Shown here piece by piece: positions 1 to 64,000 of a DNA stretch of 64,000 bases (positions are counted from its first letter, which is position 1; the number at the start of each line of letters is the position of its first letter). The stretch is from Salinibacterium xinjiangense (GTDB lineage Bacteria > Actinomycetota > Actinomycetes > Actinomycetales > Microbacteriaceae): positions 1,192,585 to 1,256,584 of the forward strand of contig NZ_BMLC01000001.1 of assembly GCF_014645015.1 (NCBI RefSeq), in the 5' to 3' direction. The translations under genes and the position numbers were made by a program. The notes under the pieces are model-generated. The model was not told the origin of the DNA. It saw nothing but the letters and a program-made list of their open reading frames with translations, and made no database searches.

Positions 1-578
1 CCCTGTCGACCGCAGAACTCGCGGAACAGGTCGCGGCCATGCTGACTGGCGAGTCGGCCGCGAAGCTCGGTGACAGCATCCGTCGGTCTCGCCTTCGTTC
101 GATGAAAGACGGCTTCTGCTACCTGATTCTGGAGTCGCCGGCCGACTCGGGTCATGGCGTCAGGGACCCTGCCTCCGTTGAGACTGCGGTCTCGCGGAGA
201 CTGGGCAGGCCTGCCCAGTTCGCCGCGGCGCTGACTCGACCGATGCCGCTCAGCCAGGTGGCAGAAAGTCTCGGCGAGCTGCGGCGGGCGTGCGAGGTCG
301 CGCCGATCGGGCACCTCTCAACCGGCCAGAGCCTGCTCGATCCGCGCACGGCGGAGTGGGTCGTGCAGCTCACGGACTACCGGCGCGCCGATCTCGTGGG
401 CACGGTCAGGAGCTACATTCGCCATCAGGGCCAGTGGGAGGTCGCCGCGCGCGAGTTGGGAATTCATCGCAACTCCCTGCGACACCGTATCGGCATCGCA
501 TCGAAGCTCATCAACGCCGATCTCGATGACCCAGACGTATCGGCGAACCTGTGGCTGGCGCTCCGGAGAGTCAGCTAG
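1..578 (+). CDS. PucR-type transcriptional regulator, C-terminal part (5' truncated)
   Basis: The frame is already open at the left window edge, so this is the C-terminal part of a longer regulator; the first internal ATG at 39 is probably not the true start. The last 65 or so residues carry the helix-turn-helix typical of the PucR C-terminal domain: a YRRADLVGTVRSYI helix, then WEVAARELGIHRNSLRHRI, where the 'HRNSLRHRI' recognition helix is diagnostic. Proteins of this family usually sense a metabolite in the N-terminal half, which is not visible here. Its stop codon overlaps that of the convergent CoA-transferase gene (575-578), so the two genes end against each other with no room for a terminator. 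Regulation of that neighbour is a reasonable guess but not shown. Confidence 0.8.
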   Translation, partial: LSTAELAEQVAAMLTGESAAKLGDSIRRSRLRSMKDGFCYLILESPADSGHGVRDPASVETAVSRRLGRPAQFAAALTRPMPLSQVAESLGELRRACEVAPIGHLSTGQSLLDPRTAEWVVQLTDYRRADLVGTVRSYIRHQGQWEVAARELGIHRNSLRHRIGIASKLINADLDDPDVSANLWLALRRVS

Positions 579-1774
579 GAAGCACCGAGCAGCGGGCTCC
601 CGACTGATGAGAGCCAGTCGCGCACAGCGGCACTGTGCTCCCCGAGGGCGGGCGGCGCGGCAGTTCGAGGGGCGAGCGGCGGCGACCATGTGATGGGATT
701 GCGAATCTGGGTGCCCACAGTCTTACCCGTCGCATCCTGCACCTCGATGGTCGGTTCAAGCCCGAGCGACGCGGCCAGCTCGAGCCCGTCGGCGATCGTG
801 CCGACCTGGCCTGCAGGCACGCCGACAGCGGTGAAGGCAGCCTGCCACGCTGACGCAATACGGGTTCTGAGCCGCACTTCCAGCATTGCGACGAGCTCTG
901 GCCGATTCGTGACGCGCGCACGGTTGGTCGTGAACCGCTCGTCGACAAGATATTCCTCGAGGGCGAGCACGCTGAGAATCGCCCTGAACTGGCCGTCGTT
1001 CCCGCAGGCGATAGCGAGCTGCCCGTCGGCACAGTTGAGCAGTTCGTAGGGGGCGATCGACGGGTGAGCATTGCCCATCCGCTCTGGAACGACGCCAGCA
1101 CCCAAGTACGCCTGGCCCTGGTTCGCGAGTGCACCCTGAAGGCTTGACAGCAGGTTGACCTCGAGGTGGCGGCCAAGCCCAGTCTCGTCGCGAGCGTGCA
1201 CCGCGGCGAGAATGCCGATGGTGGCGTCTTTTGCCGTCAGGATGTCGACGAGCGCAACACCCACCTTGATCGGCGAGCCCGCCGCATCACCCGTGATGCT
1301 CATCAGACCGCCGAGCGCCTGCACAATGAAGTCGTACCCCGGCCGCTCAGGCCCGCCGACACTGCCGAAGCCCGAGATCGAGGCGTAGATGAGGCCCGGG
1401 TTGTCCCGACTGAGGCGTTCATAGCCGAGCCCGAGCTTCTCCATCCCGCCGGGCTTGAAGTTCTCGACCACGATGTCGGCCCGTAACGCGAGCTCGAGTG
1501 CAACATCGCGGTCTGCCTCGTTCCCGAGGTCGAGGCAAATTGACTCCTTGTTGCGGTTCACACTCTCGAAGTAGGTCGATCCCGTACCAGAGAACGGCGG
1601 TCCCCACTGCCGGGTGTCGTCACCCACGCCGGGTCTCTCCACCTTGATCACCCGTGCGCCCAAGTCAGCGAGCGTCATGGTCGCGAGTGGACCTGCCAGC
1701 ACTCTCGAAAAGTCGGCAACCAGCAGCCCTTCGAGGGGCAAGGCCTGCGATGCACCCGTGGTGTTCTTCGTCAT
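575..1774 (-). CDS. CaiB/BaiF family CoA-transferase (class III)
   Basis: About 399 residues, the usual length for class III CoA-transferases, which move CoA between carboxylic acids. Visible family features are the N-terminal 'LLVADFSRVLAGPLATMTLADLGARVIKVE' stretch, the 'RNKESICLDLGN' motif, 'VVENFKPGGMEKLGLGYE' and 'ISGFGSVGGPERPGYDFIVQA'. The start at 1774 is preferred over an in-frame ATG at 1837 because the domain begins right after it and a GGAGCG-like ribosome binding site precedes it. The substrate cannot be read from sequence; formyl-CoA, succinyl-CoA and bile-acid or carnitine CoA-transferases all share these motifs. It ends against the PucR-type regulator gene. Confidence 0.9.
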   Translation of the reverse strand: MTKNTTGASQALPLEGLLVADFSRVLAGPLATMTLADLGARVIKVERPGVGDDTRQWGPPFSGTGSTYFESVNRNKESICLDLGNEADRDVALELALRADIVVENFKPGGMEKLGLGYERLSRDNPGLIYASISGFGSVGGPERPGYDFIVQALGGLMSITGDAAGSPIKVGVALVDILTAKDATIGILAAVHARDETGLGRHLEVNLLSSLQGALANQGQAYLGAGVVPERMGNAHPSIAPYELLNCADGQLAIACGNDGQFRAILSVLALEEYLVDERFTTNRARVTNRPELVAMLEVRLRTRIASAWQAAFTAVGVPAGQVGTIADGLELAASLGLEPTIEVQDATGKTVGTQIRNPITWSPPLAPRTAAPPALGEHSAAVRDWLSSVGSPLLGAS

Positions 1775-2009
1775 GGGCGCTCCGTTCGTCGGCGTTTGAT
1801 GGTACCTAACGTATGGGCGCGGGTGTTGGCGTCGCATTGGACATAATCACCATTCCATGGCCGAAATCGCTAAAAGGGACAGCTGTCGGCTTGATTGACG
1901 CCGTGACGTGTGGGTCACCGACGGGGCCTTCGTTTAGTGCCATGCTGCCGTCGCCGACGACCGATACCATCATCTGGCCATGATGGGAGATGACGGGCAG
2001 GTCCTTCCG
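1775..2009. other. Intergenic stretch, no gene recognised
   Basis: No open frame with family features. It includes the promoter side of the CoA-transferase gene and leads into repeat block R1. Confidence 0.5.
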
Positions 2010-2830
2010 TCCGCCAGTTCGAGCCGGAGACGGACGAAACCTCCAGCCCGACGCTCACGCCCAGTCTGCTGAGCGGAATGCTCGCGATGCTCGCCTCGCT
2101 GCCCGTCGAGCTCGCAGCTGGCTGATCCGCTCGAGGCATTTAATAGAATGTCCGCTTACCGCTGCGCAGCTCCGATAGATAGGCACCATTGACCGTCTAA
2201 TCAGGAGCCAATAGGTCAACTTGACCCGCTGGGCCCAAACCCAGACAAACGCTGGACTCGGCAGAACCCGACAGGTCGCATTTCGGCCCGAAATGGGCCT
2301 GAAATGGGCCTGAAACTGTTATGAAGCGTGGGCAGAAACCACGACGGGTCGGACAGCACTCCGATAGAGATACCGGTCAGGCTTATTATTTCTGGTGCAC
2401 CCGGAGCGATGTGAAACCCTCGGCCCATTGATCCGTAGTCGAGAGCCGGATGCCCGGAGTTATGCGGAAGTGGCCGAAAACCTATGAAAACACTGGTGAC
2501 AGGGCTCGACTTCGGTGACGCGAGTTGACCAGGATGCTGCCCAAGTGTGGGTGAAATGTCGGCATGGTGTTTTCTGAGAAATAATCAGTGATGCGTCTAT
2601 TCGACCGAGGACCCATCACGTTCGGACGAGTGCCACGGACTACGTCAGAACAGCACCATGCCATTCCCATCTGAACCATCTCTCCACACCTGAATACGCG
2701 GAACACTCTGGGCAAACATTCATTTCGGCCTAATCTTCACACCGAGACAATGACCAAACCGCAGGGCAGGGCAGGGCAAAACTGTCACCTATCCGTGCAG
2801 CAGACCCGTGTGAGGGATCTCATTCCGGTC
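2010..2830. repeat. Repeat block R1 with degenerate tRNA-Arg 3'-end (att-like)
   Basis: This block resembles the one that ends at the intact tRNA-Arg gene (57985-58435). The left arm (2010-2392) shares stretches such as 'AATAGGTCAACTT', 'CCCAGACAAACGCTGG' and 'GTGGGCAGAAACCAC'. At 2393-2440 there is a diverged copy of the tRNA-Arg 3' end, from 'TGGTGCACCCGGAG' to 'TTGATCCGTAGTC'. The right arm (2441-2570) has 'GGAGTTATGCGGAAGTG' and 'GTGTGGGTGAAATGT', which also follow the tRNA fragment at 14395, 48422 and 54087. Further sequence to 2830 ('GACAATGACCAAACCGC') matches 48618-48670. The copy cannot fold as a tRNA because the 5' half is absent. Confidence 0.75.
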
Positions 2831-3429
2831 TGGTAAGACCGAAGTTCAAAACAAAAGCTTGCGCACACCCTCAACGAGAAGCCGACACACGTTGCTCATA
2901 AGCCCGCATCGGTTTAGAGCGGGATTTCGCATCGTCTCGTAGAACGATCGGTTTACGTACAGACGCTAGCTGTGCAATTGACTTTGGAGGGGAGGATATC
3001 GGCGAGTCCCAGTCGACCGTCCCGTCTTGGAAAGACCTGCCGCGACTTGAGAGACACAAGATGCAACGAGATGGCTTTATGGGACAGCAACTCCCGCCGG
3101 AAATGCTGGGGGCCTCGGCGCAGTGGGGCCAGCTGCTAGTGCCTCGTTAATCTTTAGATTTTCGAGATGCGGGCCTTCTGAGGGTTGACGTGCCCTCTCG
3201 CCCTCGGTGTGCACACACTTCGCGTGGCCGAGGCCAGGCCTACTAGCCGAAACTATCGCCACAGGCGATCGCGCTCAGAACCTGACCTGCGGGGCCCACT
3301 CACGCCAGAAAAGATTTCAGCCGCAGCCAAAGCGGACCGACTGTCTTTCCAGCTCAATCGCTCACACGAGCCCACGGGACTGTCTCAAGTGCGGCCGAAC
3401 CGCAGGTACACGGCTATGAATTGTGCTTC
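2831..3429. other. Non-coding stretch, no gene recognised
   Basis: Short frames here show no family features and no plausible ribosome binding sites. It lies between two repeat families and is probably decayed accessory DNA. Confidence 0.45.
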
Positions 3430-3640
3430 TGACCAAAATTTTTGGCGGAACCGGTGGGATTTGAACTCTTATCCGGCCCCAGCAATCCAGCGATCGCAGC
3501 CAGAGAACCCAGTGTTTTAGAGCGATTAAGGCACTCTGAGACCCATCACGACACTGGTCGGTTTCAGGCGGTTGCGGGGTTTCTGTGGGGGCTGGGAAGT
3601 CCTGATACATAACAGCCCTGATACATGACATAGCGCTGTA
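3430..3640. repeat. Second repeat family (R'), copy 1, with tRNA-like 3' end
   Basis: Direct repeat partner of 14100-14300. Both contain 'GGGACCGGTGGGATTT' or a close variant, then 'CCCAGTGTTTT', and 'GGGGTTTCTGTGGGGGCTGGGA' further on. Read on the minus strand, 3448-3475 looks like a tRNA 3' end: a TTCAAAT loop, CCCAC, an acceptor strand CGGTTCC, then GCCA. The matching 5' half is missing, so it is a fragment from a tRNA other than tRNA-Arg. The two copies bracket the sugar-acid operon. Confidence 0.6.
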
Positions 3641-3645
3641 CTCGT

Positions 3646-4000
3646 GTGATGTATCAGGACATCGGTGGCACTTTGTTCATCAAGACATCGCTGACACTCG
3701 AGGGTGCGAGGTTGCCGCCCTCAGGGTCGGCCGGAGCTGACGTATTCGTTCCCAGTCTTGGCCAGCGGTGCTTCATAAGCTTGGCGCCTTGGTCGCCGAA
3801 GTCGATCAGGTGCTGGTCGGTCTCGACGAGATAGACGCTCTGGCCGAGGAGCCGGGTGACATGGAACTGTGCTTGCCGGACCTGGACGATTCCGTTGGCG
3901 GCGACCGTGGTGCGGCGGATGCCATCCCAGCAGACAGGACGGATTTGGTCTCCTGGCCTCCCAAGCCTGCATCGAGGCCATCCCCAAAGACCTCATTTTG
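3646..4000 (-). mobile_element. IS481-family remnant (transposase C-terminal domain only)
   Basis: Translated on the minus strand with one frame kept, this yields a stretch with 'VAANGIVQVRQAQFHVTRLL', 'YLVETDQHLIDFGDQG' and 'HRWPRLGTNT'. These align with the C-terminal domain of the fuller IS481 copy at 14.6-15.8 kb ('RGNGTIFLRGIRFHVSRTLA', 'YLVETETSLLVFDDQG', 'EHPWPEPGTK'). The left end 'ATCAGGACATCGGTGGCACTTT' resembles that element's terminal sequence. The catalytic part is gone, so this is a dead fragment. Confidence 0.7.
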
Positions 4001-4043
4001 TCCCACCCGTCAGCCGATTAACCAACTTCCATGGGCAGTACAA

Positions 4044-4913
4044 CTAGAGAACCGAGGATGTTAATTCAAACCCGCGAAAGTCGGTATCTACCGAGAAGAC
4101 TGCTCCTGCGAGCGAATCCCCCTCAGCCGATTCAACTTGAGAGGTTGTGATAAACAAAGTTGACCGGTCCAGACCACCGAAGGCACAGGAGCTCACTTGA
4201 GAGGTGGGTAGCGCTATGACGTGGGTCAGCGACCCGGACGGATCGTATCGCTGTACCCTGCCCGATCCCCAGAGCGCGGCCCATACCCCGCCATCTGTGT
4301 CTACGGCCAAGCCATCGGGGGTTCCATCGTCCGCCTCGAACATGACGAATGGCTCACGCGTGGTGCGGCCGCCGTCAACCGTGAGGATGTCTATCCGCCG
4401 AGTTGCGCTGTCGACGTAGTAGTTTCCAACGCCGTAAGGACGCGGCACAAATCCGTTTGAAACCGTAACGTTTGTCAAGATGACTTCGGGTTTTAGGTGT
4501 TGGTCAATTCGATATAGTGCCCCAAGACTTGGCGTGGCGTCATTGGCCATGGTTCCGGCATACAAGATCCCGTGCTCGTCGCAGCCGCCCTCGTTGAATC
4601 TCGTTCGTCGGTCATGAAGTATCTTCCGCCGATCGACTACCGCGAATTCCTCGTTAAGGATCAGAATTGAGTTGGCTGACCCCGCAACCCATCCACCGTC
4701 TCGTCGCGGCCTTATAAACGCGAGCACGTCATCGACATGAAGAATCGTCGTCCGTGGGGGACGATGATGAGCGATGCCATCGATGATCACAAGATTGCCC
4801 TCAAGCATGTCCACGAAAAGCAATCGGGACTCGGCCGCATCCCAAACTGGACCTTCCGCATGCTGGAATCGGTCCTGGGTTAGTGGGGTCGCGTCGGTCA
4901 GCACGGTCGGCAT
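4044..4913 (-). CDS. SMP-30/gluconolactonase family sugar lactonase
   Basis: 289 residues, normal for the SMP-30/gluconolaconase/LRE six-bladed propeller family, which hydrolyses sugar-acid lactones with a bound divalent metal. Family landmarks are 'HAEGPVWDAAESRLLFVDM' near the N terminus (Glu metal ligand), 'FNEGGCDEHGILYAGTM', 'VSNGF' and 'DGTPDGLAVDTDGGVWAA', where the Asp is the expected general base. It lies downstream of the KDG kinase/aldolase genes and in the same direction, so it fits between a sugar dehydrogenase and a sugar-acid dehydratase. The exact sugar is not readable. The middle region 'PRPYGVGNYYVD' departs from the usual 'SPDGKTLYFAD', which may reflect a divergent blade. 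Confidence 0.88.
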   Translation of the reverse strand: MPTVLTDATPLTQDRFQHAEGPVWDAAESRLLFVDMLEGNLVIIDGIAHHRPPRTTILHVDDVLAFIRPRRDGGWVAGSANSILILNEEFAVVDRRKILHDRRTRFNEGGCDEHGILYAGTMANDATPSLGALYRIDQHLKPEVILTNVTVSNGFVPRPYGVGNYYVDSATRRIDILTVDGGRTTREPFVMFEADDGTPDGLAVDTDGGVWAALWGSGRVQRYDPSGSLTHVIALPTSQVSSCAFGGLDRSTLFITTSQVESAEGDSLAGAVFSVDTDFRGFELTSSVL

Positions 4914-4916
4914 CGA

Positions 4917-5039
4917 CTAGCCTGCCATCCCGCCGAAATTGTGGGGGAAGCCAACCCGAGTCCATCTCACCGGGGTGCCTTCGGCGGCCGCGCTGCTCTC
5001 AGACGAGACTGTGACACCAAGAAGCACGTGCACTCTCAT
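4917..5039 (-). CDS. Small ORF of unknown function (40 aa)
   Basis: A 40-residue frame with a good GGAGG ribosome binding site 7 bases before ATG. The ATG overlaps the stop of the preceding small frame (ATGA) and its stop lies 3 bases before the lactonase start. Sequence: hydrophobic start 'MRVHVLLGVTVSS', end 'RVGFPHNFGGMAG'. Not recognised. The coupling to the lactonase suggests translation, but it may also be the tail of a decayed gene that once filled the 4.9-5.26 kb gap. Confidence 0.35.
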   Translation of the reverse strand: MRVHVLLGVTVSSESSAAAEGTPVRWTRVGFPHNFGGMAG

Positions 5040-5212
5040 TCCCGTGCCTCCACCACTAGCGGCACGTTGGTCGCATCGCGGCCACCGAAGTTTGTCGCGA
5101 CGATGATTACGCCCTGAGGGGTCTCCGTGGCGGAATCCTTGAGTGGCCACCGAGAGATCCGCCGGTTTGTTTGAGAATTCGCGCCCATGGCCCTACCGCA
5201 GATGCTTGTCAC
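5036..5212 (-). CDS. Small ORF, possible C-terminal remnant of a decayed gene (58 aa)
   Basis: A GTG-initiated frame whose end 'QGVIIVATNFGGRDATNVPLV' reads like structured protein rather than random sequence. Another short frame starts at the KDG kinase stop (ATG overlapping TGA at about 5264) and stops just upstream. The three pieces in series look like one gene broken by frameshifts. The family was not identified. Confidence 0.3.
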   Translation of the reverse strand: MTSICGRAMGANSQTNRRISRWPLKDSATETPQGVIIVATNFGGRDATNVPLVVEARE

Positions 5213-5261
5213 GGACGCTCACTCTCTGATGTCCGTGGGTGGAATTTGGATTGTGAATTGG

Positions 5262-6212
5262 TCATCGACTCACCCATTCGTTGGCATTGGCGCTTTCGAC
5301 GTCGCTCCATCGGGGAGCACCACCCCAATCGCCAGGTGTCATGCAGACGAAGCCTGCCACGATCGCCGCGGTCTCGAGCCACTGAACGGGAGCTCCGCCC
5401 TTGGCTCGCGCGGCGAGGTATCCGGCGGCAAAGGAATCGCCTGCGCCTACGGTGTCAATGACGGGGACTTTGTAGGCCGCGACCTCTATGTACTTGCCGT
5501 TGATGACGGCATCGGCCCCATCTGCGCCGCGTTTGATGATCACCTCGGGTATCCGAAATTTCTCGGATAGTCTTGCCGCCAACATGTTGTCGGTGGTACC
5601 CGATGGCGCGATCATTCTGGCCTCATCGATTCCGGCAAACAAGATCGACGAACGATCGGCAATATAGGTGTACTCGTCGCGCGCGTCATCGCGGCCCCAG
5701 AGTGATTCACGATGGTTTATGTCGAACGAAAGCGCCGTCCCAACGCGGGAAGCGAGGTCGGCGGCGTGGCGTACCGCGTCGCGCGCTGTATCTGAGAGTG
5801 CGAGCGTTATACCGGTGAGGTGAACAACCTCGCTGTCTGCAATCGCCCATTCGTGAACATCGCCAACGTTAAGTCGGGATCCCGCACTTCCTCGACGGTA
5901 GTAGGACACCTTGGTGTGCTCGACGCTCCGCATCTCTTTGAGTAGGAGGCCCGTGGGGGCGACCGCGTCCACCGTCACCTGCGCGTGGACCCCTTCGCCG
6001 CGCAATTCCTTGGTTATGCGACGGCCAAGCGAATCATCCCCGACACGACCGACCCACATGACATCAAGCCCAAGACGTGCTGCCCCAATTGCCACATTGG
6101 ACTCGGCACCGCCGATGCTGACCTGACAGGTGGACGCACTTTCGAAGAGGGTTCCCGTGGGGGTTTGGATGACGCCCATGCTCTCACCCAAGGTGTAGAG
6201 GTTGTAGGTCAC
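5262..6212 (-). CDS. kdgK: PfkB-family sugar kinase, probable 2-keto-3-deoxygluconate kinase
   Basis: 316 residues, the usual length for ribokinase/PfkB kinases. The N-terminal signature 'IGGAESNVAIGAARLG' (33-48) and the C-terminal signature 'DTVGAGDSFAAGYLAAR' (253-269, catalytic base Asp259) are complete. 'YYRRGSAGSRL' (104-114) is typical of KDG kinases. Family role: phosphorylation of 2-keto-3-deoxy-sugar acids with ATP to the 6-phosphate. The start overlaps the stop of the KDPG-type aldolase gene by 4 bases, so kinase and aldolase are translationally coupled, which supports the assignment. Galactonate-type KDGal kinase is the main alternative. Confidence 0.85.
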   Translation of the reverse strand: MTYNLYTLGESMGVIQTPTGTLFESASTCQVSIGGAESNVAIGAARLGLDVMWVGRVGDDSLGRRITKELRGEGVHAQVTVDAVAPTGLLLKEMRSVEHTKVSYYRRGSAGSRLNVGDVHEWAIADSEVVHLTGITLALSDTARDAVRHAADLASRVGTALSFDINHRESLWGRDDARDEYTYIADRSSILFAGIDEARMIAPSGTTDNMLAARLSEKFRIPEVIIKRGADGADAVINGKYIEVAAYKVPVIDTVGAGDSFAAGYLAARAKGGAPVQWLETAAIVAGFVCMTPGDWGGAPRWSDVESANANEWVSR

Positions 6213-6844
6213 GATACGAGGTCCGAGACCGAGGCGGATGCTCGCGCGTAAGTTGCGCCAATTTCCGCAAATCGGCGTTCAATAATCATTGCTCGCGGTG
6301 CCAACCAGGAAGCCCCAACGGCTACGACTGACTTGATTGCCAGGTATGCCCGGACATCGGCCTCGGCGATGCCGCCGGTCGGCATGAATCTCGTATCTGG
6401 AAAGACCTCGGCGAACGCTCGAAGGGCAGCAACTCCTCCGGTCGCAGCCGCCGGGAAGAACTTCACCAACGTGACATCATTAGCGGCGGCCATCATGATC
6501 TCGGTCGCAGTCGCAACACCGGGTATGGCCAGGACTCCGAGATTCTGGGCCTCTGTGACAATGTCAGATCGGAACCCGGGCGACACGGCGAAGTCGACAC
6601 CGGCCGCACAGGAGCGCCGGAGATCCTCAACGTTTGTCACCGTCCCGACACCGACGGAAAGCCCACCCTGATTGATGGCTGACTCGATAGCACGGAAGGC
6701 GTCCGGAGTACGAAGGGTAATTTCGATTGCCGTCGCCCCCGAATCCGCCAAAACGCGCGCGAGTTGCGCAGCGGAACGAAAATCGTCAATCACCACAACG
6801 GGAATCAACCCGACCGGATATCCGCTCCTTCCCGCGCTATCCAT
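6209..6844 (-). CDS. eda: KDPG/KDPGal-type 2-dehydro-3-deoxy-phosphogluconate aldolase
   Basis: 211 residues, matching class I KDPG aldolases. The Schiff-base lysine sits in 'TLVKFFPA' (Lys128); the catalytic Glu41 and phosphate or substrate Arg45 lie in 'EITLRT'. Also present are 'GVGTVTN' and 'FMPTGGI', the phosphate site. It cleaves 2-keto-3-deoxy-6-phospho-sugar acid to pyruvate and glyceraldehyde 3-phosphate. The gene overlaps the alcohol dehydrogenase upstream by 8 bases and the kinase downstream by 4 bases. KDPG and KDPGal cannot be told apart from sequence; the enolase-superfamily dehydratase in the operon would set the stereochemistry. Confidence 0.9.
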   Translation of the reverse strand: MDSAGRSGYPVGLIPVVVIDDFRSAAQLARVLADSGATAIEITLRTPDAFRAIESAINQGGLSVGVGTVTNVEDLRRSCAAGVDFAVSPGFRSDIVTEAQNLGVLAIPGVATATEIMMAAANDVTLVKFFPAAATGGVAALRAFAEVFPDTRFMPTGGIAEADVRAYLAIKSVVAVGASWLAPRAMIIERRFAEIGATYARASASVSDLVS

Positions 6845-7877
6845 TGGTGCCCATCAGCGGCAGAGCAACCATCATGCGCTTGACATAGGCATCGGGCTGC
6901 GCCATCACACCGGCAAATGCCAGAAGAGCGTCTTCGAGGGGGAACAGCTCCAGCGGAAACGCGCTCACGTCAATCGCTCCCGAGACTAACGCTTCAACCG
7001 CCTCGGCAAAGTCCTTCATGGTGTGTGACTTGGAGGCGATCAGCGATAGCTCGCCCTCCACCAGACGCCACGCGCTGAGTCCGAGATCTCGAGTGCTCAC
7101 ACCCAGGAGAACAACAGACCCGCCGGGTCGTGTCGCATCCACGGCGTCGCTGATGGCACTCGGGTTTCCTGTTGCTTCGAAACAGGCATCGAACTCTGCT
7201 CGTTTCTGCCCGGCGAGTTCCGTATCAATCACATGAAACCCGAGCTGGGAGGCGAGTTCACGTCGTGCGGCCAAACATTCCACCAGCGTGACGCTGTGTC
7301 CGCTATTTCGAAAGAGAAGCGCAAGCAGAAGGCCGATTGCACCGGCCCCGAAGATCGCGATCGAGTCACGTGGTTGAAGGTTTATTCGCGAGACCGCGTG
7401 AACCGCCACCGCCAATGGTTCGGCGAACGCTAATACTCTCGGGTCAACCGACTCAGCGACGGCGATACAAGAGGATGCTGGAACGACGACAAATTCTGCC
7501 AGCCCACCATTGTCTTGTAGCCCCAAAGCCACTACTGAGGGACAGTTGTTGGATCTCTGATCACGGCATGCCGCGCAGCTACCACAGGGGATGTTGACTT
7601 CTACAGCGACGAGCTGCCCCCGCTCGAAGGGGGCATCTCTGCCGGCGTCGATGACTCGTCCGCAGAATTCGTGGCCGAGCACCAACGCCCTTTGCGCCTC
7701 CCCCTGAACAAATTCTGCGGGAATCGCGATCGGACCTTCCCGCCATTCCTCGATGTCGGTGCCACATATTCCACACGCCTCAACCGCAAGAAGTACGTCG
7801 ATCGGCCGATCAACAGCCGGGATGTCGACAATGTCGAGTCGAATGTCTCGCCTGCCATGCCACCTGAGCGCGAGCAT
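6837..7877 (-). CDS. Zinc-dependent medium-chain alcohol/polyol dehydrogenase
   Basis: 346 residues from the ATG at 7877, chosen over an upstream ATG at 8009 that would overlap the dehydratase gene and lacks family sequence. Catalytic zinc site: 'ACGICGTDIEEW' (Cys35) and 'GHEFCG'. Structural zinc cysteines: 'CGSCAACRDQRSNNC'. NAD(P) Rossmann motif: 'FGAGAIGLLLA'. The family oxidises sugars, polyols or sugar acids (threonine, sorbitol, galactitol, idonate types). Within this operon it is a candidate for the first oxidation of the free sugar to a lactone, or for a sugar-acid oxidation. Spacing to the dehydratase stop is 25 bases. Confidence 0.87.
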   Translation of the reverse strand: MLALRWHGRRDIRLDIVDIPAVDRPIDVLLAVEACGICGTDIEEWREGPIAIPAEFVQGEAQRALVLGHEFCGRVIDAGRDAPFERGQLVAVEVNIPCGSCAACRDQRSNNCPSVVALGLQDNGGLAEFVVVPASSCIAVAESVDPRVLAFAEPLAVAVHAVSRINLQPRDSIAIFGAGAIGLLLALLFRNSGHSVTLVECLAARRELASQLGFHVIDTELAGQKRAEFDACFEATGNPSAISDAVDATRPGGSVVLLGVSTRDLGLSAWRLVEGELSLIASKSHTMKDFAEAVEALVSGAIDVSAFPLELFPLEDALLAFAGVMAQPDAYVKRMMVALPLMGTNG

Positions 7878-7902
7878 CTTGTTACCCAGCTCAGTGAATT
7901 CG

Positions 7903-9162
7903 CTAGAGATTTGAGATCCTTCGAATCGTTGCGGGTGAAGAAAGAAATTCGTCGCGAAGCACCACACCGTGGCCGGCTGATTTTGCGGGAGTGATTGCAC
8001 CATCCGCAATCACGGGCAGTCCATCGGCAATGTCGTGATACCAGCCGTGGTAGAAAGCGCGTGCAACCTCCTGGACGTATCCGTTGGGTATTGCGGTCAC
8101 GAAGTGGGTCGCGACCGCAAGCGCAACGGGTCCTGTGCAGTCGTGCGGTGCGATCGGAATCCCGTATTGTTCCGCAATTGATGCGGTCTTCAGACCTGGA
8201 GTGATTCCACCGCTCCACCCGAGATCGACAATGGCAATGTCAATGCTCCGAGTGTCGAGCAGTGCCCGGTATGGACTCAACCCACCCCCAATGCTCTCTC
8301 CGACCGCGATGGGAATGTTTGTCGATTGCTTAAGAGAGTGCAGGGCGTGGGAGTGGTCTGCTCGAAGCGGATCCTCAATCCATGCAAGTTCGAAGGGCTC
8401 AAGTGCCTTGACGAGGCGCCCAGCGCCGCGAAGTGTCCACAACGAGTGCAACTCAAGATAAAGATCCATCGCATCACCCACCGCGTTTCGAATTTCATCC
8501 AGAACGTGCAGTCCGAAGTCGAGAGAGGTCTTGTGATCGCCGGCGCTCGCCTCCGCTGCGAGGTCGAACGGCCAAACCTTCATTCCTGTGTAGCCCTCGC
8601 CGAGGAGCTCCTGGGCTAGCTCACCCGGCCGCGTGAGGAAGGCCTCAAGGTCTTCGTAGCGCTTCCCCGATCCTAACCCGATCCCCCAGTTCGATGAGGA
8701 TTGACGCGACTGCGCGTTGACGTAGTCGTTACCGGCGCAGGTGTTGTAGGTGGAAATACTCTCTCGAGTCGGCCCGCCAAGCAGCTCCCGAAGGGGAAGA
8801 GCAGCACGTTTTGCGAGAAGGTCCCACAGCGCGATGTCTATTGCAGAATTGCCTCTGACTTCAGAACCAGAGCCGGAATAGCCCACATATCCAGAGAGCA
8901 GCCGCGACGTCTTTGCCGGTGAAGTCGGGCCACGATGCTCTCTGAGCAGCGGTACAGCAACGTCGTGAATGTACGCTTCAACGCTTGTGGATCCATAGAA
9001 GGTCTCGCCAAGTCCAGTGTTTCCCGCGTCATCGTGTATTGCAACAAAGGTGACGTTGGATTGCAGCGGAGTGCGGATGGTCTCCACCGCAGTGATTCTG
9101 GGCATCATTGCGGTGCTGATTTCACTTGGCAAGACTCCAGCCATCTCGTCGTTTTCGATCAC
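7903..9162 (-). CDS. Enolase-superfamily sugar-acid dehydratase (mandelate racemase type)
   Basis: 419 residues. Metal ligands are in 'YLELHS' (Glu237), 'WIEDPL' (Glu263) and 'VGES' (Glu289); 'IAPHDCTGPV' supplies the conserved His340 region. The position of the usual KxK lysine pair reads 'GMKVWPFD', a variant seen in several sugar-acid dehydratases such as mannonate, galactonate and related types. The role is dehydration of an aldonic acid to the 2-keto-3-deoxy acid that feeds the kinase/aldolase pair downstream. A GTG start at 9162, with AAGGAAGG upstream and a 4-base overlap with the permease stop, is preferred; an ATG at 9105-9108 just before 'PRITAVETI' is an alternative. Confidence 0.88.
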   Translation of the reverse strand: MIENDEMAGVLPSEISTAMMPRITAVETIRTPLQSNVTFVAIHDDAGNTGLGETFYGSTSVEAYIHDVAVPLLREHRGPTSPAKTSRLLSGYVGYSGSGSEVRGNSAIDIALWDLLAKRAALPLRELLGGPTRESISTYNTCAGNDYVNAQSRQSSSNWGIGLGSGKRYEDLEAFLTRPGELAQELLGEGYTGMKVWPFDLAAEASAGDHKTSLDFGLHVLDEIRNAVGDAMDLYLELHSLWTLRGAGRLVKALEPFELAWIEDPLRADHSHALHSLKQSTNIPIAVGESIGGGLSPYRALLDTRSIDIAIVDLGWSGGITPGLKTASIAEQYGIPIAPHDCTGPVALAVATHFVTAIPNGYVQEVARAFYHGWYHDIADGLPVIADGAITPAKSAGHGVVLRDEFLSSPATIRRISNL

Positions 9163-10244
9163 GAGCTGACCTTCCTTGATGCTGCCGTCCGTTTTGCCGA
9201 GACCCTGAACATCTGGCGGCGACGGAACACGTCCAGACCCGCCGCTGCAACGAGGACAACACCGATGACGAAGTTCTGCCAGGTAGGGTCAATTTTCAGC
9301 AACACGAGCCCATTGGACAGGACACTGAGCAGGAGGGCACCGAGTGCGGCACCCGGGACGGTGCCGATCGCACCGTAGATGCTGGTGCCACCGATCACCG
9401 CCGCCGCGATCACTTGAAGCTCGTATCCTTGGCCAAACGTTGGTGATCCGGAGCCGAGTCGAGCTGCGAGGACAACCCCAGTGAATGCGGCCGCCGTGCC
9501 GCTGAGTACATAAACCGAAATGGATACCTTACGAACGGCTATTCCTGCGCTTCGTGCCGCAATGAGGTTGCCTCCGATCGCCCTGATCGACCAGCCATAG
9601 TTGGTCTGACTGAGCACAATGTGTGCGGCAACGACGGCAACGAGCCCCACCATGATCACTATCGGGACACCAAAAATGTCGCCTTGGCCCCAGAAGGTGA
9701 AGTCATCGGGAAGTGGGCCGATGGGGTTGCCTCCCGTTGAGGCAACTACTGCTGCCCGCACGGCGAACAGCGAACCCAGGGTGACGATGATCGGCGGAAT
9801 CTTTGCGAAGTTGACGAAGAATCCGTTGATGAGTCCGATTACGGCCCCGACAACTGTCCCAGCGAGAAAGGCCGTCCCGGCTCCGAGCCCGGCACTAGCA
9901 ACCGCTGCGGACGCCATTGCCCCTGCAACGAGCACGGATCCGACAGACAAGTCGAGTCCGCCGCTGACCAGAACAATGCAGGCAAATGCCGCAGGCATTG
10001 CGATGAGTGTGGCATCCCTCAATATGTTGATCCATGCTTGCGGGTTTGCGAACTGTGGCGACTGGGTGAGCCCGAAAATCACGAACAAGCCGATGGCCAC
10101 GCTGAGCGCGAAAGACGGGCTCATAACGACACGCTTGATCAGGGATACGTCTAGGTCTGCCAAGTCGACGTCGGACGTGCTGAGGGTAGGCGCGAGCGCA
10201 TCCGTTGTTGTCTTCTTGTTCTGCTCCTGTGGTGTTGACATCAC
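9159..10244 (-). CDS. Sugar ABC transporter permease (RbsC/BPD_transp_2 type)
   Basis: 361 residues with 8-10 hydrophobic segments starting about residue 45. Family landmarks are 'SGGLDLSVGSVLVAGAMASA', 'GLINGFFVNFAKIPPIIVTLG', 'RAIGGNLIAARSAGI' and 'GGTSIYGAIGTVPGAALGA'. It forms the membrane channel of a carbohydrate-importing system. It overlaps the ATPase upstream and the dehydratase downstream by 4 bases each, so transport and catabolism are one transcript. As is common, only one permease gene is present, which implies a homodimer. Confidence 0.93.
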   Translation of the reverse strand: MMSTPQEQNKKTTTDALAPTLSTSDVDLADLDVSLIKRVVMSPSFALSVAIGLFVIFGLTQSPQFANPQAWINILRDATLIAMPAAFACIVLVSGGLDLSVGSVLVAGAMASAAVASAGLGAGTAFLAGTVVGAVIGLINGFFVNFAKIPPIIVTLGSLFAVRAAVVASTGGNPIGPLPDDFTFWGQGDIFGVPIVIMVGLVAVVAAHIVLSQTNYGWSIRAIGGNLIAARSAGIAVRKVSISVYVLSGTAAAFTGVVLAARLGSGSPTFGQGYELQVIAAAVIGGTSIYGAIGTVPGAALGALLLSVLSNGLVLLKIDPTWQNFVIGVVLVAAAGLDVFRRRQMFRVSAKRTAASRKVSS

Positions 10245-11044
10245 TCACTCACCTCGCCATCGACGTCACGGGCAATTGCTCCTGTGATCAGCGACACAAT
10301 TTCGGTTCGGGTTGTTGCCGAGACGTCGCGAACACCTTGAACCTGTCCCAAACGCAGGACTTGAATTCTGTCGGCGTGAGCGAAGATGAACTCGAGGTCG
10401 TGGCAGACCAGAATGACGGCCTTACCGTGTTCCCGAAGGGATCGGATGATCTCGCCGACTTGGGCGGTCTCACGCACACCGAGGGCAGCTGTCGGCTCGT
10501 CCATCAAGATAATTGGATTGTCTTGACGAACCGCCCTGGCGATAGCGACACCCTGCCGCTGGCCACCCGACAACTCGCCAGCGGCCACCCTGACGCTGGG
10601 CACCCGCACTTTCAGACTGCGGAGGATGGCAGCAGATTGGGAAATCATCTGCTTCCGATCGGCGAAGATACCAAACCGCCGAAGCGGTTGGCCCAAGAAT
10701 ACGTTGGCCGCGATGTCGAGGGTCTCGACGACCGCGAGATCTTGGAACACTGTTGAGATTCCTCGTGAGCGGGCGAGACGCGGGTCGGCGCGTTCCAAGG
10801 GGACTCCGGCGATGGTGATATTGCCGGAGTCCACTGGGTAAACGCCAGACAGAACTTTGACGAGAGTCGACTTGCCCGCTCCATTGTCTCCAACGAGGGC
10901 AAGCACCTCCCCTCCGCGGACAGTCAGTGACACCCCGCGCAAGGCCGACACATGCCCGAAACTCTTCCATGCGTTGGTTATCTCGAGGGCTGGGGGTGCT
11001 TCTTCGGCTACCTGTCCACCCGTGCCTTGCGTTGTGAGTGTCAT
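10241..11044 (-). CDS. Sugar ABC transporter ATPase, single-domain
   Basis: 267 residues with Walker A 'VGDNGAGKSTLVKVLSG', signature 'LSGGQRQGVAIARAV', Walker B 'IILMDEPTAAL' and H-loop 'VCHD'. RbsA-type sugar ATPases usually have two ATPase domains in about 500 residues; this is the short one-domain form known from FrcA-like systems. It is not a truncation, since it starts and ends cleanly against its neighbours. It energises the permease encoded next and follows the binding-protein gene by 28 bases. Confidence 0.93.
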   Translation of the reverse strand: MTLTTQGTGGQVAEEAPPALEITNAWKSFGHVSALRGVSLTVRGGEVLALVGDNGAGKSTLVKVLSGVYPVDSGNITIAGVPLERADPRLARSRGISTVFQDLAVVETLDIAANVFLGQPLRRFGIFADRKQMISQSAAILRSLKVRVPSVRVAAGELSGGQRQGVAIARAVRQDNPIILMDEPTAALGVRETAQVGEIIRSLREHGKAVILVCHDLEFIFAHADRIQVLRLGQVQGVRDVSATTRTEIVSLITGAIARDVDGEVSE

Positions 11045-11072
11045 CTGACTGTCCGCGATCTTTCTTGGTGCG

Positions 11073-12065
11073 TTAGAGGGAGGGGATCAGGGACGGCGGG
11101 CATCCCTTGTAAGGCAGATTCGCGGTTGCCACCTGGTCGACCCCGATACCCCACGACTGCTGGGGGTTTGCGTTCCCGCTGGCCTTCGCCTTGATAAGAT
11201 CCGTGGCCAGCTGCGTTGCGTCGAACCAGCACTGGTTCAGCGTTGCGCCGAGCCAGCCATCTTTCAGCGCTGCCAGAGTCGTGTTGACGGTATCGATACC
11301 GAGGACGTAAATGTCGCCGGGCTTCTTGCCAGCCTCCTTCAGGCCCGTGGGCACGCCACCTGGGCACTGTCCTTCAACGCACCACACCGCATCGATCGAC
11401 GGGTTCGCCTGAATTGAAGCCGTGATCTTTTGCGCGGCCACCGAGGTGTCGGAGTTGTCCGACTCCCATGCAGCTACCGTAATCCCCGGGTATTTGTCAG
11501 CAATCGCTGCCTTGAATGCGTTGACCTGCGCGAGCTGATTCGGCGTCGTCTGGTCGGTCGAGATAATCGCTACGACAGCGTTCTTCCCAGCGCCAGCGGC
11601 GATGGTGTCTGCCGCGGTCTCTCCGAAGGCGACGTTGTCAGTTCCAACCGAATAGTCGGAGACGTCATCGATGCAACCGATAGTCACCATGACGACACCA
11701 GCAGCCTGAGCCTTCTTGATAGTCGACGCGAAAGACGTCGGGTCGGTGTTGCAGAAGATGACGCCATCTGCTTCGTCCGCGATAGCCTGCTCGATTTGGC
11801 TGACGTTGGCGGCGGTGTCCAACTTGTTAGGTCCGACGGCTGTGGCCTTGTAGCCGCCAGCGGCTGCCTCGTCCTCAAACTTCTTCATCGAAGCTGCCCA
11901 TGCCGGGTAGGACGTCAGCGGGTTGACATACCAGATGTTCAGTTGCTTATCTGCATTCGTCGTCGAATCCGTGCTCGCCGAACCGCCCGAGCTAGTCGAA
12001 CATCCTGCGAGGCCGGCAACGAGCGCAAGGCCCGCGACCAGCGAAATGACTGATCTCTTCTTCAT
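11073..12065 (-). CDS. Sugar-binding lipoprotein of the RbsB type
   Basis: 330 residues from ATG 12065, which is preceded by GGAGG at ideal spacing. Signal peptide 'MKKRSVISLVAGLALVAGL' ends in the lipobox 'LAGCSTS', so the protein should be anchored in the outer leaflet of the membrane. The fold is a type I periplasmic binding protein: 'DEADGVIFCNTDP', 'AQAAGVVMVTIGC', 'IDAVWCVEGQ', 'YVLGIDTVN'. First gene of the transport and catabolism operon. Specificity is not readable. Its promoter lies in the 300-bp gap shared with the divergent dehydrogenase gene. Confidence 0.92.
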   Translation of the reverse strand: MKKRSVISLVAGLALVAGLAGCSTSSGGSASTDSTTNADKQLNIWYVNPLTSYPAWAASMKKFEDEAAAGGYKATAVGPNKLDTAANVSQIEQAIADEADGVIFCNTDPTSFASTIKKAQAAGVVMVTIGCIDDVSDYSVGTDNVAFGETAADTIAAGAGKNAVVAIISTDQTTPNQLAQVNAFKAAIADKYPGITVAAWESDNSDTSVAAQKITASIQANPSIDAVWCVEGQCPGGVPTGLKEAGKKPGDIYVLGIDTVNTTLAALKDGWLGATLNQCWFDATQLATDLIKAKASGNANPQQSWGIGVDQVATANLPYKGCPPSLIPSL

Positions 12066-12369
12066 GGTGGCCTCCATTAGCCATGTAGGTGGTGCACTTT
12101 TGTGATGGTCGTCGATGCTGACAATCCATTGGGAGTGCTGACCACAGAAGATAAGCGAGGGCACAACCCTAGATTTGTCAAGGAGAAATGGATCAGCAAT
12201 GGCCTGTCAGTCCGAGTAGAAAGATCGGCGCGCGCGGCTGTCGCGTGGCGCGCGATCGTCAGTGTGTGCTCCATTGCAGCTCCCTGTTAATCTGGTATGA
12301 CATGTATGATCATTTCAGGTAACGGAATTTTGTCAAGTGGTAATGCCGCCACATCTCGAGGGAAAATTA
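12066..12369. promoter_or_regulatory. Divergent promoter region of the sugar-acid operon
   Basis: Gap between the binding-protein gene (minus) and the SDR gene (plus). At 12293-12314 lies an A+T-rich dyad or direct-repeat element containing 'TATGACATGTATGATCAT', a plausible operator for the FadR-type regulator encoded at 13292. This is inferred from position and symmetry only. Confidence 0.4.
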
Positions 12370-13164
12370 ATGACGAACGAGTCAGTCCAGTCCGGGCCCC
12401 ATGGGACGAAGCAGTTAGCTCTGATTACTGGTGGGCTTGGCGACATCGGACGTGCGATTGCAAATTCGTTGGCGAGGGACGGGTTTGATTGCCTGCTTGT
12501 GGATGTAGTGGATCCGGAGGTTGGCATAGCGCAGAGCGCAGAAATCGCGGCATCTGCCGATGTCGGGCCCGAATCGTTGACCTACGCCCAATGCGACGTC
12601 CGAAATGCGGCAGCACTCGAGACACTTATCTCCGGACTGCCGCGCCTCGACGTTGCCGTTGTGAATGCGGGCGTCGTGCAGTCGAGCCCGTTCCTGACTA
12701 TTAGTGCCGACTCCTGGGAACGGCAAATTGGTATCAACCTGACTGGCGCGTTTTTCACTGCACAGAGCGCGACTCGCAAGATGGCAGCAGACGATCGGTC
12801 AGGGCTGGTGATCTTTATGAGTTCCTGGGTAGCATCCCGCCCGTGGCCCGAGATTGCTGCTTACTCTGCATCGAAGGCCGCGCTCGATCAGCTCATGCGC
12901 CAAATTGCAATGGAATTAGCGCCTTTGAAGATTCGTGCAATGTCGATCGCGCCAGGCATCGTACGAGCCGGAATGGCTCGCGATCAGCTGGAAAATGAAC
13001 CGCAATATGCGGCGCGCGTTTCGCGGTCAATTCCGCTCGGCGAACCGCAGCAAGCACAAGACATTGCTGACGCTGTGGCATTCCTCGCGTCCCCCCGAGC
13101 GAAGACCATGACCGGGAGCGTCCTGCTGGTTGATGCCGGTTGCTCGCTTGGGGCAGCCGAATAG
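12370..13164 (+). CDS. Short-chain dehydrogenase/reductase
   Basis: 264 residues from ATG 12370, preceded by GAGGGAAAATTA. NAD(P) motif 'ITGGLGDIGRAIANSL', 'VVNAGVV', catalytic Ser region 'IFMSSWVASRP', and Tyr-x-x-x-Lys in 'YSASKAALDQL'; end motif 'GSVLLVDAGCSLG'. The family oxidises sugars or sugar acids with NAD(P). It is transcribed away from the transport operon and may supply the sugar or sugar-acid oxidation that the zinc dehydrogenase does not. The regulator gene follows after 127 bases in the same direction. Confidence 0.9.
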   Translation: MTNESVQSGPHGTKQLALITGGLGDIGRAIANSLARDGFDCLLVDVVDPEVGIAQSAEIAASADVGPESLTYAQCDVRNAAALETLISGLPRLDVAVVNAGVVQSSPFLTISADSWERQIGINLTGAFFTAQSATRKMAADDRSGLVIFMSSWVASRPWPEIAAYSASKAALDQLMRQIAMELAPLKIRAMSIAPGIVRAGMARDQLENEPQYAARVSRSIPLGEPQQAQDIADAVAFLASPRAKTMTGSVLLVDAGCSLGAAE

Positions 13165-13291
13165 TCGACCAAGGCAAGACACTGGTCTATTCTGATCGGC
13201 AGGTGATGGCTCACATTGCAGGATTCGAGTAGATTGCACCATCCAAGATTGAGGAGTTTCAGCAATTTCCGGCATAAGCAATGGACCAACC

Positions 13292-14008
13292 GTGATCGGT
13301 ACTCGCGCGGAGTTAAGCAAGGATCTTGAATCACAGTTGATTAGCGGTGTTCTGCAACCCGGACAGAAGCTGCCTTCCGAGCGCGAGCTTGGAATCACCT
13401 ACCGAGTTAGCCGGACCGTGGTTCGTGAAGCGCTCAGTGGACTGGCGGAGCGAGGCTTCATCGCGATCTACCCTGGGCGCGGCTCTTTCGTTAGGGCCCC
13501 TCAAGCACGAGACCTTTCCCAGCCCGTCGTTCGGATTGCCACAAACGCAGGCGTTACGTCGCGCCACCTTGTGCGCGCACGAGAACTGATCGAGTGCGCT
13601 GCCGCGCGAGGAGCAGCGCTTGAAGCAAACCCGGGCGATATTGCGCAGCTACGTGAACTACTCAAGCACCACACGTCCGCAACAACTTTGGCCGACCGGG
13701 TAAGCACGGACCTTGATTTTCACCAGCGGATCGCAGACAGCTCGGGGAATCCGGTATTGACCCTCATGTTCGGCGCAATATCGACGTTTGTGATCGACCT
13801 GATGTATCGGAGCCACAGCGATTCGCTCGTCCGTGAAATCGGCGACCCTCTTCACATTGAAATCGTTGACCGAATCGAAGCACGAGACCCAGACGGCGCC
13901 GAAAACGCTATGCGCCGCCACATCGTCCTTGCGCTCGAAATGTTCGGTGACGACGTGGACCGACCCCTAGCCGATGTTGCACGCGACCTCACTGGTAGAG
14001 ATAACTAG
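13292..14008 (+). CDS. FadR-subfamily GntR transcriptional regulator
   Basis: 238 residues with a GTG start; the nearby ATG at 13281 runs into a stop after four codons. Winged helix at 5-70: 'GVLQPGQKLPSERELG' and 'VSRTVVREALSGLAERGFI'. The FCD ligand domain follows (85-220) with the metal-binding pattern 'DLDFHQRIADSSGNPVL' and a late 'MRRHI' His. FCD regulators commonly sense sugar acids or organic acids. It is the likely local repressor of the sugar-acid operon. It is clearly different from the two FadR-type regulators of the fucose blocks. Confidence 0.9.
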   Translation: MIGTRAELSKDLESQLISGVLQPGQKLPSERELGITYRVSRTVVREALSGLAERGFIAIYPGRGSFVRAPQARDLSQPVVRIATNAGVTSRHLVRARELIECAAARGAALEANPGDIAQLRELLKHHTSATTLADRVSTDLDFHQRIADSSGNPVLTLMFGAISTFVIDLMYRSHSDSLVREIGDPLHIEIVDRIEARDPDGAENAMRRHIVLALEMFGDDVDRPLADVARDLTGRDN

Positions 14009-14394
14009 TGATCTGAACGGAGTGTCCCGTCGCAAGCGTCCAGCCGCTAATTGGTGGGGATTCTGTAGGGTTTTGCCATGCCAAAGGAACACAGAAATAC
14101 TTGTGACCGGCATAAATTTCGCGGGACCGGTGGGATTTAGCTCTTATTCGACCCGCGTGATCCGGCGACCGCCGTCAAGGTTCCCAGTGTTTTGAGGGAA
14201 ATTGGACACTCATCGACCCATCTGGATACTGCTCGATCTCGGGCAGTTGTGGGGTTTCTGTGGGGGCTGGGATGTCCTGATGCATAACACTCTTGAGTAA
14301 GCGGCAGGCCCAGAACCGTTTGACGCCGGAAACCAAACACTCCCGGCTGACAGGGGTTTTGAATCTCATCTGGCTGAGAATGATTGGTGCACCC
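14009..14394. repeat. Repeat family R', copy 2, and flank
   Basis: 14100-14300 repeats 3430-3640 in direct orientation: 'GGGACCGGTGGGATTT', 'CCCAGTGTTTTGA', 'GGGGTTTCTGTGGGGGCTGGGA', 'TGATGCATAACA'. The tRNA-like end is more eroded here than in copy 1. No gene is seen in this stretch. Confidence 0.55.
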
Positions 14395-14585
14395 GGAGCG
14401 ATGTGAAACCCCGGCCGATTGATCCGTAGTCGAAGATCGTATCCTCGGAAACCTACGGAAGTAGATGAAATCCCGCCAAAACGCTGGTGACAGCATGCGA
14501 CCCTGGTGCCATGGGTTGACCACGATGCCGCCCGAGTGTGGGTGAAATGTGGGCAGGGCTTTTCCGGAGAAATAATCGGTTATTG
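14395..14585. repeat. Repeat block R2 with degenerate tRNA-Arg 3' end
   Basis: From 14395 the tRNA-Arg 3' end is recognisable: 'TGGTGCACCCGGAG', then 'TTGATCCGTAGTC'. It is followed by the same right arm as at the other copies ('CGCTGGTGACAG', 'GAGTGTGGGTGAAATGTGGGCA'). The left arm seen at R1, R3, R4, R5 and R6 is not evident; R' occupies that place. The IS481 element begins at the right edge. Confidence 0.65.
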
Positions 14586-15902
14586 TGATGCCTTAGGACA
14601 TCGGTAACACTTCGCCGGCTTTGCGTGGTCAGTGTGGGCCTTTCGGTCTGCCGCCGCCGACGTATTTGGTTCCGGGTTCCGGCCACGGGTGTTCGATGAG
14701 CAGCGTCCCTTGGTCGTCGAAGACGAGCAGCGAGGTCTCGGTCTCGACGAGGTAGGCGAGGTTGCCGGCCAGGGTCCGGCTGACGTGGAACCGGATCCCC
14801 CGCAGGAAGATCGTCCCGTTGCCTCGAACACGCGTCATCCGAACATCGTCGGGCAGTGCCCGCGCAGGCCTGGGCGTCGGGCGGGGCGGTTCAACTTTCG
14901 GGGTCGCATCCCACGCTCGCTGCGGGGTGACTCGGCCGGACAGACCCTGACGCGGACGCTCGGTGTATGGATCTGGTCGAAGCGGTCGATCTGCAGCTGC
15001 AACTGCAGCTGCTCGAGGGTGCCGGCGAGCGGTTGCTCGTCCAGGAATCGGAACAGGGTCTGGTGGAAGCGCTCATTCTTGCCCTGCGTCGTCGGCTTAT
15101 AGATTTTGCCGGTGATCGGCTCAACCCCGAGCGAGGTGACATAGGCGACGAGCTGGCCGAGGACTCCGCGGCGGGACGGGTTCAATGCGGCACCGTTGTC
15201 GCTGAGCAGCCGCTGGGGAACACCATGAGCGGCGATGCCCTTGGACACGACTGCGATCGCCCCGGCCGACGTTTCACCCCACGCAACGTGGGAGGCGACT
15301 GCGAGCCGGGAGTGGTCGTCGATGAGATGGAAGATCACACGTTTGCGACCACCGGTCAGAACATATTCGGCTCCATCCAGCCGCCAGCAGGTGTTCGGCG
15401 CCGGATAGACGAACCGACGGTGAAAGGCCCGCGGTGTCTTCTTCGGCTCGAACCGGGCAACCCCCGCGTCGCGGAAGATCCGCGCCAACGACGAGACCGC
15501 CGGCACCGGCTCCATCCTCAGAGCGCGCATCTTGTCGTGAACACTGATCGGGCCATGATCGAGCCCCGATTGCTCCAACGCCGCACGAACCCCAACAGCC
15601 TGAGCCTTCACCTCATCGGAGATTCGATTCGGGCTCCTCGACGGCCGACGAGTGCGTGGCTGAAGCGCTGCAGCCTGGCCCTCCAGCTGCGCCCGTTTGC
15701 GGATCGCATAAAACGTCTTGCGCGAGAGATCGTGCTCAAAACAGAAGGTCGTCACCGACCCGCGCGGCGCATCACTTGGCCACTGGGAGATCGCGAGACG
15801 GACACGAGGATCAACAGGCTGAAGTAGGCTCATCCCTCAAACATCGACGAAGAAGTGTCACCACGAAGAGCCCCAGAACCGTCACCCATGCCCTGAGACT
15901 TA
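14586..15902 (-). mobile_element. IS481-family insertion sequence, nearly complete
   Basis: One transposase gene fills the element. The ends are imperfect inverted repeats of about 24 bp: left 'TGATGCCTTAGGACATCGGT', right end (reverse complement) 'TAAGTCTCAGGGCATGGGTG'; both continue into a '...AC..TTC' block. The ends are placed by this match and are accurate to a few bases. The element abuts R2 on the left and the end of the isomerase gene on the right. Shorter remnants of the same family lie at 3.6-4.0, 31.1-31.3 and 54.3-54.7 kb. Confidence 0.8.
14629..15833 (-). pseudogene. IS481 transposase with a frameshift
   Basis: Reading starts at 15833 with an N-terminal helix-turn-helix ('VTTFCFEHDLSRKTFYAIRK') and an rve/DDE core: 'WRLDGAEYVL' (first Asp), 'LLSDNGAALN' (second Asp) and 'TTQGKNERFHQTLFRFLDEQ' (Glu). 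The catalytic triad is intact. At about 14966-14971 the frame slips by one base. In the shifted frame the expected 'YTERPRQGLSGRVTPQRAWD' continues, followed by the C-terminal domain to 14629. A full protein would have about 400 residues. A programmed slip is possible but the site is not an obvious slippery heptamer, so inactivation is more likely. Confidence 0.8.
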
Positions 15903-15919
15903 ACAGACGGTTAGCGACA

Positions 15920-17353
15920 TTAGACCTGCCGGAAGTCGATGCCGAGCAGGTTGGCGGCGGCCTTGTAGTCAGCGGCGCGGTGCCCAATGGAGAGCGACCA
16001 ATGGTGGCCGATGCCGGTCTGGGACCACTCGTCGACCCAGAGGCCGGGATCCATCCCAAAGTCGACGCGGGATGTCGTGTTGCCGATCGCCAGGAGAGGC
16101 CCGTCGACGACGACCCCCTCGGAGGCGATGAGCACCAGGGTGCCATCGCGGTCCTGGCCGAGGCCCAGCGTGGTGACAGGGCCGTGCTGCACGTCGAACT
16201 CGACGCTCACGCCCCATCCCCGCTTGCCGTGGTAAATCCCGAGGCCGCGCAAGAGCGGGTCTCGGGCGCTCACGGCGAGGTCGGCGGGCCCATCATGGCC
16301 CATCTCGACCACGCCGTCCTCGAAGTTCAAGGCTTGGATCTCGGTGAACGAGCCGCCGGCCCCGACGCTCTGGGTGATCAACTGGGCGACCGTGGTACGC
16401 AACTCATACTCGCCAGTGACGGGTACCCCGCGCGCGGTGAGCAGCGACGCCCCGAGGATCATGCCCGCCCCGAGCCGCTCATGCTGCTCGCCAGCGAGAC
16501 CGCGGTGATAGTAGGCGAGGGTGTCGAGATCAAAGTCGTCGACCAGGCGATCGAGGGCGACGGAGACTTTCGCGCCCCACGCAAAGTCCTCACCCTGCAC
16601 GGAGTCGTCGAGGGTGAAGACCTCACGCGCCAGCGCCATCCGATCGTCCACCTGCGCGTCGGTTACCTCCTCGACGCGCACGCGGAGGTCGTCGAACTCG
16701 AGCACCTCCACGTGGGAGCCAAACGTCACCGGGAGAAGGGTGAGGTCGGTCGAGACGTCGAGCATGCCGGGATAGAGGTGGCCCATCAGTCCATGCCGAG
16801 CGTGCCGGAGGGTGGCGCGCACGTGGGCGGCGCGGATCCACTGACCGATCCGCTCCCACGCGGAGTCTTGCCGGAGGTATCCGGACACGGATCGAAACGG
16901 GATACCCGCCCGACGGAACACGTTGCCCACCTCCGGCACGGAGCACTGGCCGCAGTAGGCCAGCCACTCCCCCGTGCCGAAGGTTGCATGATCCATCTTC
17001 GCAGTCGGCTGGAGGTCGATCACGAGCACTGGGGTCTTCGAGCGCTGCGCGATCGGCAGCACCATCGACGACGTGAGGTAGGTGGTGATGAACATGACGA
17101 TGAGGTCGCAGTCGGCGGCGCGCAGCCTCTCCGCGGCGATCGCGGCCTCCTGCGCGTCGGAGACGAACCCGACGTCGGTGACCTCGGCATCCATCTGCTG
17201 GAAACGCTCGACGACACAGGCGGTCGACTCCTTCAGCTGCGGCAGCAACTGCGGGAACTGCGGCCAGTAGGCCCCCAGGCCTCCGGCCACCAACCCGATC
17301 CGGGTCTTGCGTCGGGTCTTTGGGGGCAACAGGGATGCCGTCGTGTTGTTCAT
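15920..17353 (-). CDS. L-fucose/L-arabinose isomerase family protein
   Basis: 477 residues. The N-terminal Rossmann-like part ('IGLVAGGLGAYWPQFPQLLP', 'RAADCDLIVMFITTYLTSSM') and the C-terminal half ('QALNFEDGVVEMGHDGPADL', 'GLGIYHGKRGWGVSVEFDVQ', 'TGIGHHWSLSIGH') fit the fucose/arabinose isomerase superfamily; Glu and His residues in the second half would bind the metal. The reaction would be an aldose to ketose conversion. No ketose kinase or aldolase for that route is visible, although the non-phosphorylating fucose route is complete next door, so its substrate and role are open. A dyad operator candidate sits 38 bases upstream of the start. Confidence 0.75.
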   Translation of the reverse strand: MNNTTASLLPPKTRRKTRIGLVAGGLGAYWPQFPQLLPQLKESTACVVERFQQMDAEVTDVGFVSDAQEAAIAAERLRAADCDLIVMFITTYLTSSMVLPIAQRSKTPVLVIDLQPTAKMDHATFGTGEWLAYCGQCSVPEVGNVFRRAGIPFRSVSGYLRQDSAWERIGQWIRAAHVRATLRHARHGLMGHLYPGMLDVSTDLTLLPVTFGSHVEVLEFDDLRVRVEEVTDAQVDDRMALAREVFTLDDSVQGEDFAWGAKVSVALDRLVDDFDLDTLAYYHRGLAGEQHERLGAGMILGASLLTARGVPVTGEYELRTTVAQLITQSVGAGGSFTEIQALNFEDGVVEMGHDGPADLAVSARDPLLRGLGIYHGKRGWGVSVEFDVQHGPVTTLGLGQDRDGTLVLIASEGVVVDGPLLAIGNTTSRVDFGMDPGLWVDEWSQTGIGHHWSLSIGHRAADYKAAANLLGIDFRQV

Positions 17354-17390
17354 GGTGTCCAGATCTTCAGGTCGCCGCGTCGATGCAGAA

Positions 17391-17401
17391 ACATCGGATG
17401 T
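17391..17401. promoter_or_regulatory. Operator candidate ACATCGGATGT (isomerase gene)
   Basis: Perfect 11-bp dyad, ACATC-G-GATGT, upstream of the isomerase gene. The same element recurs before other fucose-block genes. Confidence 0.65.
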
Positions 17402-17503
17402 CTAGGGGAAGAATACTCCTAAAGCATCCGTGATTGGCTGGATTTCGCGTCCAAACATCTGATTCGTCGACCGTTCAAAGCTCGTGCGGTCTGGCGCCGG
17501 CGG

Positions 17504-18463
17504 CTATATCAAGTCTCTGTCCTCGAGCGCGCTCCAGAGGGATCGAGGAAGCGCAGCCTCCGCGAGCTTCACGTTGTGAGCGACTTGCTGGGCGTTGCGC
17601 ATGCCGAGCACGACGCTGCACACTGCTGGGTTGCGCAGCGGAAACGCGAGTGCTGCCTGGGGCAGCGTCACGCCGTGTCGCTCGCAGATGTCGGCAAGGA
17701 CATTCGCTTCACGAATGAGCTGTGGGTTCGCGGGCTCGTAGTTGTACGTCGCACCGGGGCACGGACGATCATTCGCCAACAGCCCCGAGTTGAATACGCC
17801 CGCGCTCACGATAGCGCGACCTCTCGCTGCCTCGAACACCGCGTCGGCGCCTCGGGGTTCCATCAAGGTGTAGCGGCCGGCTAGCATCGCAAGATCGATG
17901 TCTGCCCGGGAGAAAAGTTCAGCGACGGCCTCGGATGAGTTGGAGCCAATCCCCACTGCCCCGACCACCCCCTGGTCTCGCAATTCGATAAGCGCCGCAG
18001 CCCCGGTCTCGGCCGCCTTCTCGATTCCCGATACGTCCGGATCGTGAAGGAGAAGAATGTCGATTCTGTCCGTCCTCAGACGAACCAGGCTCGACTCCAC
18101 GGAGCGCAGGACCCCGTCGCGCGAGAAGTCCCACTCGCGGCGCCAGTCGCCCGGGACCACGAACATCTCCGGGTCGAGTTCGGTCGGCGGCACCTGGGGA
18201 ATGAGAAGGCGTCCGACCTTCGTCGAGATCACGTACTCACTGCGGGGCCGGCTCGCAAGCCCGGTTCCGATGCGCCGCTCGGATAGACCCAGCCCGTAGT
18301 GGGGCGCGGTGTCGAAGTAGCGGATACCGCTCGCCCACGCCTGGTCGAGAGCGCTGTCGGCGTCCTCCTGAGAGGTCACGCGATAGAGATTCCCGAGACT
18401 GGCACCGCCGAATCCCAGCTGGGTGAGACTCACCCCGGTCGACCCGATTTCACTGCTCAGCAT
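17504..18463 (-). CDS. Aldo/keto reductase, probable L-fucose dehydrogenase (block A)
   Basis: 319 residues of AKR fold: 'GIRYFDTAPHYGLGLSERRI' holds catalytic Asp and Tyr, 'VISTKVGRL' the Lys, 'ILLLHDPD' the His. The subgroup includes L-fucose and D-threo-aldose 1-dehydrogenases, which oxidise the sugar at C1 to the lactone. That fits the fucose genes around it. ATG 18463 is preceded by AGGAGG. Transcription is divergent from the FadR-type regulator, with only 48 bases between the starts. A diverged copy lies in block B (34745). Confidence 0.87.
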   Translation of the reverse strand: MLSSEIGSTGVSLTQLGFGGASLGNLYRVTSQEDADSALDQAWASGIRYFDTAPHYGLGLSERRIGTGLASRPRSEYVISTKVGRLLIPQVPPTELDPEMFVVPGDWRREWDFSRDGVLRSVESSLVRLRTDRIDILLLHDPDVSGIEKAAETGAAALIELRDQGVVGAVGIGSNSSEAVAELFSRADIDLAMLAGRYTLMEPRGADAVFEAARGRAIVSAGVFNSGLLANDRPCPGATYNYEPANPQLIREANVLADICERHGVTLPQAALAFPLRNPAVCSVVLGMRNAQQVAHNVKLAEAALPRSLWSALEDRDLI

Positions 18464-18511
18464 CGATACCTCCTACGTGGCAATGGTTGGGGCCGAGGAT
18501 AAGATATCCGC

Positions 18512-19198
18512 ATGGCCGTTACAGATGTCGCGATCCTCAAGATTAAGGAGATGATCCTCGACGGCGAACTTGCCCCCGGGGACCGACTGCCCCCGGAGAA
18601 GGAACTGAGCGAAAGTCTTGGTCTCTCCCGCAGTTCGATGCGGGAAGCCATCAAGGCTCTCGAAGTTATCCGGGTCCTCGATGTTCGGCAAGGTGACGGG
18701 ACCTATGTCACGAGCCTCGAACCACGTCTTCTGCTCGAGGCCATGTCCTTTGTGGTCGATTTGCACGACGACGCGTCGGTGTTGGAGCTCTTTGCCGTGC
18801 GTCGACTTCTTGAGCCCGCCGCGACAGCCTTGGCCACCGCGCACATGACGCCGGACATCATCGAGAACCTTCGCCAGCAGATCAGCTCCGTGGACGACAA
18901 GACGAGCGTGGAAGGTCTAGTCGCTCACGACTTGGAGTTTCACGGTGCGATCGTTCACCTGGCCGGCAACTCCTACCTGACGACACTTCTCGAGTCGCTC
19001 TCGGGGCACACCGTTCGTGCCCGTGTTTGGCGGGGGCTGACGGAGGAGAACTCGGTGGCGCGAACACTCGCGGAGCACAAAGCGATCGTGGAGGCGCTTG
19101 CGATCGGAGACGCATCTCTTGCCGAAGCGTTGACCATCGTGCATGTGTCGGGGGTAGAACAGTGGCTCCGCGGCTGGAGTCAGGCCAGCGAGGCCTAG
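18512..19198 (+). CDS. FadR-subfamily GntR regulator (fucose block A)
   Basis: 228 residues. DNA-binding part: 'DGELAPGDRLPPEKELSESL' and 'LSRSSMREAIKALEVIRVLD'; FCD ligand domain with 'DLEFHGAIVHLAGNSYL' and a final 'EHKAIVEALAIGD'. It is highly similar to the regulator at 39436-40125 (identical in 'SMREAIKALEVIRVLDVRQG'), so the two probably recognise the same operator. That operator is likely ACATC(C/G)GATGT, found near several genes of both blocks. A sugar acid such as fuconate or a pathway intermediate is the expected ligand by family analogy. Confidence 0.92.
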   Translation: MAVTDVAILKIKEMILDGELAPGDRLPPEKELSESLGLSRSSMREAIKALEVIRVLDVRQGDGTYVTSLEPRLLLEAMSFVVDLHDDASVLELFAVRRLLEPAATALATAHMTPDIIENLRQQISSVDDKTSVEGLVAHDLEFHGAIVHLAGNSYLTTLLESLSGHTVRARVWRGLTEENSVARTLAEHKAIVEALAIGDASLAEALTIVHVSGVEQWLRGWSQASEA

Positions 19199-19202
19199 TT
19201 TC

Positions 19203-20074
19203 TCAACCCTTGGTCGCACCGCTGGCCGGTCCCGCGACGAACCGGTCCTGCATGGCGAAGAAGAACGCCAGCACCGGGAGTGCGGCCAGCAACGTGAATG
19301 CAAACATCGCTCCGAAATCCGCCTTGTATTGGCCGATTGATCGATAGATGCCCGTCGTGATTGTGCTGCCTCCACCCGGATCCAGAATGACCAACGGGCT
19401 GAAGAAATCATTCCAGATCCAGATCCAGACGCCGACGAAGATCAGCACGCTGGCTGTCGTCGGACGCAGCAACGGGACGACCACCTGAACGAATGTTCGC
19501 AGGTGTCCGGCACCGTCCAGCGCCGAGGCCTCCTCCAGCTCGCACGGATTGGTCTTCATAAACCGGGCGTAGACGAACCCGTCGAACGGAACGTAGAACG
19601 CGATGTTGAACAGGATCAGACCCAGGTACCAGCCCTGGAGCCCGAGGGTCTTGAGAATCACCGAGAGCGGAAGCAACAACATCTGGAACGGCAGCATGAG
19701 ACCGATCAGCAGCAGACCCTGCAACAACCGCGACGTCAGACCGGTCGATCGGCCGAGGCAGTAACCGATCATTGAACCGAGCACGACGGTTCCGGCAAGT
19801 GACGGGACCACGATGAGGAAGCTGTTGAGCAACGGCCCCCGAAGTCAGGACCGTTTCCGCTGAGAACCGTGATGACATTGTCCAACGTGACGGGAGCCGG
19901 AAGCGCCGCGGGCGCCGACAGGATCTGTTCGTTGGTCTTGAAAACATTGACCAGAGCCAAGTAGAGCGGAACCCCTAACAGGGCTGAGACCATGAGGGAC
20001 ACAGCGAGTCAGATCAGGGTGGCCTCCCGAGGAGTCCTCCGGCGGCGGGCACGTGCGGCGGTTCGCTGGATCAA
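19203..20074 (-). pseudogene. Broken MalG-type sugar permease (block A)
   Basis: The C-terminal part is good MalG-type sequence: EAA loop 'EEASALDGAGHLRTFVQVVV' and end 'DRFVAGPASGATKG', closely similar to the intact copy at 40179. Two lesions are seen. An in-frame TGA at 20009-20011 replaces a Trp codon in 'ATLI(W)LAVSLMVSALLG'. A one-base frameshift at about 19845-19850 separates 'LSGNGPDFG' from 'LLNSFLIVVPSLAG'. A TTG at 20074, just after GGGAGGTG, was probably the original start and overlapped the upstream permease stop. Confidence 0.85.
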
Positions 20075-21004
20075 CTGGACACCTCCCATCGTTGCAGAAA
20101 GCCGACAACGAGGGCCGTGGCGACCGCGGTGAAGATCAGCAGGATTATGGCCATCGCTGAGGCTAGGCCAGCGCGGTTGAGCGTGAACCCAACGCGCATT
20201 ACTTCCGGGGCGACCGTTGCTGTCGCCCCGCCAGGACCGGTCCCGGTCAGCACCGTGGGGATGTCGAAAGCCTTGAACCCATTGATGAGGATCAGCGTGG
20301 CGTTGATGGTGAGCGCCGGGGCGATCAGCGGCCAGGTCACGTTGCGGAAAGATCCGGTCCAGCCGGCACCATCGATTCGTGCGGCGTCGATGAGCTCCTT
20401 GGGAACGGTCTGCAGGGCAGCCACGTAGACCACGACGGCGAGCCCGGTCGCCTGCTACCCGGTCACGAAGACCACCGAACCTTGTGCGGTGATGGGGGTT
20501 CCGAGCCAGCTCAGGGGCGATCTGCTCAAAACCGAGGGATCGAAGCAGGATATTGAGCACGCCATTGTCCGTGAGCACTCGAGACCAGATGAAGGCGACG
20601 ATCACCCCGCTCAGCGCGACCGGGATGAAGAAAACGGTGCGCATGACGAAGTAGGCGCGGTTTATCTTGTCGAGAAGAAGCGCGACCGCTAGAGCGAACG
20701 CGTTCACGCGGCTGAGCGTCAGTATGGTGAGCCCAGCGGTGAAGGCGAAGCTGGAGAGGAACGTGGCATCGGCGAACAGACGGATGTAGTTGTCCAGACC
20801 GACAAACTCAGCTGGGGGGAAGAGCAGATTGCAGTTCGTGAATGAGTAGCTGAGGCTCAGGTCCAGTGGGGCGAGCACGAGCACGCCGTACACGACCAGT
20901 CCGGGAAGAGCGAAGGGGCGCCCCGAGCGGGGTCCTGCGAGCGGCTTCCGCCGCCAACCCCGGCTAAGGAGGCCAACGGCGGGAGCTTTGACTACAGAAG
21001 ACAA
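20071..21004 (-). pseudogene. Broken MalF-type sugar permease (block A)
   Basis: The N-terminal part is read to 'LLRSLGFEQIAPEL', then the frame slips near 20515. The shifted frame continues with 'WLGTPITAQGSVVFVTG', then a TAG at 20455-20457 where a Trp is expected, then 'QATGLAVVVYVAALQTVPKE' and the EAA loop 'DAARIDGAGWTGSFRNVTWP', ending 'FLQRWEVSS'. So there is one frameshift and one nonsense mutation. The intact counterpart is at 41026-41916. Confidence 0.85.
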
Positions 21005-21013
21005 GGGTTTCGC

Positions 21014-22313
21014 TTATCCCTGGGTGTTGAGGTCGTCGAATGCAGCATCCAGATTCTTAAGGAAGTCCTGCACCGAGATCGAGCCAGACAGGAGCTGCTG
21101 TGCGCCCTTGTCGAACTCAGCAGAGAATCCGGACGGCAACGCGCGGCCTCCCTGGGTCCAACCGAAGGGATCAACGTAGGTAGATTCTTCCGTGCGGCAT
21201 GCAGAGACCGTGTCGAGAATAAGCCCCGCGGTGTCGCTGGGAATCTCAAAATCCTTCACCACGGGAATCAGGCTGTCCGAATTCAGTTGAGCGAGGTTGG
21301 GGCCTTTTCCGATCGCGCGAGCGACTGCGAAGGCCTTAGCCTGGTGGCGTTCTTAGTGGTCGCCGAAACCCCGAGCGCCTGCCCGTAGTTGAGGCCCTGA
21401 ACGACATCTCCTGACCTGCTCGGCAGCGGAAAGACGCCCACCTTGAAGTCAGCCTTGGTGGTACCGGCCCAGATGCCCATCGGGTACATAATGCCGTCGC
21501 CGGCCGCGAATTTCGCCGACAGCTGGCTGTAGTCAATGGTGAGCGCGTCGGCGTTGAAGTACCCCGCCGCGCAGAGCGCATTCCACTTCTCCACCGCGGA
21601 GGCGAACTCCGGGTCCGTGAATGAAACCTCACCGGCCTTGCGCCGCTCAACCCAGTCAGGGTTGGCTCCGACTGCATCGGTGGTGATCATTCCGTCGAGG
21701 ACGATCGTGGACGCCCACGTGTCAGCGCCTCCACCAAGAAGGAACGGGGTCAGACCTGCCGCCTCGATCGTCTTGGCCGCGGCGGTCAACTCCTCGTATG
21801 TCGTCGGGACCTCGATACCGAGGTCCTCGAGCACATCCTTGTTGTAGTAGATCATCGGGATGACCTGCGCGCCGAGGGTGAGCGCGTAGTGCTTGTCTTC
21901 CACGAGACCCGCGGTGTCGGGAGCATCGATGTCGGCGAGGTCCGCCACGTCGTAGGGCAGAAGCGCGCCCGCAGTGACGAAGTCCTGCAGCGGAACATCC
22001 CAGATCACATCAGGCAGGTTACCCATGGCGAGAAGCTGTTTAGCATATCCCTGACAGTCGAGGTTCGGTGTGTACTGGATCGTCACCTTCAGGTTCGGAA
22101 ATTCTTTCTGAATCTCGGCGACCTGCTTGTTCCAGAATTCCTTGGTGAGGTTTGGGCTCTGGAACGTGAGGAAGGTGATCTCAGCGGTAGCCTGTGCGTC
22201 GCCTCCTGTTTCGGGGCTGGGGCGCTGCAGCCGGTAAGGGCGAAAACGGACACCGCCGCCAGGGCGATGGCACTCCGCATGACGTGCTTCTTCTTGACAC
22301 TTCTTCGAGTCAT
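21014..22313 (-). pseudogene. Broken sugar-binding lipoprotein gene (block A)
   Basis: A type I extracellular solute-binding protein read in three pieces. Piece one (from 22313 or 22280) has a signal peptide and lipobox 'ALTGCSAPAPKQEA'. A frameshift near 22203 leads to 'DAQATAEITFLTFQSPNLTK' and the main body ('YAKQLLAMGNLPDVIWDVPL', 'KADFKVGVFPLPS'). A second slip near 21345 leads to 'AKAFAVARAIGKGPNLAQLN' and the end 'NLDAAFDDLNTQG'. The intact counterpart is at 42040-43305. With both permeases broken too, this transporter is dead. Confidence 0.87.
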
Positions 22314-22490
22314 TGTGAACAGAATTGTGGCGAGGGATCGATGATGATGCTGTGCCGCCAACGTCTCGACTAGCTCCGAGGAAGCGTCGTGTCGACGGTG
22401 ACTTCCCTGCTCTAAACGTCGGAGGTTTACCTGTCAACTCTGATGGTCTCCTGGGTCTGAAGCAATAAATTCTCGAAATAACGAGAAGAT

Positions 22491-22501
22491 ACTTCGGATG
22501 T
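22491..22501. promoter_or_regulatory. Operator candidate ACTTCGGATGT
   Basis: One mismatch to the ACATC(C/G)GATGT dyad. It lies between the divergent binding-protein pseudogene and the GH106-like gene and could have served both. Confidence 0.5.
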
Positions 22502-22519
22502 TTAGGATAGGTTGTCACT

Positions 22520-25500
22520 GTGACAGCATGGACCAGCCCCCGAATCCTCTCGATTGCGGACGCCTACTCGGCATTCGTTGAACCCCCGGCCTCAACCCAC
22601 CCCACTCCTTTTTTTTGGTGGAGCGGCGCAGACCTCAGTCGGCCGCGGCTGGAGTGGGAACTCGATCAGCTGAAGAACAAGGGCATCGGGGGCACGATCG
22701 TTGGGTACAGCCACCTCCCGGATGGACGCCTGGATCACGGGGATCCGGCGCCGTTCACCGAGGAGTGGTGGGAGCTGTTCAGGTGGTTCGTGGACGCGAG
22801 CGCTAATCGCGGCATGACCACCGGCATCCAGGACTATGGAGTCATTGGCACCGTTCTCAAGTCGGTTGCGCCGCAGACCTCGGGGTTAAACGCAGGAACC
22901 TTGAGCAACGTCATGACGGACATCGAGGCGGGAGAGCCCGCCATCCTGGACGCGAGTGACGGTCAGATTATCTCTGCGATCGCGTGGCCCGCTTCTCTCA
23001 GCATCGGGCAGGCAATTGCTTTGGATCCCGTCACCCTTTCCTCTCCCGCTGTCGAGTGGGAGGAACGCACCGAACCCTGGCACCTCAGCGCCGTGGTGCG
23101 CACTCGAGGCAAGATCGGGCTCGACTACACGGACTTCGATCCTTTGCACCCGGACTCGGGGGCCGCGGTCATCGACACCTTCTACTCGAATTTCCAACGC
23201 GAGCTCGGTGACCTGTTTGGCACTAGTTTCCGGACGTTCTTCCAAGACGAGCTTGATCTGGGCATCACTATGCCGATGTGGAACGATGCAGTGGCCGAAG
23301 CCCTGTCGATCGAATTCCCCGAGCCGCACCTGATCCACGCGCTCTGGCATGACCTTGGCGAATGCAGCACAGCCTTTCGGTCTCGATACAGGGACACGAT
23401 CGTCGATCTTCTCGTGTCGAACTACTTCCGGCCGATCTACGAATGGTTGGACGCTCGTGGTGTGCTCTTGGTTATGGACCAGATCAGCCGGGGTGACCTG
23501 AGGCTCGGCCACACCCACTACGCCGACTTCATGGAAACGATGCAGTGGTATCACGGCCCCGGCAACGATGATCCGGACCTTCGAGGGCCGCGCGGGACGG
23601 CGGCGTTCGCGATCAGCGCGTCGATCGCGCGGGCCGCCGAGCGCCCACTGGTGGTCAATGAGGCGTTCCACAGCAGCGGATGGGCCGTCACCCCTTCCGA
23701 GATCATCACCGGTGCCAACGTCGGTTTCGTCTCCGGCGCCAACCATCTCGTCATGCACGGGTTGAATTACACGACGGAGGCAGGGTGGTGGGAGTGGGCC
23801 TCGCCCGACTTCCACTTCAGGCAGCCGTGGTGGGTGCATTCCGCACCGCTGTGGAAGTACTTCGCACGCGTCAGCTCGATCCTCCGCTGCGGACTCGACG
23901 CTCAGGAGGTCGCAGTCCTCGACCCAAGCGTCGACCTCGACCTTGACCCGGACACGGGGTCTCCTGAGATCGCGCGCGAGCTGCTCACCTCTCTGCGGGC
24001 GGCGGGGCTTCCAGCCCTCGCGATCTCCCAGAGCACGCTTGCCGCCGCACCCGTGAGTGATCACGGTCTCCAGGTCGGCGGCATGCCACTGCGCGTCATC
24101 GTGTTGCCCGGCATGCGGACAGTGCGTGACTCCATCCTCGGGATCCTGTCCGCTTTCGTTGCAAGCGGTGGTCAGGTCATTGCCGTGGATGACCTTCCTC
24201 GGCGCACCGAATCCCGCTCACTGGGCGTTCATGACACCGCCGGATGGACGCTCGCGAACTCGATCACGGACGTCATCGCAGAGTTGCGCAACAGCCCGGC
24301 AGTCACCCCGACCGCGCCAGGTTTGATGGTTGCCCACCGTCGGCTGGACGACGCTGATATCTTCTTCATCGTCAACTCGACCGATGCGCCGATCGAGGCG
24401 CCGTTCATCCTGACCGATGCCCGTCGCCTGGTCGAGAGCTGGGATCCCTGGACGGGTCGGGCGACAGCAGCCCGGCGGTCGGACGGAGCCATCACGCTCC
24501 GGTTGGAGGCGGGTCGCGCGGAGGTCCTGGTCGTGCTTGACCAGAGCGATGATCTCGCGCTGGAAGCGATCGACCTGCCAAGCCGGACCTCCCCGTTGCC
24601 AGACGCCTGGACCGTCGAGTACCTGTCGGGGCTTGCCAACAACTACAAGGACTTTGCGCTCGATGAGCGACTGGATTTGGGGATCGAGACGGTGCGGTTC
24701 ACTGTCGAGAACACTACGAAACCCGCAAGAGCTGACGTCGGCACGCGGTTCTTCGTGCTGGGCCCCGTGCGTCCCGAAGAATCACTGACGGTTGAAAAAC
24801 GGCTTCTGATGAGCGAGCCCGACTTCGAGACGCCCATCGGAAATCTGTCTTGGCGGCCGTACGACTTCTCGCCCAGTTGGGGCATCGATGACGACCCTTT
24901 GCAGCGAGACCTCATGATCGGCCCCCACGGCCTCAAAGGTGCGCGGGATGACTTCCTCGATCCCCTCGTGCTTGACCCGATCATCGCCCCCGGATCGCTG
25001 TATTACTTTTGCTCGCGTGCTCCGACACCCGAGGGCAGCGAACTCCTCCGCGCAGGCAGTCGCGCACGCTTCACCGTATGGATCGACGGGCGGTTGGCGA
25101 TTGACAACGCGATCGAGGAACCCGCCGCGTGGTACCCACCATGGTCCTTGCGCGATCTCCGGATTACCGGATCGTCCACTCATGTCGACACACCCCATGA
25201 TTTCTCGGTCGTGCTGATCAAGCTCACCGTCTCTGCCGATCAACCAACGCGCGGGTACGTCGTGCTCGGCGGGAGTGAGACGGCATCCCCGACCCTGGCC
25301 ACCATGCGATGGTGGGAGGGGAGCGATCCTGCACGCATGTTTCAACCACGGGCCAAACACGCCGGTGGCGTGCGAGCCTCGCTCACGATGCCTCCGGGCA
25401 GCCGCAGCGCAGAGGTGAGAGCGATCGGCCCCGTCGTCACCGCCACCGTAAACGGATCCGAACTTCATGTCGTGGCGATGGATGCGAGCCCGGCGCGTGG

Positions 25501-25996
25501 TGAACCACTGGTTGTGTCAACGATCACAATTCCTGACGACCTGAACGGAATGCTCGATATCACTGTGCGGGGAGCCGTCGATTTGGGGAATACGGGAGGC
25601 ATCTTCACGAGCCCGATCCGCTGGACCACTGCGCCCCAGCGCGTGCCGCTGGCTTCGTGGGCGAACTGCGGGCTCGCGGACTTCTCCGGACGGATGAAGT
25701 ACACGACCACGTTCACGTGGACCCGTCGCCCCGGAGGCGTAGGACTCGGGCTACAGGGTCTCGTCGGCTCGGCTGAAGTGACTCTCAACGGCCAGACGCT
25801 CGGGATCCTCTTCGATGAATCGACGACGCTCGACTTGTCCGGTGCCGTTCTCGACGGCGACAACGTCATCGAGATCGAATGCGCCAACACCCTCGGCAAT
25901 TACTACGGGCGGTGGCCGACGCCATACGCCTCCACCTCGGATGCGGGAGGCGGCTTTCGTGCGGCGGTGCTGGTGTCGGCGGAACTCGACGGCTAG
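22520..25996 (+). CDS. GH106-like glycoside hydrolase (putative alpha-L-rhamnosidase family)
   Basis: 1158 residues, in the range of GH106 and related large glycosidases. The N terminus has 'PTPFFWWSGADLSRPRLEWE' and 'LKNKGIGGTIVGYSHL', the typical opening of this group ('WWxG', 'KxxGxGG'). The catalytic-region stretch contains 'TFFQDELDLG', 'RPLVVNEAFHSSGWAVTP' and 'LNYTTEAGWWEWASP'. Galactose-binding-like beta domains follow (about 640-1150), ending 'NVIEIECANTLGNYYGRWPT'. No signal peptide is seen, so it probably acts on imported oligosaccharides. Specificity may be for L-rhamnose or another 6-deoxyhexose; the fucose genes around it suggest fucosides, but this is inference. GTG start 22520. 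Confidence 0.75.
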   Translation: MTAWTSPRILSIADAYSAFVEPPASTHPTPFFWWSGADLSRPRLEWELDQLKNKGIGGTIVGYSHLPDGRLDHGDPAPFTEEWWELFRWFVDASANRGMTTGIQDYGVIGTVLKSVAPQTSGLNAGTLSNVMTDIEAGEPAILDASDGQIISAIAWPASLSIGQAIALDPVTLSSPAVEWEERTEPWHLSAVVRTRGKIGLDYTDFDPLHPDSGAAVIDTFYSNFQRELGDLFGTSFRTFFQDELDLGITMPMWNDAVAEALSIEFPEPHLIHALWHDLGECSTAFRSRYRDTIVDLLVSNYFRPIYEWLDARGVLLVMDQISRGDLRLGHTHYADFMETMQWYHGPGNDDPDLRGPRGTAAFAISASIARAAERPLVVNEAFHSSGWAVTPSEIITGANVGFVSGANHLVMHGLNYTTEAGWWEWASPDFHFRQPWWVHSAPLWKYFARVSSILRCGLDAQEVAVLDPSVDLDLDPDTGSPEIARELLTSLRAAGLPALAISQSTLAAAPVSDHGLQVGGMPLRVIVLPGMRTVRDSILGILSAFVASGGQVIAVDDLPRRTESRSLGVHDTAGWTLANSITDVIAELRNSPAVTPTAPGLMVAHRRLDDADIFFIVNSTDAPIEAPFILTDARRLVESWDPWTGRATAARRSDGAITLRLEAGRAEVLVVLDQSDDLALEAIDLPSRTSPLPDAWTVEYLSGLANNYKDFALDERLDLGIETVRFTVENTTKPARADVGTRFFVLGPVRPEESLTVEKRLLMSEPDFETPIGNLSWRPYDFSPSWGIDDDPLQRDLMIGPHGLKGARDDFLDPLVLDPIIAPGSLYYFCSRAPTPEGSELLRAGSRARFTVWIDGRLAIDNAIEEPAAWYPPWSLRDLRITGSSTHVDTPHDFSVVLIKLTVSADQPTRGYVVLGGSETASPTLATMRWWEGSDPARMFQPRAKHAGGVRASLTMPPGSRSAEVRAIGPVVTATVNGSELHVVAMDASPARGEPLVVSTITIPDDLNGMLDITVRGAVDLGNTGGIFTSPIRWTTAPQRVPLASWANCGLADFSGRMKYTTTFTWTRRPGGVGLGLQGLVGSAEVTLNGQTLGILFDESTTLDLSGAVLDGDNVIEIECANTLGNYYGRWPTPYASTSDAGGGFRAAVLVSAELDG

Positions 25997-26344
25997 GTGT
26001 GCCACTGCCGGCGGCCTTCGACGGAAGAACTTGCGCGCACCCGGAACGACGGGTTGCGCGCCGCAATGGGTCTTGCGTGGTGGCTGAACTCGCCGATGTT
26101 GTGTGAGTAACTTCGGTCGCTTCCTGCGGACCATCGCACGATGGCTTCCTTCGGCAATCAGAACGGGATCGATCCGGACTTCGAACCGTGGGCGAAGGGT
26201 GAGGCCTTCACGCAAGTACTGAGCAATTGCAATCGCGGCCGACACGGGCGGCAAACTCAACTGGGCCCTGTCCGCGGACTCGATTCGCTCATATCCATCA
26301 AAATCGCGCGACACCCCAACACCACGCAAGATATTCTTCTCAAA
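25997..26344. other. Intergenic stretch, no gene recognised
   Basis: A minus-strand frame runs from 26329 into the GH106-like gene and contains 'NILRGVGVSRDFDGYERI' (starting near 26338) and 'YLREGLTLRPRFEVRIDPVL'. It reads semi-structured but no family was recognised. It may be decayed sequence following the fuconate dehydratase gene. Confidence 0.3.
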
Positions 26345-27754
26345 TCACAAAACCGGCCGCACCGTAGCCTCTGAGATTGCAGAACCGGCCCGTCCCGGAG
26401 CCAGCCGCACCACCACCTCCCCGTGACTCGACACGTGCTCTTGCAACACCTGATAGGGGCGCTGGGAAGGTGTGAACCGAGCGTGAAGGTGCTCGCGTCG
26501 GCTCGTTTCGATCATCTCGGCACCCGACCCAGGGGCGACCGGCGGCCAGTAGCGGCCGCCATGGACGTCGACCGGGGTGACGAAGTGCTCGTGGAGATGG
26601 TCGACGAACTCAATCATCCGGCCCTCGCTGCTGCCGGAAACAGCCACCGCATCGAACATCGACAGATGCTGCACGAGTTCGCACAAGCCGACTCCGCCCG
26701 CGTGGGGACAGACAGGTACATCGAAGCGGGCCGCGAGAAGCAGGATCGCAATGTTCTCGTTGACGCCTGCGACACGGGTCGCATCGATCTGCAGGACCTG
26801 CAGGGCCCCCGCTTGGAGGAATTGCTTGAACATGACCCGATTGGCCATGTGCTCACCGGTCGCGATCCGCACGGGCGACACGGCCTGCGAAATCGTGGCG
26901 TGACCAAGCACGTCGTCCGGACTTGTGGGCTCCTCAACCCAGGCGACGTCGAACGGGGCAAGGGCCTTGATCCAATCGACCGCCACGGGTACATCCCAGC
27001 GCTGATTGGCATCTACCGCAATTCGAATATCGGGCCCGACGGTCTCGCGGGCGATCTTCAGTCGGCGCACGTCATCGTCCAGGTCGGCACCGACCTTCAG
27101 CTTGATCTGCGTGAAGCCGTCCGCGACAGCCTCACGGGAGAGACGACGCAGCTTGTCGTCGTCATACCCCAGCCAACCGGGAGTGGTGGTGTAAGCCGGA
27201 TATCCTCTCGCGTGCAGTTCAGCGATCCTCTCTTCTCGCCCGGTGGCGGTGCGTCGCAGGATCTCCAGGGCTTGCTCGCGAGAAAGGGCATCGGTGAGGT
27301 ACCGGAAGTCGACGAGCTCGACCAGCTGCTCTGGAGTCATCCGGCAGAGCAGAAGCCAGAGAGGTAGGCCGGCTCGTTTCGCTTTGAGATCCCATAGAGC
27401 GTTGATCACTGCGCCGATCGCCATATGCATGACGCCCTTCTCAGGGCCTAACCACCGCAACTGGGAGTCGTGCACAAGATCGCGCCAGGTCTGACCCATT
27501 GATGCGAGCAACTCCTCAACATTGCGACCGACGAGGCGCGATTCGAGTGCCGCGATCGCAACCTGCTGCACATCGTTGCCGCGGCCGATCGTGAAGACGA
27601 ACCCGTGGCCTTCCAGGCGGTCAGCGGCATCGGTGACGATCCGCACGTAGGCGGCGGAGTAGTCAGGGTCGGCATTCATCGCATCGGAGCCGTCAAGGCT
27701 CGTTGAAGTGGGGAACCTGACATCACTGGTTTCCAGTGCCACGATTTCAGACAA
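26345..27754 (-). CDS. L-fuconate dehydratase (enolase superfamily), block A
   Basis: 469 residues from a TTG at 27754 that follows AAAGGAG; upstream GTG at 27772 would place the ribosome binding site inside the gene, and the block-B copy begins at the matching residue. Motifs: '[20 protein letters not shown]' (KxK bases), '[14 protein letters not shown]' (Asp), '[12 protein letters not shown]' (Glu), '[17 protein letters not shown]' (Glu) and '[20 protein letters not shown]' (His). These match fuconate dehydratases, which convert L-fuconate to 2-keto-3-deoxy-L-fuconate. Compared with the 424-residue copy B, this one has an extra 40 or so residues after 'GAEMIETSR', probably from loss of the original stop. 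Confidence 0.88.
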
Positions 27755-27787
27755 GAAACTCTCCTTTAGCACGCAAGTCGAGCATAG

Positions 27788-27798
27788 ACATCCGATGT
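27788..27798. promoter_or_regulatory. Operator candidate ACATCCGATGT (fuconate dehydratase A)
   Basis: Perfect 11-bp dyad 34 bases upstream of the TTG start. Confidence 0.65.
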
Positions 27799-27862
27799 AT
27801 TTGATGTCAAGTTCCTCTTAGGGGGCGGTCGTAACAGCTTTCACTTCCGATAGCTCGGAGGT

Positions 27863-28186
27863 TTAATCCAAATGCCATAGTTCGTCGGCGTCGGCCCACA
27901 GGGTGCCGGGCTCGGCGCCGGAAACGGGAATCTGACACGGGTCGGTTAACTGCCACCACTGCCGCGTCGTCGGATCGGCGGCAATCAACTCGCAGTCCCG
28001 CTCGAAGTCGCCGCCGCGGTACTCGAAGTATGCGATGAGCAAGTCATCACGGATGAAGATCGAATAGTTCGTGATGTTGCTGGCGGTGAGGCGCTCCTCG
28101 ACCTGAGGCCACACTGCGGCGTGAAGCCGGAGGTACTCATCGCGCTTTTCAGGTCGCACGTGGACCAGTTGGACGTGCCGTTTCAT
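27863..28186 (-). CDS. L-fucose/L-rhamnose mutarotase (RhaM/DUF718 family), intact copy
   Basis: 107 residues, normal for this small dimeric alpha-beta barrel family that interconverts sugar anomers. Landmarks: 'MKRHVQLVHVRPEKRDEYLR', 'LHAAVWPQVEERLTASNITN', 'YSIFIRDDLLIAYFEYRGGD', 'ADPTTRQWWQLTDPCQ'. Start ATG 28186 overlaps the lactonase stop by 4 bases. It would supply the anomer used by the fucose dehydrogenase. Two broken relatives lie at 31.6-31.8 and 44.3-44.5 kb. Confidence 0.9.
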   Translation of the reverse strand: MKRHVQLVHVRPEKRDEYLRLHAAVWPQVEERLTASNITNYSIFIRDDLLIAYFEYRGGDFERDCELIAADPTTRQWWQLTDPCQIPVSGAEPGTLWADADELWHLD

Positions 28187-29043
28187 GATGTTCCCGCGCG
28201 GCTGGAGAGCCCATAAACCGACGTGGCCGTTCCGCGCCACAAAGAGTCGCGTTCGGCGGCAGTCAAACCGGGGATCGCCGCCTCTACAAGATTTACGACT
28301 TCGCCATACTCCGCCGCCAGCAGGGAGACCGGCCAGTCGGAGCCGAACATGCATCGATCGGGGCCGAAGAGTTCCAGTGCTGCGTTGATGTAGCGCTTCA
28401 GGTGCTGCGTTCGCCACGAGCGCCAGTCGGCCTCAGTGACCAGTCCGGAAATCTTGCAGAACACTGCAGGATGCGAGGCCATGGCCACCATCCACGCGTA
28501 CCAGCTGGACCACTCCCCGGCGGCGATCTCGGGTTTCGCCAGGTGGTCGATCACGAAATATTGATCGGGCATCGACGCCACCAGCCGCAATGCGGCCGGC
28601 CGTTGTTGTCGGCGCACCAGCAGATCGAACGGAAGGCCGGCGTCACGGACCGCGCCGAGCCCCTGGATGACCTCCGCCCGGACGAGCCACGCGGGATCAG
28701 GTTCATCCTGAGCCTGATGCCGGATACCGACCAACGGCAGGTTGGAGAGCTGCATCAGCCGCTCAGAGACCCCTGGCCGCAACAGGTCCACCCAACCCAC
28801 GACTCCCAGGATCAAATCCGAGCTCTGCGCTGCATCGAGGAGCCAGCGCGTCTCCTCATCCGTGGAGGTAGCTTGCACGACCACCGTGCCCTTCACGGGG
28901 AGTTCGGCGATCGCCGCCGAGAGATCCGATGACTCGAAGGCCCGATCGAGTGAGGGCACGTCCGAAAGCCATGGGTACCGACGCGAGCGGGGATCCCAGA
29001 GATGGTGATGGGCGTCGATAATCACACCCTCCCGGATCGTCAC
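28183..29043 (-). CDS. Amidohydrolase-family L-fuconolactonase
   Basis: 286 residues of the amidohydrolase_2 type. Metal site 'IIDAHHHLWDPRSRRYPWL' at the N terminus; 'QYFVIDHLAKPEIAAGEW' carries the His near the middle; 'CMFGSDWPV' carries the late Asp. 'AHHHLWDP' plus 'GSDWP' is typical of fucono- and galactono-lactonases that open the lactone made by the dehydrogenase. Overlaps of 4 bases with both neighbours show one operon: FAH hydrolase, SDR, lactonase, mutarotase. No counterpart exists in block B. Confidence 0.87.
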   Translation of the reverse strand: MTIREGVIIDAHHHLWDPRSRRYPWLSDVPSLDRAFESSDLSAAIAELPVKGTVVVQATSTDEETRWLLDAAQSSDLILGVVGWVDLLRPGVSERLMQLSNLPLVGIRHQAQDEPDPAWLVRAEVIQGLGAVRDAGLPFDLLVRRQQRPAALRLVASMPDQYFVIDHLAKPEIAAGEWSSWYAWMVAMASHPAVFCKISGLVTEADWRSWRTQHLKRYINAALELFGPDRCMFGSDWPVSLLAAEYGEVVNLVEAAIPGLTAAERDSLWRGTATSVYGLSSRAGTS

Positions 29044-29792
29044 GGCGTGCGCATCCTGAGATTCTGCATCCCGCCGTCGACCGCAAGACTAGCTCCCGTC
29101 GTCGACCCCGCGCCCGGACTCGCGAAGTAGAGAATTGCCTGTGCGATCTCTCCCATCGACACCAGTCGCCCGTGCGGCTGTCGCGCCGCGAGCGCCGCAC
29201 GCTCCGCGTCCGGATCCGGCGCCGTCGCAAGAAGCCTGCCGACCCAGGGGGTATCCGCTGTGCCCGGATTAACGCAGTTGACGCGAACTCCATCCGCCAG
29301 ATGGTCTGCTGCCATCGCCCGCGTCAACGCCAGGACGGCTCCCTTGCTCGCGCTGTAAAGAGCGCGTTGCGGTAGCCCGGCCGTTGCAGCGATGGAAGCC
29401 ACGTTGACAATGCTTGCCGTCGGCGAGGCCCGCAGCCAGGGCAGCGCTGCTGAGGCCACGCGTGCCATTCCCGTCACGTTCACGGAGAGCACTCTGGCCC
29501 ATTCAGCGTCATCGACGACCTCGACCGAGCCCTGTGCACCGATGCCGGCGTTGTTGACCAGAATGTCGATCCCGCCGTACTGAGCGACGACCTCGGCGAT
29601 CGCCGCCTGGACCGACGCGCTATCGGAGACGTCGGCGCTGATCGCTAGGCCTCGAGGATCGGCACTCTCCACATGAAGGTCGAGCACGGCCACGCGTGCA
29701 CCGAGGTCGAGCAGTTGGCGGGCAACCTCTGCTCCGATGCCTGATGCGCCTCCCGTGATGATCGCGACACGATCGATGAACTCTGATGTCAT
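29040..29792 (-). CDS. SDR 2-keto-3-deoxy-L-fuconate dehydrogenase (block A, intact)
   Basis: 250 residues from ATG 29792, preceded by AGGAGG; a longer frame to 30137 overlaps the FAH gene and lacks family sequence. NAD motif 'IITGGASGIGAEVARQLL', 'VNNAGIGAQGS', catalytic Ser 'IVNVASIAATAG', 'YSASKGAVLALTRAMAADHL' with Tyr and Lys, and 'NPGTADTPWVGRLLA', the hallmark of the 2-keto-3-deoxy-L-fuconate dehydrogenase subgroup. The product, 2,4-diketo-3-deoxy-L-fuconate, is cleaved by the FAH-type hydrolase encoded just upstream. Confidence 0.9.
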   Translation of the reverse strand: MTSEFIDRVAIITGGASGIGAEVARQLLDLGARVAVLDLHVESADPRGLAISADVSDSASVQAAIAEVVAQYGGIDILVNNAGIGAQGSVEVVDDAEWARVLSVNVTGMARVASAALPWLRASPTASIVNVASIAATAGLPQRALYSASKGAVLALTRAMAADHLADGVRVNCVNPGTADTPWVGRLLATAPDPDAERAALAARQPHGRLVSMGEIAQAILYFASPGAGSTTGASLAVDGGMQNLRMRTP

Positions 29793-29803
29793 TCCCGTCC
29801 TCC

Positions 29804-30652
29804 TCATGCTTGGCCAAACACTTGACGCTGGCGCCCGAGACCCTCGATTTCGATCTCGACCACATCGCCCGCGCGCAGATAGGGAAACCTGCCCGACAAA
29901 GCGACGCCTTCCGGCGTACCGGTGAGCACCACGTCGCCGGGCTCCAAGGCGAGGAACTGGCTCAGGTGCCAGATCACGTAGTCCACATCGAAGATAAGGT
30001 CGGCGCTGTTGGAGTCCTGACGAGGCTCTCCGTTCACCCAACTTCGCAGCCTCAGATCGCTTGAATCGATCTCGTCGGCCGTCACGAGCCAGGGACCGAG
30101 GGGGCTGAACCCCGGAGCTGACTTCCCCTTGCTCCACTGGCCGCCGGAGACTTCGAGTTGGAACTCGCGCTCGGACAGATCATTGGCCGCGAGGAAGCCT
30201 GCGATGTGCGCCCGAGCCGCGGCCGGGGAGTCGAGATAGAGGGCACGAGTGCCAATGACGACACCGAGTTCGACCTCCCAGTCGGTCTTCCGGCTCTGAC
30301 GAGGGATGTCGACGGGGTCGTTCGGGCCCACGACCGTGTTCGGCGTCTTCAGAAAGACGATCGGCACCTCGGGCGGCTGTGAGCCGGACTCCGCAGCGTG
30401 TGCGGCATAGTTCATCCCGATGCAGATGAGCGCACTCGGTCGGGCCACGGGCGCGCCGATGCGAAGAGTCTCAGCGCCAACCAACTCGGGTAAGCCTCCA
30501 CTATTCACGACCTCAGCAAGGTGTGCGAGACGGGATGGAGAAAGGGTCGACCCGTCGAGATCGGAAACCACCGAGCTCAGGTCGATGAAGCGATCGCCGA
30601 TGACGGCGACCGGAATTTCGGAGCCCTGCGCTCCCAGTCGTGCCAACTTCAT
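29804..30652 (-). CDS. FAH-type 2,4-diketo-3-deoxy-L-fuconate hydrolase (block A)
   Basis: 282 residues from ATG 30652, preceded by GGAAGGCGG. FAH fold landmarks: 'ALICIGMNYAAHAAESGSQP', 'PIVFLKTPNTVVGPNDPVDI', 'DWEVELGVVIGTRAL' (metal Glu), 'GDVVLTGTPEGVALSG' and 'GDVVEIEIEGLG'. Metal ligands Glu, Glu and Asp are all present. In the fucose route this enzyme splits the diketo acid to pyruvate and L-lactate. First gene of the four-gene operon; an operator candidate lies 30 bases upstream. Confidence 0.9.
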   Translation of the reverse strand: MKLARLGAQGSEIPVAVIGDRFIDLSSVVSDLDGSTLSPSRLAHLAEVVNSGGLPELVGAETLRIGAPVARPSALICIGMNYAAHAAESGSQPPEVPIVFLKTPNTVVGPNDPVDIPRQSRKTDWEVELGVVIGTRALYLDSPAAARAHIAGFLAANDLSEREFQLEVSGGQWSKGKSAPGFSPLGPWLVTADEIDSSDLRLRSWVNGEPRQDSNSADLIFDVDYVIWHLSQFLALEPGDVVLTGTPEGVALSGRFPYLRAGDVVEIEIEGLGRQRQVFGQA

Positions 30653-30949
30653 TGATCCGCCTTCCTTGTCAGGGATACCATACATCGGATGTCTCGTCTT
30701 TACTGTGCACCTGAGCACGGCGAGCGAGTCAGCCACTAGACGACTCGGCAGACAAAGGCCGCCGCACCCCGCCGAGCAGGAGGGGCAATGTGCTGCTTGG
30801 AACCCCGCCACAGCATCGACCGTGACCCACTGAGCGCCGGCGGTGCAATGCGGCTCTCTGGGCGACGTGTGCCCGGCCCCTTGCATTGGAGGATTCGATG
30901 CGGTCACGTCCCCCGGCCGGGCTGCACGTTAGCCCCAGCTGATCAATTG
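30653..30949. other. Upstream region of the FAH operon, no gene
   Basis: Contains the operator candidate and promoter side of the operon. The long minus frame through it lacks family features. Confidence 0.5.
30682..30692. promoter_or_regulatory. Operator candidate ACATCGGATGT (FAH-SDR-lactonase operon)
   Basis: Perfect 11-bp dyad upstream of the operon's first gene. Confidence 0.65.
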
Positions 30950-31111
30950 ACCAAAGGTCAATAGGTCAACTTCGCCCGTTGGTCAGATCCCATATAAACA
31001 CTCGGCTCGGACTCCATGTGGAGATCAGATATCAGCCCAGAAACGGTCTCAGATGATTTCAAGTGTGGGCAGGATGTGGGCAGAAACCACAACAGGCCCG
31101 ACCGCATTCCT
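30950..31111. repeat. Repeat block R3, truncated
   Basis: Left arm of R: 'GGTCAATAGGTCAACTTCG', 'CAGATCCCATATAAACACT' and 'CAAGTGTGGGCAGGATGTGG', then 'ACAACAGGCCCGACCGCATTCC'. The tRNA-like part that should follow is missing; an IS481 remnant starts exactly there. The block separates fucose blocks A and B. Confidence 0.7.
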
Positions 31112-31310
31112 ATGATGTCTCAGGACATCGGTAAGACTTAGAGAGTTTGGCGTGGTCCGCGTGGTCCGCGTGGTCCGCGTGGTTCGTGTGGTTCGTGTGG
31201 TTGGCCGCTGCCGACGTGTTTGGTTCCAAGTTCCGGCCAGGGGTGCTCGATGAGAAGGGTGGCCTGGTCGTCGAAGACCTGCGAGATCTTGTTGAACGGC
31301 TACCTGATCG
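31112..31310 (-). mobile_element. IS481-family remnant
   Basis: The end sequence 'TGATGTCTCAGGACATCGGT' matches the terminal repeat of the 14.6-kb element. On the minus strand the transposase C-terminal domain is readable as 'LLIEHPWPELGTKHVGSGQP'. Everything N-terminal to this domain is gone. Confidence 0.7.
31153..31204. repeat. 9-bp tandem repeat inside the IS481 remnant
   Basis: Three units of TGGTCCGCG and two to three of TGGTTCGTG in a row. On the minus strand of the old transposase frame this would encode repeated His-Glu-Pro/Arg-Gly-Pro-like triplets. It looks like slippage expansion after the element died. Confidence 0.7.
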
Positions 31311-31319
31311 GGCACCGTA

Positions 31320-31500
31320 CTCACCGATCGAACCCAGATCGACGTGGCATCGGCCGTTGGTCCCCGGCACCAACGTTTTGGAGATCGTTCTAGCGAATAC
31401 GCTCGCCAATCACTGCCGTCATCTCCCATCCCCCTATTCGCGCATGCAGAAACCGGGCGGGGAGATCGTTGGGGTGAAGTTCTGGGCGTCGAAGGGATGA
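31320..31500 (+). pseudogene. C-terminal remnant of a second GH106-like gene
   Basis: The frame ending at 31500 reads 'VPGTNVLEIVLANTLANHCR', then 'LPSPYSRMQKPGGEIVGVKF'. It aligns with the last 50 residues of the GH106-like protein of block A ('LDGDNVIEIECANTLGNYYG', 'WPTPYASTSDAGGGFRAAVL'). The rest of the gene was lost where the IS481 remnant now sits. Confidence 0.7.
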
Positions 31501-31559
31501 GCAGTTATTCGCTATGACCCTCTAGCCTTGACTCCCACCATGGATCTGATTCGTGTTCC

Positions 31560-31815
31560 CGGAGCGAGATTTGAAGTGGCGCGGTGAGCTCTCACCACCG
31601 CTGGGTTATTGGATCTGCGGCGATGAGTGCCGTGTCGGCGTCCTAGTCCTCGCCGACGTATTCCATGGAGGAGCGGAGCAGTTCGCCGTAACGGTAGATG
31701 GAGTAGCTGCGGATGTTGCTCAAACTGAGCCGTTCGAGCACCCCTCGCGATGGAGTTGTTCATACGTCTCCATGTCGCTGCTGGCCACAGCGATGACGGA
31801 CGCGATCCGCTTCAT
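31560..31815 (-). pseudogene. Broken mutarotase gene (RhaM/DUF718), block B
   Basis: Starts at ATG 31815, overlapping the stop of the GH29-like gene. The first frame gives 'MKRIASVIAVASSDMETYEQ' and then slips; the shifted frame gives 'LERLSLSNIRSYSIYRYGEL', 'SMEYVGED', a TAG, and 'DADTALIAADPITQRWW'. All parts of a RhaM-type mutarotase are recognisable with one frameshift and one nonsense codon. Confidence 0.8.
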
Positions 31816-33134
31816 TGCTCCCCCTCGCCCGGGTATCGGAGCTCGATAACAGTGTGGTGCTCGTCCCACGACTCCATTCGCATAGTGAGTCCGAGTGCCG
31901 ACTCGGTGACTGACACCCCCACCTCGGCTCCTGATCTCACGCAGAGGGCGCTCCTGGGGATATCGTCGGACGCTCGTCGGGGGAGCAATACACGGCCGCT
32001 CGTGGGTCGGCGAAGGACGTGAACGTAAGTCGCCTCGTCGTTCTCAGTCGCGACAACCCAATCGAGGGAAGTGGCGGTGGACCGGTCCGGCGCTGGCCAA
32101 CGACTACTTGGGCGCGCCCCGACGATCGACTTCCGGATGGGTTTTAGGCGTCGCCCTAGCTCGATCAGCGCCTCGCGGACACCGGGCTCCCACCCGCCAC
32201 CGACCAGGGGACCGGCCGCAATTGCTAATCCTCCACCGGTGATGTTGACCGCTGTCTGGATGGCCAAGTATCCCAACAGGTCCTCCGGGCTGAAGCCGAT
32301 CTCGAATTGAGTGGCTCGACCGGCCCACCAGATGCTTCCCAATACGGTTGAGACGCTCTGGGTGCGGTACGCCGGCCAGTGGTCAAGGGTCGATTCGGCG
32401 AAGTCTCCCCAGCGGTAATACTCATGGTCCGCGACATCCGCAGAATAGAGATTGCCGTAGAAGTTCTGCTGGATGACAAGGTGTTCCGCTCTGCTGAGAA
32501 TCGTTTGCCTCAGGCGTTCATAGTCCACGACCCACGTACTGTCGGCCCGCTCGGACCCTTCGTCCCAATAGATCGACTGCACGCGAGACCCGTATCTGTC
32601 TACTAGCTCGGCGTACGCCTCCGTTATGAAGTCGTTCCACCGCGAGAACACGAACGAGCGGGGATCCGGATCCGGGTTGCCGATCGGGGCGGTCGCGCCC
32701 CAGCCTGTCCGCTCCTGATCACGCCGATCCATATCGTGACCATCGCGGGGGTGAGTGTACAGCTGGGTCGCAATCCCCTCCTTCGATAGAGCTTCGATCA
32801 GTTCCCCGATGATGTCTCGTGACGAACTCGAGCGCTCGCCCCGCCAATGTGTCATTACGTCGCTGGGATACAACGGGAACATGCCTTGATGCCACGCCGT
32901 GAAACGAACGTATTCGACACCGAATGCAACGACGTCGGCAACGAACCCCTCAAGATCGAATAATGAGCACAACTCGTCCAGGCTGGCGGGCTTTCCAAAC
33001 CCGTCGACCGAAAGCCCTGGGACGTAGTGGACGAAGATTCCGTAGTTGACATCCAGGCGACGCGGTCCATCTGGTGGGCCAGCCATTCCGCTCGCATTAG
33101 GGGCGTGAGCTCGGGGAACGGAATCGACTGCCAT
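31812..33134 (-). CDS. GH29-like alpha-L-fucosidase family protein (cytoplasmic)
   Basis: 440 residues. GH29-like landmarks: 'NYGIFVHYVPGLSVDGFGKP', 'FGVEYVRFTAWHQGMFPLYP', 'YGSRVQSIYWDEGSERADST' (where a catalytic Asp would lie), 'GDFAESTLDHWPAYRTQSVS', 'AVNITGGGLAIAAGPLVGGG' and a C-terminal beta domain. Canonical fucosidases use Asp in a 'W.DG' context; 'YWDEGSE' departs from that, so activity or linkage may differ. No signal peptide, so it probably acts on imported oligosaccharides. A secreted relative is at 44.6 kb and a broken one at 47.6-48.1 kb. Divergent from the FAH gene of block B. Confidence 0.75.
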   Translation of the reverse strand: MAVDSVPRAHAPNASGMAGPPDGPRRLDVNYGIFVHYVPGLSVDGFGKPASLDELCSLFDLEGFVADVVAFGVEYVRFTAWHQGMFPLYPSDVMTHWRGERSSSSRDIIGELIEALSKEGIATQLYTHPRDGHDMDRRDQERTGWGATAPIGNPDPDPRSFVFSRWNDFITEAYAELVDRYGSRVQSIYWDEGSERADSTWVVDYERLRQTILSRAEHLVIQQNFYGNLYSADVADHEYYRWGDFAESTLDHWPAYRTQSVSTVLGSIWWAGRATQFEIGFSPEDLLGYLAIQTAVNITGGGLAIAAGPLVGGGWEPGVREALIELGRRLKPIRKSIVGARPSSRWPAPDRSTATSLDWVVATENDEATYVHVLRRPTSGRVLLPRRASDDIPRSALCVRSGAEVGVSVTESALGLTMRMESWDEHHTVIELRYPGEGEQ

Positions 33135-33244
33135 TTAAACGAGTCTCTTTCTAGGAATTCATCGGAGCTATCAGGAGTCAAGTCGCAATTATCTCACTAT
33201 AAGTCGCGGAAAAATAGATAATGTATGTCAACTGCACTCTTATA

Positions 33245-33255
33245 GTTCGGATGAT
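33245..33255. promoter_or_regulatory. Weak operator candidate AGTTCGGATGA
   Basis: Three mismatches to the dyad. It lies in the 168-bp divergent gap between the GH29-like and FAH genes, where an operator is expected. Confidence 0.35.
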
Positions 33256-33302
33256 TACCATGGTCGCGCAACATTGTTGTCGACGAAATAGATAGGAACA
33301 GG

Positions 33303-34175
33303 ATGAGATTGGGGCGTCTGGGGCACCCGGAGCGGGAGCTCCCGGTGGCGATCGTCGATGAACGGACTTACGACCTTCGGAGCGTCACGAACGACATCGA
33401 TCCAGAATTGTTCGAGTTGGGCGGGTTTGACCTTGTCGAGCGGGCGATCCGGGACGGCGCGGTCGTGGAGTACCGCGAGCCGTTCGGACCCCGGTCTCCG
33501 CGGATCGGCGCTCCGCTGTCACAGCCAACCGCGTTAATTTGCATCGGCATGAACTACGCGGTGCATGCCGTCGAGTCTGGGTCGGCACCGCCGTCGGAAC
33601 TCGTCCTCTTCTTCAAGCATCCCCATACGATCGTGGGGTCGAACTACGCGGTTCTGGTTCGGCCGCGCTCTGAGAAGACGGATTGGAAGGTCGAGCTCAC
33701 GGTGATTGGCGGCAGACGGGCGAGGTATCTGAACTCCGAGGCCGAAGCTGTGACCCACGTCGCCGGGTTTGCAATCTCGAACGATGTTTCCGAACGCAAG
33801 AATCAACTTGAAACCGCGGGCGGTCAGTGGAACAAAGGCAAGTCTTCGGAGACTTTCAACCCGTTCGGCCACTGGATCATCAGCGCCACCTCAATTGATC
33901 ATTCGGACGACCTGCGCATCCAATCGTGGGTGAACGGGCAACCACGCCAAGATTCGAATACGAGCGACCTTATCTTCCGAATCGGGGCGATCATCCAGCA
34001 GCTCATTAATGTCATGGTGCTTGAACCGGGCGACGTGATAAACACCGGAACACCGCAAGGTGTAGCGCTTTCGGGCAGATTCCCATTCTTGAGGGCGGGA
34101 GATGTCGTCGAGTGCGAGATCGAAGGACCAGGACCGCAGCGCCAGGTTGTCGAGAATGGATGGTCCGATGAGTGA
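33303..34175 (+). CDS. FAH-type 2,4-diketo-3-deoxy-L-fuconate hydrolase (block B)
   Basis: 290 residues, parallel to the block-A enzyme: 'ALICIGMNYAVHAVESGSAP', 'LVLFFKHPHTIVGSNYAVLV', 'DWKVELTVIGGRRARYLNSE', 'GDVINTGTPQGVALSG' and 'GDVVECEIEGPG'. The family metal ligands are kept, although 'VELTVIGGRR' differs from the usual 'VELGVVIG', so one active-site strand is altered. ATG 33303 follows AGGAACAGG. The stop overlaps the start of the broken SDR gene by 8 bases. Confidence 0.85.
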   Translation: MRLGRLGHPERELPVAIVDERTYDLRSVTNDIDPELFELGGFDLVERAIRDGAVVEYREPFGPRSPRIGAPLSQPTALICIGMNYAVHAVESGSAPPSELVLFFKHPHTIVGSNYAVLVRPRSEKTDWKVELTVIGGRRARYLNSEAEAVTHVAGFAISNDVSERKNQLETAGGQWNKGKSSETFNPFGHWIISATSIDHSDDLRIQSWVNGQPRQDSNTSDLIFRIGAIIQQLINVMVLEPGDVINTGTPQGVALSGRFPFLRAGDVVECEIEGPGPQRQVVENGWSDE

Positions 34176-34758
34176 GTCCGAGTTCTCCGGCTTGGTGGCC
34201 GAGGTGACTGGAGGGCGATCCGGCCTCGGCCTAGCAAGCGCTCGAGAGCTGTCCCGACGGGGGGCGTCGACCTGGATCCTCGACCTGGATCCTCGACCTC
34301 GATGCGTCCCCGCTAGATGGGCAGTTCACCGTCGTCGAATGCGACGTGGCCCACGATCAATCGGTGGAAAGGCCATCGATATCGTTGTCTCCTCCGCAGG
34401 GCAGCTGGATATCGTGATCGCCAACGCAGGGATCGGCGCACAGGGGACCATCGAGGACAACGACGGCGCCGAGTGGCGAAGAGTCTTCGAAGTTAGAGTC
34501 AACGCCGTCGTCCCCGGGACCGCGGACACACCGTGGATCGGTCGTCTCCTCTCCAGAGCCGCAGATCCTCAGGCCGAACGTGACGCTCTCGAGCAGCGTC
34601 AGCCACTGGGGAGCCTCGTGGGGCCTGAAGAAGTCGCCGACGTGGTAGCGCACCTCGCCTCGCCTCGGTCGGGGAGCACGACCGGAGTTATTCTTCCCGT
34701 CGATGGAAGAATGAACACTCTGCGCGTGAGACCCGGCAGAACGCATGATCATGGCTGA
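34168..34758 (+). pseudogene. Broken SDR 2-keto-3-deoxy-L-fuconate dehydrogenase (block B)
   Basis: Reads 'MSESEFSGLVAEVTGGRSGL' in the NAD-binding start, then a garbled stretch after 'STWILDLDPRPR', then 'LDIVIANAGIGAQGTIED', and a jump from 'GAEWRRVFEV' straight to 'RVNAVVPGTADTPWIGRLLS'. Compared with the block-A gene, about 60 residues are missing, including the catalytic Ser and the YxxxK motif. The remaining frame is open, but the product cannot be an active SDR. Confidence 0.85.
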
Positions 34759-35752
34759 TCGCATCCACCACCACCCGATGGAAGCACGTCGCCCTCTGGG
34801 GCGTCACGGTCTGATGGTCGGCCCTATGGCTCTGGGGTGCGCTCCGATCGCGAACCTCGGCCGAGAGGTGACTCCCGAGGACGCGTATGAAGCGATTCGA
34901 GCGTCATGGGACGCGGGAGCGCGGTACTTCGATGTCGCGCCCCACTACGGTCTCGGGCTCGGGGAGTCCCGCCTGGGTGCCGCTCTTCGCGACAAGCCCC
35001 GCGAAGATTACATTCTCTCGAGCAAGATTGGGCGACTTCTTGTCGAGTCGGGCGACTCTCAAAGCGACGACGAGGGATTTGCTGTCACGACGGCATTGAG
35101 GCGCCGGCGAGACTACTCCCGCGACGGAGTTCGGAGGTCAATCGAGTCGAGCCTCACGCGACTCGGAGTGGACAGGCTTGATATCGTCTTCGTTCACGAT
35201 CCTGACGACTTCCGGGAGATTGCCCTCAAAGAGACTTTCCCCGCCCTTGAGGAGCTTCGCGAGGACGGACTTATCACCTCATATGGAGCGGGGATGAATC
35301 AATCCGAGATGCTCCTTGATTTCGTCATCGAGACTCAATCCGACGTCATGATGTGCGCGGGACGATACACGCTCCTCGACAGATCCGGGGCTGAGCTCAT
35401 GAATGCGGCGATGAGTAGGGACGTTTCGATCGTTGCGGCGGGTGTTTTCAACTCGGGTCTCCTCGCTCGGGATGTGCCGGATGCCAGCGCAACATTCGAC
35501 TATCTTCCGGCACCGTCCGAGCTCTTGGAACGTGCCCGCGGCCTCGCTGAGGTGTGCGCCGATTTCAAAGTTCCGCTCCCGGCTGCCGCAGCTCAATTCC
35601 CCTTACGACACCCCGCCGTCTCGACGGTCTGTCTAGGAGCCCGCACTGCTGAGCAGGCGACCAGAAATGCTGGCCTGTTTGGGGTGGGGATTCCGGAGGC
35701 TCTCTGGGCCGCGATCGATTCGCGTCGCTTCGAGCAGTCATCCTATCAATAG
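34745..35752 (+). CDS. Aldo/keto reductase, probable L-fucose dehydrogenase (block B)
   Basis: 335 residues; the start overlaps the SDR remnant by 14 bases. Motifs 'GARYFDVAPHYGLGLGESRL' (Asp, Tyr), 'ILSSKIGRLLVES' (Lys), 'DIVFVHDPDD' (His) and 'AAGVFNSGLLA' match the block-A enzyme at 17504. Same predicted reaction, sugar C1 oxidation to the lactone. The lactonase gene that block A has is absent here, so a lactone made by this enzyme would depend on the block-A lactonase or on spontaneous opening. Confidence 0.87.
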   Translation: MIMADRIHHHPMEARRPLGRHGLMVGPMALGCAPIANLGREVTPEDAYEAIRASWDAGARYFDVAPHYGLGLGESRLGAALRDKPREDYILSSKIGRLLVESGDSQSDDEGFAVTTALRRRRDYSRDGVRRSIESSLTRLGVDRLDIVFVHDPDDFREIALKETFPALEELREDGLITSYGAGMNQSEMLLDFVIETQSDVMMCAGRYTLLDRSGAELMNAAMSRDVSIVAAGVFNSGLLARDVPDASATFDYLPAPSELLERARGLAEVCADFKVPLPAAAAQFPLRHPAVSTVCLGARTAEQATRNAGLFGVGIPEALWAAIDSRRFEQSSYQ

Positions 35753-35853
35753 CTGTCATTTATGCTGGTGGGCTGCATAAATCTGGCGTTCTTCGGCCTT
35801 GTTCGCTTAACACCTCCTACCTTTAGGATGGTCGGATTGCAGAAAAGAGAAAT

Positions 35854-37128
35854 ATGAGCGTGATCATATCGATGGAGACCAGTGACATCCGGTTTCCTAC
35901 CTCGATGAGTCTGGATGGCTCGGATGCGATGAACCTGGACCCCGACTACTCTGCCGCCTACGTACGGATCCGTACCGACGACCCCGACGAGCTCGAAGGA
36001 CACGGGCTTGTATTCACGATCGGTCGCGGCAACGAGGTCCAGATCGCGGCGATCAGGGCGGTGGAGCACCACCTTCTTGGCCGTGACGTCGAGGAGTTGC
36101 TTTCGGACATGGGTGCCACTTCCCAGCTGATGATGACCGACTCGCAGCTGCGATGGCTTGGGCCTGAAAAGGGAGTGATGCACATGGCGATCGGTGCAGT
36201 GGTGAACGCGCTGTGGGATCTTCGTGCGAAGCGCGAGGGCAAGCCCCTCTGGAGGGTCCTGTCGGACCTCTCCCCCGAGGAGATCGTCAAATTGGTGGAT
36301 TTTCGGTACTTGGGAAACGCTCTCACGCGTGACGAGGCGCTCGAAATCCTCCACCGAGCTCTTCCCTACCGGCAGTCGCGGGTGAATGAACTGCTCACCG
36401 CTGGTTACCCGGCGTACACCACCACTCCGGGATGGCTCGGCTACGACGACGCCAAGCTGGATCGTCTCGCTAGGGAAGCCGTTGCCGCTGGATTTCGGCA
36501 AATCAAGCTCAAGGTGGGAGCAAGCGTCGACGACGACATCCGAAGGCTCGGAATCGCGAGGGCTGCCGTGGGCTCAGAGGTCAAGATCGCGATTGACGCC
36601 AACCAACGTTGGGAACCGCAGGAGGCGATCGATTGGGTGGGTCGGTTGGCCGAGTTCGATATCGCGTGGGTCGAGGAGCCGACTAGTCCGGATGACGTTA
36701 TTGGTCACGCTCAGATCGCAGAGGCCATCTCCCCCATCCCTGTCGCCTCGGGTGAGCACATTCACAACAGGGTTATGTTCAAGCAGTTTCTCCAGGCGCA
36801 GTCTCTCTCGGTTCTGCAGCTCGACGCGACCCGCGTCGGCGGTGTCAACGAGAACGTTGCCATCCTTCTTCTCGCCGCAAAATTCGGCCTGCGAGTGCGC
36901 CCGCACGCCGGTGGAGTGGGTCTATGCGAACTCGTCCAGCACCTCTCTATGTTCGATCTCGTCTCGGTTTCGGGGTCCTCGGAGAGCAGGATGATCGAGT
37001 ACGTCGATCACCTGCACGAGCATTTCGTCGACCCGGTCGTGATCAAGGACGGTCAATACATTGCGCCGATGATGCCTGGTTCGGGCGCCGAGATGTACGC
37101 GCACAGTCGGATCGCATTTAGTGTTTGA
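35854..37128 (+). CDS. L-fuconate dehydratase (enolase superfamily), block B
   Basis: 424 residues, close to the usual family length. Motifs '[20 protein letters not shown]', '[14 protein letters not shown]', '[12 protein letters not shown]', '[17 protein letters not shown]' and '[20 protein letters not shown]' are complete, so the enzyme should be active. It mirrors block A without the C-terminal extension. No operator dyad is seen in the 101 bases upstream, so it may be read through from the AKR gene. It overlaps the DUF5703 gene by 8 bases. Confidence 0.9.
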
Positions 37129-39439
37129 TCCTGTCGACCCGCTCGCCACGGTTGACGAGTGCAGCCCGATCTTCCACGGAGTTGGGGCGTCGGACCGTGG
37201 GTCCATCCCCATTGGTAATGGCGAACTCTGTGCCAATGTCTGGGTGGAGTCGGACGGCCTCCATTTTTATCTTGCTAGGTCCGATGCCCTGAGCGAACTC
37301 GACCGGACTCTTAAACTCGGCGAGTTCGTGGTCGGAGCTGTTCCCAATCCCTTTGACCAAGCGAGCCGCATCACCCAGGCACTGCAACTGCGGTCGGGCT
37401 CCATTGAGGTCGTGGTGGCCGGCGATCAAGGTGACGTGCACATCCAGTTCTTCATCGACGCCCAAGAGAACGACGCGTTCGTTCGTTTCCGGTCCGATGT
37501 CGAGCGGGACTTCTGGGTTGAACTACGGCAGTGGCGCACCGAGGCGAACTGGGTAACGGCGTCAGCCTCTATGTTCTGGGGAGACGAGGACCAGTCAGGC
37601 GCGCCGGGACTCGCTGAGGTGAGAGAATCCGCAGACGCGGTGGAGAGCCTCCCCGACGGGGTGCTCTGCTATCACGCGAACGGCGCGACGATCGTTCCTC
37701 ACATTATTAGTCTCCACGGCCTCGACAGCGCAGCCGAGGCCGTTCCTGATCTGTTGACCGGGCGAACATTTGGGACTTTCCTCTGCACTGACCGTCCTTC
37801 GGAGGTAGTCGGGCCTCGGTTGACTGTGCGGCGCGCGCACAGTGTGAACGCGAGAGTCTCGACATTCAGTTCCCAAACAGGGCGACCGGCGCTCCATGTT
37901 TCCGAGGCTCGGCGAAGGCCTATCAACCTGGACGAGTGCCGTGAGCGTACAGCGCAATTCTGGATCGATTACTGGCGACGGAGCTGGATCGTCGTGCGCG
38001 GTGACGTGGGGACCCAGGCCGCAATGACCGACGAAGTTCGAAAGGCTTCACAGGGCAATTCGCTCCCGAAGTTGACCGCCACAGCGGCGTCCGCCGTGAC
38101 TCAAGCCTATGTACTCTCGAAATGGATGAACGCGTGCGGGTCCCGCGGCGCGATGCCCATCCGATACAACGGTGCACTTTTCACCACGATGCCCGGTGGC
38201 GGCAAGCACCTCGCGCTCGAGTCGTTCGGCGAAACATTCACGGCGGAGCCTCTGGGCCACCCCACGATTCATTCGAATCCCGACGAGCGCTCATGGACCA
38301 TTGAGCATTTGTGGCAGAACTTGAGGCTTCCGTACTACACCCTGCTCGCTCAGGGCGAGCCCGACGCTCTGCTTCCACTGTTTGCCTACTTCAGGCGATT
38401 CTGGGGAGTAAATCGTGCGCGAGCTCGGCTGCACTACCAAGCCCAAGGTCAATGGAACACCGAGATGACGCTGAGCTGCGGTCTGCAATCGCCGGGAATT
38501 TACGGGCTCGACAGGTCAGACGTTGCCGCCGGCTACGCGAAGAATCGATGGGGTGGAGCAATCAATCTCTCGCCGGGTCTGGAACTCTGCAAGCTCCAGT
38601 TCGATTACTGGCGCTTCACCGCCGATGATGTTTTCCTCGAGCGAGAGGTCCTTCCCTATGCTCAGGACCTGATCGACTTCGCGCTTTCCTTCTACGGGAA
38701 CAGTGAAGGCGCACAGATCGAGTTTGGACCATTGAACTCGCTCGAGACCTACTTCGACACCACAAATCCCGTGGCGGTGGTGGCGGGCTTCCATCGACTC
38801 TTGCAGGACCTCCTTGGACTGCCAGCTCATATATCGATCGATCGCCGGTCGCTGGAATCCTTCCGTGACGCGCTGCCTGCGATTCCGACGGAGACCGACA
38901 GTTTCGGACAGACTTCGATCGCTCCAGCGAGCCAGTATGAGGCCCGCAGGATGAATGTAGAGAATCCCGAGCTGTATTGCGTGTTCCCTTTCGACCTTCG
39001 AAATTCGATCGGCTCGGATCTTCTCATGCATACGTGGGACAAGTGTTTGGAGAAGAGTGGGGTCTTCCGGCCGCGAGTGATCGGCGAGGAGCTGGGTGCG
39101 CCCTGTTTCGCAGGGTGGCAGTACATGGGGCCCGTGGCGGCAATGCTTGGTCGGCTGGATCTTGCCGCGCATGCGCTCGAATCGAACGCGGCGCTGTCGA
39201 ACCCGGGATTCGCGTTTCCCGCAATGTGGGGACCGGTCTACGACGCGGTACCTGACACCGACCACGGGGCCAACATTGTGAACACCCTGCAAGCCATCGT
39301 GCTTCAGTCCGTGTCGGATCCCGAGTCCAGACTCCGACTGCCGAGCGATTGGACCATCGACTTCAAATTGTTCCAGCCGAACGGCTCAGCGGTCCAGGGA
39401 ACAGTAACGCACGAAAGTATGAGGCTGTCCGCCCTCTAG
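37121..39439 (+). CDS. DUF5703-domain glycoside-hydrolase-like protein
   Basis: 772 residues with a GTG start at 37121. The N-terminal '[20 protein letters not shown]' and '[20 protein letters not shown]' match the DUF5703 N-terminal domain; the central part '[20 protein letters not shown]' and '[20 protein letters not shown]' looks like an alpha/alpha six-hairpin barrel, as in GH95-type enzymes. No signal peptide. It is the last gene of a plus-strand fucose operon and translationally coupled to the fuconate dehydratase, so it probably releases a fucose-like sugar from imported glycans. The reaction has to be treated as unknown. Confidence 0.72.
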
Positions 39440-40125
39440 AGGAGCCGCGCGATGTCGATGTTGTCCCTCAACCACCGCTCCACTCCAGCCACGTGTGCCA
39501 TAGCAAGAGCCTCGGCGAGGCGAGAGTCGCCAATCTCGAGAGACTCGATTATTGCGCGGTGCTCAGCGAGGGTTTGCTCGACGGCATCCGACTGTGTTAG
39601 TCCGCGCCAGATCCTGGCGCGAACCGTGTTGCTGGAGAGCGACTGAGCGAGGGCCGACAAGTACGTGTTGCCTGAGGCCGCAGCGATCTGGGCGTGGAAC
39701 TCCAGATCGTGCTCTACCAATTCTTCGACCGAGTTAGCAGTGTCCGCTAAAGCGACGTGATCCCGGAGCGCCTGGATCTGCGCCGGCGTTATCCTGTTCG
39801 CCGCCATCCCAGCGGCGGCGCCCTCCCAGATGCGTCTGACTTCGAAGAGCTCGATGACCGAGCTATCGGTGTGGAGATCCACGACGAACGTGATCGCTTC
39901 GACGAGTAATCGAGGCTCCAGACTGGTGACGTAGGTGCCGTCTCCCTGACGCACGTCGAGGACCCGGATGACCTCGAGCGCCTTGATAGCTTCTCGCATC
40001 GAATTGCGAGACAGCCCGAGTCGCTCACTGAGTTCTTTCTCCGGGGGAAGACGGTCGCCCGGACCGAGCTCACCTGAGATGATCATCGCCTTGATTTGAG
40101 TTATCGCTTCGTCGGTAACCGCCAT
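39436..40125 (-). CDS. FadR-subfamily GntR regulator (fucose block B)
   Basis: 229 residues, a close paralogue of the regulator at 18512: 'ISGELGPGDRLPPEKELSER', 'LGLSRNSMREAIKALEVIRV', then FCD-domain 'DLEFHAQIAAASGNTYLSAL'. The stop overlaps the convergent DUF5703 gene by 4 bases. A near-perfect copy of the dyad lies 14 bases before its start, which suggests autoregulation. With the block-A regulator also intact, two related proteins may compete for the same sites. Confidence 0.92.
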   Translation of the reverse strand: MAVTDEAITQIKAMIISGELGPGDRLPPEKELSERLGLSRNSMREAIKALEVIRVLDVRQGDGTYVTSLEPRLLVEAITFVVDLHTDSSVIELFEVRRIWEGAAAGMAANRITPAQIQALRDHVALADTANSVEELVEHDLEFHAQIAAASGNTYLSALAQSLSSNTVRARIWRGLTQSDAVEQTLAEHRAIIESLEIGDSRLAEALAMAHVAGVERWLRDNIDIARLL

Positions 40126-40138
40126 AGCAAAACCTTAC

Positions 40139-40149
40139 ACATCCGATGG
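40139..40149. promoter_or_regulatory. Operator candidate ACATCCGATGG (regulator gene B)
   Basis: One mismatch to the dyad; located in the promoter of the FadR-type regulator B. Confidence 0.55.
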
Positions 40150-40178
40150 TTGGTGGGCGCCGTACGGTTGGGCTGTCG

Positions 40179-41021
40179 CTATCCCTTCGTGGAGCCAGAG
40201 GTGAGCCCGCTGATGAAGCTCCGCTGAAGGGCAAGGAACAGGATTAAAAGGGGCACACTGGCCACGAACATATACGCGAATGTTGTCCCGAAGTCCGAGG
40301 TGTACTGGCCGAGTGTTCGATAGAGCCCCGCCATGATCGTGGTGCCGGTGGCCGGGCCCAGGAGGATCAGAGGATTCACGAAGTCATTCCAGACCCACAC
40401 GCTGACGAAGATCGCCACCGAAGCGGCAGCCGGGCGCGTCAATGGGAAGATGATCAAGAAGAAGCTACGCAACGGCCCCGCTCCATCGATGCTTGCCGAC
40501 TCGTCCAGCTCCTTCGGGATACTCCGCACGAAGCGCGAGAAGATCAGCACCGAAAAAGGAACGAAAAAGCCCACATCGCTGATGATGAGAGCCGCATAGG
40601 TACCCATGATGCCAAGACCTCGGAAAGTCTGAGTCAGGGGGATAAGCAGAACCTGCGCCGGCACGGCCAGTCCCAGCAGAAGCGTGAGCATCAGAACCCG
40701 TGTCGCGGCCGAGTCATGCCTGGCGACGTAGTAGCCCAGCATGGCACCAAGAAGCACAACGAGAGTAACGACGGTCAAGGTGATGAGGCTCGTTCGCAAG
40801 AGGGTTGGCGGGATGTCTGATTCGGGGTTCGTGAGCACATTTATGACGTTGCCCATGGTGAATGGCGCCGGTGCACCGCCCGGATCGGCGATAATCTGCT
40901 CGTTGGTTTTGAACGTATTGATGATCGCGAGGTAGAGCGGCAGCGCATAGGCGGCAATCGCTGCGATTGCAACGATGTAGCGCATCGGAGAAGCGTGATC
41001 GGGATCGTAACGGTGCGTCAT
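40179..41021 (-). CDS. MalG-type sugar ABC permease (block B, intact)
   Basis: 280 residues with six predicted membrane segments. EAA loop: 'DESASIDGAGPLRSFFLIIF'. N-terminal 'LPLYLAIINTFKTNEQI' and C-terminal 'RSFISGLTSGSTKG' match the broken block-A copy. Part of a carbohydrate-uptake CUT1-type importer with the next two genes. No ATPase gene is present in the cluster, so a shared MsmK/MalK-like ATPase encoded elsewhere is expected, as is common in actinobacteria. Confidence 0.92.
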   Translation of the reverse strand: MTHRYDPDHASPMRYIVAIAAIAAYALPLYLAIINTFKTNEQIIADPGGAPAPFTMGNVINVLTNPESDIPPTLLRTSLITLTVVTLVVLLGAMLGYYVARHDSAATRVLMLTLLLGLAVPAQVLLIPLTQTFRGLGIMGTYAALIISDVGFFVPFSVLIFSRFVRSIPKELDESASIDGAGPLRSFFLIIFPLTRPAAASVAIFVSVWVWNDFVNPLILLGPATGTTIMAGLYRTLGQYTSDFGTTFAYMFVASVPLLILFLALQRSFISGLTSGSTKG

Positions 41022-41025
41022 GTTC

Positions 41026-41916
41026 CTACTTCTCCCGCTTGGCGCTGATGGTGTAGCCCACGACGGAGATGAGCACGATGATGGAGAGCAGGATTATTGC
41101 CTGCGCGTTTGCAAATCCTGCCCGGTTCTCCTCAAAGCCGTGGCGGAGGATCTGAAGGGCGGGTGTGTCCGTGGCCCCAGCCGGACCTCCGCCCGTGAGC
41201 ACGGCCGACACGTCGTAGCTCTTCACACCTCCGATGATCATCATCGTGGAAACGACGAATAACGACGGCTGAAGCAGCGGCCATGTGATGGCCCGGAACG
41301 TGCGGACGGGACCAGCGCCGTCAACCGATGCCGCCTCGAGGAGCTCGGACGGTATGGACTGGAGGCCCGCCAGGTAGACGACCGTCGAGAATCCGATCGA
41401 GGGCCATCCGCTGATAAAGATGACGCTCGCCTGTGCAGCGAGGGGAGTGCCCAGCCAGCTCGTCTGGAGCTCCGCGAGGCCGAGGAGCCCCAGGGTGTTG
41501 TTGAGAACTCCCTTGTCGGTCAGGATGGTAGACCAGATATAGGCGAGCACGACGCCGCTGAGGATCGACGGAACGAACGCGATCGTGCGCAGTCCGTTGA
41601 AGACCCGGCGACGACGGTTGAGAAGAAGGGCAAGGAGCAAACCCCCGATATTCGCGGCCAGAAGCAGGTAGACGGTTAGGACTGAGGTGAAACCCAACGC
41701 GCTCCAGAAGTCGGGATCGGTCAGCACGTCCCGGTAGTTGTCCAGACCGACGAATGGTCCCTTTGACGTTAGGAGGTTGAAGTCGAGAAGGGAGTATCTG
41801 ATCGCGAGGGTGAGGGGGATGATGACCGCCACCGCGTACAGCGCGATGCCGGGTAGGCCCAGAACCGCGAAGGTTTGCGCTCCGTTCAACCGCTGGCGAC
41901 TCAAGAACTTAGACAT
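41026..41916 (-). CDS. MalF-type sugar ABC permease (block B, intact)
   Basis: 296 residues, six membrane segments. 'LPGIALYAVAVIIPLTLAIR' opens the first one; the EAA loop is 'EAASVDGAGPVRTFRAITWP'. The stop lies 4 bases before the MalG-type start. It pairs with that protein to form the channel. Intact at both positions where the block-A gene has a frameshift and a stop. Confidence 0.92.
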   Translation of the reverse strand: MSKFLSRQRLNGAQTFAVLGLPGIALYAVAVIIPLTLAIRYSLLDFNLLTSKGPFVGLDNYRDVLTDPDFWSALGFTSVLTVYLLLAANIGGLLLALLLNRRRRVFNGLRTIAFVPSILSGVVLAYIWSTILTDKGVLNNTLGLLGLAELQTSWLGTPLAAQASVIFISGWPSIGFSTVVYLAGLQSIPSELLEAASVDGAGPVRTFRAITWPLLQPSLFVVSTMMIIGGVKSYDVSAVLTGGGPAGATDTPALQILRHGFEENRAGFANAQAIILLSIIVLISVVGYTISAKREK

Positions 41917-42039
41917 GGTTGTGTATTTCTCTTCCTACGAACGATCGACGGCCGAAGATGGCAGATGTTCGATTGTCTCGAATGGCGCAGCCGGGACCGG
42001 GTATTGAGCGCCCGGTCCCGGCTGTTTAGCTGTCGCCGT

Positions 42040-43305
42040 CTACTTCGAGAGCGTCGCCCAAGCGTCGTCCAGCGCCTTCACGAAGTCAGCCGATGAGCCT
42101 CCACCGATAAGAGCCTGGATCGCCTTGTCGTACTCGCCGGTCCAACCCGACGGGGCCATGTCGTCTCCGCTGAGTGTGTTCGGGAATCCGTACACCTGCT
42201 TGATCGACTTGTCCTCGTATAGCTTGAGGCCATCCAGAGTTGCCTGCGTGGTCCCCTCCGGAGGCGTGATGCCATCAATAACCGGGAACTGAGCGTCGTT
42301 CTTCATCTGAACCTCCTGAAGCGAAGTTAGTCCGGCCAGGGCAACCGCGACCTTCCTGGCCTCTTCGGGGTGCGCGGTTGTTGCGGAAATGTACAGCGAC
42401 GGGCCGATGACAGTCGGCAAGATCGGAGTTCCATCGTCGGTCGGCATAGAGAAGACACCGGGGGTGAAGACGTCAGACTTGACACCGCCCCCCCAGCCGC
42501 CCATCGGCCACATCGCGTAGTCACCCGTTGCCCAGGCCGCGTTGGCCTGCGAGTAGTTAATGCTGAGCGCGTCAGAGTTGAAGGAACCAGCGTCGCGCAG
42601 CTCCACGAACTTGTTCACGGCCTTGACGAATTCCGGGTCAGAGAAGCTGACTTTGTCGGCCTTTCGCTGGATGAGCCAGTCCGGGTTCGAACCGAGCACG
42701 TCAGTACAGACCAGCGCGTTGAGGAGGAACTCCGTCGACCAGGTGTCGGAACCACTGGACAGCAGGAAGGGGGTCTTCCCGTTCGCCTTGATCGCCGCGG
42801 CGGCGTCGACCAACTCGTCGAAGGTCGTCGGCACACCCACGCCCGCTGCGTCGAAGGCGTCTGGGTTGTAGAAGACACCTGGGTAGATGAAGGTGCCGTT
42901 CGCCAGACTGTACTGCTTGCCATCTACGGCATTGAAGCCCGCGGGGATATTCAGCCCCTCGAAGTCAGACGCCTCATAGGGAAGGAGAGCACCGGCGTCG
43001 ACGAAGTCCGTCAGCGGTACATCCCACAGAATGTCCGGCAACTGGCCGCTGGCCAGAAGTTGCTTCGCATACCCCTGGCGGTCAAGATCCGGCGTGTACA
43101 GGAGCTCAATCTTGATGTTGGGATTCTCCGCCTCGATGTCGGCGACGGCCTTCTCCCACGTCTCCTTAGTCACATTGGGGCTCGTGTAAGTCAGGAAGCT
43201 GAGCTTCACCTCTTCGGCCGGAGCCGCGGGCGCGCAGCCCGAAAGTGCAAGTGCCATTACGGCGGTAACAGCGGCGACCGCACCTGCTTTGCGCAATCTA
43301 TACAT
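42040..43305 (-). CDS. Sugar-binding lipoprotein (block B, intact)
   Basis: 421 residues from ATG 43305, preceded by AAAGGAG. Signal peptide with lipobox 'LALSGCAPAAP'. Solute-binding protein of the bacterial_1 type: 'QGYAKQLLASGQLPDILWDV', 'FDAAGVGVPTTFDELVDAAA', 'WATGDYAMWPMGGWGGG'. Likely ligand is a fucosylated oligosaccharide or free fucose, judged from the cytoplasmic glycosidases in both blocks. First gene of the transporter operon, with an operator dyad about 100 bases upstream. Confidence 0.92.
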   Translation of the reverse strand: MYRLRKAGAVAAVTAVMALALSGCAPAAPAEEVKLSFLTYTSPNVTKETWEKAVADIEAENPNIKIELLYTPDLDRQGYAKQLLASGQLPDILWDVPLTDFVDAGALLPYEASDFEGLNIPAGFNAVDGKQYSLANGTFIYPGVFYNPDAFDAAGVGVPTTFDELVDAAAAIKANGKTPFLLSSGSDTWSTEFLLNALVCTDVLGSNPDWLIQRKADKVSFSDPEFVKAVNKFVELRDAGSFNSDALSINYSQANAAWATGDYAMWPMGGWGGGVKSDVFTPGVFSMPTDDGTPILPTVIGPSLYISATTAHPEEARKVAVALAGLTSLQEVQMKNDAQFPVIDGITPPEGTTQATLDGLKLYEDKSIKQVYGFPNTLSGDDMAPSGWTGEYDKAIQALIGGGSSADFVKALDDAWATLSK

Positions 43306-43401
43306 CAATACTCCTTTGGATTGAAATTCAGTCCTCAGACTGGGACATAGTCAGCACGGAGAATTCCCACGCGAACTTGGTGCGATTGTTAGCATGCTCT
43401 T

Positions 43402-43412
43402 TCATCCGATGT
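43402..43412. promoter_or_regulatory. Operator candidate TCATCCGATGT (transporter B)
   Basis: One mismatch to the dyad, upstream of the binding-protein gene. A weaker copy, TCATTGGATGT, lies at 43476-43486. Confidence 0.6.
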
Positions 43413-43429
43413 CTGTCAAGCGGAAAGGT

Positions 43430-44297
43430 GCGCGGAGTGGGAATTGCAGCGGAAAAAGCGGAAAATAACGATTGGTCATTGGATGTATGACTCATGGATA
43501 GGGTCTGGCATCACTGTTCATGGTCTGCTCATACTTCTTCGAACTGGATCTGGAGTCGAGGTGCTGCGGTGGAGCTGAGATCGCGCGGAAGGAACACTGG
43601 GCGGAACGTCCGGCGATCAGCGGGAACCGTCGCCCACCGCAAAACTCGACCGATCTAGATCATCAATTTGATATCTCGGTGGTTCACCTGCCGACACCAG
43701 CAGCATTTGTCCCGCTTGTCACTGAACATCAGTGATTTCACGGGATTAGCGGGTCCGCTGCGTACTTGACGGAAATGCAGGTATCGGGTGGTGCAGGTCA
43801 AGTCCCACAATGGACCAGTGGAGCCGCACAATGAGTGGACTCGAGCGACGCGCGAAGAGCTGGAACCATGGATCATGGTCGCGCAGGGCACTCGTCTTGA
43901 TCGTTTCGCAATCCATAGAATTGGCGCTCCAACCCTGGGCTGATTTCTTCGATCGAGACTTGACGGCGACCCGGTGCACGAGATGACAACTTTCTCTCGG
44001 GGGCACCTCGATGCGGCAGTCGATCGTCTGATCTTATGGGCCGACCACGCCGTTCCTCTGAAATTTCATCCGGACACGATCGTCTCTACAAGCCGGTCGT
44101 GACGAGCTCCTTGGGGGCGCTCGGTGTGACCCATCGCACGTTCGTCGCCCCGGCCTATCCTGAGATGGCGCGGTTCGCAGCTGAGTTTCTCCGGTCGGCT
44201 CTAGCCGGCAGCGGCAGACGTAGCGGTGAACCCCGGCCCCGATCGCGTTGAACGGCTCTGGCGCTCCGAGGCAAGCGCGGCGCACGGCAAGCGCCAC
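43430..44297. other. Decayed accessory DNA, no intact gene
   Basis: Fragments of coding-like sequence remain on the plus strand, e.g. 'YRVVQVKSHNGPVEPHNEW', 'ATREELEPWIMVAQGTRLDR', 'GHLDAAVDRLILWADHAVPL' and 'FVAPAYPEMARFAAEFLRSA', in different frames and cut by stops. No family was identified. It is best seen as one or two dead genes. Confidence 0.4.
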
Positions 44298-44460
44298 CTA
44301 TTCCATGTAGGAGACGAAAAGCTCTCCGTACCGATAGATCCAGTAATTTCGAACGTTCGAATCGTGAAGCAAACACAGTACCCACTGCCAGACGCTCTTG
44401 TGCACGTCCTCATATTGCTGTCGATTTTCGCTCGGGAATACGATTACTGCATAGAGTCAT
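44298..44460 (-). pseudogene. Second broken mutarotase gene fragment (RhaM/DUF718)
   Basis: The minus strand reads 'LYAVIVFPSENRQQYEDVHK', 'SVWQWVLCLLHDSNVRNYWI' and 'YRYGELFVSYME', then TAG at 44298-44300. This is the first 60 or so residues of the RhaM-type mutarotase. The C-terminal 'ADP.T..WW' part is not readable downstream. A weak dyad, TGATCCGATGA (44482-44492), lies just upstream. Confidence 0.75.
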
Positions 44461-44544
44461 CGTATATCTGCTCCCTGTATTTGATCCGATGAAACAGTAG
44501 CGAGCGGGTTCATCAGCGCTCTTTTTCAGCGTTTCCCTTGTTAT

Positions 44545-44555
44545 CCATCCGATGT
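44545..44555. promoter_or_regulatory. Operator candidate CCATCCGATGT (secreted GH29-like gene)
   Basis: One mismatch to the dyad, 59 bases upstream of the start codon at 44615. Confidence 0.6.
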
Positions 44556-44614
44556 TTATGGATGATATCGGTAAACGTCTCGGTTCAGTCCGCGCACCAG
44601 GAGGAGAGTCAACG

Positions 44615-47569
44615 ATGACAATTTCTGATCACACTCGCGCCAGCTCGAGGCCTTGGTTGCGAAGGGCGGCCATGGCCGTCGCGGTTTCTCTGACGCTGTC
44701 GATTCCGCTGTCCGTGCAGGAGACGGCAGGTGCGGCTTACGCGACCACCACACCTTCTAATCCACCCCTCGGGTCGGACGCCAACCGATACAGGTATGGG
44801 TTGAACATCACCTGGACGTCAGGTGGCCCCGGATCTGCCAACGCCATCTCCAATAGCGATGGCACAACGACGATTGGCGCAAATCCGTTCGCTGCTTCCT
44901 TCGATGTCAACAAACTCGTGACCCAGATCGCCGCATTGGGATTTGACTACGTACAAATCACCGACTTCCACGGGGCCGGGACCGTTTTGCACCCTTCAGC
45001 GGTTCTGGACTCCTGGCGTGGTGCTGGATACGCCTCCACGGTGGACGTCATTGGGCAGCTCATTGACGGCCTCGCGGCGCGAGGGATCGCAACCTTTTTG
45101 TTCACCCATCCTTTGGACGGCCACGACTACTCCGATGCGCAACAAACACTTCTGGGCGTCAACGATCCAACCGGAGGCTATAAGAAGTGGAATGACTTCA
45201 TTAACGCCTTCTACGCAGAGTTGACAGATACCTATGGCGCAAGGATTGCCGGAATCGGTTTCGACAGCGAGCTGGGCCTCTCGGACAACCCCCTCTGGGC
45301 GGGGAAGCTTGACATGCCGAGACTTCGGAACACTATCCTCTCCCGCCAGCCCGACATGTGGCTGGGCGCGCTGGCGTATCCCGATTTGGGAAATGGTGCC
45401 GGGAAGAACCTCGTCGATTTCTCGCTGAAGGAGGGGTTTCGACCTAACTGGTTGGGAGGCGGTTTGTCGCCCACGAACTACGACATCAACCAATGGCCTA
45501 GCTTCCGCGCCGCTGCGAACATTGTCACGCAGAATCACTGGGCGACACTGGGCGACTACGCCGGTGCAGGGTTCGAAAGAGGTTCCGCTCTCAACAATTT
45601 CGACGCGACAAGCGGTGGATGGTCAGTCGAGAACTCCGAGCTTTCTGGAACATACGGCACGGCAGCTCTGACAATACCGAGTGGAACCCAGTCCGAGACG
45701 GGCTGGTCGGACACGTTCTCCGACGCCACCTACCAGTTCGACTTCCGAATTGCATCGGATTCTGGAAACTCCTCAAACTGGGCGGGACTAAATGTTCGAA
45801 AGAACCTCACCTCCGACGCCGCGACCTCGAGCGGATATCTGATTATTTTCAGAAATAACGGAGAGATTCAGGTTTCTAAGCCGGGCGCTGTACTTGCGAG
45901 TGTCTCAACGGGCTTGAGCTTTTCCGCCATGACTCATGTGGAGGTTCAGAACTCTGGCGGTCGACTTCTCGTTTACGTTGGCAGTGAGTCGACCCCGCGC
46001 ATCGATGTCTCCGACTCGACGTACTCCTCCGGTTTCACAGGTTTCGCAGCTAGTGGAACTCACTCTTACTTCGATACGTTCTTTGTGGAGCGGCGATGGT
46101 CTGACAATTTCAGCACCGCAAACGCGTGGCAAACGGACTCAGGGACGTGGGCGGCGAGTTCGGGCGAATTCTCTGGGGACGAAGGTCGGAGCACAGTCGC
46201 CGGCAAGACATGGAAGAACGTCAGCATTAACGTTGATCTTCGGATCACCAGCAACAAGGGAAATTCAAGCAACTGGGCCGGCGTGCAACTCAGGAAGACA
46301 TCACAAGCCGATCAATTCTTCACTAGCGGCTATCTCGTATACGCCCGCTCGAACGGCGAAGTGTGTATCCACAAGGCCACAGTCGGCAATCTCGCTTGTG
46401 CTCAGTCTGGATTGACATTTTCGAACAGCACTCACTTGAAGGTCGTCGCCGATGGCCCACAACTGCGTGTTTACGTTGGTGCGTCCGCGACTCCTTTGGT
46501 TGAAGCGGCAGACTCAACCTACGCAAGTGGCTACGCGGGACTATCTACCTCCGGCGCCACAGCAAGGTTCGACAATTTCGCAGTCAATGCCGCTCCCTTA
46601 AGCGCGAGCAGGCTTTCTAGCAGCCAAGTCTTCAGATACACGGTACTTCAAGCCGGAGCTGCCACCGAGGGCCCCGGAGTGGGTTGGTCCTACAGCCCCT
46701 TCAGCGACGGGCAATGGGAGGTTGGCGCGAAGGAAACTCTGATAGCGGTGAAAGCGTTGATGGATCCGGTCCGGTCTTCGATCATCGGCACCATGCCGAG
46801 TAATTCGTACCCGTTAGCCACTTCTCAACGAATCATGGATTTGCCCAACGGTATCGTCGCCACCCGGAAAGTCGATGACTCGAGAGAGTACATTCACGTT
46901 CTGAACCCGCCGACTGGAAACACGCTTCAGCTTCCGGCGCCAGCGGACGGGAAGACATTCAGCTCGGCGAGGCTCCTGGCAAATGGAGTTAGTGTCGCAC
47001 TCGCGCAGAACTCCAGTGGCGTCACACTGACGCTTCCAAGCGGCCAATCCTGGAGTTCAACAGACACGGTTATCGAGCTCGTGACCTCGAACATCGGATC
47101 GGGTCGATACGGTGGCACGAACTACATGTTGAAGAGCCTCCAAGACTCGTACCTCCTTCGCGGAACCGGAAATGTCTACACAGGTACCTCAACGACGTTC
47201 AACGTCGCTGGGGTGCCGCTCTCATGGGTAGGTGTCGAGGACAGGTGGACACTCGCATACCTCGGCGGCGACCGCTACAAGATCGTCAATGAGTTTCGGG
47301 ACAAGATGCTCCGGATGATGCAGGATGACTATTCTGGCAATGCTGATTTCAGCGCCGTCGCGATGGTGCCGAATGGAACGCCCTCAACCTCTGATCAATG
47401 GGTGATACAAGCCTACGTAACGGGCGGTCTCCGAATCGTGTCCGTCGGATTTGGAAGACCGCTTCACAGAACGGGAGATCCATACATGGGCAGCAGCACT
47501 GTCAAATCAATCATTGGCGTGCCGATGTTCTTCAACTCGAACGAAGACCTCTGGTCGCTCGAGCGCTAG
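44615..47569 (+). CDS. Secreted GH29-like glycosidase with two inserted jelly-roll domains
   Basis: 984 residues from ATG 44615, preceded by AGGAGGAG; an upstream ATG at 44552 lacks a site. Signal peptide 'WLRRAAMAVAVSLTLSIPLS' followed by 'GAAYA'. Residues about 50-320 are the first part of the GH29-like fold ('FDYVQITDFHGAGTVLHPSA', 'YGARIAGIGFDSELGLSDNP'). Two related LamG/DUF1080-like domains follow (about 325-500 and 505-660, each with 'GNSSNWAG'). Then 'EVGAKETLIAVKALMDPVRS' and 'EYIHVLNPPTGNTLQLPAPA' resume the C-terminal part of the GH29-like protein at 31.8 kb. A ricin-like tail ends the protein. Likely extracellular fucoside cleavage. Confidence 0.7.
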   Translation: MTISDHTRASSRPWLRRAAMAVAVSLTLSIPLSVQETAGAAYATTTPSNPPLGSDANRYRYGLNITWTSGGPGSANAISNSDGTTTIGANPFAASFDVNKLVTQIAALGFDYVQITDFHGAGTVLHPSAVLDSWRGAGYASTVDVIGQLIDGLAARGIATFLFTHPLDGHDYSDAQQTLLGVNDPTGGYKKWNDFINAFYAELTDTYGARIAGIGFDSELGLSDNPLWAGKLDMPRLRNTILSRQPDMWLGALAYPDLGNGAGKNLVDFSLKEGFRPNWLGGGLSPTNYDINQWPSFRAAANIVTQNHWATLGDYAGAGFERGSALNNFDATSGGWSVENSELSGTYGTAALTIPSGTQSETGWSDTFSDATYQFDFRIASDSGNSSNWAGLNVRKNLTSDAATSSGYLIIFRNNGEIQVSKPGAVLASVSTGLSFSAMTHVEVQNSGGRLLVYVGSESTPRIDVSDSTYSSGFTGFAASGTHSYFDTFFVERRWSDNFSTANAWQTDSGTWAASSGEFSGDEGRSTVAGKTWKNVSINVDLRITSNKGNSSNWAGVQLRKTSQADQFFTSGYLVYARSNGEVCIHKATVGNLACAQSGLTFSNSTHLKVVADGPQLRVYVGASATPLVEAADSTYASGYAGLSTSGATARFDNFAVNAAPLSASRLSSSQVFRYTVLQAGAATEGPGVGWSYSPFSDGQWEVGAKETLIAVKALMDPVRSSIIGTMPSNSYPLATSQRIMDLPNGIVATRKVDDSREYIHVLNPPTGNTLQLPAPADGKTFSSARLLANGVSVALAQNSSGVTLTLPSGQSWSSTDTVIELVTSNIGSGRYGGTNYMLKSLQDSYLLRGTGNVYTGTSTTFNVAGVPLSWVGVEDRWTLAYLGGDRYKIVNEFRDKMLRMMQDDYSGNADFSAVAMVPNGTPSTSDQWVIQAYVTGGLRIVSVGFGRPLHRTGDPYMGSSTVKSIIGVPMFFNSNEDLWSLER

Positions 47570-47575
47570 GTGGTT

Positions 47576-47605
47576 GGGCGCCCTCCTCATCCGGGACGGG
47601 CGCCC
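47576..47605. terminator. GC-rich hairpin after the secreted GH29-like gene
   Basis: GGGCGCCC at 47576-47583 and again at 47598-47605 can pair. There is no clear T-tract, so terminator function is uncertain. Confidence 0.3.
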
Positions 47606-48100
47606 GACCTTCTCAGAGTGTCGGTTCGAGGATCGTATCGGCTTTGTCCCACAATTCGGGCAAGACAGTGATGTGTGTTGCACCGGCGCGACCATGCTCC
47701 CGACAGCCTCGAAGAAACCATGTACCCCTGGCTCCCATCCATTGCCCGCGAAAGGGCCAGCGGCCAGAGCCAATCCACCACCGCTCAGATTGGCTGAGGT
47801 CTGAGCTACCAAGTGGCTAAAGAAGTCCCGGGCCTTGTAACTGATGCTCGATGAGGGATCTGGATTGCTCGCGCACCACAAATCTCCGACCACGGCTGAG
47901 ACGCTTCGTGCTCGATACGCCAGGCAACGGTCAGCATCGGCGAGCGTGAGCTCTCCCCAATGGCAGTACTCGTGATCGGCGAGGTCTGCCGTGTATAGGC
48001 TTCCGTCGTAACCCTGTTGGACCAGGGTATTCGGGGCGCCGGCACCAATGAGCACATTTTCGGTGGCGTCCAGCAGCCAGCACCCGTTCAGTGGCACAGC
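47600..48100 (-). pseudogene. Fragment of a GH29-like gene
   Basis: Minus-strand sequence 'NTLVQQGYDGSLYTADLADH', 'AYRARSVSAVVGDLWCASNP' and 'SANLSGGGLALAAGPFAGNG' aligns with residues about 215-330 of the GH29-like protein at 31812-33134 ('LVIQQNFYGNLYSADVADHE', 'AVNITGGGLAIAAGPLVGGG'). Both the N-terminal catalytic part and the C-terminal beta domain are missing. The surrounding open frame (47507-48373) has no start or other family sequence. Confidence 0.75.
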
Positions 48101-48229
48101 ATCCCGTTCACGCAACGTCATTGTCGTCACTCGCTGCGCATCGGCTGGCGACCTTAGGCTGCTGCGCCTGCGCAATGCCAGTGCAGATGCCGCCTCGGCC
48201 CGGCTGCCAGCGTCGGTTCCGGCAGATTG

Positions 48230-48680
48230 ACTGGAGGTCAGTAGGTCAACTTGGTCCGGTAGTCCAGATCCCATACAAACGCTGGGCTCAGGAGAGCCGG
48301 ACAGGCCGCATTCCGGCCTGAAATCGGTCCCAAATGTTTTCAAGTGTGGGCAAAATATGGGTAGAAACCACAACAGGCCCGACCGCCTTCCAGAGGAAGT
48401 GGAGTTCAGACCTGTTATTTATGGTGCATCCGGAGCGATGTGAAACCCCGGCCGATTGATCCGGAGTCGAAAGCCGGATGCCCGGAGTTATGCGGAAGTG
48501 ACTGAAAACCGGCCAAAACAGGGGTGACTGGGCACGACTCCGGTGACGCGAGTTGACCAGGATGCTGCCCAAGGGTGGGTGAAATGTGGGCACGGCTTTT
48601 CTGATCTTCGCGCCAAGACAATGACCAAACCGCGGGGCAGGGCAAAACGGTTACCGTACCCTGCGGCAGACCCTGTGGAA
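48230..48680. repeat. Repeat block R4 with degenerate tRNA-Arg 3' end
   Basis: Left arm with 'GGTCAGTAGGTCAACTTGG', 'TTTTCAAGTGTGGGCAAAAT' and 'GACCTGTTATTTATGGTGC'. Core at 48422-48468 ('TGGTGCATCCGGAGCGATGT' to 'GGAGTC'). The right arm has 'CCCGGAGTTATGCGGAAGTG', then 'GTGGGTGAAATGTGGGCACG' and 'GACAATGACCAAACCGCGGG', which also occurs at the end of R1. Confidence 0.75.
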
Positions 48681-48948
48681 GATGTACGGGTCAGCTGGAA
48701 TCATGCGATGAATATACGGACTGATGTCGACTTAGTGTGCTGACTATTGGTCCTATTGAGTGGACCAGCCTTGATCCTTAGCTAATTACCAAAGCGGTGA
48801 TTACACCGATCGTTCAGTGCCCCGTCCGACCTACGATTGCTCGCCCGGCCTGTCGCACCGCCGCGTCGGGTGAACGCCGTTCCCAGGACCGGAAACGAGA
48901 CGCGCGCTCTACACCTGGCCGCACAGTAGAGGGTTCGTCGCTTGGCCG
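48681..48948. other. Intergenic stretch, no gene recognised
   Basis: No family sequence on either strand. It lies downstream of the minus-strand kinase gene. Confidence 0.5.
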
Positions 48949-49389
48949 TCACAGGCCTCTGACATTCGAGGGAGGTGCAGGGCTGCGTTTCTTTGTAATA
49001 ATCCAGAGGTTTCGGTCGCCAATCCTTGTGTAGTGCAGGTCGTCGACGAGAGCCTGGATGAATGCGATGCCGCGGCCGGACTCCGCCAGGTCGTCCTCAG
49101 GAAGTCCGTGGGCGACCAGCTTGATGCCGCCGTCCTCCGCGCTGTCACTGAGCTGCGCCGTCATACTGTCCTCCTCGACGCGCACGGTGAGGGTGCAGGA
49201 CACGCCCAGGCCGGTATCGGCGTGCTGGATCACGTTGGAGGCCAGCTCGATGAGGGCGGTGGTGAAGGTCATCCGGTCCATGTCGTTCAGGTCGGGGTGC
49301 CGGTTGAGTTCGACCTCGACGAAGTCGTGCACGTCGTTCACGTCGGCCGGCGGGGCGATCAACCGCAGGATGCCGGCCGGTTTAGTCAT
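48949..49389 (-). CDS. RsbW/SpoIIAB-like anti-sigma factor kinase (HATPase), copy 1
   Basis: 146 residues of the GHKL/HATPase_c_2 type. N box 'FTTALIELASNVIQHADTGL', G box 'LAESGRGIAFIQALVDDLHY', end 'DRNLWIITKK'. Such proteins phosphorylate STAS antagonists and bind a sigma factor or another target. It overlaps the STAS gene upstream by 8 bases, so the pair is coupled. Its closest relative in the window is the protein at 52013. No sigma factor gene is nearby, so the target may be elsewhere or may not be a sigma factor. Confidence 0.88.
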   Translation of the reverse strand: MTKPAGILRLIAPPADVNDVHDFVEVELNRHPDLNDMDRMTFTTALIELASNVIQHADTGLGVSCTLTVRVEEDSMTAQLSDSAEDGGIKLVAHGLPEDDLAESGRGIAFIQALVDDLHYTRIGDRNLWIITKKRSPAPPSNVRGL

Positions 49390-49714
49390 TGTAGGCTGCC
49401 TCGGTCGACTCGTAGCTCTTGAGTACCCGGTCGAGGTTAGATAGCTGCAGCACCATGGTGACTTGAGCAGTCAGCTGGGCGATGCGTAGATCGCCGCCTG
49501 CTTGCCGGGCGCTCTTCAGGCAGCCGATCAGCGCGCCCAGGCCTGACGAGTCCACGAAGTCGATCCCGCTGAGGTCGACCACGATGCGCGTGCGACCAGT
49601 GCTGAGCGCCTCGCTCACGGTCTCGCGTAGCGCGGCCGCTGACACCATGTTCAGCCGGCCCACGCCACGGATGGCCGCTATCGTGTCGCCGATGGGTAGG
49701 GTCTCGAATTTCAT
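49382..49714 (-). CDS. STAS-domain anti-sigma factor antagonist
   Basis: 110 residues with the RsbV/SpoIIAA-type phosphorylation site region 'IDFVDSSGLGALIGCLKSAR', where the Ser-Ser precedes Gly-Leu-Gly. Expected to be phosphorylated by the coupled kinase and dephosphorylated by a PP2C phosphatase such as the one at 52420. The start overlaps the stop of the frame upstream by 4 bases, a glycosyltransferase tail, which shows that a larger operon once extended upstream. Confidence 0.9.
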   Translation of the reverse strand: MKFETLPIGDTIAAIRGVGRLNMVSAAALRETVSEALSTGRTRIVVDLSGIDFVDSSGLGALIGCLKSARQAGGDLRIAQLTAQVTMVLQLSNLDRVLKSYESTEAAYND

Positions 49715-49815
49715 GCGTTGCTATTCTCCTTGGGGTTGTGGCCGGTGTATCGGGCCGCGGTGACGAGAATGCCGAGCACGATGAGGTCGTACACGGCCCA
49801 AAAAATGTTCACGGC
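49711..49815 (-). pseudogene. Tail of a cellulose-synthase-like glycosyltransferase gene
   Basis: Reads 'VNIFWAVYDLIVLGILVTAA', then 'RYTGHNPKENSNA' and stop. This looks like the last membrane helix and tail of a BcsA/Alg8-like processive glycosyltransferase ('WA.YNL.ILG...A' is common there). Upstream it runs directly into a broken GH26 gene in another frame, so a deletion has fused the two. Family assignment rests on one helix and is an inference. Confidence 0.5.
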
Positions 49816-50404
49816 GCGTGCACGGCGTCGGCCACATTGGCGAAAGCCTGCCGGTACGCCGAGGGCTGTTGCCCCCACGACGTCCAGGAGCTGTTCATGT
49901 CGGGGGCGAAACGTAGGCAGGCAGGTCCCGTTCGCGCAGATCGTCAACCAACTCGTCGGCGACGCCCGCGTCCACATCCGACAGGTCCACCGTAGGCGTG
50001 AGGGTGATCACGGGCAATGCCCCCTGACTTTGCACCTGGTCCAGAAACTGGTCGAGGTAGAGCTTGCTCGATTCCGGTAAGGGCACGCCGGCGGCGTGTT
50101 CATACACCGCGCTTGGCGATGCCAGCCGGTCCGCCTGGTCCTCGACGCTATCGGCGGACCAGTCGAGGATGGAGCCGAAATACGCTCCGGAGTCCGGCGT
50201 CAGCAAGTCCGCGGCATCGCCGCCGCCATTCGTTTCGCCTTGAAGGGCAGCGGCCGGGAGTGCGGCAGGCCCCATCAGCAGCGCAAGAGCAAGGGTGGCC
50301 AGGACCAGGAGGACAGAACGGCGGGACACTCCTCGCACGTTGAGACCTTTCCGGGTCCCCCGCTGCACCTGCGTGAGATACCTGCATACCGTACTTTTTC
50401 TCAT
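49816..50404 (-). pseudogene. Broken secreted GH26-like gene
   Basis: Starts with a signal peptide ('RRSVLLVLATLALALLMGPA', then 'LPAAALQ') and GH26-type N-terminal sequence 'PDSGAYFGSILDWSADSVED' and 'GALPVITLTPTVDLSDVDAG'. The first frame stops after 'LPAYVSPPT'. In other frames 'FAPDMNSSW' and 'QQPSAYRQAFANVADAVHAP' continue the GH26 sequence, then it is cut. So there are frameshifts and a 3' deletion. The live GH26 gene starts about 130 bases away on the other strand. Confidence 0.7.
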
Positions 50405-50529
50405 ATTAGTGGACAGTGGACCCCGTGAATTCCGATGACCCCACGATGCCCTACTCTTACGACACAAGAGATTTTCACCGCAGCATCATGCCGTGGTACC
50501 CGAGTGAATCTCCCCCACCGGGGGCTTGC

Positions 50530-51819
50530 ATGCGCGCACACCGTCACAGCCGATCTGCGCTCGCGGGTTTGGTCGTGCTACTGACAATCCTGGCCGGATC
50601 CGCCAGCCTTACCGGCACGCCCAGCGCGGCGGCCGCGGCCAGTACGGCCACTGGTTCGTTGAGCCCGAACCTCGGCCCGATGGGTTCCACCTCAACCGTC
50701 AACGGACGCGGATTCCCAAAGAACACAGCGGGCACGGTAACCATAGGCAGTACCAGTCTTGCCATGAAGACCAGGGCCGACGGAAACTTCAGCACCGACC
50801 TCACGGTTCCCGACGCCACAACCAGACTCCTGCCGGTGACAGCAACGCTGGGCAAAGTGACGGCCAGCACATACTTCACCGTTACTTTCGCCGCCGTCTC
50901 CACCGCCGCGGACCCGTCCGACGCCACCCTCACCCAGCAGCCCTCTATGACGAGCGCCCCGATCAGCACGTCGAAGCTCCGCTTCGGGGTCGCCACCCCG
51001 GGTGGCGCCCTAGCGAACTCCGAACTCGACGCGGTCGCGGTTCTGGTGAACGAGAACCCCTCGATAGTGATGTCGTACAAGGACTTTAACCAGTCCGTTT
51101 CGATCGCCGAGCTCGACTCCGTTCGGGCGCGCGGCGCCACGAGCTTGATCACCTGGGAGCCCTGGGCCTGGGGCGGCGGAATCAACCAGCCGGCTTACTC
51201 CTCTGACAACATCACCGCCGGCGCCCACGACGCGTACCTAACCAAGTGGGGCCAGGCGCTGGCCACCTGGGGTAAGCCGGTGATGCTGCGCTATGGCCAC
51301 GAAATGAACGGCAACTGGTACCCCTGGTCGGACGGCGTGAACGGCAACACCACGGGCGACTACGCCGCGGCCTGGCGCCATGTGCACGATGTCGTCGTCG
51401 CCGCCGGTGCCACGAACGTATCTTGGGTGTGGAGCCCGAACATCCCGTACACCCGTTCCACACCGCTGACCGGCCTGTACCCGGGCGCCACCTACGTCGA
51501 CGTCGTCGCATTGGACGGATACAACTGGGGCACCTCGGCCGCCTGGAGCACCTGGCAGGCGCCGGCGACCCTCTTCGACGCCGGGCTCGCCCAGCTGCGG
51601 ACCCTCGCGCCCGGGAAGCAAATCATTATCGCCGAAACCGCCTCAGCCGAAGCCGGCGGATCAAAAGCCGAGTGGAACACCGCCCTAGTGGCCTACCTGG
51701 CGGAGCAAACCGACGTGACCGGCTTCGTCTGGTTCCACTTCCTCAAAGAAACCGACTGGCGCATCAACAGCTCAACGACATCCACGACCGCCCTCAACAA
51801 AGCGCTGGCTGCTCGTTAG
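50530..51819 (+). CDS. Secreted GH26 endo-beta-mannanase-like hydrolase with TIG domain
   Basis: About 429 residues from ATG 50530, where the signal peptide 'RSALAGLVVLLTILAGSASL' begins; upstream ATGs at 50416 and 50488 give no better signal. An IPT/TIG-like beta domain (about 45-145) precedes the GH26 barrel. Catalytic acid 'MLRYGHEMNGNWYPWSDGVN' and nucleophile 'KQIIIAETASAEAGGSK' are both present, with 'WVWSPNIP' and 'GFVWFHFLKETDWRIN'. Family substrates are beta-mannan or mixed-linkage glucans. In such gene contexts GH26 proteins often accompany exopolysaccharide synthases and may trim a self-made polymer. Confidence 0.87.
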   Translation: MRAHRHSRSALAGLVVLLTILAGSASLTGTPSAAAAASTATGSLSPNLGPMGSTSTVNGRGFPKNTAGTVTIGSTSLAMKTRADGNFSTDLTVPDATTRLLPVTATLGKVTASTYFTVTFAAVSTAADPSDATLTQQPSMTSAPISTSKLRFGVATPGGALANSELDAVAVLVNENPSIVMSYKDFNQSVSIAELDSVRARGATSLITWEPWAWGGGINQPAYSSDNITAGAHDAYLTKWGQALATWGKPVMLRYGHEMNGNWYPWSDGVNGNTTGDYAAAWRHVHDVVVAAGATNVSWVWSPNIPYTRSTPLTGLYPGATYVDVVALDGYNWGTSAAWSTWQAPATLFDAGLAQLRTLAPGKQIIIAETASAEAGGSKAEWNTALVAYLAEQTDVTGFVWFHFLKETDWRINSSTTSTTALNKALAAR

Positions 51820-51897
51820 TGCCATGCGACTGCAGTCACCCCGCGCCTCTTTGCCAACAGTGCCCTTGACAATAGCCCGTCCAAGAAAAAGGTAAGA

Positions 51898-52020
51898 ATG
51901 TTCGCGAACGAAATAGTCGGAATTGACAACGCGGTTATTCGAGGGATGAGCCAGCTAAACCGGGTATCAACGTCTCAGTTGGGCGACACCTTTATCGGAC
52001 TAATCGACGACAATGCCTGA
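51898..52020 (+). CDS. Small ORF (40 aa), possible tail of a lost STAS gene
   Basis: ATG 51898 after AAAAGGTAAG; the stop overlaps the kinase start by 8 bases, exactly the overlap that the STAS and kinase genes have at 49382-49389. The product contains 'VIRGMSQLNRVSTSQLGDTF' and is not recognisable by itself. By position it could be the 3' end of a STAS gene that was deleted, now translated as a leader peptide. Confidence 0.4.
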   Translation: MFANEIVGIDNAVIRGMSQLNRVSTSQLGDTFIGLIDDNA

Positions 52021-52423
52021 GTGCACGATCGCCTTCCGCACCCCTCCCGATGAAGTCGGCGTCGTGCATTCCGCTCTCGAGACGCTATGGGCGCGGGAAG
52101 GCGACGTTGACGAGATGGACCGGATGATGTTCGAGACAGCGATCGTTGAACTCGTTTCCAACGTCATCCAGCACGGCACGTCCGAAACCACGATCATTTG
52201 TAACCTCACACTTTCAGCGAATGAAGCCACGCTGAAGGCTGTTCTCGAAGATACTGCGTCTCCTGCACGAATTGACTTGAGTCCACGGGACATGCCGGAC
52301 GAGTTCGCGGAGACCGGCCGCGGTCTGGCGTTCATCCAGGCACTCGTCGATGACTTCGAGTACCACCGAATGCAAGATCGCAACATCTGGACTCTTACCA
52401 AGCTGCGCCACCGCAAACCATGA
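52013..52423 (+). CDS. RsbW/SpoIIAB-like anti-sigma factor kinase (HATPase), copy 2
   Basis: 136 residues. N box 'FETAIVELVSNVIQHGTSET', G box 'FAETGRGLAFIQALVDDFEY', end 'DRNIWTLTKL'. Clearly related to copy 1 (48949). ATGA overlap with the phosphatase gene downstream. Kinase and phosphatase acting on one STAS protein form a partner switch; here the STAS partner would have to be the copy at 49382 or another one elsewhere. Confidence 0.88.
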   Translation: MPECTIAFRTPPDEVGVVHSALETLWAREGDVDEMDRMMFETAIVELVSNVIQHGTSETTIICNLTLSANEATLKAVLEDTASPARIDLSPRDMPDEFAETGRGLAFIQALVDDFEYHRMQDRNIWTLTKLRHRKP

Positions 52424-53712
52424 CCGGTCAATCACACAACAAGCACTCGACGATCCGAGCGCTGTCGATTTCGGCGGTGATGTTGGATGGGTTTCCGCCG
52501 CTGGTCAAACAGCTCCCGGTTGTACTGCTATTCACGATCGCCATCTTGGTCTCGCTCATCGTGCCCACTGCCCGCATCACCAGCGTGCCTGCTCTGATCG
52601 CAGCCACGGTGTTATTGGCCGTCGCGACCGGCCTTGCGGGTTTTCTGCCACGAGTGGACCTGGGCGAGCGGTCGGTCCTGGTAGTTCCTGTGATCGATTT
52701 TCTCGTCATCGGAGTTCTACGCTTTGCAACAGGTGAGAGCTCATCGATTTTCGCATCGCTCGCTATCCTGCCAGCCGTTTGGATCGCCGCGTCACCCGGC
52801 CGCCGCCACATCGCCTACGCGTTTGTTGGTGTGCTCGGTGGGCTGCTCGTACCCTTCTTGCTCGGGTCGACCCTCGAGAACAATCCAAACGAGATCGCAC
52901 GTGGCCTGTTCTCCGCTTGCGCATTCACCATGGCTGCCGCCGTGGTCAACGATCTCGTCCGTCTCGCTCGCGTAAATATTAGCGATCTCCAGGCCAAAGA
53001 ACAGGCGACACTCACGGAACTGCAGCGAGCCTTTGTGGTGCAGCAGGCCCTTTTGCCTACAAGCGGCATGGGTGCCACAGGCTATGACTTTGCAGGCATG
53101 TGCCTTCCCTCTAAAGCGATTAGCGGCGATTTTTTCGACTGGTACACAGCCAGTAACGGCATCGCGATTACCTTGGGGGACGTGATGGGAAAAGGTGTCG
53201 GAGCTGGCATCATCGCCGCCACAGTTCGCGCCGTCGTGCGAAGCGCCCGCAACCATGACGACCTCGCCATCGCGCTTGATCGCGCATCTGATGCCCTCGC
53301 GACGGACTTAGCTGACGCGTCGACGTTCGCGACAATGTTCCACGCTCGACTCGACGAGAACACCGGGATCGTCCGCTACATCGATGCCGGACACGGTCTG
53401 ACTATCCACGTCCGCGCCGAGGGGGCTTGGAGCCGGCTCACCTCCTTCGACCTTCCCATCGGACTGATCTCCGATGAGGCGTGGACGGTCGCCCAGTTCC
53501 GATTAGAACCCGGTGACACGCTTGTCAGTTGTAGCGACGGCATCCTGGACCTCTATGACGGCACGGTCGAATCCCTCCAGCACATCGCAGACATCGTCGA
53601 TTCCTCCGAGGATGCCGCCGATGTCCTCGACCGGGTTCGCGCGGTCATCACAGGCGCCGACTTGACCGACGATGACATCACCGTCGTTGTCCTTCGTCGC
53701 CTTGCCGTGTAG
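52420..53712 (+). CDS. Membrane-bound PP2C/SpoIIE-type phosphatase
   Basis: 430 residues. The N-terminal part (about 25-185) has five or six hydrophobic helices ('LPVVLLFTIAILVSLIVP', 'VLVVPVIDFLVIGVL', 'YAFVGVLGGLLVPFLLG'). A short coiled linker 'ISDLQAKEQATLTELQRAF' leads to the SpoIIE domain with 'SKAISGDFFDWY', 'LGDVMGKGVGAG' (metal Asp), 'DAGHG' and 'VSCSDGILDLYDG'. RsbU-type role: dephosphorylation of a STAS antagonist in response to a signal sensed by the membrane part. Coupled by ATGA to the kinase gene. Confidence 0.9.
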   Translation: MTGQSHNKHSTIRALSISAVMLDGFPPLVKQLPVVLLFTIAILVSLIVPTARITSVPALIAATVLLAVATGLAGFLPRVDLGERSVLVVPVIDFLVIGVLRFATGESSSIFASLAILPAVWIAASPGRRHIAYAFVGVLGGLLVPFLLGSTLENNPNEIARGLFSACAFTMAAAVVNDLVRLARVNISDLQAKEQATLTELQRAFVVQQALLPTSGMGATGYDFAGMCLPSKAISGDFFDWYTASNGIAITLGDVMGKGVGAGIIAATVRAVVRSARNHDDLAIALDRASDALATDLADASTFATMFHARLDENTGIVRYIDAGHGLTIHVRAEGAWSRLTSFDLPIGLISDEAWTVAQFRLEPGDTLVSCSDGILDLYDGTVESLQHIADIVDSSEDAADVLDRVRAVITGADLTDDDITVVVLRRLAV

Positions 53713-53879
53713 ATAACTCGGGTTCTGCACTACAAGCGGCCTGTCGGGCATCACTATATAGCGCGGCGTGGCATCTCCCGCCAAGGCACTCACAGCTGAA
53801 CTGGCAAGGACGAGCAGAAGGGCGAAAATTCCAGACGTGCCCTACAGCTTGGTTACCTCTCTTGGTGTGGAGATCAGGC
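53713..53879. other. Short gap, possible remnant of an exported protein (minus strand)
   Basis: The minus strand reads 'GIFALLLVLASSAVSALAGD', which resembles a signal peptide, in a frame with an early stop. No gene is called. Confidence 0.3.
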
Positions 53880-54293
53880 AGGGATGGATGTTTGCTCAGA
53901 GGTCAATAGGTCACCTTGGCCCAGTGGGCCAGAACTCAGACAAATAGTGGGAGATCACACGCAGAAAAGCCGCATTCGCGGCCTGAAATCGGTCCCGAAT
54001 GTTTTCAAGTGTGGGCAGGATGTGGGCAGAAGCCACAACAGGTCCGACCGCATTCCAGAGGAAGTGAAGGTCAGGACTGTTATTTATGGTGCGCCCGGAG
54101 GGATTTGAACCCCCGGCCTATTGATCCGTAGTCGAAAGCCAGATACCCAGAGTTATGCGGAAGTGGCTGAGAAACCGCCAAAACACTGGTGACTGGGCGC
54201 GATCCCGGTGACACGAACTGACCGGGATGCTGCTCAAGTGTGGGTGAAATGTGGGCACGGCTTTAGTGATTACTGCTCATTTTGTGTTGTTAT
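53880..54293. repeat. Repeat block R5 with perfect 47-bp tRNA-Arg 3' end
   Basis: 54087-54133 is identical to 58360-58406, the 3' end of the intact tRNA-Arg from CCA to the anticodon loop. The identity continues to the left almost without change for about 85 bases (54000-54086 against 58272-58359). The right arm has 'CAGAGTTATGCGGAAGTGGC' and 'GTGTGGGTGAAATGTGGGCA'. It is the youngest-looking copy. Confidence 0.85.
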
Positions 54294-54672
54294 GCTTGAA
54301 GATGTTGGTGACAGTTCTGCATCAGAACATCGATGGCAGTCAGAGGGTTCTGGGTCGCCGTCCTCCGGGCCAACCGGAGCGAACGTATTTAGTTCCGGGC
54401 TTGGCGGGCCTGGATGATGCCGTCCCCTGCGACGGTCGCGTAGCGGATGCCCTCCCAGTCAACCTGTCGCTGGAAGTTGATCCAGCCGGGAAATCTCCGA
54501 TGGAATCGGTCGGTCTTATCACTCTGGTTGAGCTGATCACGCTGGCCCTGAAACTCCTCGAGTGTTGCAGCGAGGGGATGCTCGTCGAGGAAGCGAAACA
54601 GTGCCCGGCAGGGGCCCTATTTGGTTCCCCGTTTCGGGGTCTTGCGGGGGTGCTGGGCTGCGCTAGATTTTA
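54294..54672 (-). mobile_element. IS481-family remnant
   Basis: The end region 'CATCAGAACATCGATGGCAG' recalls the terminal repeat. Nucleotide stretches such as 'CTCGTCGAGGAAGCGAAACAG' (minus strand 'LFRFLDEHPLAATLEEF') match the region after the catalytic Glu of the IS481 transposase, and '54370-54400' matches its C-terminal end. The frame is broken throughout. Confidence 0.65.
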
Positions 54673-54783
54673 GCTACACAGCCCCCCGGTCCCGTCGGGT
54701 GTAGGTCTGCTGACTTTCCCGACGTAGCGGGTTTCGCTAGGTGCGGGTGGACGCGATATTTTCGCGCCAAGAAAGGTCCTCCC

Positions 54784-57700
54784 ATGAGAGCACTGCACGG
54801 TATCGGTCGAGGTAATGGGCGTCGACGGATTACATGGCGGACACGGTCGGCGGCGCTGATCGGCGCGGTCACCCTTCTGGTCCCGTTAGCTGTACTCGGC
54901 GGCGCGGCCCCGGCGTCAGCCGCCACGATCTACGGCGTGACCGACTCCATACCCGTCGGCAACCGCCCGATCGGGGTGGCAGTCAACGAGACCACAAACA
55001 CCATCTACGTTGCCAACATTGACGACGGGACGGTATCGGTGATTGACGGGACCGCCAACGCGGTGACCACCGTGCCCGTCGGCAACCGCCCGGCCTTGGT
55101 GGCAGTCAACGAAACCACGAACACCATCTACGTCACCAACAATGGCGACGATACGGTATCGGTGATTGACGGGGGCACCACAGCAGTGACCACCGTGCCC
55201 GTCGGCAGCTCCCCGATCGGGGTGGCAGTGAACGAGACTACGAACACCATCTACGTTGCCAACAACAGCGACGGGACGGTATCGGTGATTGACGGGGCCA
55301 CCACAGCAGTGACCACCGTGCCCGTCGGCAGCGGCCCGTACGGGGTGGCAGTCAACGAGACCTCAAACACCATCTACGTGACCAACGCTAACGACGGGAC
55401 GGTATCGATAATTGACGGGGCCACCACAGCGGTGACCTCCGTGATGGTCGGCAGCGGCCCGTACGGGGTGGCAGTGAACGAGACCACGAACACCATCTAC
55501 GTGACCAACTTTGGCGACAACACGGTATCGGTGATTGACGGGGCCACCACAGCAGTGACCACCGTGCCCGTCGGCAGCTCCCCGTACGAGGTGGCAGTGA
55601 ACGAGACCACGAACACCATCTACGTCACCAACAACAGCGACGGGACGGTATCGGTGATTGACGGGGCCACCAAAGCGGTGACCTCCGTGACCGTCGGCAG
55701 CGGCCCGTACGGGGTGGCAGTCAACGAGACCACGAACACCATCTACGTCGGCAACTCTGTCGACGGTACGGTATCGGTGATCGGGCCAGCAACGGCACCG
55801 GATGCACCCACGGATGTTTCAGCCACGCCCGGTAACGGGCAGGCTACGGTGACTTTCAGCCCATCGGCCCGTGACGGTGGTTCTGCCATCACCGAGTACA
55901 CGGTCACCGCCAGCAACACCGCAACACCAGCCCGTGGCGGGCAGACTGTCTCCGGCACCGGCAGCCCAATCGTGGTCACTGGTTTGACCAACGGTGACAG
56001 CTACACCTTCACGGTGACCGCAACCAACGCCGTCGGCACCAGTGCTGCGTCCGCCGCATCCACCCCCATCGCACTAGCAACAACACCTGGCGCACCGACG
56101 GATGTTTCGGTGACAGCCGGCAGCAGGCAGGCGACGGTGGCTTTCACCCCTCCAGCCAGTGACGGTGGTTCGACGATCACCGGATATACGGTCACCGCCA
56201 CCGACACCACGACACCAGCCAACGGTGGGCAGACTGCCTCCGGCACTGGCAGCCCGATCGTGGTCAAAGGTTTGACCAACGGTGACAGCTACACCTTCAC
56301 GGTGACCGCAACCAACGCCGTCGGCACCAGTGCTGCGTCCGCCGCATCCACTCCCGTCACACCGGCAATAACACCTCGTTCACCGACCGGCTACACCGTG
56401 ACCGACACCATACCCACCGGCAGCGTCCCGGCTGGGGTGGCGGTGAACGACGCTACGAACACCATCTACGTCACCAACTTCGGCGGCGGGACGGTATCAG
56501 TCATTGACGGGGCCACCAACGCGGTGACCAACACCGTGACCGTCGGCAGCTACCCGATCGCGGTGGCAGTCAACAAGACCACAAACACCATCTACGTCAC
56601 CAACAACAGCGGCGACACGGTGTCGGTGATTGACGGGGCCACCAAAGCGGTGACCACCGTGACCGTCGGCAGCCGCTCGTTCGGGGTGGCAGTCAACGAG
56701 ACCACGAACACCATCTACGTCACCAACCTTGACGACGGGACGGTATCGGTAATTGACGGGACCACCAACGCGGTGACCAACACCGTGACCGTCGGCAGCG
56801 GCCCGGTCGGGGTGGCAGTCAACGAGACCACGAACACCATCTATGTCGCCAACAACAGCGACGGGACGGTATCGGTAATTGACGGGACCACCAAAGCGGT
56901 GACCAACACCGTGACCGTCGGCAGCAACCCGTGGATGGTGGCAGTCAACGAGACCACGAACACCATCTACGTCACCAACGGTGGCGACGGGACGCTATCG
57001 GTGATTGACGGGGTCACCAGAGCGGTGACCTCCGTGACCGTCGGCAGCTTCCCGATCGGGGTGGCAGTCAACGAGACCACGAACACCATCTACGTCACCA
57101 ACAACAACGACGGGACAGTATCGGTGATTGACGGGGCCACCAAAGCGGTGACCTCCGTGACCGTCGGCAGCGGCCCGTACGGGGTGGCAGTCAACGAGAC
57201 CACATACACCGCGTACGTGACCAACACCGGTGACAACACGGTGTCGGTGATTGCCCTACCGGCAACGGTACCGGGTGCACCGAGGGATGTTTCGGTAACG
57301 GCCGGCGATGGGCAGGCGACGGTGACTTTCACCCCTCCAGCCGACGACGGTGGTTCGGCGATCACCGGATACACGGTCACCGCAACCGACACGACACCGG
57401 CCGATGGTGCACAGGCTGCGTCCACGGCTGGCAGCCTGACTGCGACGGCAGCATTCGCTAACGGTACGTCGACTGTGTCCGGCACGGGCAGCCCGATCGT
57501 GGTCACCGGTTTAACCAACGGCAACAGCTACACCTTCACCGTGACTGCAACCAACGCTGCCGGAACCGGCGCCACCGCAGCCACCTCCGCCGCCGTCACA
57601 CCGGCACCATCGGCGGTAAACCCAACACCCATCCCACCGGCACCCGTCGCACCAACAGCAGTCACACCCGCAGGATCAGTGCTGGCGCACACCGGGTCGG

Positions 57701-57807
57701 AGCTGAAGCTCCCCCTGGGCCTGGCAGGGCTCCTACTGACAGCCGGACTGGTTGTGCTCGGAAGCGCACGAGTGCGCCGCCGCGCACAGCAACAACACAC
57801 CAGCTGA
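54784..57807 (+). CDS. Sortase-anchored surface protein with two seven-bladed YVTN propellers and Fn3 domains
   Basis: 1007 residues. Signal peptide 'RSAALIGAVTLLVPLAVLGG', then 'AAPASA'. Seven repeats of about 41 residues (each with 'VAVNETTNTIYVTN' and 'GTVSVIDG') form propeller one (about 50-335). Two fibronectin-III domains follow ('PGAPTDVSVTAGSRQATVAF'). Seven further repeats form propeller two (about 540-830), then a third Fn3 domain, a Pro-rich linker, and the sorting signal 'LAHTG' with a hydrophobic helix and 'RVRRRAQQQHTS'. The protein is expected on the cell wall, where such propellers bind surfaces, proteins or glycans. The repeats are nearly identical at DNA level, so copy number may change by recombination. 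ATG 54784 is the only start with a signal peptide. Confidence 0.88.
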   Translation: MRALHGIGRGNGRRRITWRTRSAALIGAVTLLVPLAVLGGAAPASAATIYGVTDSIPVGNRPIGVAVNETTNTIYVANIDDGTVSVIDGTANAVTTVPVGNRPALVAVNETTNTIYVTNNGDDTVSVIDGGTTAVTTVPVGSSPIGVAVNETTNTIYVANNSDGTVSVIDGATTAVTTVPVGSGPYGVAVNETSNTIYVTNANDGTVSIIDGATTAVTSVMVGSGPYGVAVNETTNTIYVTNFGDNTVSVIDGATTAVTTVPVGSSPYEVAVNETTNTIYVTNNSDGTVSVIDGATKAVTSVTVGSGPYGVAVNETTNTIYVGNSVDGTVSVIGPATAPDAPTDVSATPGNGQATVTFSPSARDGGSAITEYTVTASNTATPARGGQTVSGTGSPIVVTGLTNGDSYTFTVTATNAVGTSAASAASTPIALATTPGAPTDVSVTAGSRQATVAFTPPASDGGSTITGYTVTATDTTTPANGGQTASGTGSPIVVKGLTNGDSYTFTVTATNAVGTSAASAASTPVTPAITPRSPTGYTVTDTIPTGSVPAGVAVNDATNTIYVTNFGGGTVSVIDGATNAVTNTVTVGSYPIAVAVNKTTNTIYVTNNSGDTVSVIDGATKAVTTVTVGSRSFGVAVNETTNTIYVTNLDDGTVSVIDGTTNAVTNTVTVGSGPVGVAVNETTNTIYVANNSDGTVSVIDGTTKAVTNTVTVGSNPWMVAVNETTNTIYVTNGGDGTLSVIDGVTRAVTSVTVGSFPIGVAVNETTNTIYVTNNNDGTVSVIDGATKAVTSVTVGSGPYGVAVNETTYTAYVTNTGDNTVSVIALPATVPGAPRDVSVTAGDGQATVTFTPPADDGGSAITGYTVTATDTTPADGAQAASTAGSLTATAAFANGTSTVSGTGSPIVVTGLTNGNSYTFTVTATNAAGTGATAATSAAVTPAPSAVNPTPIPPAPVAPTAVTPAGSVLAHTGSELKLPLGLAGLLLTAGLVVLGSARVRRRAQQQHTS
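54930..57265. repeat. In-gene tandem repeats of 123-126 bp (two arrays of seven)
   Basis: Unit core 'ACGAACACCATCTACGTCAC' recurs with few changes at 55120-55740 and 56450-57210. The array is split by two Fn3-coding units at 55790-56390 that are themselves repeated. Confidence 0.85.
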
Positions 57808-57848
57808 ACCAAAGCTCATCCGGGGTCGCCACCCGCAAAGCTGACGTG

Positions 57849-57897
57849 CTGACGTGCCCCATCTCCGGTTACCGGACCATGGGGCACGTCAGTTTTC
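57849..57897. terminator. Rho-independent terminator
   Basis: A 14-bp perfect stem CTGACGTGCCCCAT / ATGGGGCACGTCAG (57849-57862 and 57879-57892) is followed by TTTTCG. The loop has its own small GGTTACC-type hairpin. It lies 42 bases after the surface-protein stop. Confidence 0.85.
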
Positions 57898-57984
57898 GTT
57901 TAACTCACCGACGCAGCATTGGTTTAGCGCCGTCCCCGCCCCCGGTGCCCGCCTCCGATCAACAAGGACGACGACGAGCACGTC

Positions 57985-58359
57985 CTTCCCTCGATCAGTT
58001 CAAGTCGGCAACGGAGCAACTTCAGCTCGACGCTCACACACAGCCTGCTCAGCAGAATGCTCACGTCGCTGCCCGTCGACGTCAAGGCGGGCTGGTCCGC
58101 TCACGACATCTCATCACATGCCCGCTTACCGCCTACGCCCCGATAGACGAACACCATTGACCATCTACTCCGAGGTCAATTGGTCAACCTCGCCGAGTGG
58201 GCTAAAACCCAGACAAACACGGGGCTGAACACAGCCGGCCAGGGCAAAACCCGCACGAAAATCGGTCCCGAATGTTTTCAAGTGTGGGCAGGATGTGGGC
58301 AGAAGCCACAACAGGTCCGACCGCATTCCAGAGGAAGTGCAGGTCAGACCTGTTATTTA
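57985..58359. repeat. Repeat block R6, left arm at the intact tRNA-Arg
   Basis: Carries the same left-arm motifs as R1, R3, R4 and R5: 'GAGGTCAATTGGTCAACCTC', 'TTTTCAAGTGTGGGCAGGAT', 'CACAACAGGTCCGACCGCAT' and 'ACCTGTTATTTATGGTGCGC'. The first 200 bases (57985-58165) match 2010-2210 beside R1. In place of the right arm, the tRNA 5' half follows, as expected for a chromosomal junction. Confidence 0.8.
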
Positions 58360-58435
58360 TGGTGCGCCCGGAGGGATTTGAACCCCCGGCCTATTGATCC
58401 GTAGTCAATTGCTCTATCCGCTGAGCTACGGGCGC
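58360..58435 (-). tRNA. tRNA-Arg(ACG), CCA encoded
   Basis: On the minus strand: acceptor GCGCCCG/CGGGCGC, D-arm GCUC-AGCGGAUA-GAGC, anticodon stem AUUGA/UCAAU with loop CUACGGA (anticodon ACG), T-arm GGGGG-UUCAAAU-CCCUC, discriminator A and encoded CCA (58360-58362). All stems pair, with one G-U in the T stem. This gene is the insertion point for the repeat-bounded accessory blocks on its left. Confidence 0.97.
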
Positions 58436-58650
58436 ATGTCGTGCAGCCGGCCGAAGCCAACCTGAAAACTATACCAGCGGTTCAGGGCCCTCATGTTCGC
58501 AACAGCGATATGGCATATCCAGGACGACCGTTACTTTTCGATACGGTGGAGGAATGACGGGTGACCCATCCAGCGCCAGACCAGCGAACTCTGGTTGAAG
58601 CCCATGCTGCACGAGCTCGGCGCAGCTACCGAACCACAGGAGCTTCCCGA

Positions 58651-59856
58651 ATGACCCACCACCTCGACGCGACAGACCCGCTCGCCGGGTTCACGAGCCG
58701 CTTCATCCAGAGCAACGAGGTACGTGCCTACCTTGACGGCAACTCGCTCGGGCGCCCCCTGACCGCGACGCTCGAGCGGCTTGCGGGCTTCGTCTCGCAC
58801 GACTGGGGTTCGCGCCTGATCCGCTCGTGGGACGAACAGTGGATGCAACTGCCGCTGGCCCTCGGAGACCGCATCGGTCACGTGACCCTCGGCGCTGCCG
58901 CAGGCCAGTGCGTTGTCGCCGACTCCACCACCGTCTTGCTCTACAAGCTGATTCGGGCGGCCGTGGACGCGCGGCCGGGCCGCACCGAGATCGTGATAGA
59001 CAGGGACAACTTTCCGACGGATCGCTTCATCCTCGAGGGGATCGCGGCCGAGCGTGGGCTCACCCTGCGCTGGATCGATACCGATCCCGACGGAGGCGTG
59101 ACACCGGAACTCGTGGCCGACGCGGTCGGCCCGGACACGGCTCTCGTGGTTCTGAGCCAGGTCGCGTATCGCTCAGGATTCATCGCCGAAGTGGAGCAGA
59201 TCACCGCGATCACCCACGAGTCCGGTGCACTGATGCTCTGGGATCTCTGCCACTCGGCCGGCGTCGTGCCGACGGAACTCGATGCCTGGAACGTCGATAT
59301 CGCCGTCGGCTGCAGCTACAAGTATCTCAACGGCGGGCCGGGCGCTCCCGCTTTCGCTTACGTCGCGAGCCGGCTGCAACCCGAACTGCACCAGCCCATC
59401 CAGGGGTGGATGGGCGCGGCGGACGTGTTCGCGATGGCTGACGAATTCGTGCCCGCTGATGGTATGCGCAGGTTCCTCAGCGGCACACCGCCGGTGCTCG
59501 CCATGGTGCCGTTGCACGACATGCTCAACGTGATCGAGGAGGCGGGGCTGCCCGGAATCCGGAGCAAATCGCTCGCCCTCACCGCCTTCGTCATCGAGTG
59601 GAGCGACGCGAACCTCTCCGGGCTCGGCGTAACGGTGGGCAGCCCGCGTGCTGACGAGCACCGCGGCAGCCACGTGACACTGCGGCATCCGGCATTCCGC
59701 GAGGTGACCGAGTTGCTGTGGCGACGCGACGTCATTCCCGACTTCCGGTTCCCTGACGGGCTGCGCATCGGCCTCTCGCCCCTCAGCACCACCTTCGCCG
59801 AAGTGCAGCTGGGCCTCGAACTCGTGCGCGACATCCTGGCCGAACTGGCCGAGTAA
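58651..59856 (+). CDS. kynU: Kynureninase
   Basis: 401 residues from ATG 58651, preceded by AGGAG; an ATG at 58561 adds 30 residues without family sequence. PLP fold type I: 'VADSTTVLLYKLIRAAVDAR', 'DRDNFPTDRFILEG', 'YRSGFIAEVEQITAITHESG', 'LMLWDLCHSAGVVP' (Asp), and the Schiff-base Lys in 'GCSYKYLNGGPGAPAF'; 'RFLSGTPPVLAM' and 'RIGLSPLSTTFAEVQ' close the site. It hydrolyses kynurenine to anthranilate and alanine. The next gene is a MarR regulator. Other kynurenine-route genes are not in the window. Confidence 0.93.
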   Translation: MTHHLDATDPLAGFTSRFIQSNEVRAYLDGNSLGRPLTATLERLAGFVSHDWGSRLIRSWDEQWMQLPLALGDRIGHVTLGAAAGQCVVADSTTVLLYKLIRAAVDARPGRTEIVIDRDNFPTDRFILEGIAAERGLTLRWIDTDPDGGVTPELVADAVGPDTALVVLSQVAYRSGFIAEVEQITAITHESGALMLWDLCHSAGVVPTELDAWNVDIAVGCSYKYLNGGPGAPAFAYVASRLQPELHQPIQGWMGAADVFAMADEFVPADGMRRFLSGTPPVLAMVPLHDMLNVIEEAGLPGIRSKSLALTAFVIEWSDANLSGLGVTVGSPRADEHRGSHVTLRHPAFREVTELLWRRDVIPDFRFPDGLRIGLSPLSTTFAEVQLGLELVRDILAELAE

Positions 59857-60074
59857 ACCGAACCTCGGGGTGCCGTCTTGGCACGGCCGCGAGGCGCGGC
59901 GCCGTAGCGCGTGGCGCCGAACTGCTCCGGTCATCGGCCGGGCACATCGCGGTCAACGATGGTGAGCCACTGTTCCGTGCATACGTGACCCGCGTCGATG
60001 CGTAGCGACCCATCCCCTGCCTCGACCCTCGATGGCGTCGGCGCTGGGGATGCCGCTCATGGCACTATGAACGT

Positions 60075-60602
60075 GTGACCGACTCCGTGCATCCCGACCC
60101 TATTGCAGAGGCGGCGCGCCAGTGGACAGCGCACGGCTGGGCCGACGCTGTCGACGGGATGTCTGCCGTCACGGCGATCATGCGCACCCAGCAGATCCTG
60201 CTCGCCCGCATCGAGAAAACTCTTAGGCCGTTCGGCCTGACTTTCGCTCGCTACGAGCTTCTGACGCTGCTGAGTTTCACACGAACGGGAGCGCTGCCGA
60301 TGGCGAAGGCCAGCGCGAGGCTCCAGGTGCATCCGACGAGCGTCACCAATGCCGTCGACCGCCTCGAGGGCGCCGGATTCGTTCGCCGCCTGCCGCACCC
60401 CACAGACGGGCGCGCGACTCTCGTCGAGATCACCGACACCGGCAGGCGGATCGCGGGCGCCGCCACCGCGGCCCTCAACTCGACGGTCTTCGAGAACCCC
60501 GGATTCGACCAGCCCGACCTCGACATCATGATCGAGCTGCTCGGCCGCTTCCGCTACAACGCCGGTGATTTCGGCCAGCCCGAGGCCGAGCAGTTCGACT
60601 GA
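60075..60602 (+). CDS. MarR-family regulator
   Basis: 175 residues with a GTG start. Winged helix: 'TFARYELLTLLSFTRTGALP', 'ASARLQVHPTSVTNAVDRLE', wing 'VRRLPHPTDGRATLVEITDT'. It lies between the kynureninase gene and the convergent valine-type operon, so either could be its target. The gap upstream is 218 bases and holds no recognisable gene. Confidence 0.9.
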   Translation: MTDSVHPDPIAEAARQWTAHGWADAVDGMSAVTAIMRTQQILLARIEKTLRPFGLTFARYELLTLLSFTRTGALPMAKASARLQVHPTSVTNAVDRLEGAGFVRRLPHPTDGRATLVEITDTGRRIAGAATAALNSTVFENPGFDQPDLDIMIELLGRFRYNAGDFGQPEAEQFD

Positions 60603-60643
60603 GCTATTCGGCCGAGCAATCCGACCGGGCGCCCCCGTGACCC

Positions 60644-61420
60644 TCAGCGGTGGGTGAAGTTCGGAGCCCGCTTCTCAATGAAGGCCGTCATGCCCTCCTT
60701 CTGGTCATCCGTCGCGAACGCGGAGTGGAAAAGCCGCCGCTCGAACCGCACGCCCGCGGTGAGGGTCGACTCGAAGGCCGCATTGACGACCTCCTTGGCC
60801 ATCATCACGATGGGCAACGACATGCCGGCGATTGTCGCCGCCGTCGCGAGAGCATTATCGAGCAGCTCGTCGGCAGGCACGACTCGCGCGACCAGCCCGG
60901 CGCGCTCCGCCTCGGCAGCGTTCATCGAGCGGCCGGTGAGGATCATCTCCATGGCCCTGGATTTGCCGATCGCCCTCGTGAGTCGCTGTGATCCGCCGAT
61001 GCCGGGGATGATGCCCAGCTTGATCTCGGGCTGGCCGAACATCGCGGTGTCTGAGGCGATGATGACGTCACACAACATGGCCAGCTCGCACCCACCGCCC
61101 AGTGCATGGCCCGACACCGCGGCGATGATCGGCTTGCGCACGGCAGACAGCCGGTCCCAGCCCGAGAACCAGTCAACGAGGTAGGCATCCATATAGGAAT
61201 TGCCCGCCATCTCTTTGATATCGGCACCGGCCGCAAACGCTCGCGTTGAACCGGTGATCACGATCGCTCCGACGCTCTCGTCGGCGTCGAGCTCGGCGGC
61301 CAGCGTCACGAGGTCGTTCATCATCGCGAGGTTGAGCGCGTTCAGCGCCTCCGGCCGGTTGAGGGTGATGAGGGCGACCCGGTCGCGTCGCTCGAGGATG
61401 ATGGTTTCGTAGTCGCTCAT
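60644..61420 (-). CDS. Enoyl-CoA hydratase
   Basis: 258 residues, the standard length. Oxyanion-hole segments '[16 protein letters not shown]' and '[20 protein letters not shown]', catalytic Glu region '[20 protein letters not shown]'. It would hydrate methacrylyl-CoA in a valine pathway or an ordinary enoyl-CoA. Last gene of the operon; ATGA overlap with the dehydrogenase gene. Confidence 0.92.
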
Positions 61421-62331
61421 GCTGCTGCCTCATTCGAGTTGTTGCGGATGGTGTTGATGATCGCAGAGAAATCCTGGCTGGCCCCGCCCTCATCGGCGAA
61501 GGTGCGGTAGATGCTCGCGGCGAGGGTTCCGAGCTCGGCCGCGACACCGTTGGACTGCAGCGCGTTGAGCGCAAGACCGAGGTCTTTCGCCATGAGCGCG
61601 CCGCTGAACCCGGGCTGGTAGTTACGATTGGCGGGGCTCGCGGGCACCGGCCCCGGCACCGGGCAGTTGGTGGTCAGTGCCCAGCACTGCCCGGAAGCGG
61701 CGGATGCCACGTCGAACAGCGCCTGGTTGCTGAGCCCCAGCTTCTCCCCCAGCACGAACGCCTCGCTGACCGCGATCATCGACACGCCGAGGATCATGTT
61801 GTTGCAGACCTTCGCGGCCTGTCCTGCGCCGGAACCCCCGCAGTGCACGACCCGGCCGGCCATGACCTGCAGGATCGGTGCCGCGAGTGCGAACGACTCG
61901 TCGTCGGCCCCGACCATGAACGTCAGCGTTGCCGCGGTCGCGCCGACGACGCCACCGGAGACAGGGGCATCGATCGCACGGTGGCCCGCGGCCACGGCGA
62001 GCGCGGCGGCGGCACGCGCGTCATCCACGTCGATGGTGGAGGAGTCGATGAACAGGGTGCCCGGTGCGGCCGCCGCCAGCAGACCGTCGCGGTAGGCGCC
62101 GAGCACGTGCGCGCCTCCCGGCAGCATGGTGATCACGACGTCTGCGCCGGCGACCGCACCCGCCGCGTCAGTGGCGATCGTGACCCCGGCGGCTTCCGCC
62201 TGCGCGAGCGCTTCGGCGACCAGGTCGAATCCGATGACGGCATGGCCGGCCTTCACGAGGTTGGCCGCCATCGGCCCTCCCATATTGCCCAGGCCGATAA
62301 ATGCGATGGTGCTGGGATTGACGGTACTCAT
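61417..62331 (-). CDS. mmsB: 3-hydroxyisobutyrate dehydrogenase
   Basis: 304 residues from ATG 62331; a longer frame to 62439 overlaps the hydrolase gene. NAD motif '[20 protein letters not shown]', substrate site '[20 protein letters not shown]', catalytic Lys in '[20 protein letters not shown]' and '[17 protein letters not shown]'. It oxidises 3-hydroxyisobutyrate to methylmalonate semialdehyde in valine degradation. ATGA overlaps on both sides. Confidence 0.92.
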
Positions 62332-63383
62332 GCCCTGCTCCTGTCCATTGCGGTGAGGCCGAGTTCCCGCTCGTCGAGTGGGGCAAAGTAGCTCTCTACC
62401 TCGGCGCGAGTGACGTCCCCGATGCTCGACGGCGACCACGCGGGGGTGCGATCTTTATCGATCACCTGTGCGCGGATGCCCTCGACGATTTCGGTGCCCT
62501 CGAGAAACCTGAGCCCGACCCGGTACTCCTGGTTGAGCACTTCTTCGAGTGTCGACTCCGCCGTCACCCGCCGGATCGCCTCGAGCGCCACGCTCACGCT
62601 TGTCGGCGACTTCGCCAGGATCGTGGATGCCGCCACCCGGGCATCCTCGACCGGCGAGGCGGCGAGGCGCGCGACGATCTCGCCGACATCGTCTCCCGCA
62701 TATGCGGCGTCGATCCAGCTACGGGCGCTGTCGAGCGGCGACGGTGGAGCGGGGGTGGAGTGCCGCGCGATCACCACGCCCGCGGCGTCCGTCTGCAGCT
62801 CGACAAGCAGTTGCGGCAGCTCGACCGAGGCCACGAAGGTGTCGGCGAACCCGAGCGCGATGGCGTCTGCTCCTGTGGCCATCCCGCCGGTGAGGGCGAG
62901 GTGGGTGCCGAGTTCGCCCGGTGCGCGCGCCAGCAGCAGGGTGCCGCCGACGTCTGGTGCGAATCCGATGCCGACCTCGGGCATGCCGACCTTCGTGCGC
63001 TCGGTGACGATGCGGTGCGAACCGTGCGCCGAGATGCCGATGCCGCCCCCGAGCACGATGCCGTCCATGATCGCGATGAACGGTTTCGGGTAGCTGGCGA
63101 TGTAAGAGTTCAGGCGGTACTCCTCGCGCCAGAACCGCTCTGCATCGCCGCTGCCGTCCCTGGCCGACTGGTAGACACCGACGATGTCGCCGCCCGCGCA
63201 CAGGCCGCGGTCGCCAGCCCCCGAGATCACGATGGCCTGTACGGCGTCATCCTGTTCCCACGCCCGCAGTGCGTCGGTGATCGTCACGACCATGCCGTGG
63301 GTGAGCGCGTTGAGTGCTTTCGGACGATTCAGGATGATGCTGCCGAGCATCCCCGCCTGGCTCACGATCACGTCGCCGTCCAT
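62328..63383 (-). CDS. 3-hydroxyisobutyryl-CoA hydrolase (crotonase superfamily)
   Basis: 351 residues, longer than plain enoyl-CoA hydratases and typical for HIBCH-like hydrolases. 'RGLCAGGDIVGVYQSARDGS', 'FWREEYRLNSYIASYPKPFI', 'MDGIVLGGGIGISAHGSHRI', 'TKVGMPEVGIGFAPDVGGT'. The 'GFAPDVGGT' and 'FWREEYRLN' segments separate this subgroup from hydratases. Releases CoA before the mmsB step. Coupled to the acyl-CoA dehydrogenase gene (TGATG overlap). Confidence 0.9.
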   Translation of the reverse strand: MDGDVIVSQAGMLGSIILNRPKALNALTHGMVVTITDALRAWEQDDAVQAIVISGAGDRGLCAGGDIVGVYQSARDGSGDAERFWREEYRLNSYIASYPKPFIAIMDGIVLGGGIGISAHGSHRIVTERTKVGMPEVGIGFAPDVGGTLLLARAPGELGTHLALTGGMATGADAIALGFADTFVASVELPQLLVELQTDAAGVVIARHSTPAPPSPLDSARSWIDAAYAGDDVGEIVARLAASPVEDARVAASTILAKSPTSVSVALEAIRRVTAESTLEEVLNQEYRVGLRFLEGTEIVEGIRAQVIDKDRTPAWSPSSIGDVTRAEVESYFAPLDERELGLTAMDRSRA

Positions 63384-64000
63384 CAGCGGTCGGCCAGGCT
63401 GCGGCCGACGATCATCCGCATGATCTCGTTCGTGCCCTCAAGAATCTGGTGCACCCGCAGGTCTCGCACAATTCGCTCCAGCCCGTATTCGGAGAGGTAG
63501 CCATAGCCGCCATGCAGCTGGATCGCCGCATTCGCGACCGCGAATCCGGCATCGGTGGCGACCCGTTTGGCCATGGCACACAGCTTAACCTTGTCGGCAT
63601 CGTCATTGTCGACGGCGAGGGCCGCCCTCGCCAGCAGCGTGCGCGCCGTCTCGAGCTCGGTATCCATGTCGGCGAGCTGGAAGAGCAGCGCCTGGTTCTG
63701 TATGAGGGGCGAGCCGAAGGCCTCGCGCTGCTTCAGGTAGGCGACGGACTTGTCGAGCGCGGCCTGGCCGCCACCGACTGAGCACGCACCGATGTTGAGT
63801 CGCCCGCTGTCGAGGCCGCTCATCGCAATGCCGAACCCCTCTCCCTCGCCCGCGAGCATCGCCGAGGCCGGCATCCTGATGTCGTCGAGGATAACCTGCC
63901 GGGTGGGCTGCGCGCGCCAGCCCATCTTCTTCTCCAGCGGGCCGAAGCTGAGCCCGGGCGTTCCATCGGCGACGAGGAACGCACTGATGCCGTGGCTGCC
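63383..64000 (-). CDS. Acyl-CoA dehydrogenase, probable isobutyryl-CoA type (partial, 5' end beyond window)
   Basis: The C-terminal 205 residues are visible, from 'GSHGISAFLVADGTPGLSFG' at the window edge. 'GFGIAMSGLDSGRLNIGACS', 'SVAYLKQREAFGSPLIQNQA', 'AIQLHGGYGYLSEYGLERIV' and 'RVHQILEGTNEIMRMIV' are class features, with the catalytic Glu in 'ILEGTNE'. With the hydratase, hydrolase and dehydrogenase downstream it forms a valine-degradation operon and would oxidise isobutyryl-CoA to methacrylyl-CoA. Confidence 0.9.
   Translation of the reverse strand, partial: GSHGISAFLVADGTPGLSFGPLEKKMGWRAQPTRQVILDDIRMPASAMLAGEGEGFGIAMSGLDSGRLNIGACSVGGGQAALDKSVAYLKQREAFGSPLIQNQALLFQLADMDTELETARTLLARAALAVDNDDADKVKLCAMAKRVATDAGFAVANAAIQLHGGYGYLSEYGLERIVRDLRVHQILEGTNEIMRMIVGRSLADR

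Follow-up and report, generated by a model that had tools for sequence, protein, structure and literature searches.

The stretch of DNA analysed (the window; 64,000 nucleotides of Salinibacterium xinjiangense contig NZ_BMLC01000001.1) contains blocks of genes delimited by a repeated site of ~370 bp and lined up at a single tRNA-Arg(ACG) gene, the sole tRNA found in the window. The site is composed of (i) a left arm, (ii) a core formed by the 3' end of tRNA-Arg(ACG), and (iii) a right arm; each unit thus reads right arm, cargo, left arm. The features are as follows (window coordinates; cargo assigned by a Pfam scan of 40 window proteins):

2207-2576, plus strand: R1, both arms present, core degenerate and longer by one inserted base
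2577-14381: unit R1-R2, gluconolactonase-type protein, PfkB kinase, KDPG aldolase, dehydrogenases, enolase-superfamily protein, sugar ABC transporter, GntR regulator
14382-14568, plus strand: R2, core (42/47) and right arm, left end of another type
14569-30955: unit R2-R3, aldo/keto reductase, solute-binding protein, GH106-type protein, enolase-superfamily dehydratase, amidohydrolase, SDR, FAA hydrolase
14835-15833: IS-type transposase ORF with rve domain, near R2 in unit R2-R3
30956-31111, plus strand: R3, left arm only, core lost adjoining an IS481-like end at about 31125
31112-48235: unit R3-R4, alpha-L-fucosidase (31812-33134), second fucosidase match below the cut-off (44552-47569), FAA hydrolase, SDR, aldo/keto reductase, enolase-superfamily dehydratase, DUF5703 protein, solute-binding protein
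48236-48605, plus strand: R4, complete site, core 40/47 versus the tRNA
48606-53900: unit R4-R5, GH26 protein, two HATPase_c_2 proteins, SpoIIE-type phosphatase
53901-54271, plus strand: R5, complete site, exact core at 54087-54133, right-arm repeats at 54239 and 54250
54272-58173: unit R5-R6, fn3/NHL repeat surface-type protein (54784-57807)
58174-58430: R6, left arm and tRNA
58174-58359, plus strand: left arm of R6 adjoining the tRNA, paired repeats at 58283 and 58294
58310-58354, minus strand: inverted repeat within the left arm, at which the tRNA transcript probably ends; examined in 36 dereplicated copies from several genomes
58360-58435, minus strand: tRNA-Arg(ACG) gene, integration target, last 47 bp (58360-58406) equal to the shared core

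All six repeats that the sequence-only reading had placed in the window exist in one and the same orientation, and the 47-bp copy at 54087 is indeed an exact match to the tRNA core. Site alignment likewise confirmed both arms for R1, R4 and R5, and the left arm plus tRNA for R6. The supposition that every repeat includes the tRNA 3' end fails for R3, since its core has been lost at the IS481-like end, and R2 is no standard copy, comprising only core and right arm behind its different left end. Altogether, three cores in the window are degenerate and one is lost; the ungapped match of the R1 core to the tRNA (30/47) understates their similarity because of the extra base in R1. The array also extends past R1, which had been taken as its boundary: BLAST revealed two further copies on the contig, at 1177684 and 1162002, both to the left of the window, and the array starts ~30 kb beyond the window edge, spanning ~89 kb in S. 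xinjiangense. Since the E-values range from 1.6e-12 to 2e-150, chance similarity is excluded. The 8/8 matches of the repeat in its own genome are confined to this one region, and a dispersed repeat family, named beforehand as an observation that would contradict the array, was rejected.

A hidden integrase in the window or the array was also rejected, in agreement with the absence noted earlier. Pfam matched no site-specific integrase among the 40 window proteins scanned, neither PF00589 nor PF00239 matched between the first copy of the array and the tRNA, and tblastn with the integrases of two relatives (G012 and G005) yielded no match in the S. xinjiangense array. Across genomes, PF00589 was found in none of the 24 units bearing both arms; within the arrays searched it matches just the integrases of G012 and G005 and, in one interval of G011, a fragment of an integrase. 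PF00239 was absent from the arrays of 11 genomes except for one match in the integrase-bearing element of G012. Pfam likewise detected no conjugation or mobilisation module among the 40 window proteins scanned (other units being covered by sampling), and no phage structural or packaging genes either among these proteins or in 20 of the 64 ORFs predicted for the integrase element of G012. Besides catabolic operons, as previously proposed, the cargo elsewhere in the genus includes toxin-antitoxin, restriction and transport genes.

Paired TGTGGG-type repeats are present in both arms and resemble the arm sites of tyrosine integrases. With the core excluded, the right-arm repeat ranks first of 114 20-base windows for conservation and the left-arm repeat fourth of 169. 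The left arm contains in addition a terminator-like hairpin and is of one conserved type in the 36 dereplicated copies. At other tRNAs, too, related TGTGGG pairs adjoin integrases of this family (7/13 loci), so that the arm motif alone cannot single out one enzyme.

A probable cognate enzyme is the integrase encoded beside tRNA-Arg(ACG) in G012, G005 and Lacisediminihabitans. The 3' end of the candidate gene carries the right-arm repeat in identical form in two relatives. In G012 and G005 the integrase-bearing element sits between array and tRNA, and its integrase-side end differs from the common left arm. The cognate integrase (at least 85 %) occurs in only 2/27 genomes of the genus and 1/12 genomes searched from other genera; the helper is thus absent today for most arrays. 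It was also not found in the genome of S. xinjiangense, where an integrase at tRNA-Arg(CCT) (49 % identical to that of G012) was rejected on account of its different tRNA and of the arm-pair pattern not found at that locus. The earlier suggestion of an integrase acting in trans has therefore gained a candidate with matching arms in relatives, action in trans itself being presumed. A known phage or plasmid source was rejected: the att site had no match in a phage collection, its matches in three plasmid records cover at most 14 % of the query and only the tRNA-core part, and IMG/VR does not contain the exact arm pattern.

Zero, one or several units occupy tRNA-Arg(ACG) in Salinibacterium and other Microbacteriaceae. 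Arm-bearing copies are located at this tRNA in 16/27 genomes of the genus, several of them partial, and also in 6 other genera of the family. Hence, the same tRNA carries different or fewer blocks in relatives, as had been anticipated, and the contrary case of relatives all carrying the full region was not observed. Clean empty sites were obtained in 2/5 comparisons: the empty site of G010 is identical across the joined flanks at 587/645 positions to G006 (insert of 9,539 bp) and at 588/644 positions to G020 (insert of 4,986 bp). In the unclean comparisons, the left flank had diverged (G001) or an inner core had been taken as the distal end (G025 and G011). The insert at the tRNA of G001 is only 1.9 kb long with one predicted gene; for its 400-aa orphan product, neither Pfam, PADLOC and NCBIfam nor the PDB sequences gave a match, and it could conceivably be a new recombinase, but was seen in just two units.

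Cassettes homologous to one another are found in different species and in differing neighbourhoods, and their homology changes over at the core. Examples are a Fic cassette (G006, G025, G016), the 400-aa orphan cassette (G001, G006), an AbiE cassette (twice in G012, also in G017 and G005), and unit 2 of G011, corresponding to unit 1 of G020 at 97 % over 6,845 bp (unit plus flank). The AbiE pair of G012 is identical at 2,936/2,950 positions, as compared to 118/199 (left) and 122/138 (right) outside. Similarly, units C and D of G012 agree at 148/148 and 1937/1941 positions past the core, and at 160/212 ahead of it. Empty sites, varied blocks and core-bounded homology together uphold the view that site-specific recombination has stacked cargo at a single tRNA.

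Most probably, the region consists of non-autonomous integrative cassettes arrayed at the tRNA-Arg(ACG) 3' end and mobilised by a helper integrase, either acting in trans or through accretion. The blocks seem to borrow their integrase from another mobile element, since they carry the docking sites and not the enzyme. Once excised, a unit would be circular, its left arm, core and right arm joined into an attP-like site at which a tyrosine integrase would bind the paired TGTGGG-type arm sites; the circle could then recombine into the tRNA, or into whichever core the array already contains. Insertion would leave the tRNA intact and supply a new terminator hairpin, and the integrase of a larger element or helper could act on the cassettes either in trans or via accretion. 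As parts of this model we infer circular intermediates, transcript termination at the hairpin and the mode of cell-to-cell transfer.

Alternatively, the blocks could be tandem genomic islands which each had an integrase of their own and lost it by deletion, persisting as fixed, CIME-like remnants. The degenerate cores of R1, R2 and R4, the lost core of R3, IS481-like ends at three places (14598 and 31125 at junctions), and the integrase fragment in the G011 interval agree with such decay, as does the left end of R2 and of the copy at contig position 1177684, both resembling by eye the integrase-side terminator of G012. This history is nevertheless unlikely, given that the 36 left arms represent one conserved hairpin type unlike the integrase-side end of G012 and G005, that tblastn of a subset of arrays places the integrase beside tRNA-Arg(ACG) only in these two genomes, and that even the one-gene insert of G001 lies at the tRNA; moreover, near-identical duplicates and sharing across species imply recent movement without an inner integrase. 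It is very improbable that RecA-type homologous recombination shuffled the blocks by way of the ~370-bp repeats, whose arms would then simply have been inherited: direct repeats of this length and similarity (roughly 77-93 %) would often suffice for it, but the arm repeats are conserved while adjoining bases diverge, homology switches at the core and not over the whole repeat, and first insertions at empty sites sharing only the 47-bp tRNA end would be hard to obtain. Composite transposons moved by IS481-type elements, to which the end motifs at 3659 and, at junctions, 14598 and 31125 might point, as might the rve-type transposase ORF, can practically be dismissed, as the one-motif search finds ends at these three places only, beside 2/6 window junctions, the 47-bp duplication is the tRNA end and not a short target duplication, and R5 and R6 have precise cores with no end-motif match adjoining.

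Among known systems, non-autonomous integrative cassettes as proposed here are best read as related to CIMEs and additive islands but with ends of a standard form; the best-ranked open-licence literature matches included no paper on this array. Streptococcal CIMEs, in the parts of the ICE/IME study compared (PMC7563491), keep att sites, are devoid of recombination and conjugation genes, carry cargo, and occur as tandems at a gene's 3' end. That study defines them as decay products, detectable only in tandem with ICEs/IMEs and always farthest from the target gene. The array units share with them att-type ends, cargo, tandem arrangement at a gene's 3' end (here that of a tRNA) and the lack of an integrase domain: arms were recognised by sequence at both ends of the 24 units, some with degenerate cores. 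Unlike CIMEs so described, the integrase-free units adjoin the tRNA directly, mostly in genomes lacking the cognate integrase, and their left end is of one standard type. As to derivation from an ICE or IME, this common left arm differs from the integrase-side end, but the two ends of the S. xinjiangense array noted above resemble that end by eye.

Additive flexible genomic islands at tRNAs are reported, in the passages compared, for Alteromonas (fGI1, PMC4119200), Ca. Actinomarinales (fGI1, PMC7771536) and Ca. Methylopumilus (fGI-2, PMC10872708), as strain-variable gene cassettes at a conserved tRNA, marked in the latter two by tRNA-end repeats. The present array has the same tRNA-targeted cassettes, tRNA-end repeats and variation among related genomes; the compared descriptions proceed without arm sites or a cognate integrase, whereas here arms and a candidate integrase are at hand and borders are mapped to the core. 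Dehalococcoides islands at ssrA likewise accumulate in tandem at one RNA gene, 15 of them without integration module and with accretion proposed (PMC3146451, as excerpted), yet involve a serine recombinase and a 20-bp repeat in place of a tyrosine-type site with arms and tRNA core. CALIN, according to the section compared (PMC11389934), is a recombinase-free cassette array described as mobilisable in trans; it depends on attC and the integron integrase, in contrast to a tRNA-derived core, two arm pairs and a phage-type integrase, and the shared site and the PF00589 matches in the arrays do not conform to an integron. Tycheposons are cargo elements at tRNA genes (PMC10872708, PMC11389934, in the portions compared), and the one in PMC10872708 has a tyrosine recombinase gene, unlike the both-armed units.

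In S. xinjiangense the array is probably largely idle now, because several sites have decayed and the cognate integrase was not found; an exception is perhaps unit R5-R6 with its two perfect cores. Some units may be decayed integrase-bearing elements, in view of the left ends of R2 and of the copy at 1177684. More tentatively, and with somewhat less than even confidence, one may speculate on a tRNA-based, integron-like system, in which cassettes with standardised ends and no recombinase of their own circulate in Microbacteriaceae via resident or passing integrases specific for tRNA-Arg(ACG), the hairpin restoring termination of the tRNA and insulating neighbours.

Additive islands at tRNAs are known from several bacteria, their mover being unnamed in the descriptions compared. 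The concrete att site, the candidate integrase and the natural empty, single-unit and multi-unit sites make helper-driven cassette capture directly testable. If the model holds, integrase-free cargo could travel as a standardised part and would not represent only the debris of dead elements.

The tRNA-Arg(ACG) gene of the window adjoins the last of six repeat sites (R1–R6, left to right), which in complete form consist of a left arm, a core (the last 47 bp of the tRNA) and a right arm. All six places named in the sequence-only reading were recovered by repeat searches of the window and delimited with a site profile:

2207–2576: R1, left arm, core with an inserted base, right arm
14382–14568: R2, without the common left arm
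30956–31111: R3, without core and without right arm
48236–48605: R4, left arm, core, right arm
53901–54271: R5, left arm, core, right arm
58174–58430: R6, left arm and tRNA
58360–58435, minus strand: tRNA-Arg(ACG), the sole tRNA detected in the window

The supposition that all six include the tRNA 3' end holds for five of them, R3 having no core; the copy at 54087 is indeed exact, and the only exact one (R4 40/47, R2 42/47 identical; one base inserted in R1). In the 3.02-Mb genome, all eight site matches are on a single strand of contig C1 (NZ_BMLC01000001.1) at 1162002–1250990, so that the array reaches about 30 kb to the left of the window (C1:1192585–1256584); a more sensitive scan of the array region yielded nine partial or complete sites across ~89 kb. 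Three insertion sequence ends at 3659, 14598 (just right of R2) and 31125 (interrupting R3), which we take to be of the IS481 family, have a common ACATCGGT motif. The adjacent fucose-type units (14569–30955 and 31112–48235) are paralogous with partly inverted gene order (dehydratase 70 %, 228-aa ORF 67 %, FAA hydrolase 54 %, solute-binding protein 50 %, aldo/keto reductase 45 % identity), and the surface-type ORF at 54784–57807 contains 123-bp and other internal repeats as well as fn3 and NHL domains.

The left arm comprises two direct repeats 11 bp apart (TGTGGGCAGGATGTGGGCAG at window position 58283), and the right arm carries GTGTGGGTGAAATGTGGGCA. In an alignment of 75 rows from the own genome and relatives, dereplicated to 66, the right-arm 20-mer ranks first in conservation among 114 non-core windows and the left-arm 20-mer fourth of 169, ranks that are descriptive since the rows share ancestry. 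An inverted repeat between left-arm repeats and core (36 dereplicated copies) has a median folding energy of −28.4 kcal/mol for the native sequences read from the tRNA side; 5 of its 23 pairs show changes on both sides, and 609 of 818 cells pair, leaving a quarter unpaired. Since insert-free relatives (e.g., G010 and G026) have, as judged by eye, a different hairpin after the tRNA, the left arm probably represents a replacement terminator. Its end at the 5' side of the anticodon stem would make the core compatible with the rule of crossover in the anticodon loop.

The arm pattern recurs in Salinibacterium sp. NG253, SWN248 and PAMC 21357, in marine actinobacterium PHSC20C1, and in Lacisediminihabitans profunda and two MAGs. 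Arm-bearing copies at tRNA-Arg(ACG) were seen in 16 of 27 genus genomes (own included), several of them partial (G007, G009, G018, G019 and G023 among them), the sensitive site profile covering selected genome stretches only. In the family sample, 48 of 398 genomes match the site at 1e-13, many solely at the tRNA, and six further genera have arm-bearing matches; the numbers of sites in these genomes are lower bounds, because no more than two candidates were scored per genome. In the arrays compared for orientation, site matches run in the direction of the tRNA, except that in G025 and G006 the palindromic hairpin also matches weakly in reverse. Beside tRNA-Arg(ACG) of G003, G009, G019 and G023, a second repeated block (GGGGCCCACGAG..GGCTTCGCGTCC) was observed, with a core copy limited to about the first 22 bp in the latter three, possibly another insertion class.

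Insertion polymorphism is evident from G010, which has the flanks of G006 and G020 on both sides without insert: the joined flanks are identical at 587/645 positions to G006 (insert of 9,539 bp, two units) and at 588/644 to G020 (4,986 bp, one unit). Three further comparisons are not clean, i.e., G001 versus G026 (469/665, left flank diverged; insert 1,939 bp) as well as G025 (443/677) and G011 (449/654), where an inner core was taken as left end by the script.

Units are also exchanged at the core. In a whole-array comparison restricted to forward site matches, with one member per cassette family identified and the remainder assigned by homology, a Fic-family cassette recurs in G006, G025 and G016, a 400-aa orphan cassette of G001 recurs in G006 with an added 1,474-aa gene, unit 2 of G011 is the sole unit of G020, G016 and G023 have parts of one unit in common, and an AbiE-type toxin-antitoxin cassette has two copies in G012 and a single copy in each of G017 and G005. 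The G012 AbiE copies, with another unit between them, are identical at 2,936/2,950 positions inside (excluding 36 gap columns), but outside the core at only 118/199 (left) and 122/138 (right); two further G012 units match at 148/148 and 1,937/1,941 positions after the core versus 160/212 before it. Other cargo includes a type IIG restriction system (G011, in the same interval as an integrase fragment), kdpA, kdpB, a KdpD-type sensor and a C4-dicarboxylate transporter (G025), and an MMPL transporter with TetR regulator (G017). The orphan proteins (400 aa, L070:5583–6785; 1,474 aa, L069:11012–15436) have no match in Pfam, PADLOC or NCBIfam. The own array has little in common with relatives' units.

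The genus has 22 both-armed intervals (right arm on the left site, left arm on the right site): five of the eight intervals of the own genome, five in G012, two each in G006, G016, G017 and G025, and one each in G001, G009, G011 and G020. G268 and G388, beyond the genus set, add one apiece, and none of these 24 contains a match to the tyrosine integrase domain PF00589. Left out of this count were intervals with a missing or different arm (own genome 3, G016 2, G017, G023, G014 and G005 1 each), among them also the G011 interval that holds an integrase fragment, and the elements of G012 and G005 that carry an integrase. In the arrays of 11 genomes searched, the serine recombinase domain PF00239 was found solely as one 208-aa frame in the integrase-bearing G012 element.

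A candidate helper is the intact 400-codon tyrosine integrase frame directly adjoining tRNA-Arg(ACG) in G012 and G005 (99 % identical), with matches to arm-binding (just under the Pfam cut-off), SAM-like and catalytic domains. Its 3' end contains CAAGTGTGGGTGAAATGTGGGCA, identical to the repeat that the cassettes carry in their right arm. An 85–90 % identical, contig-truncated integrase adjoins tRNA-Arg(ACG) in L. profunda; at ≥85 % identity, searches found the integrase in two of the 27 genomes of the genus and in one of 12 genomes from other genera. None of 13 further integrase loci in the genus, all examined for a single spacing pattern, has the exact right-arm repeat; seven have a related pair (beside tRNA Phe, Lys, Ser, Arg-CCT or Arg-CCG, or where no tRNA was found), and in six no pair was found. 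One of these, the tRNA-Ser pair next to an integrase remnant in G001, is similar to the left arm of the cassettes, which makes the motif a trait of the integrase family rather than of one enzyme. Relatives of this integrase (L087–L100, L023) lie at tRNA-Phe, -Lys, -Ser(CGA), -Arg(CCT) and -Arg(CCG), and several of them have TGTGGGCAAAATGTGGGCA-like pairs close to the 3' end; two integrase remnants (L016:13321–13590 and 18363–18711, one adjoining tRNA-Ser(CGA)) lie 13–19 kb past the window's right end. Pfam scanning of 20 of the 64 predicted ORFs of the ~59-kb G012 element revealed MmeI-type restriction, ParA-type, DprA-type and ABC-3C proteins; genes for phage structural proteins were absent from these 20.

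The units are best interpreted as non-autonomous cassettes using this integrase class from another element, whose enzyme would integrate and excise them, in trans or by accretion, presumably via a circular intermediate. The sequence comparisons establish the anatomy of the sites, the insertion polymorphism and the exchange at the core; the enzyme and the circle are inferred. That most carriers lack the enzyme counts against this reading, as do degenerate cores, IS481-like ends (3659, 14598, 31125) and terminators resembling, by eye, the integrase-side end at R2 and contig position 1177684; the latter three features are consistent with some units of the own genome having decayed. The unit borders are less well accounted for by homologous recombination or IS transposition.

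According to the passages cited, related kinds include CIMEs, decayed elements keeping att sites and, in the S. salivarius survey, always most distant from the target gene (PMC7563491), 15 ssrA islands without integration modules in Dehalococcoides (PMC3146451), additive cassette islands at tRNAs in Alteromonas (PMC4119200), Ca. Actinomarinales (PMC7771536) and Ca. Methylopumilus (PMC10872708), and integron arrays without integrase (reviewed in PMC11389934). No earlier report of the present array appeared among the top matches in the open-licence literature searched. The Salinibacterium array is a variant of integrase-free island and cassette arrays, with defined arms, a common hairpin-bearing end and a candidate integrase.
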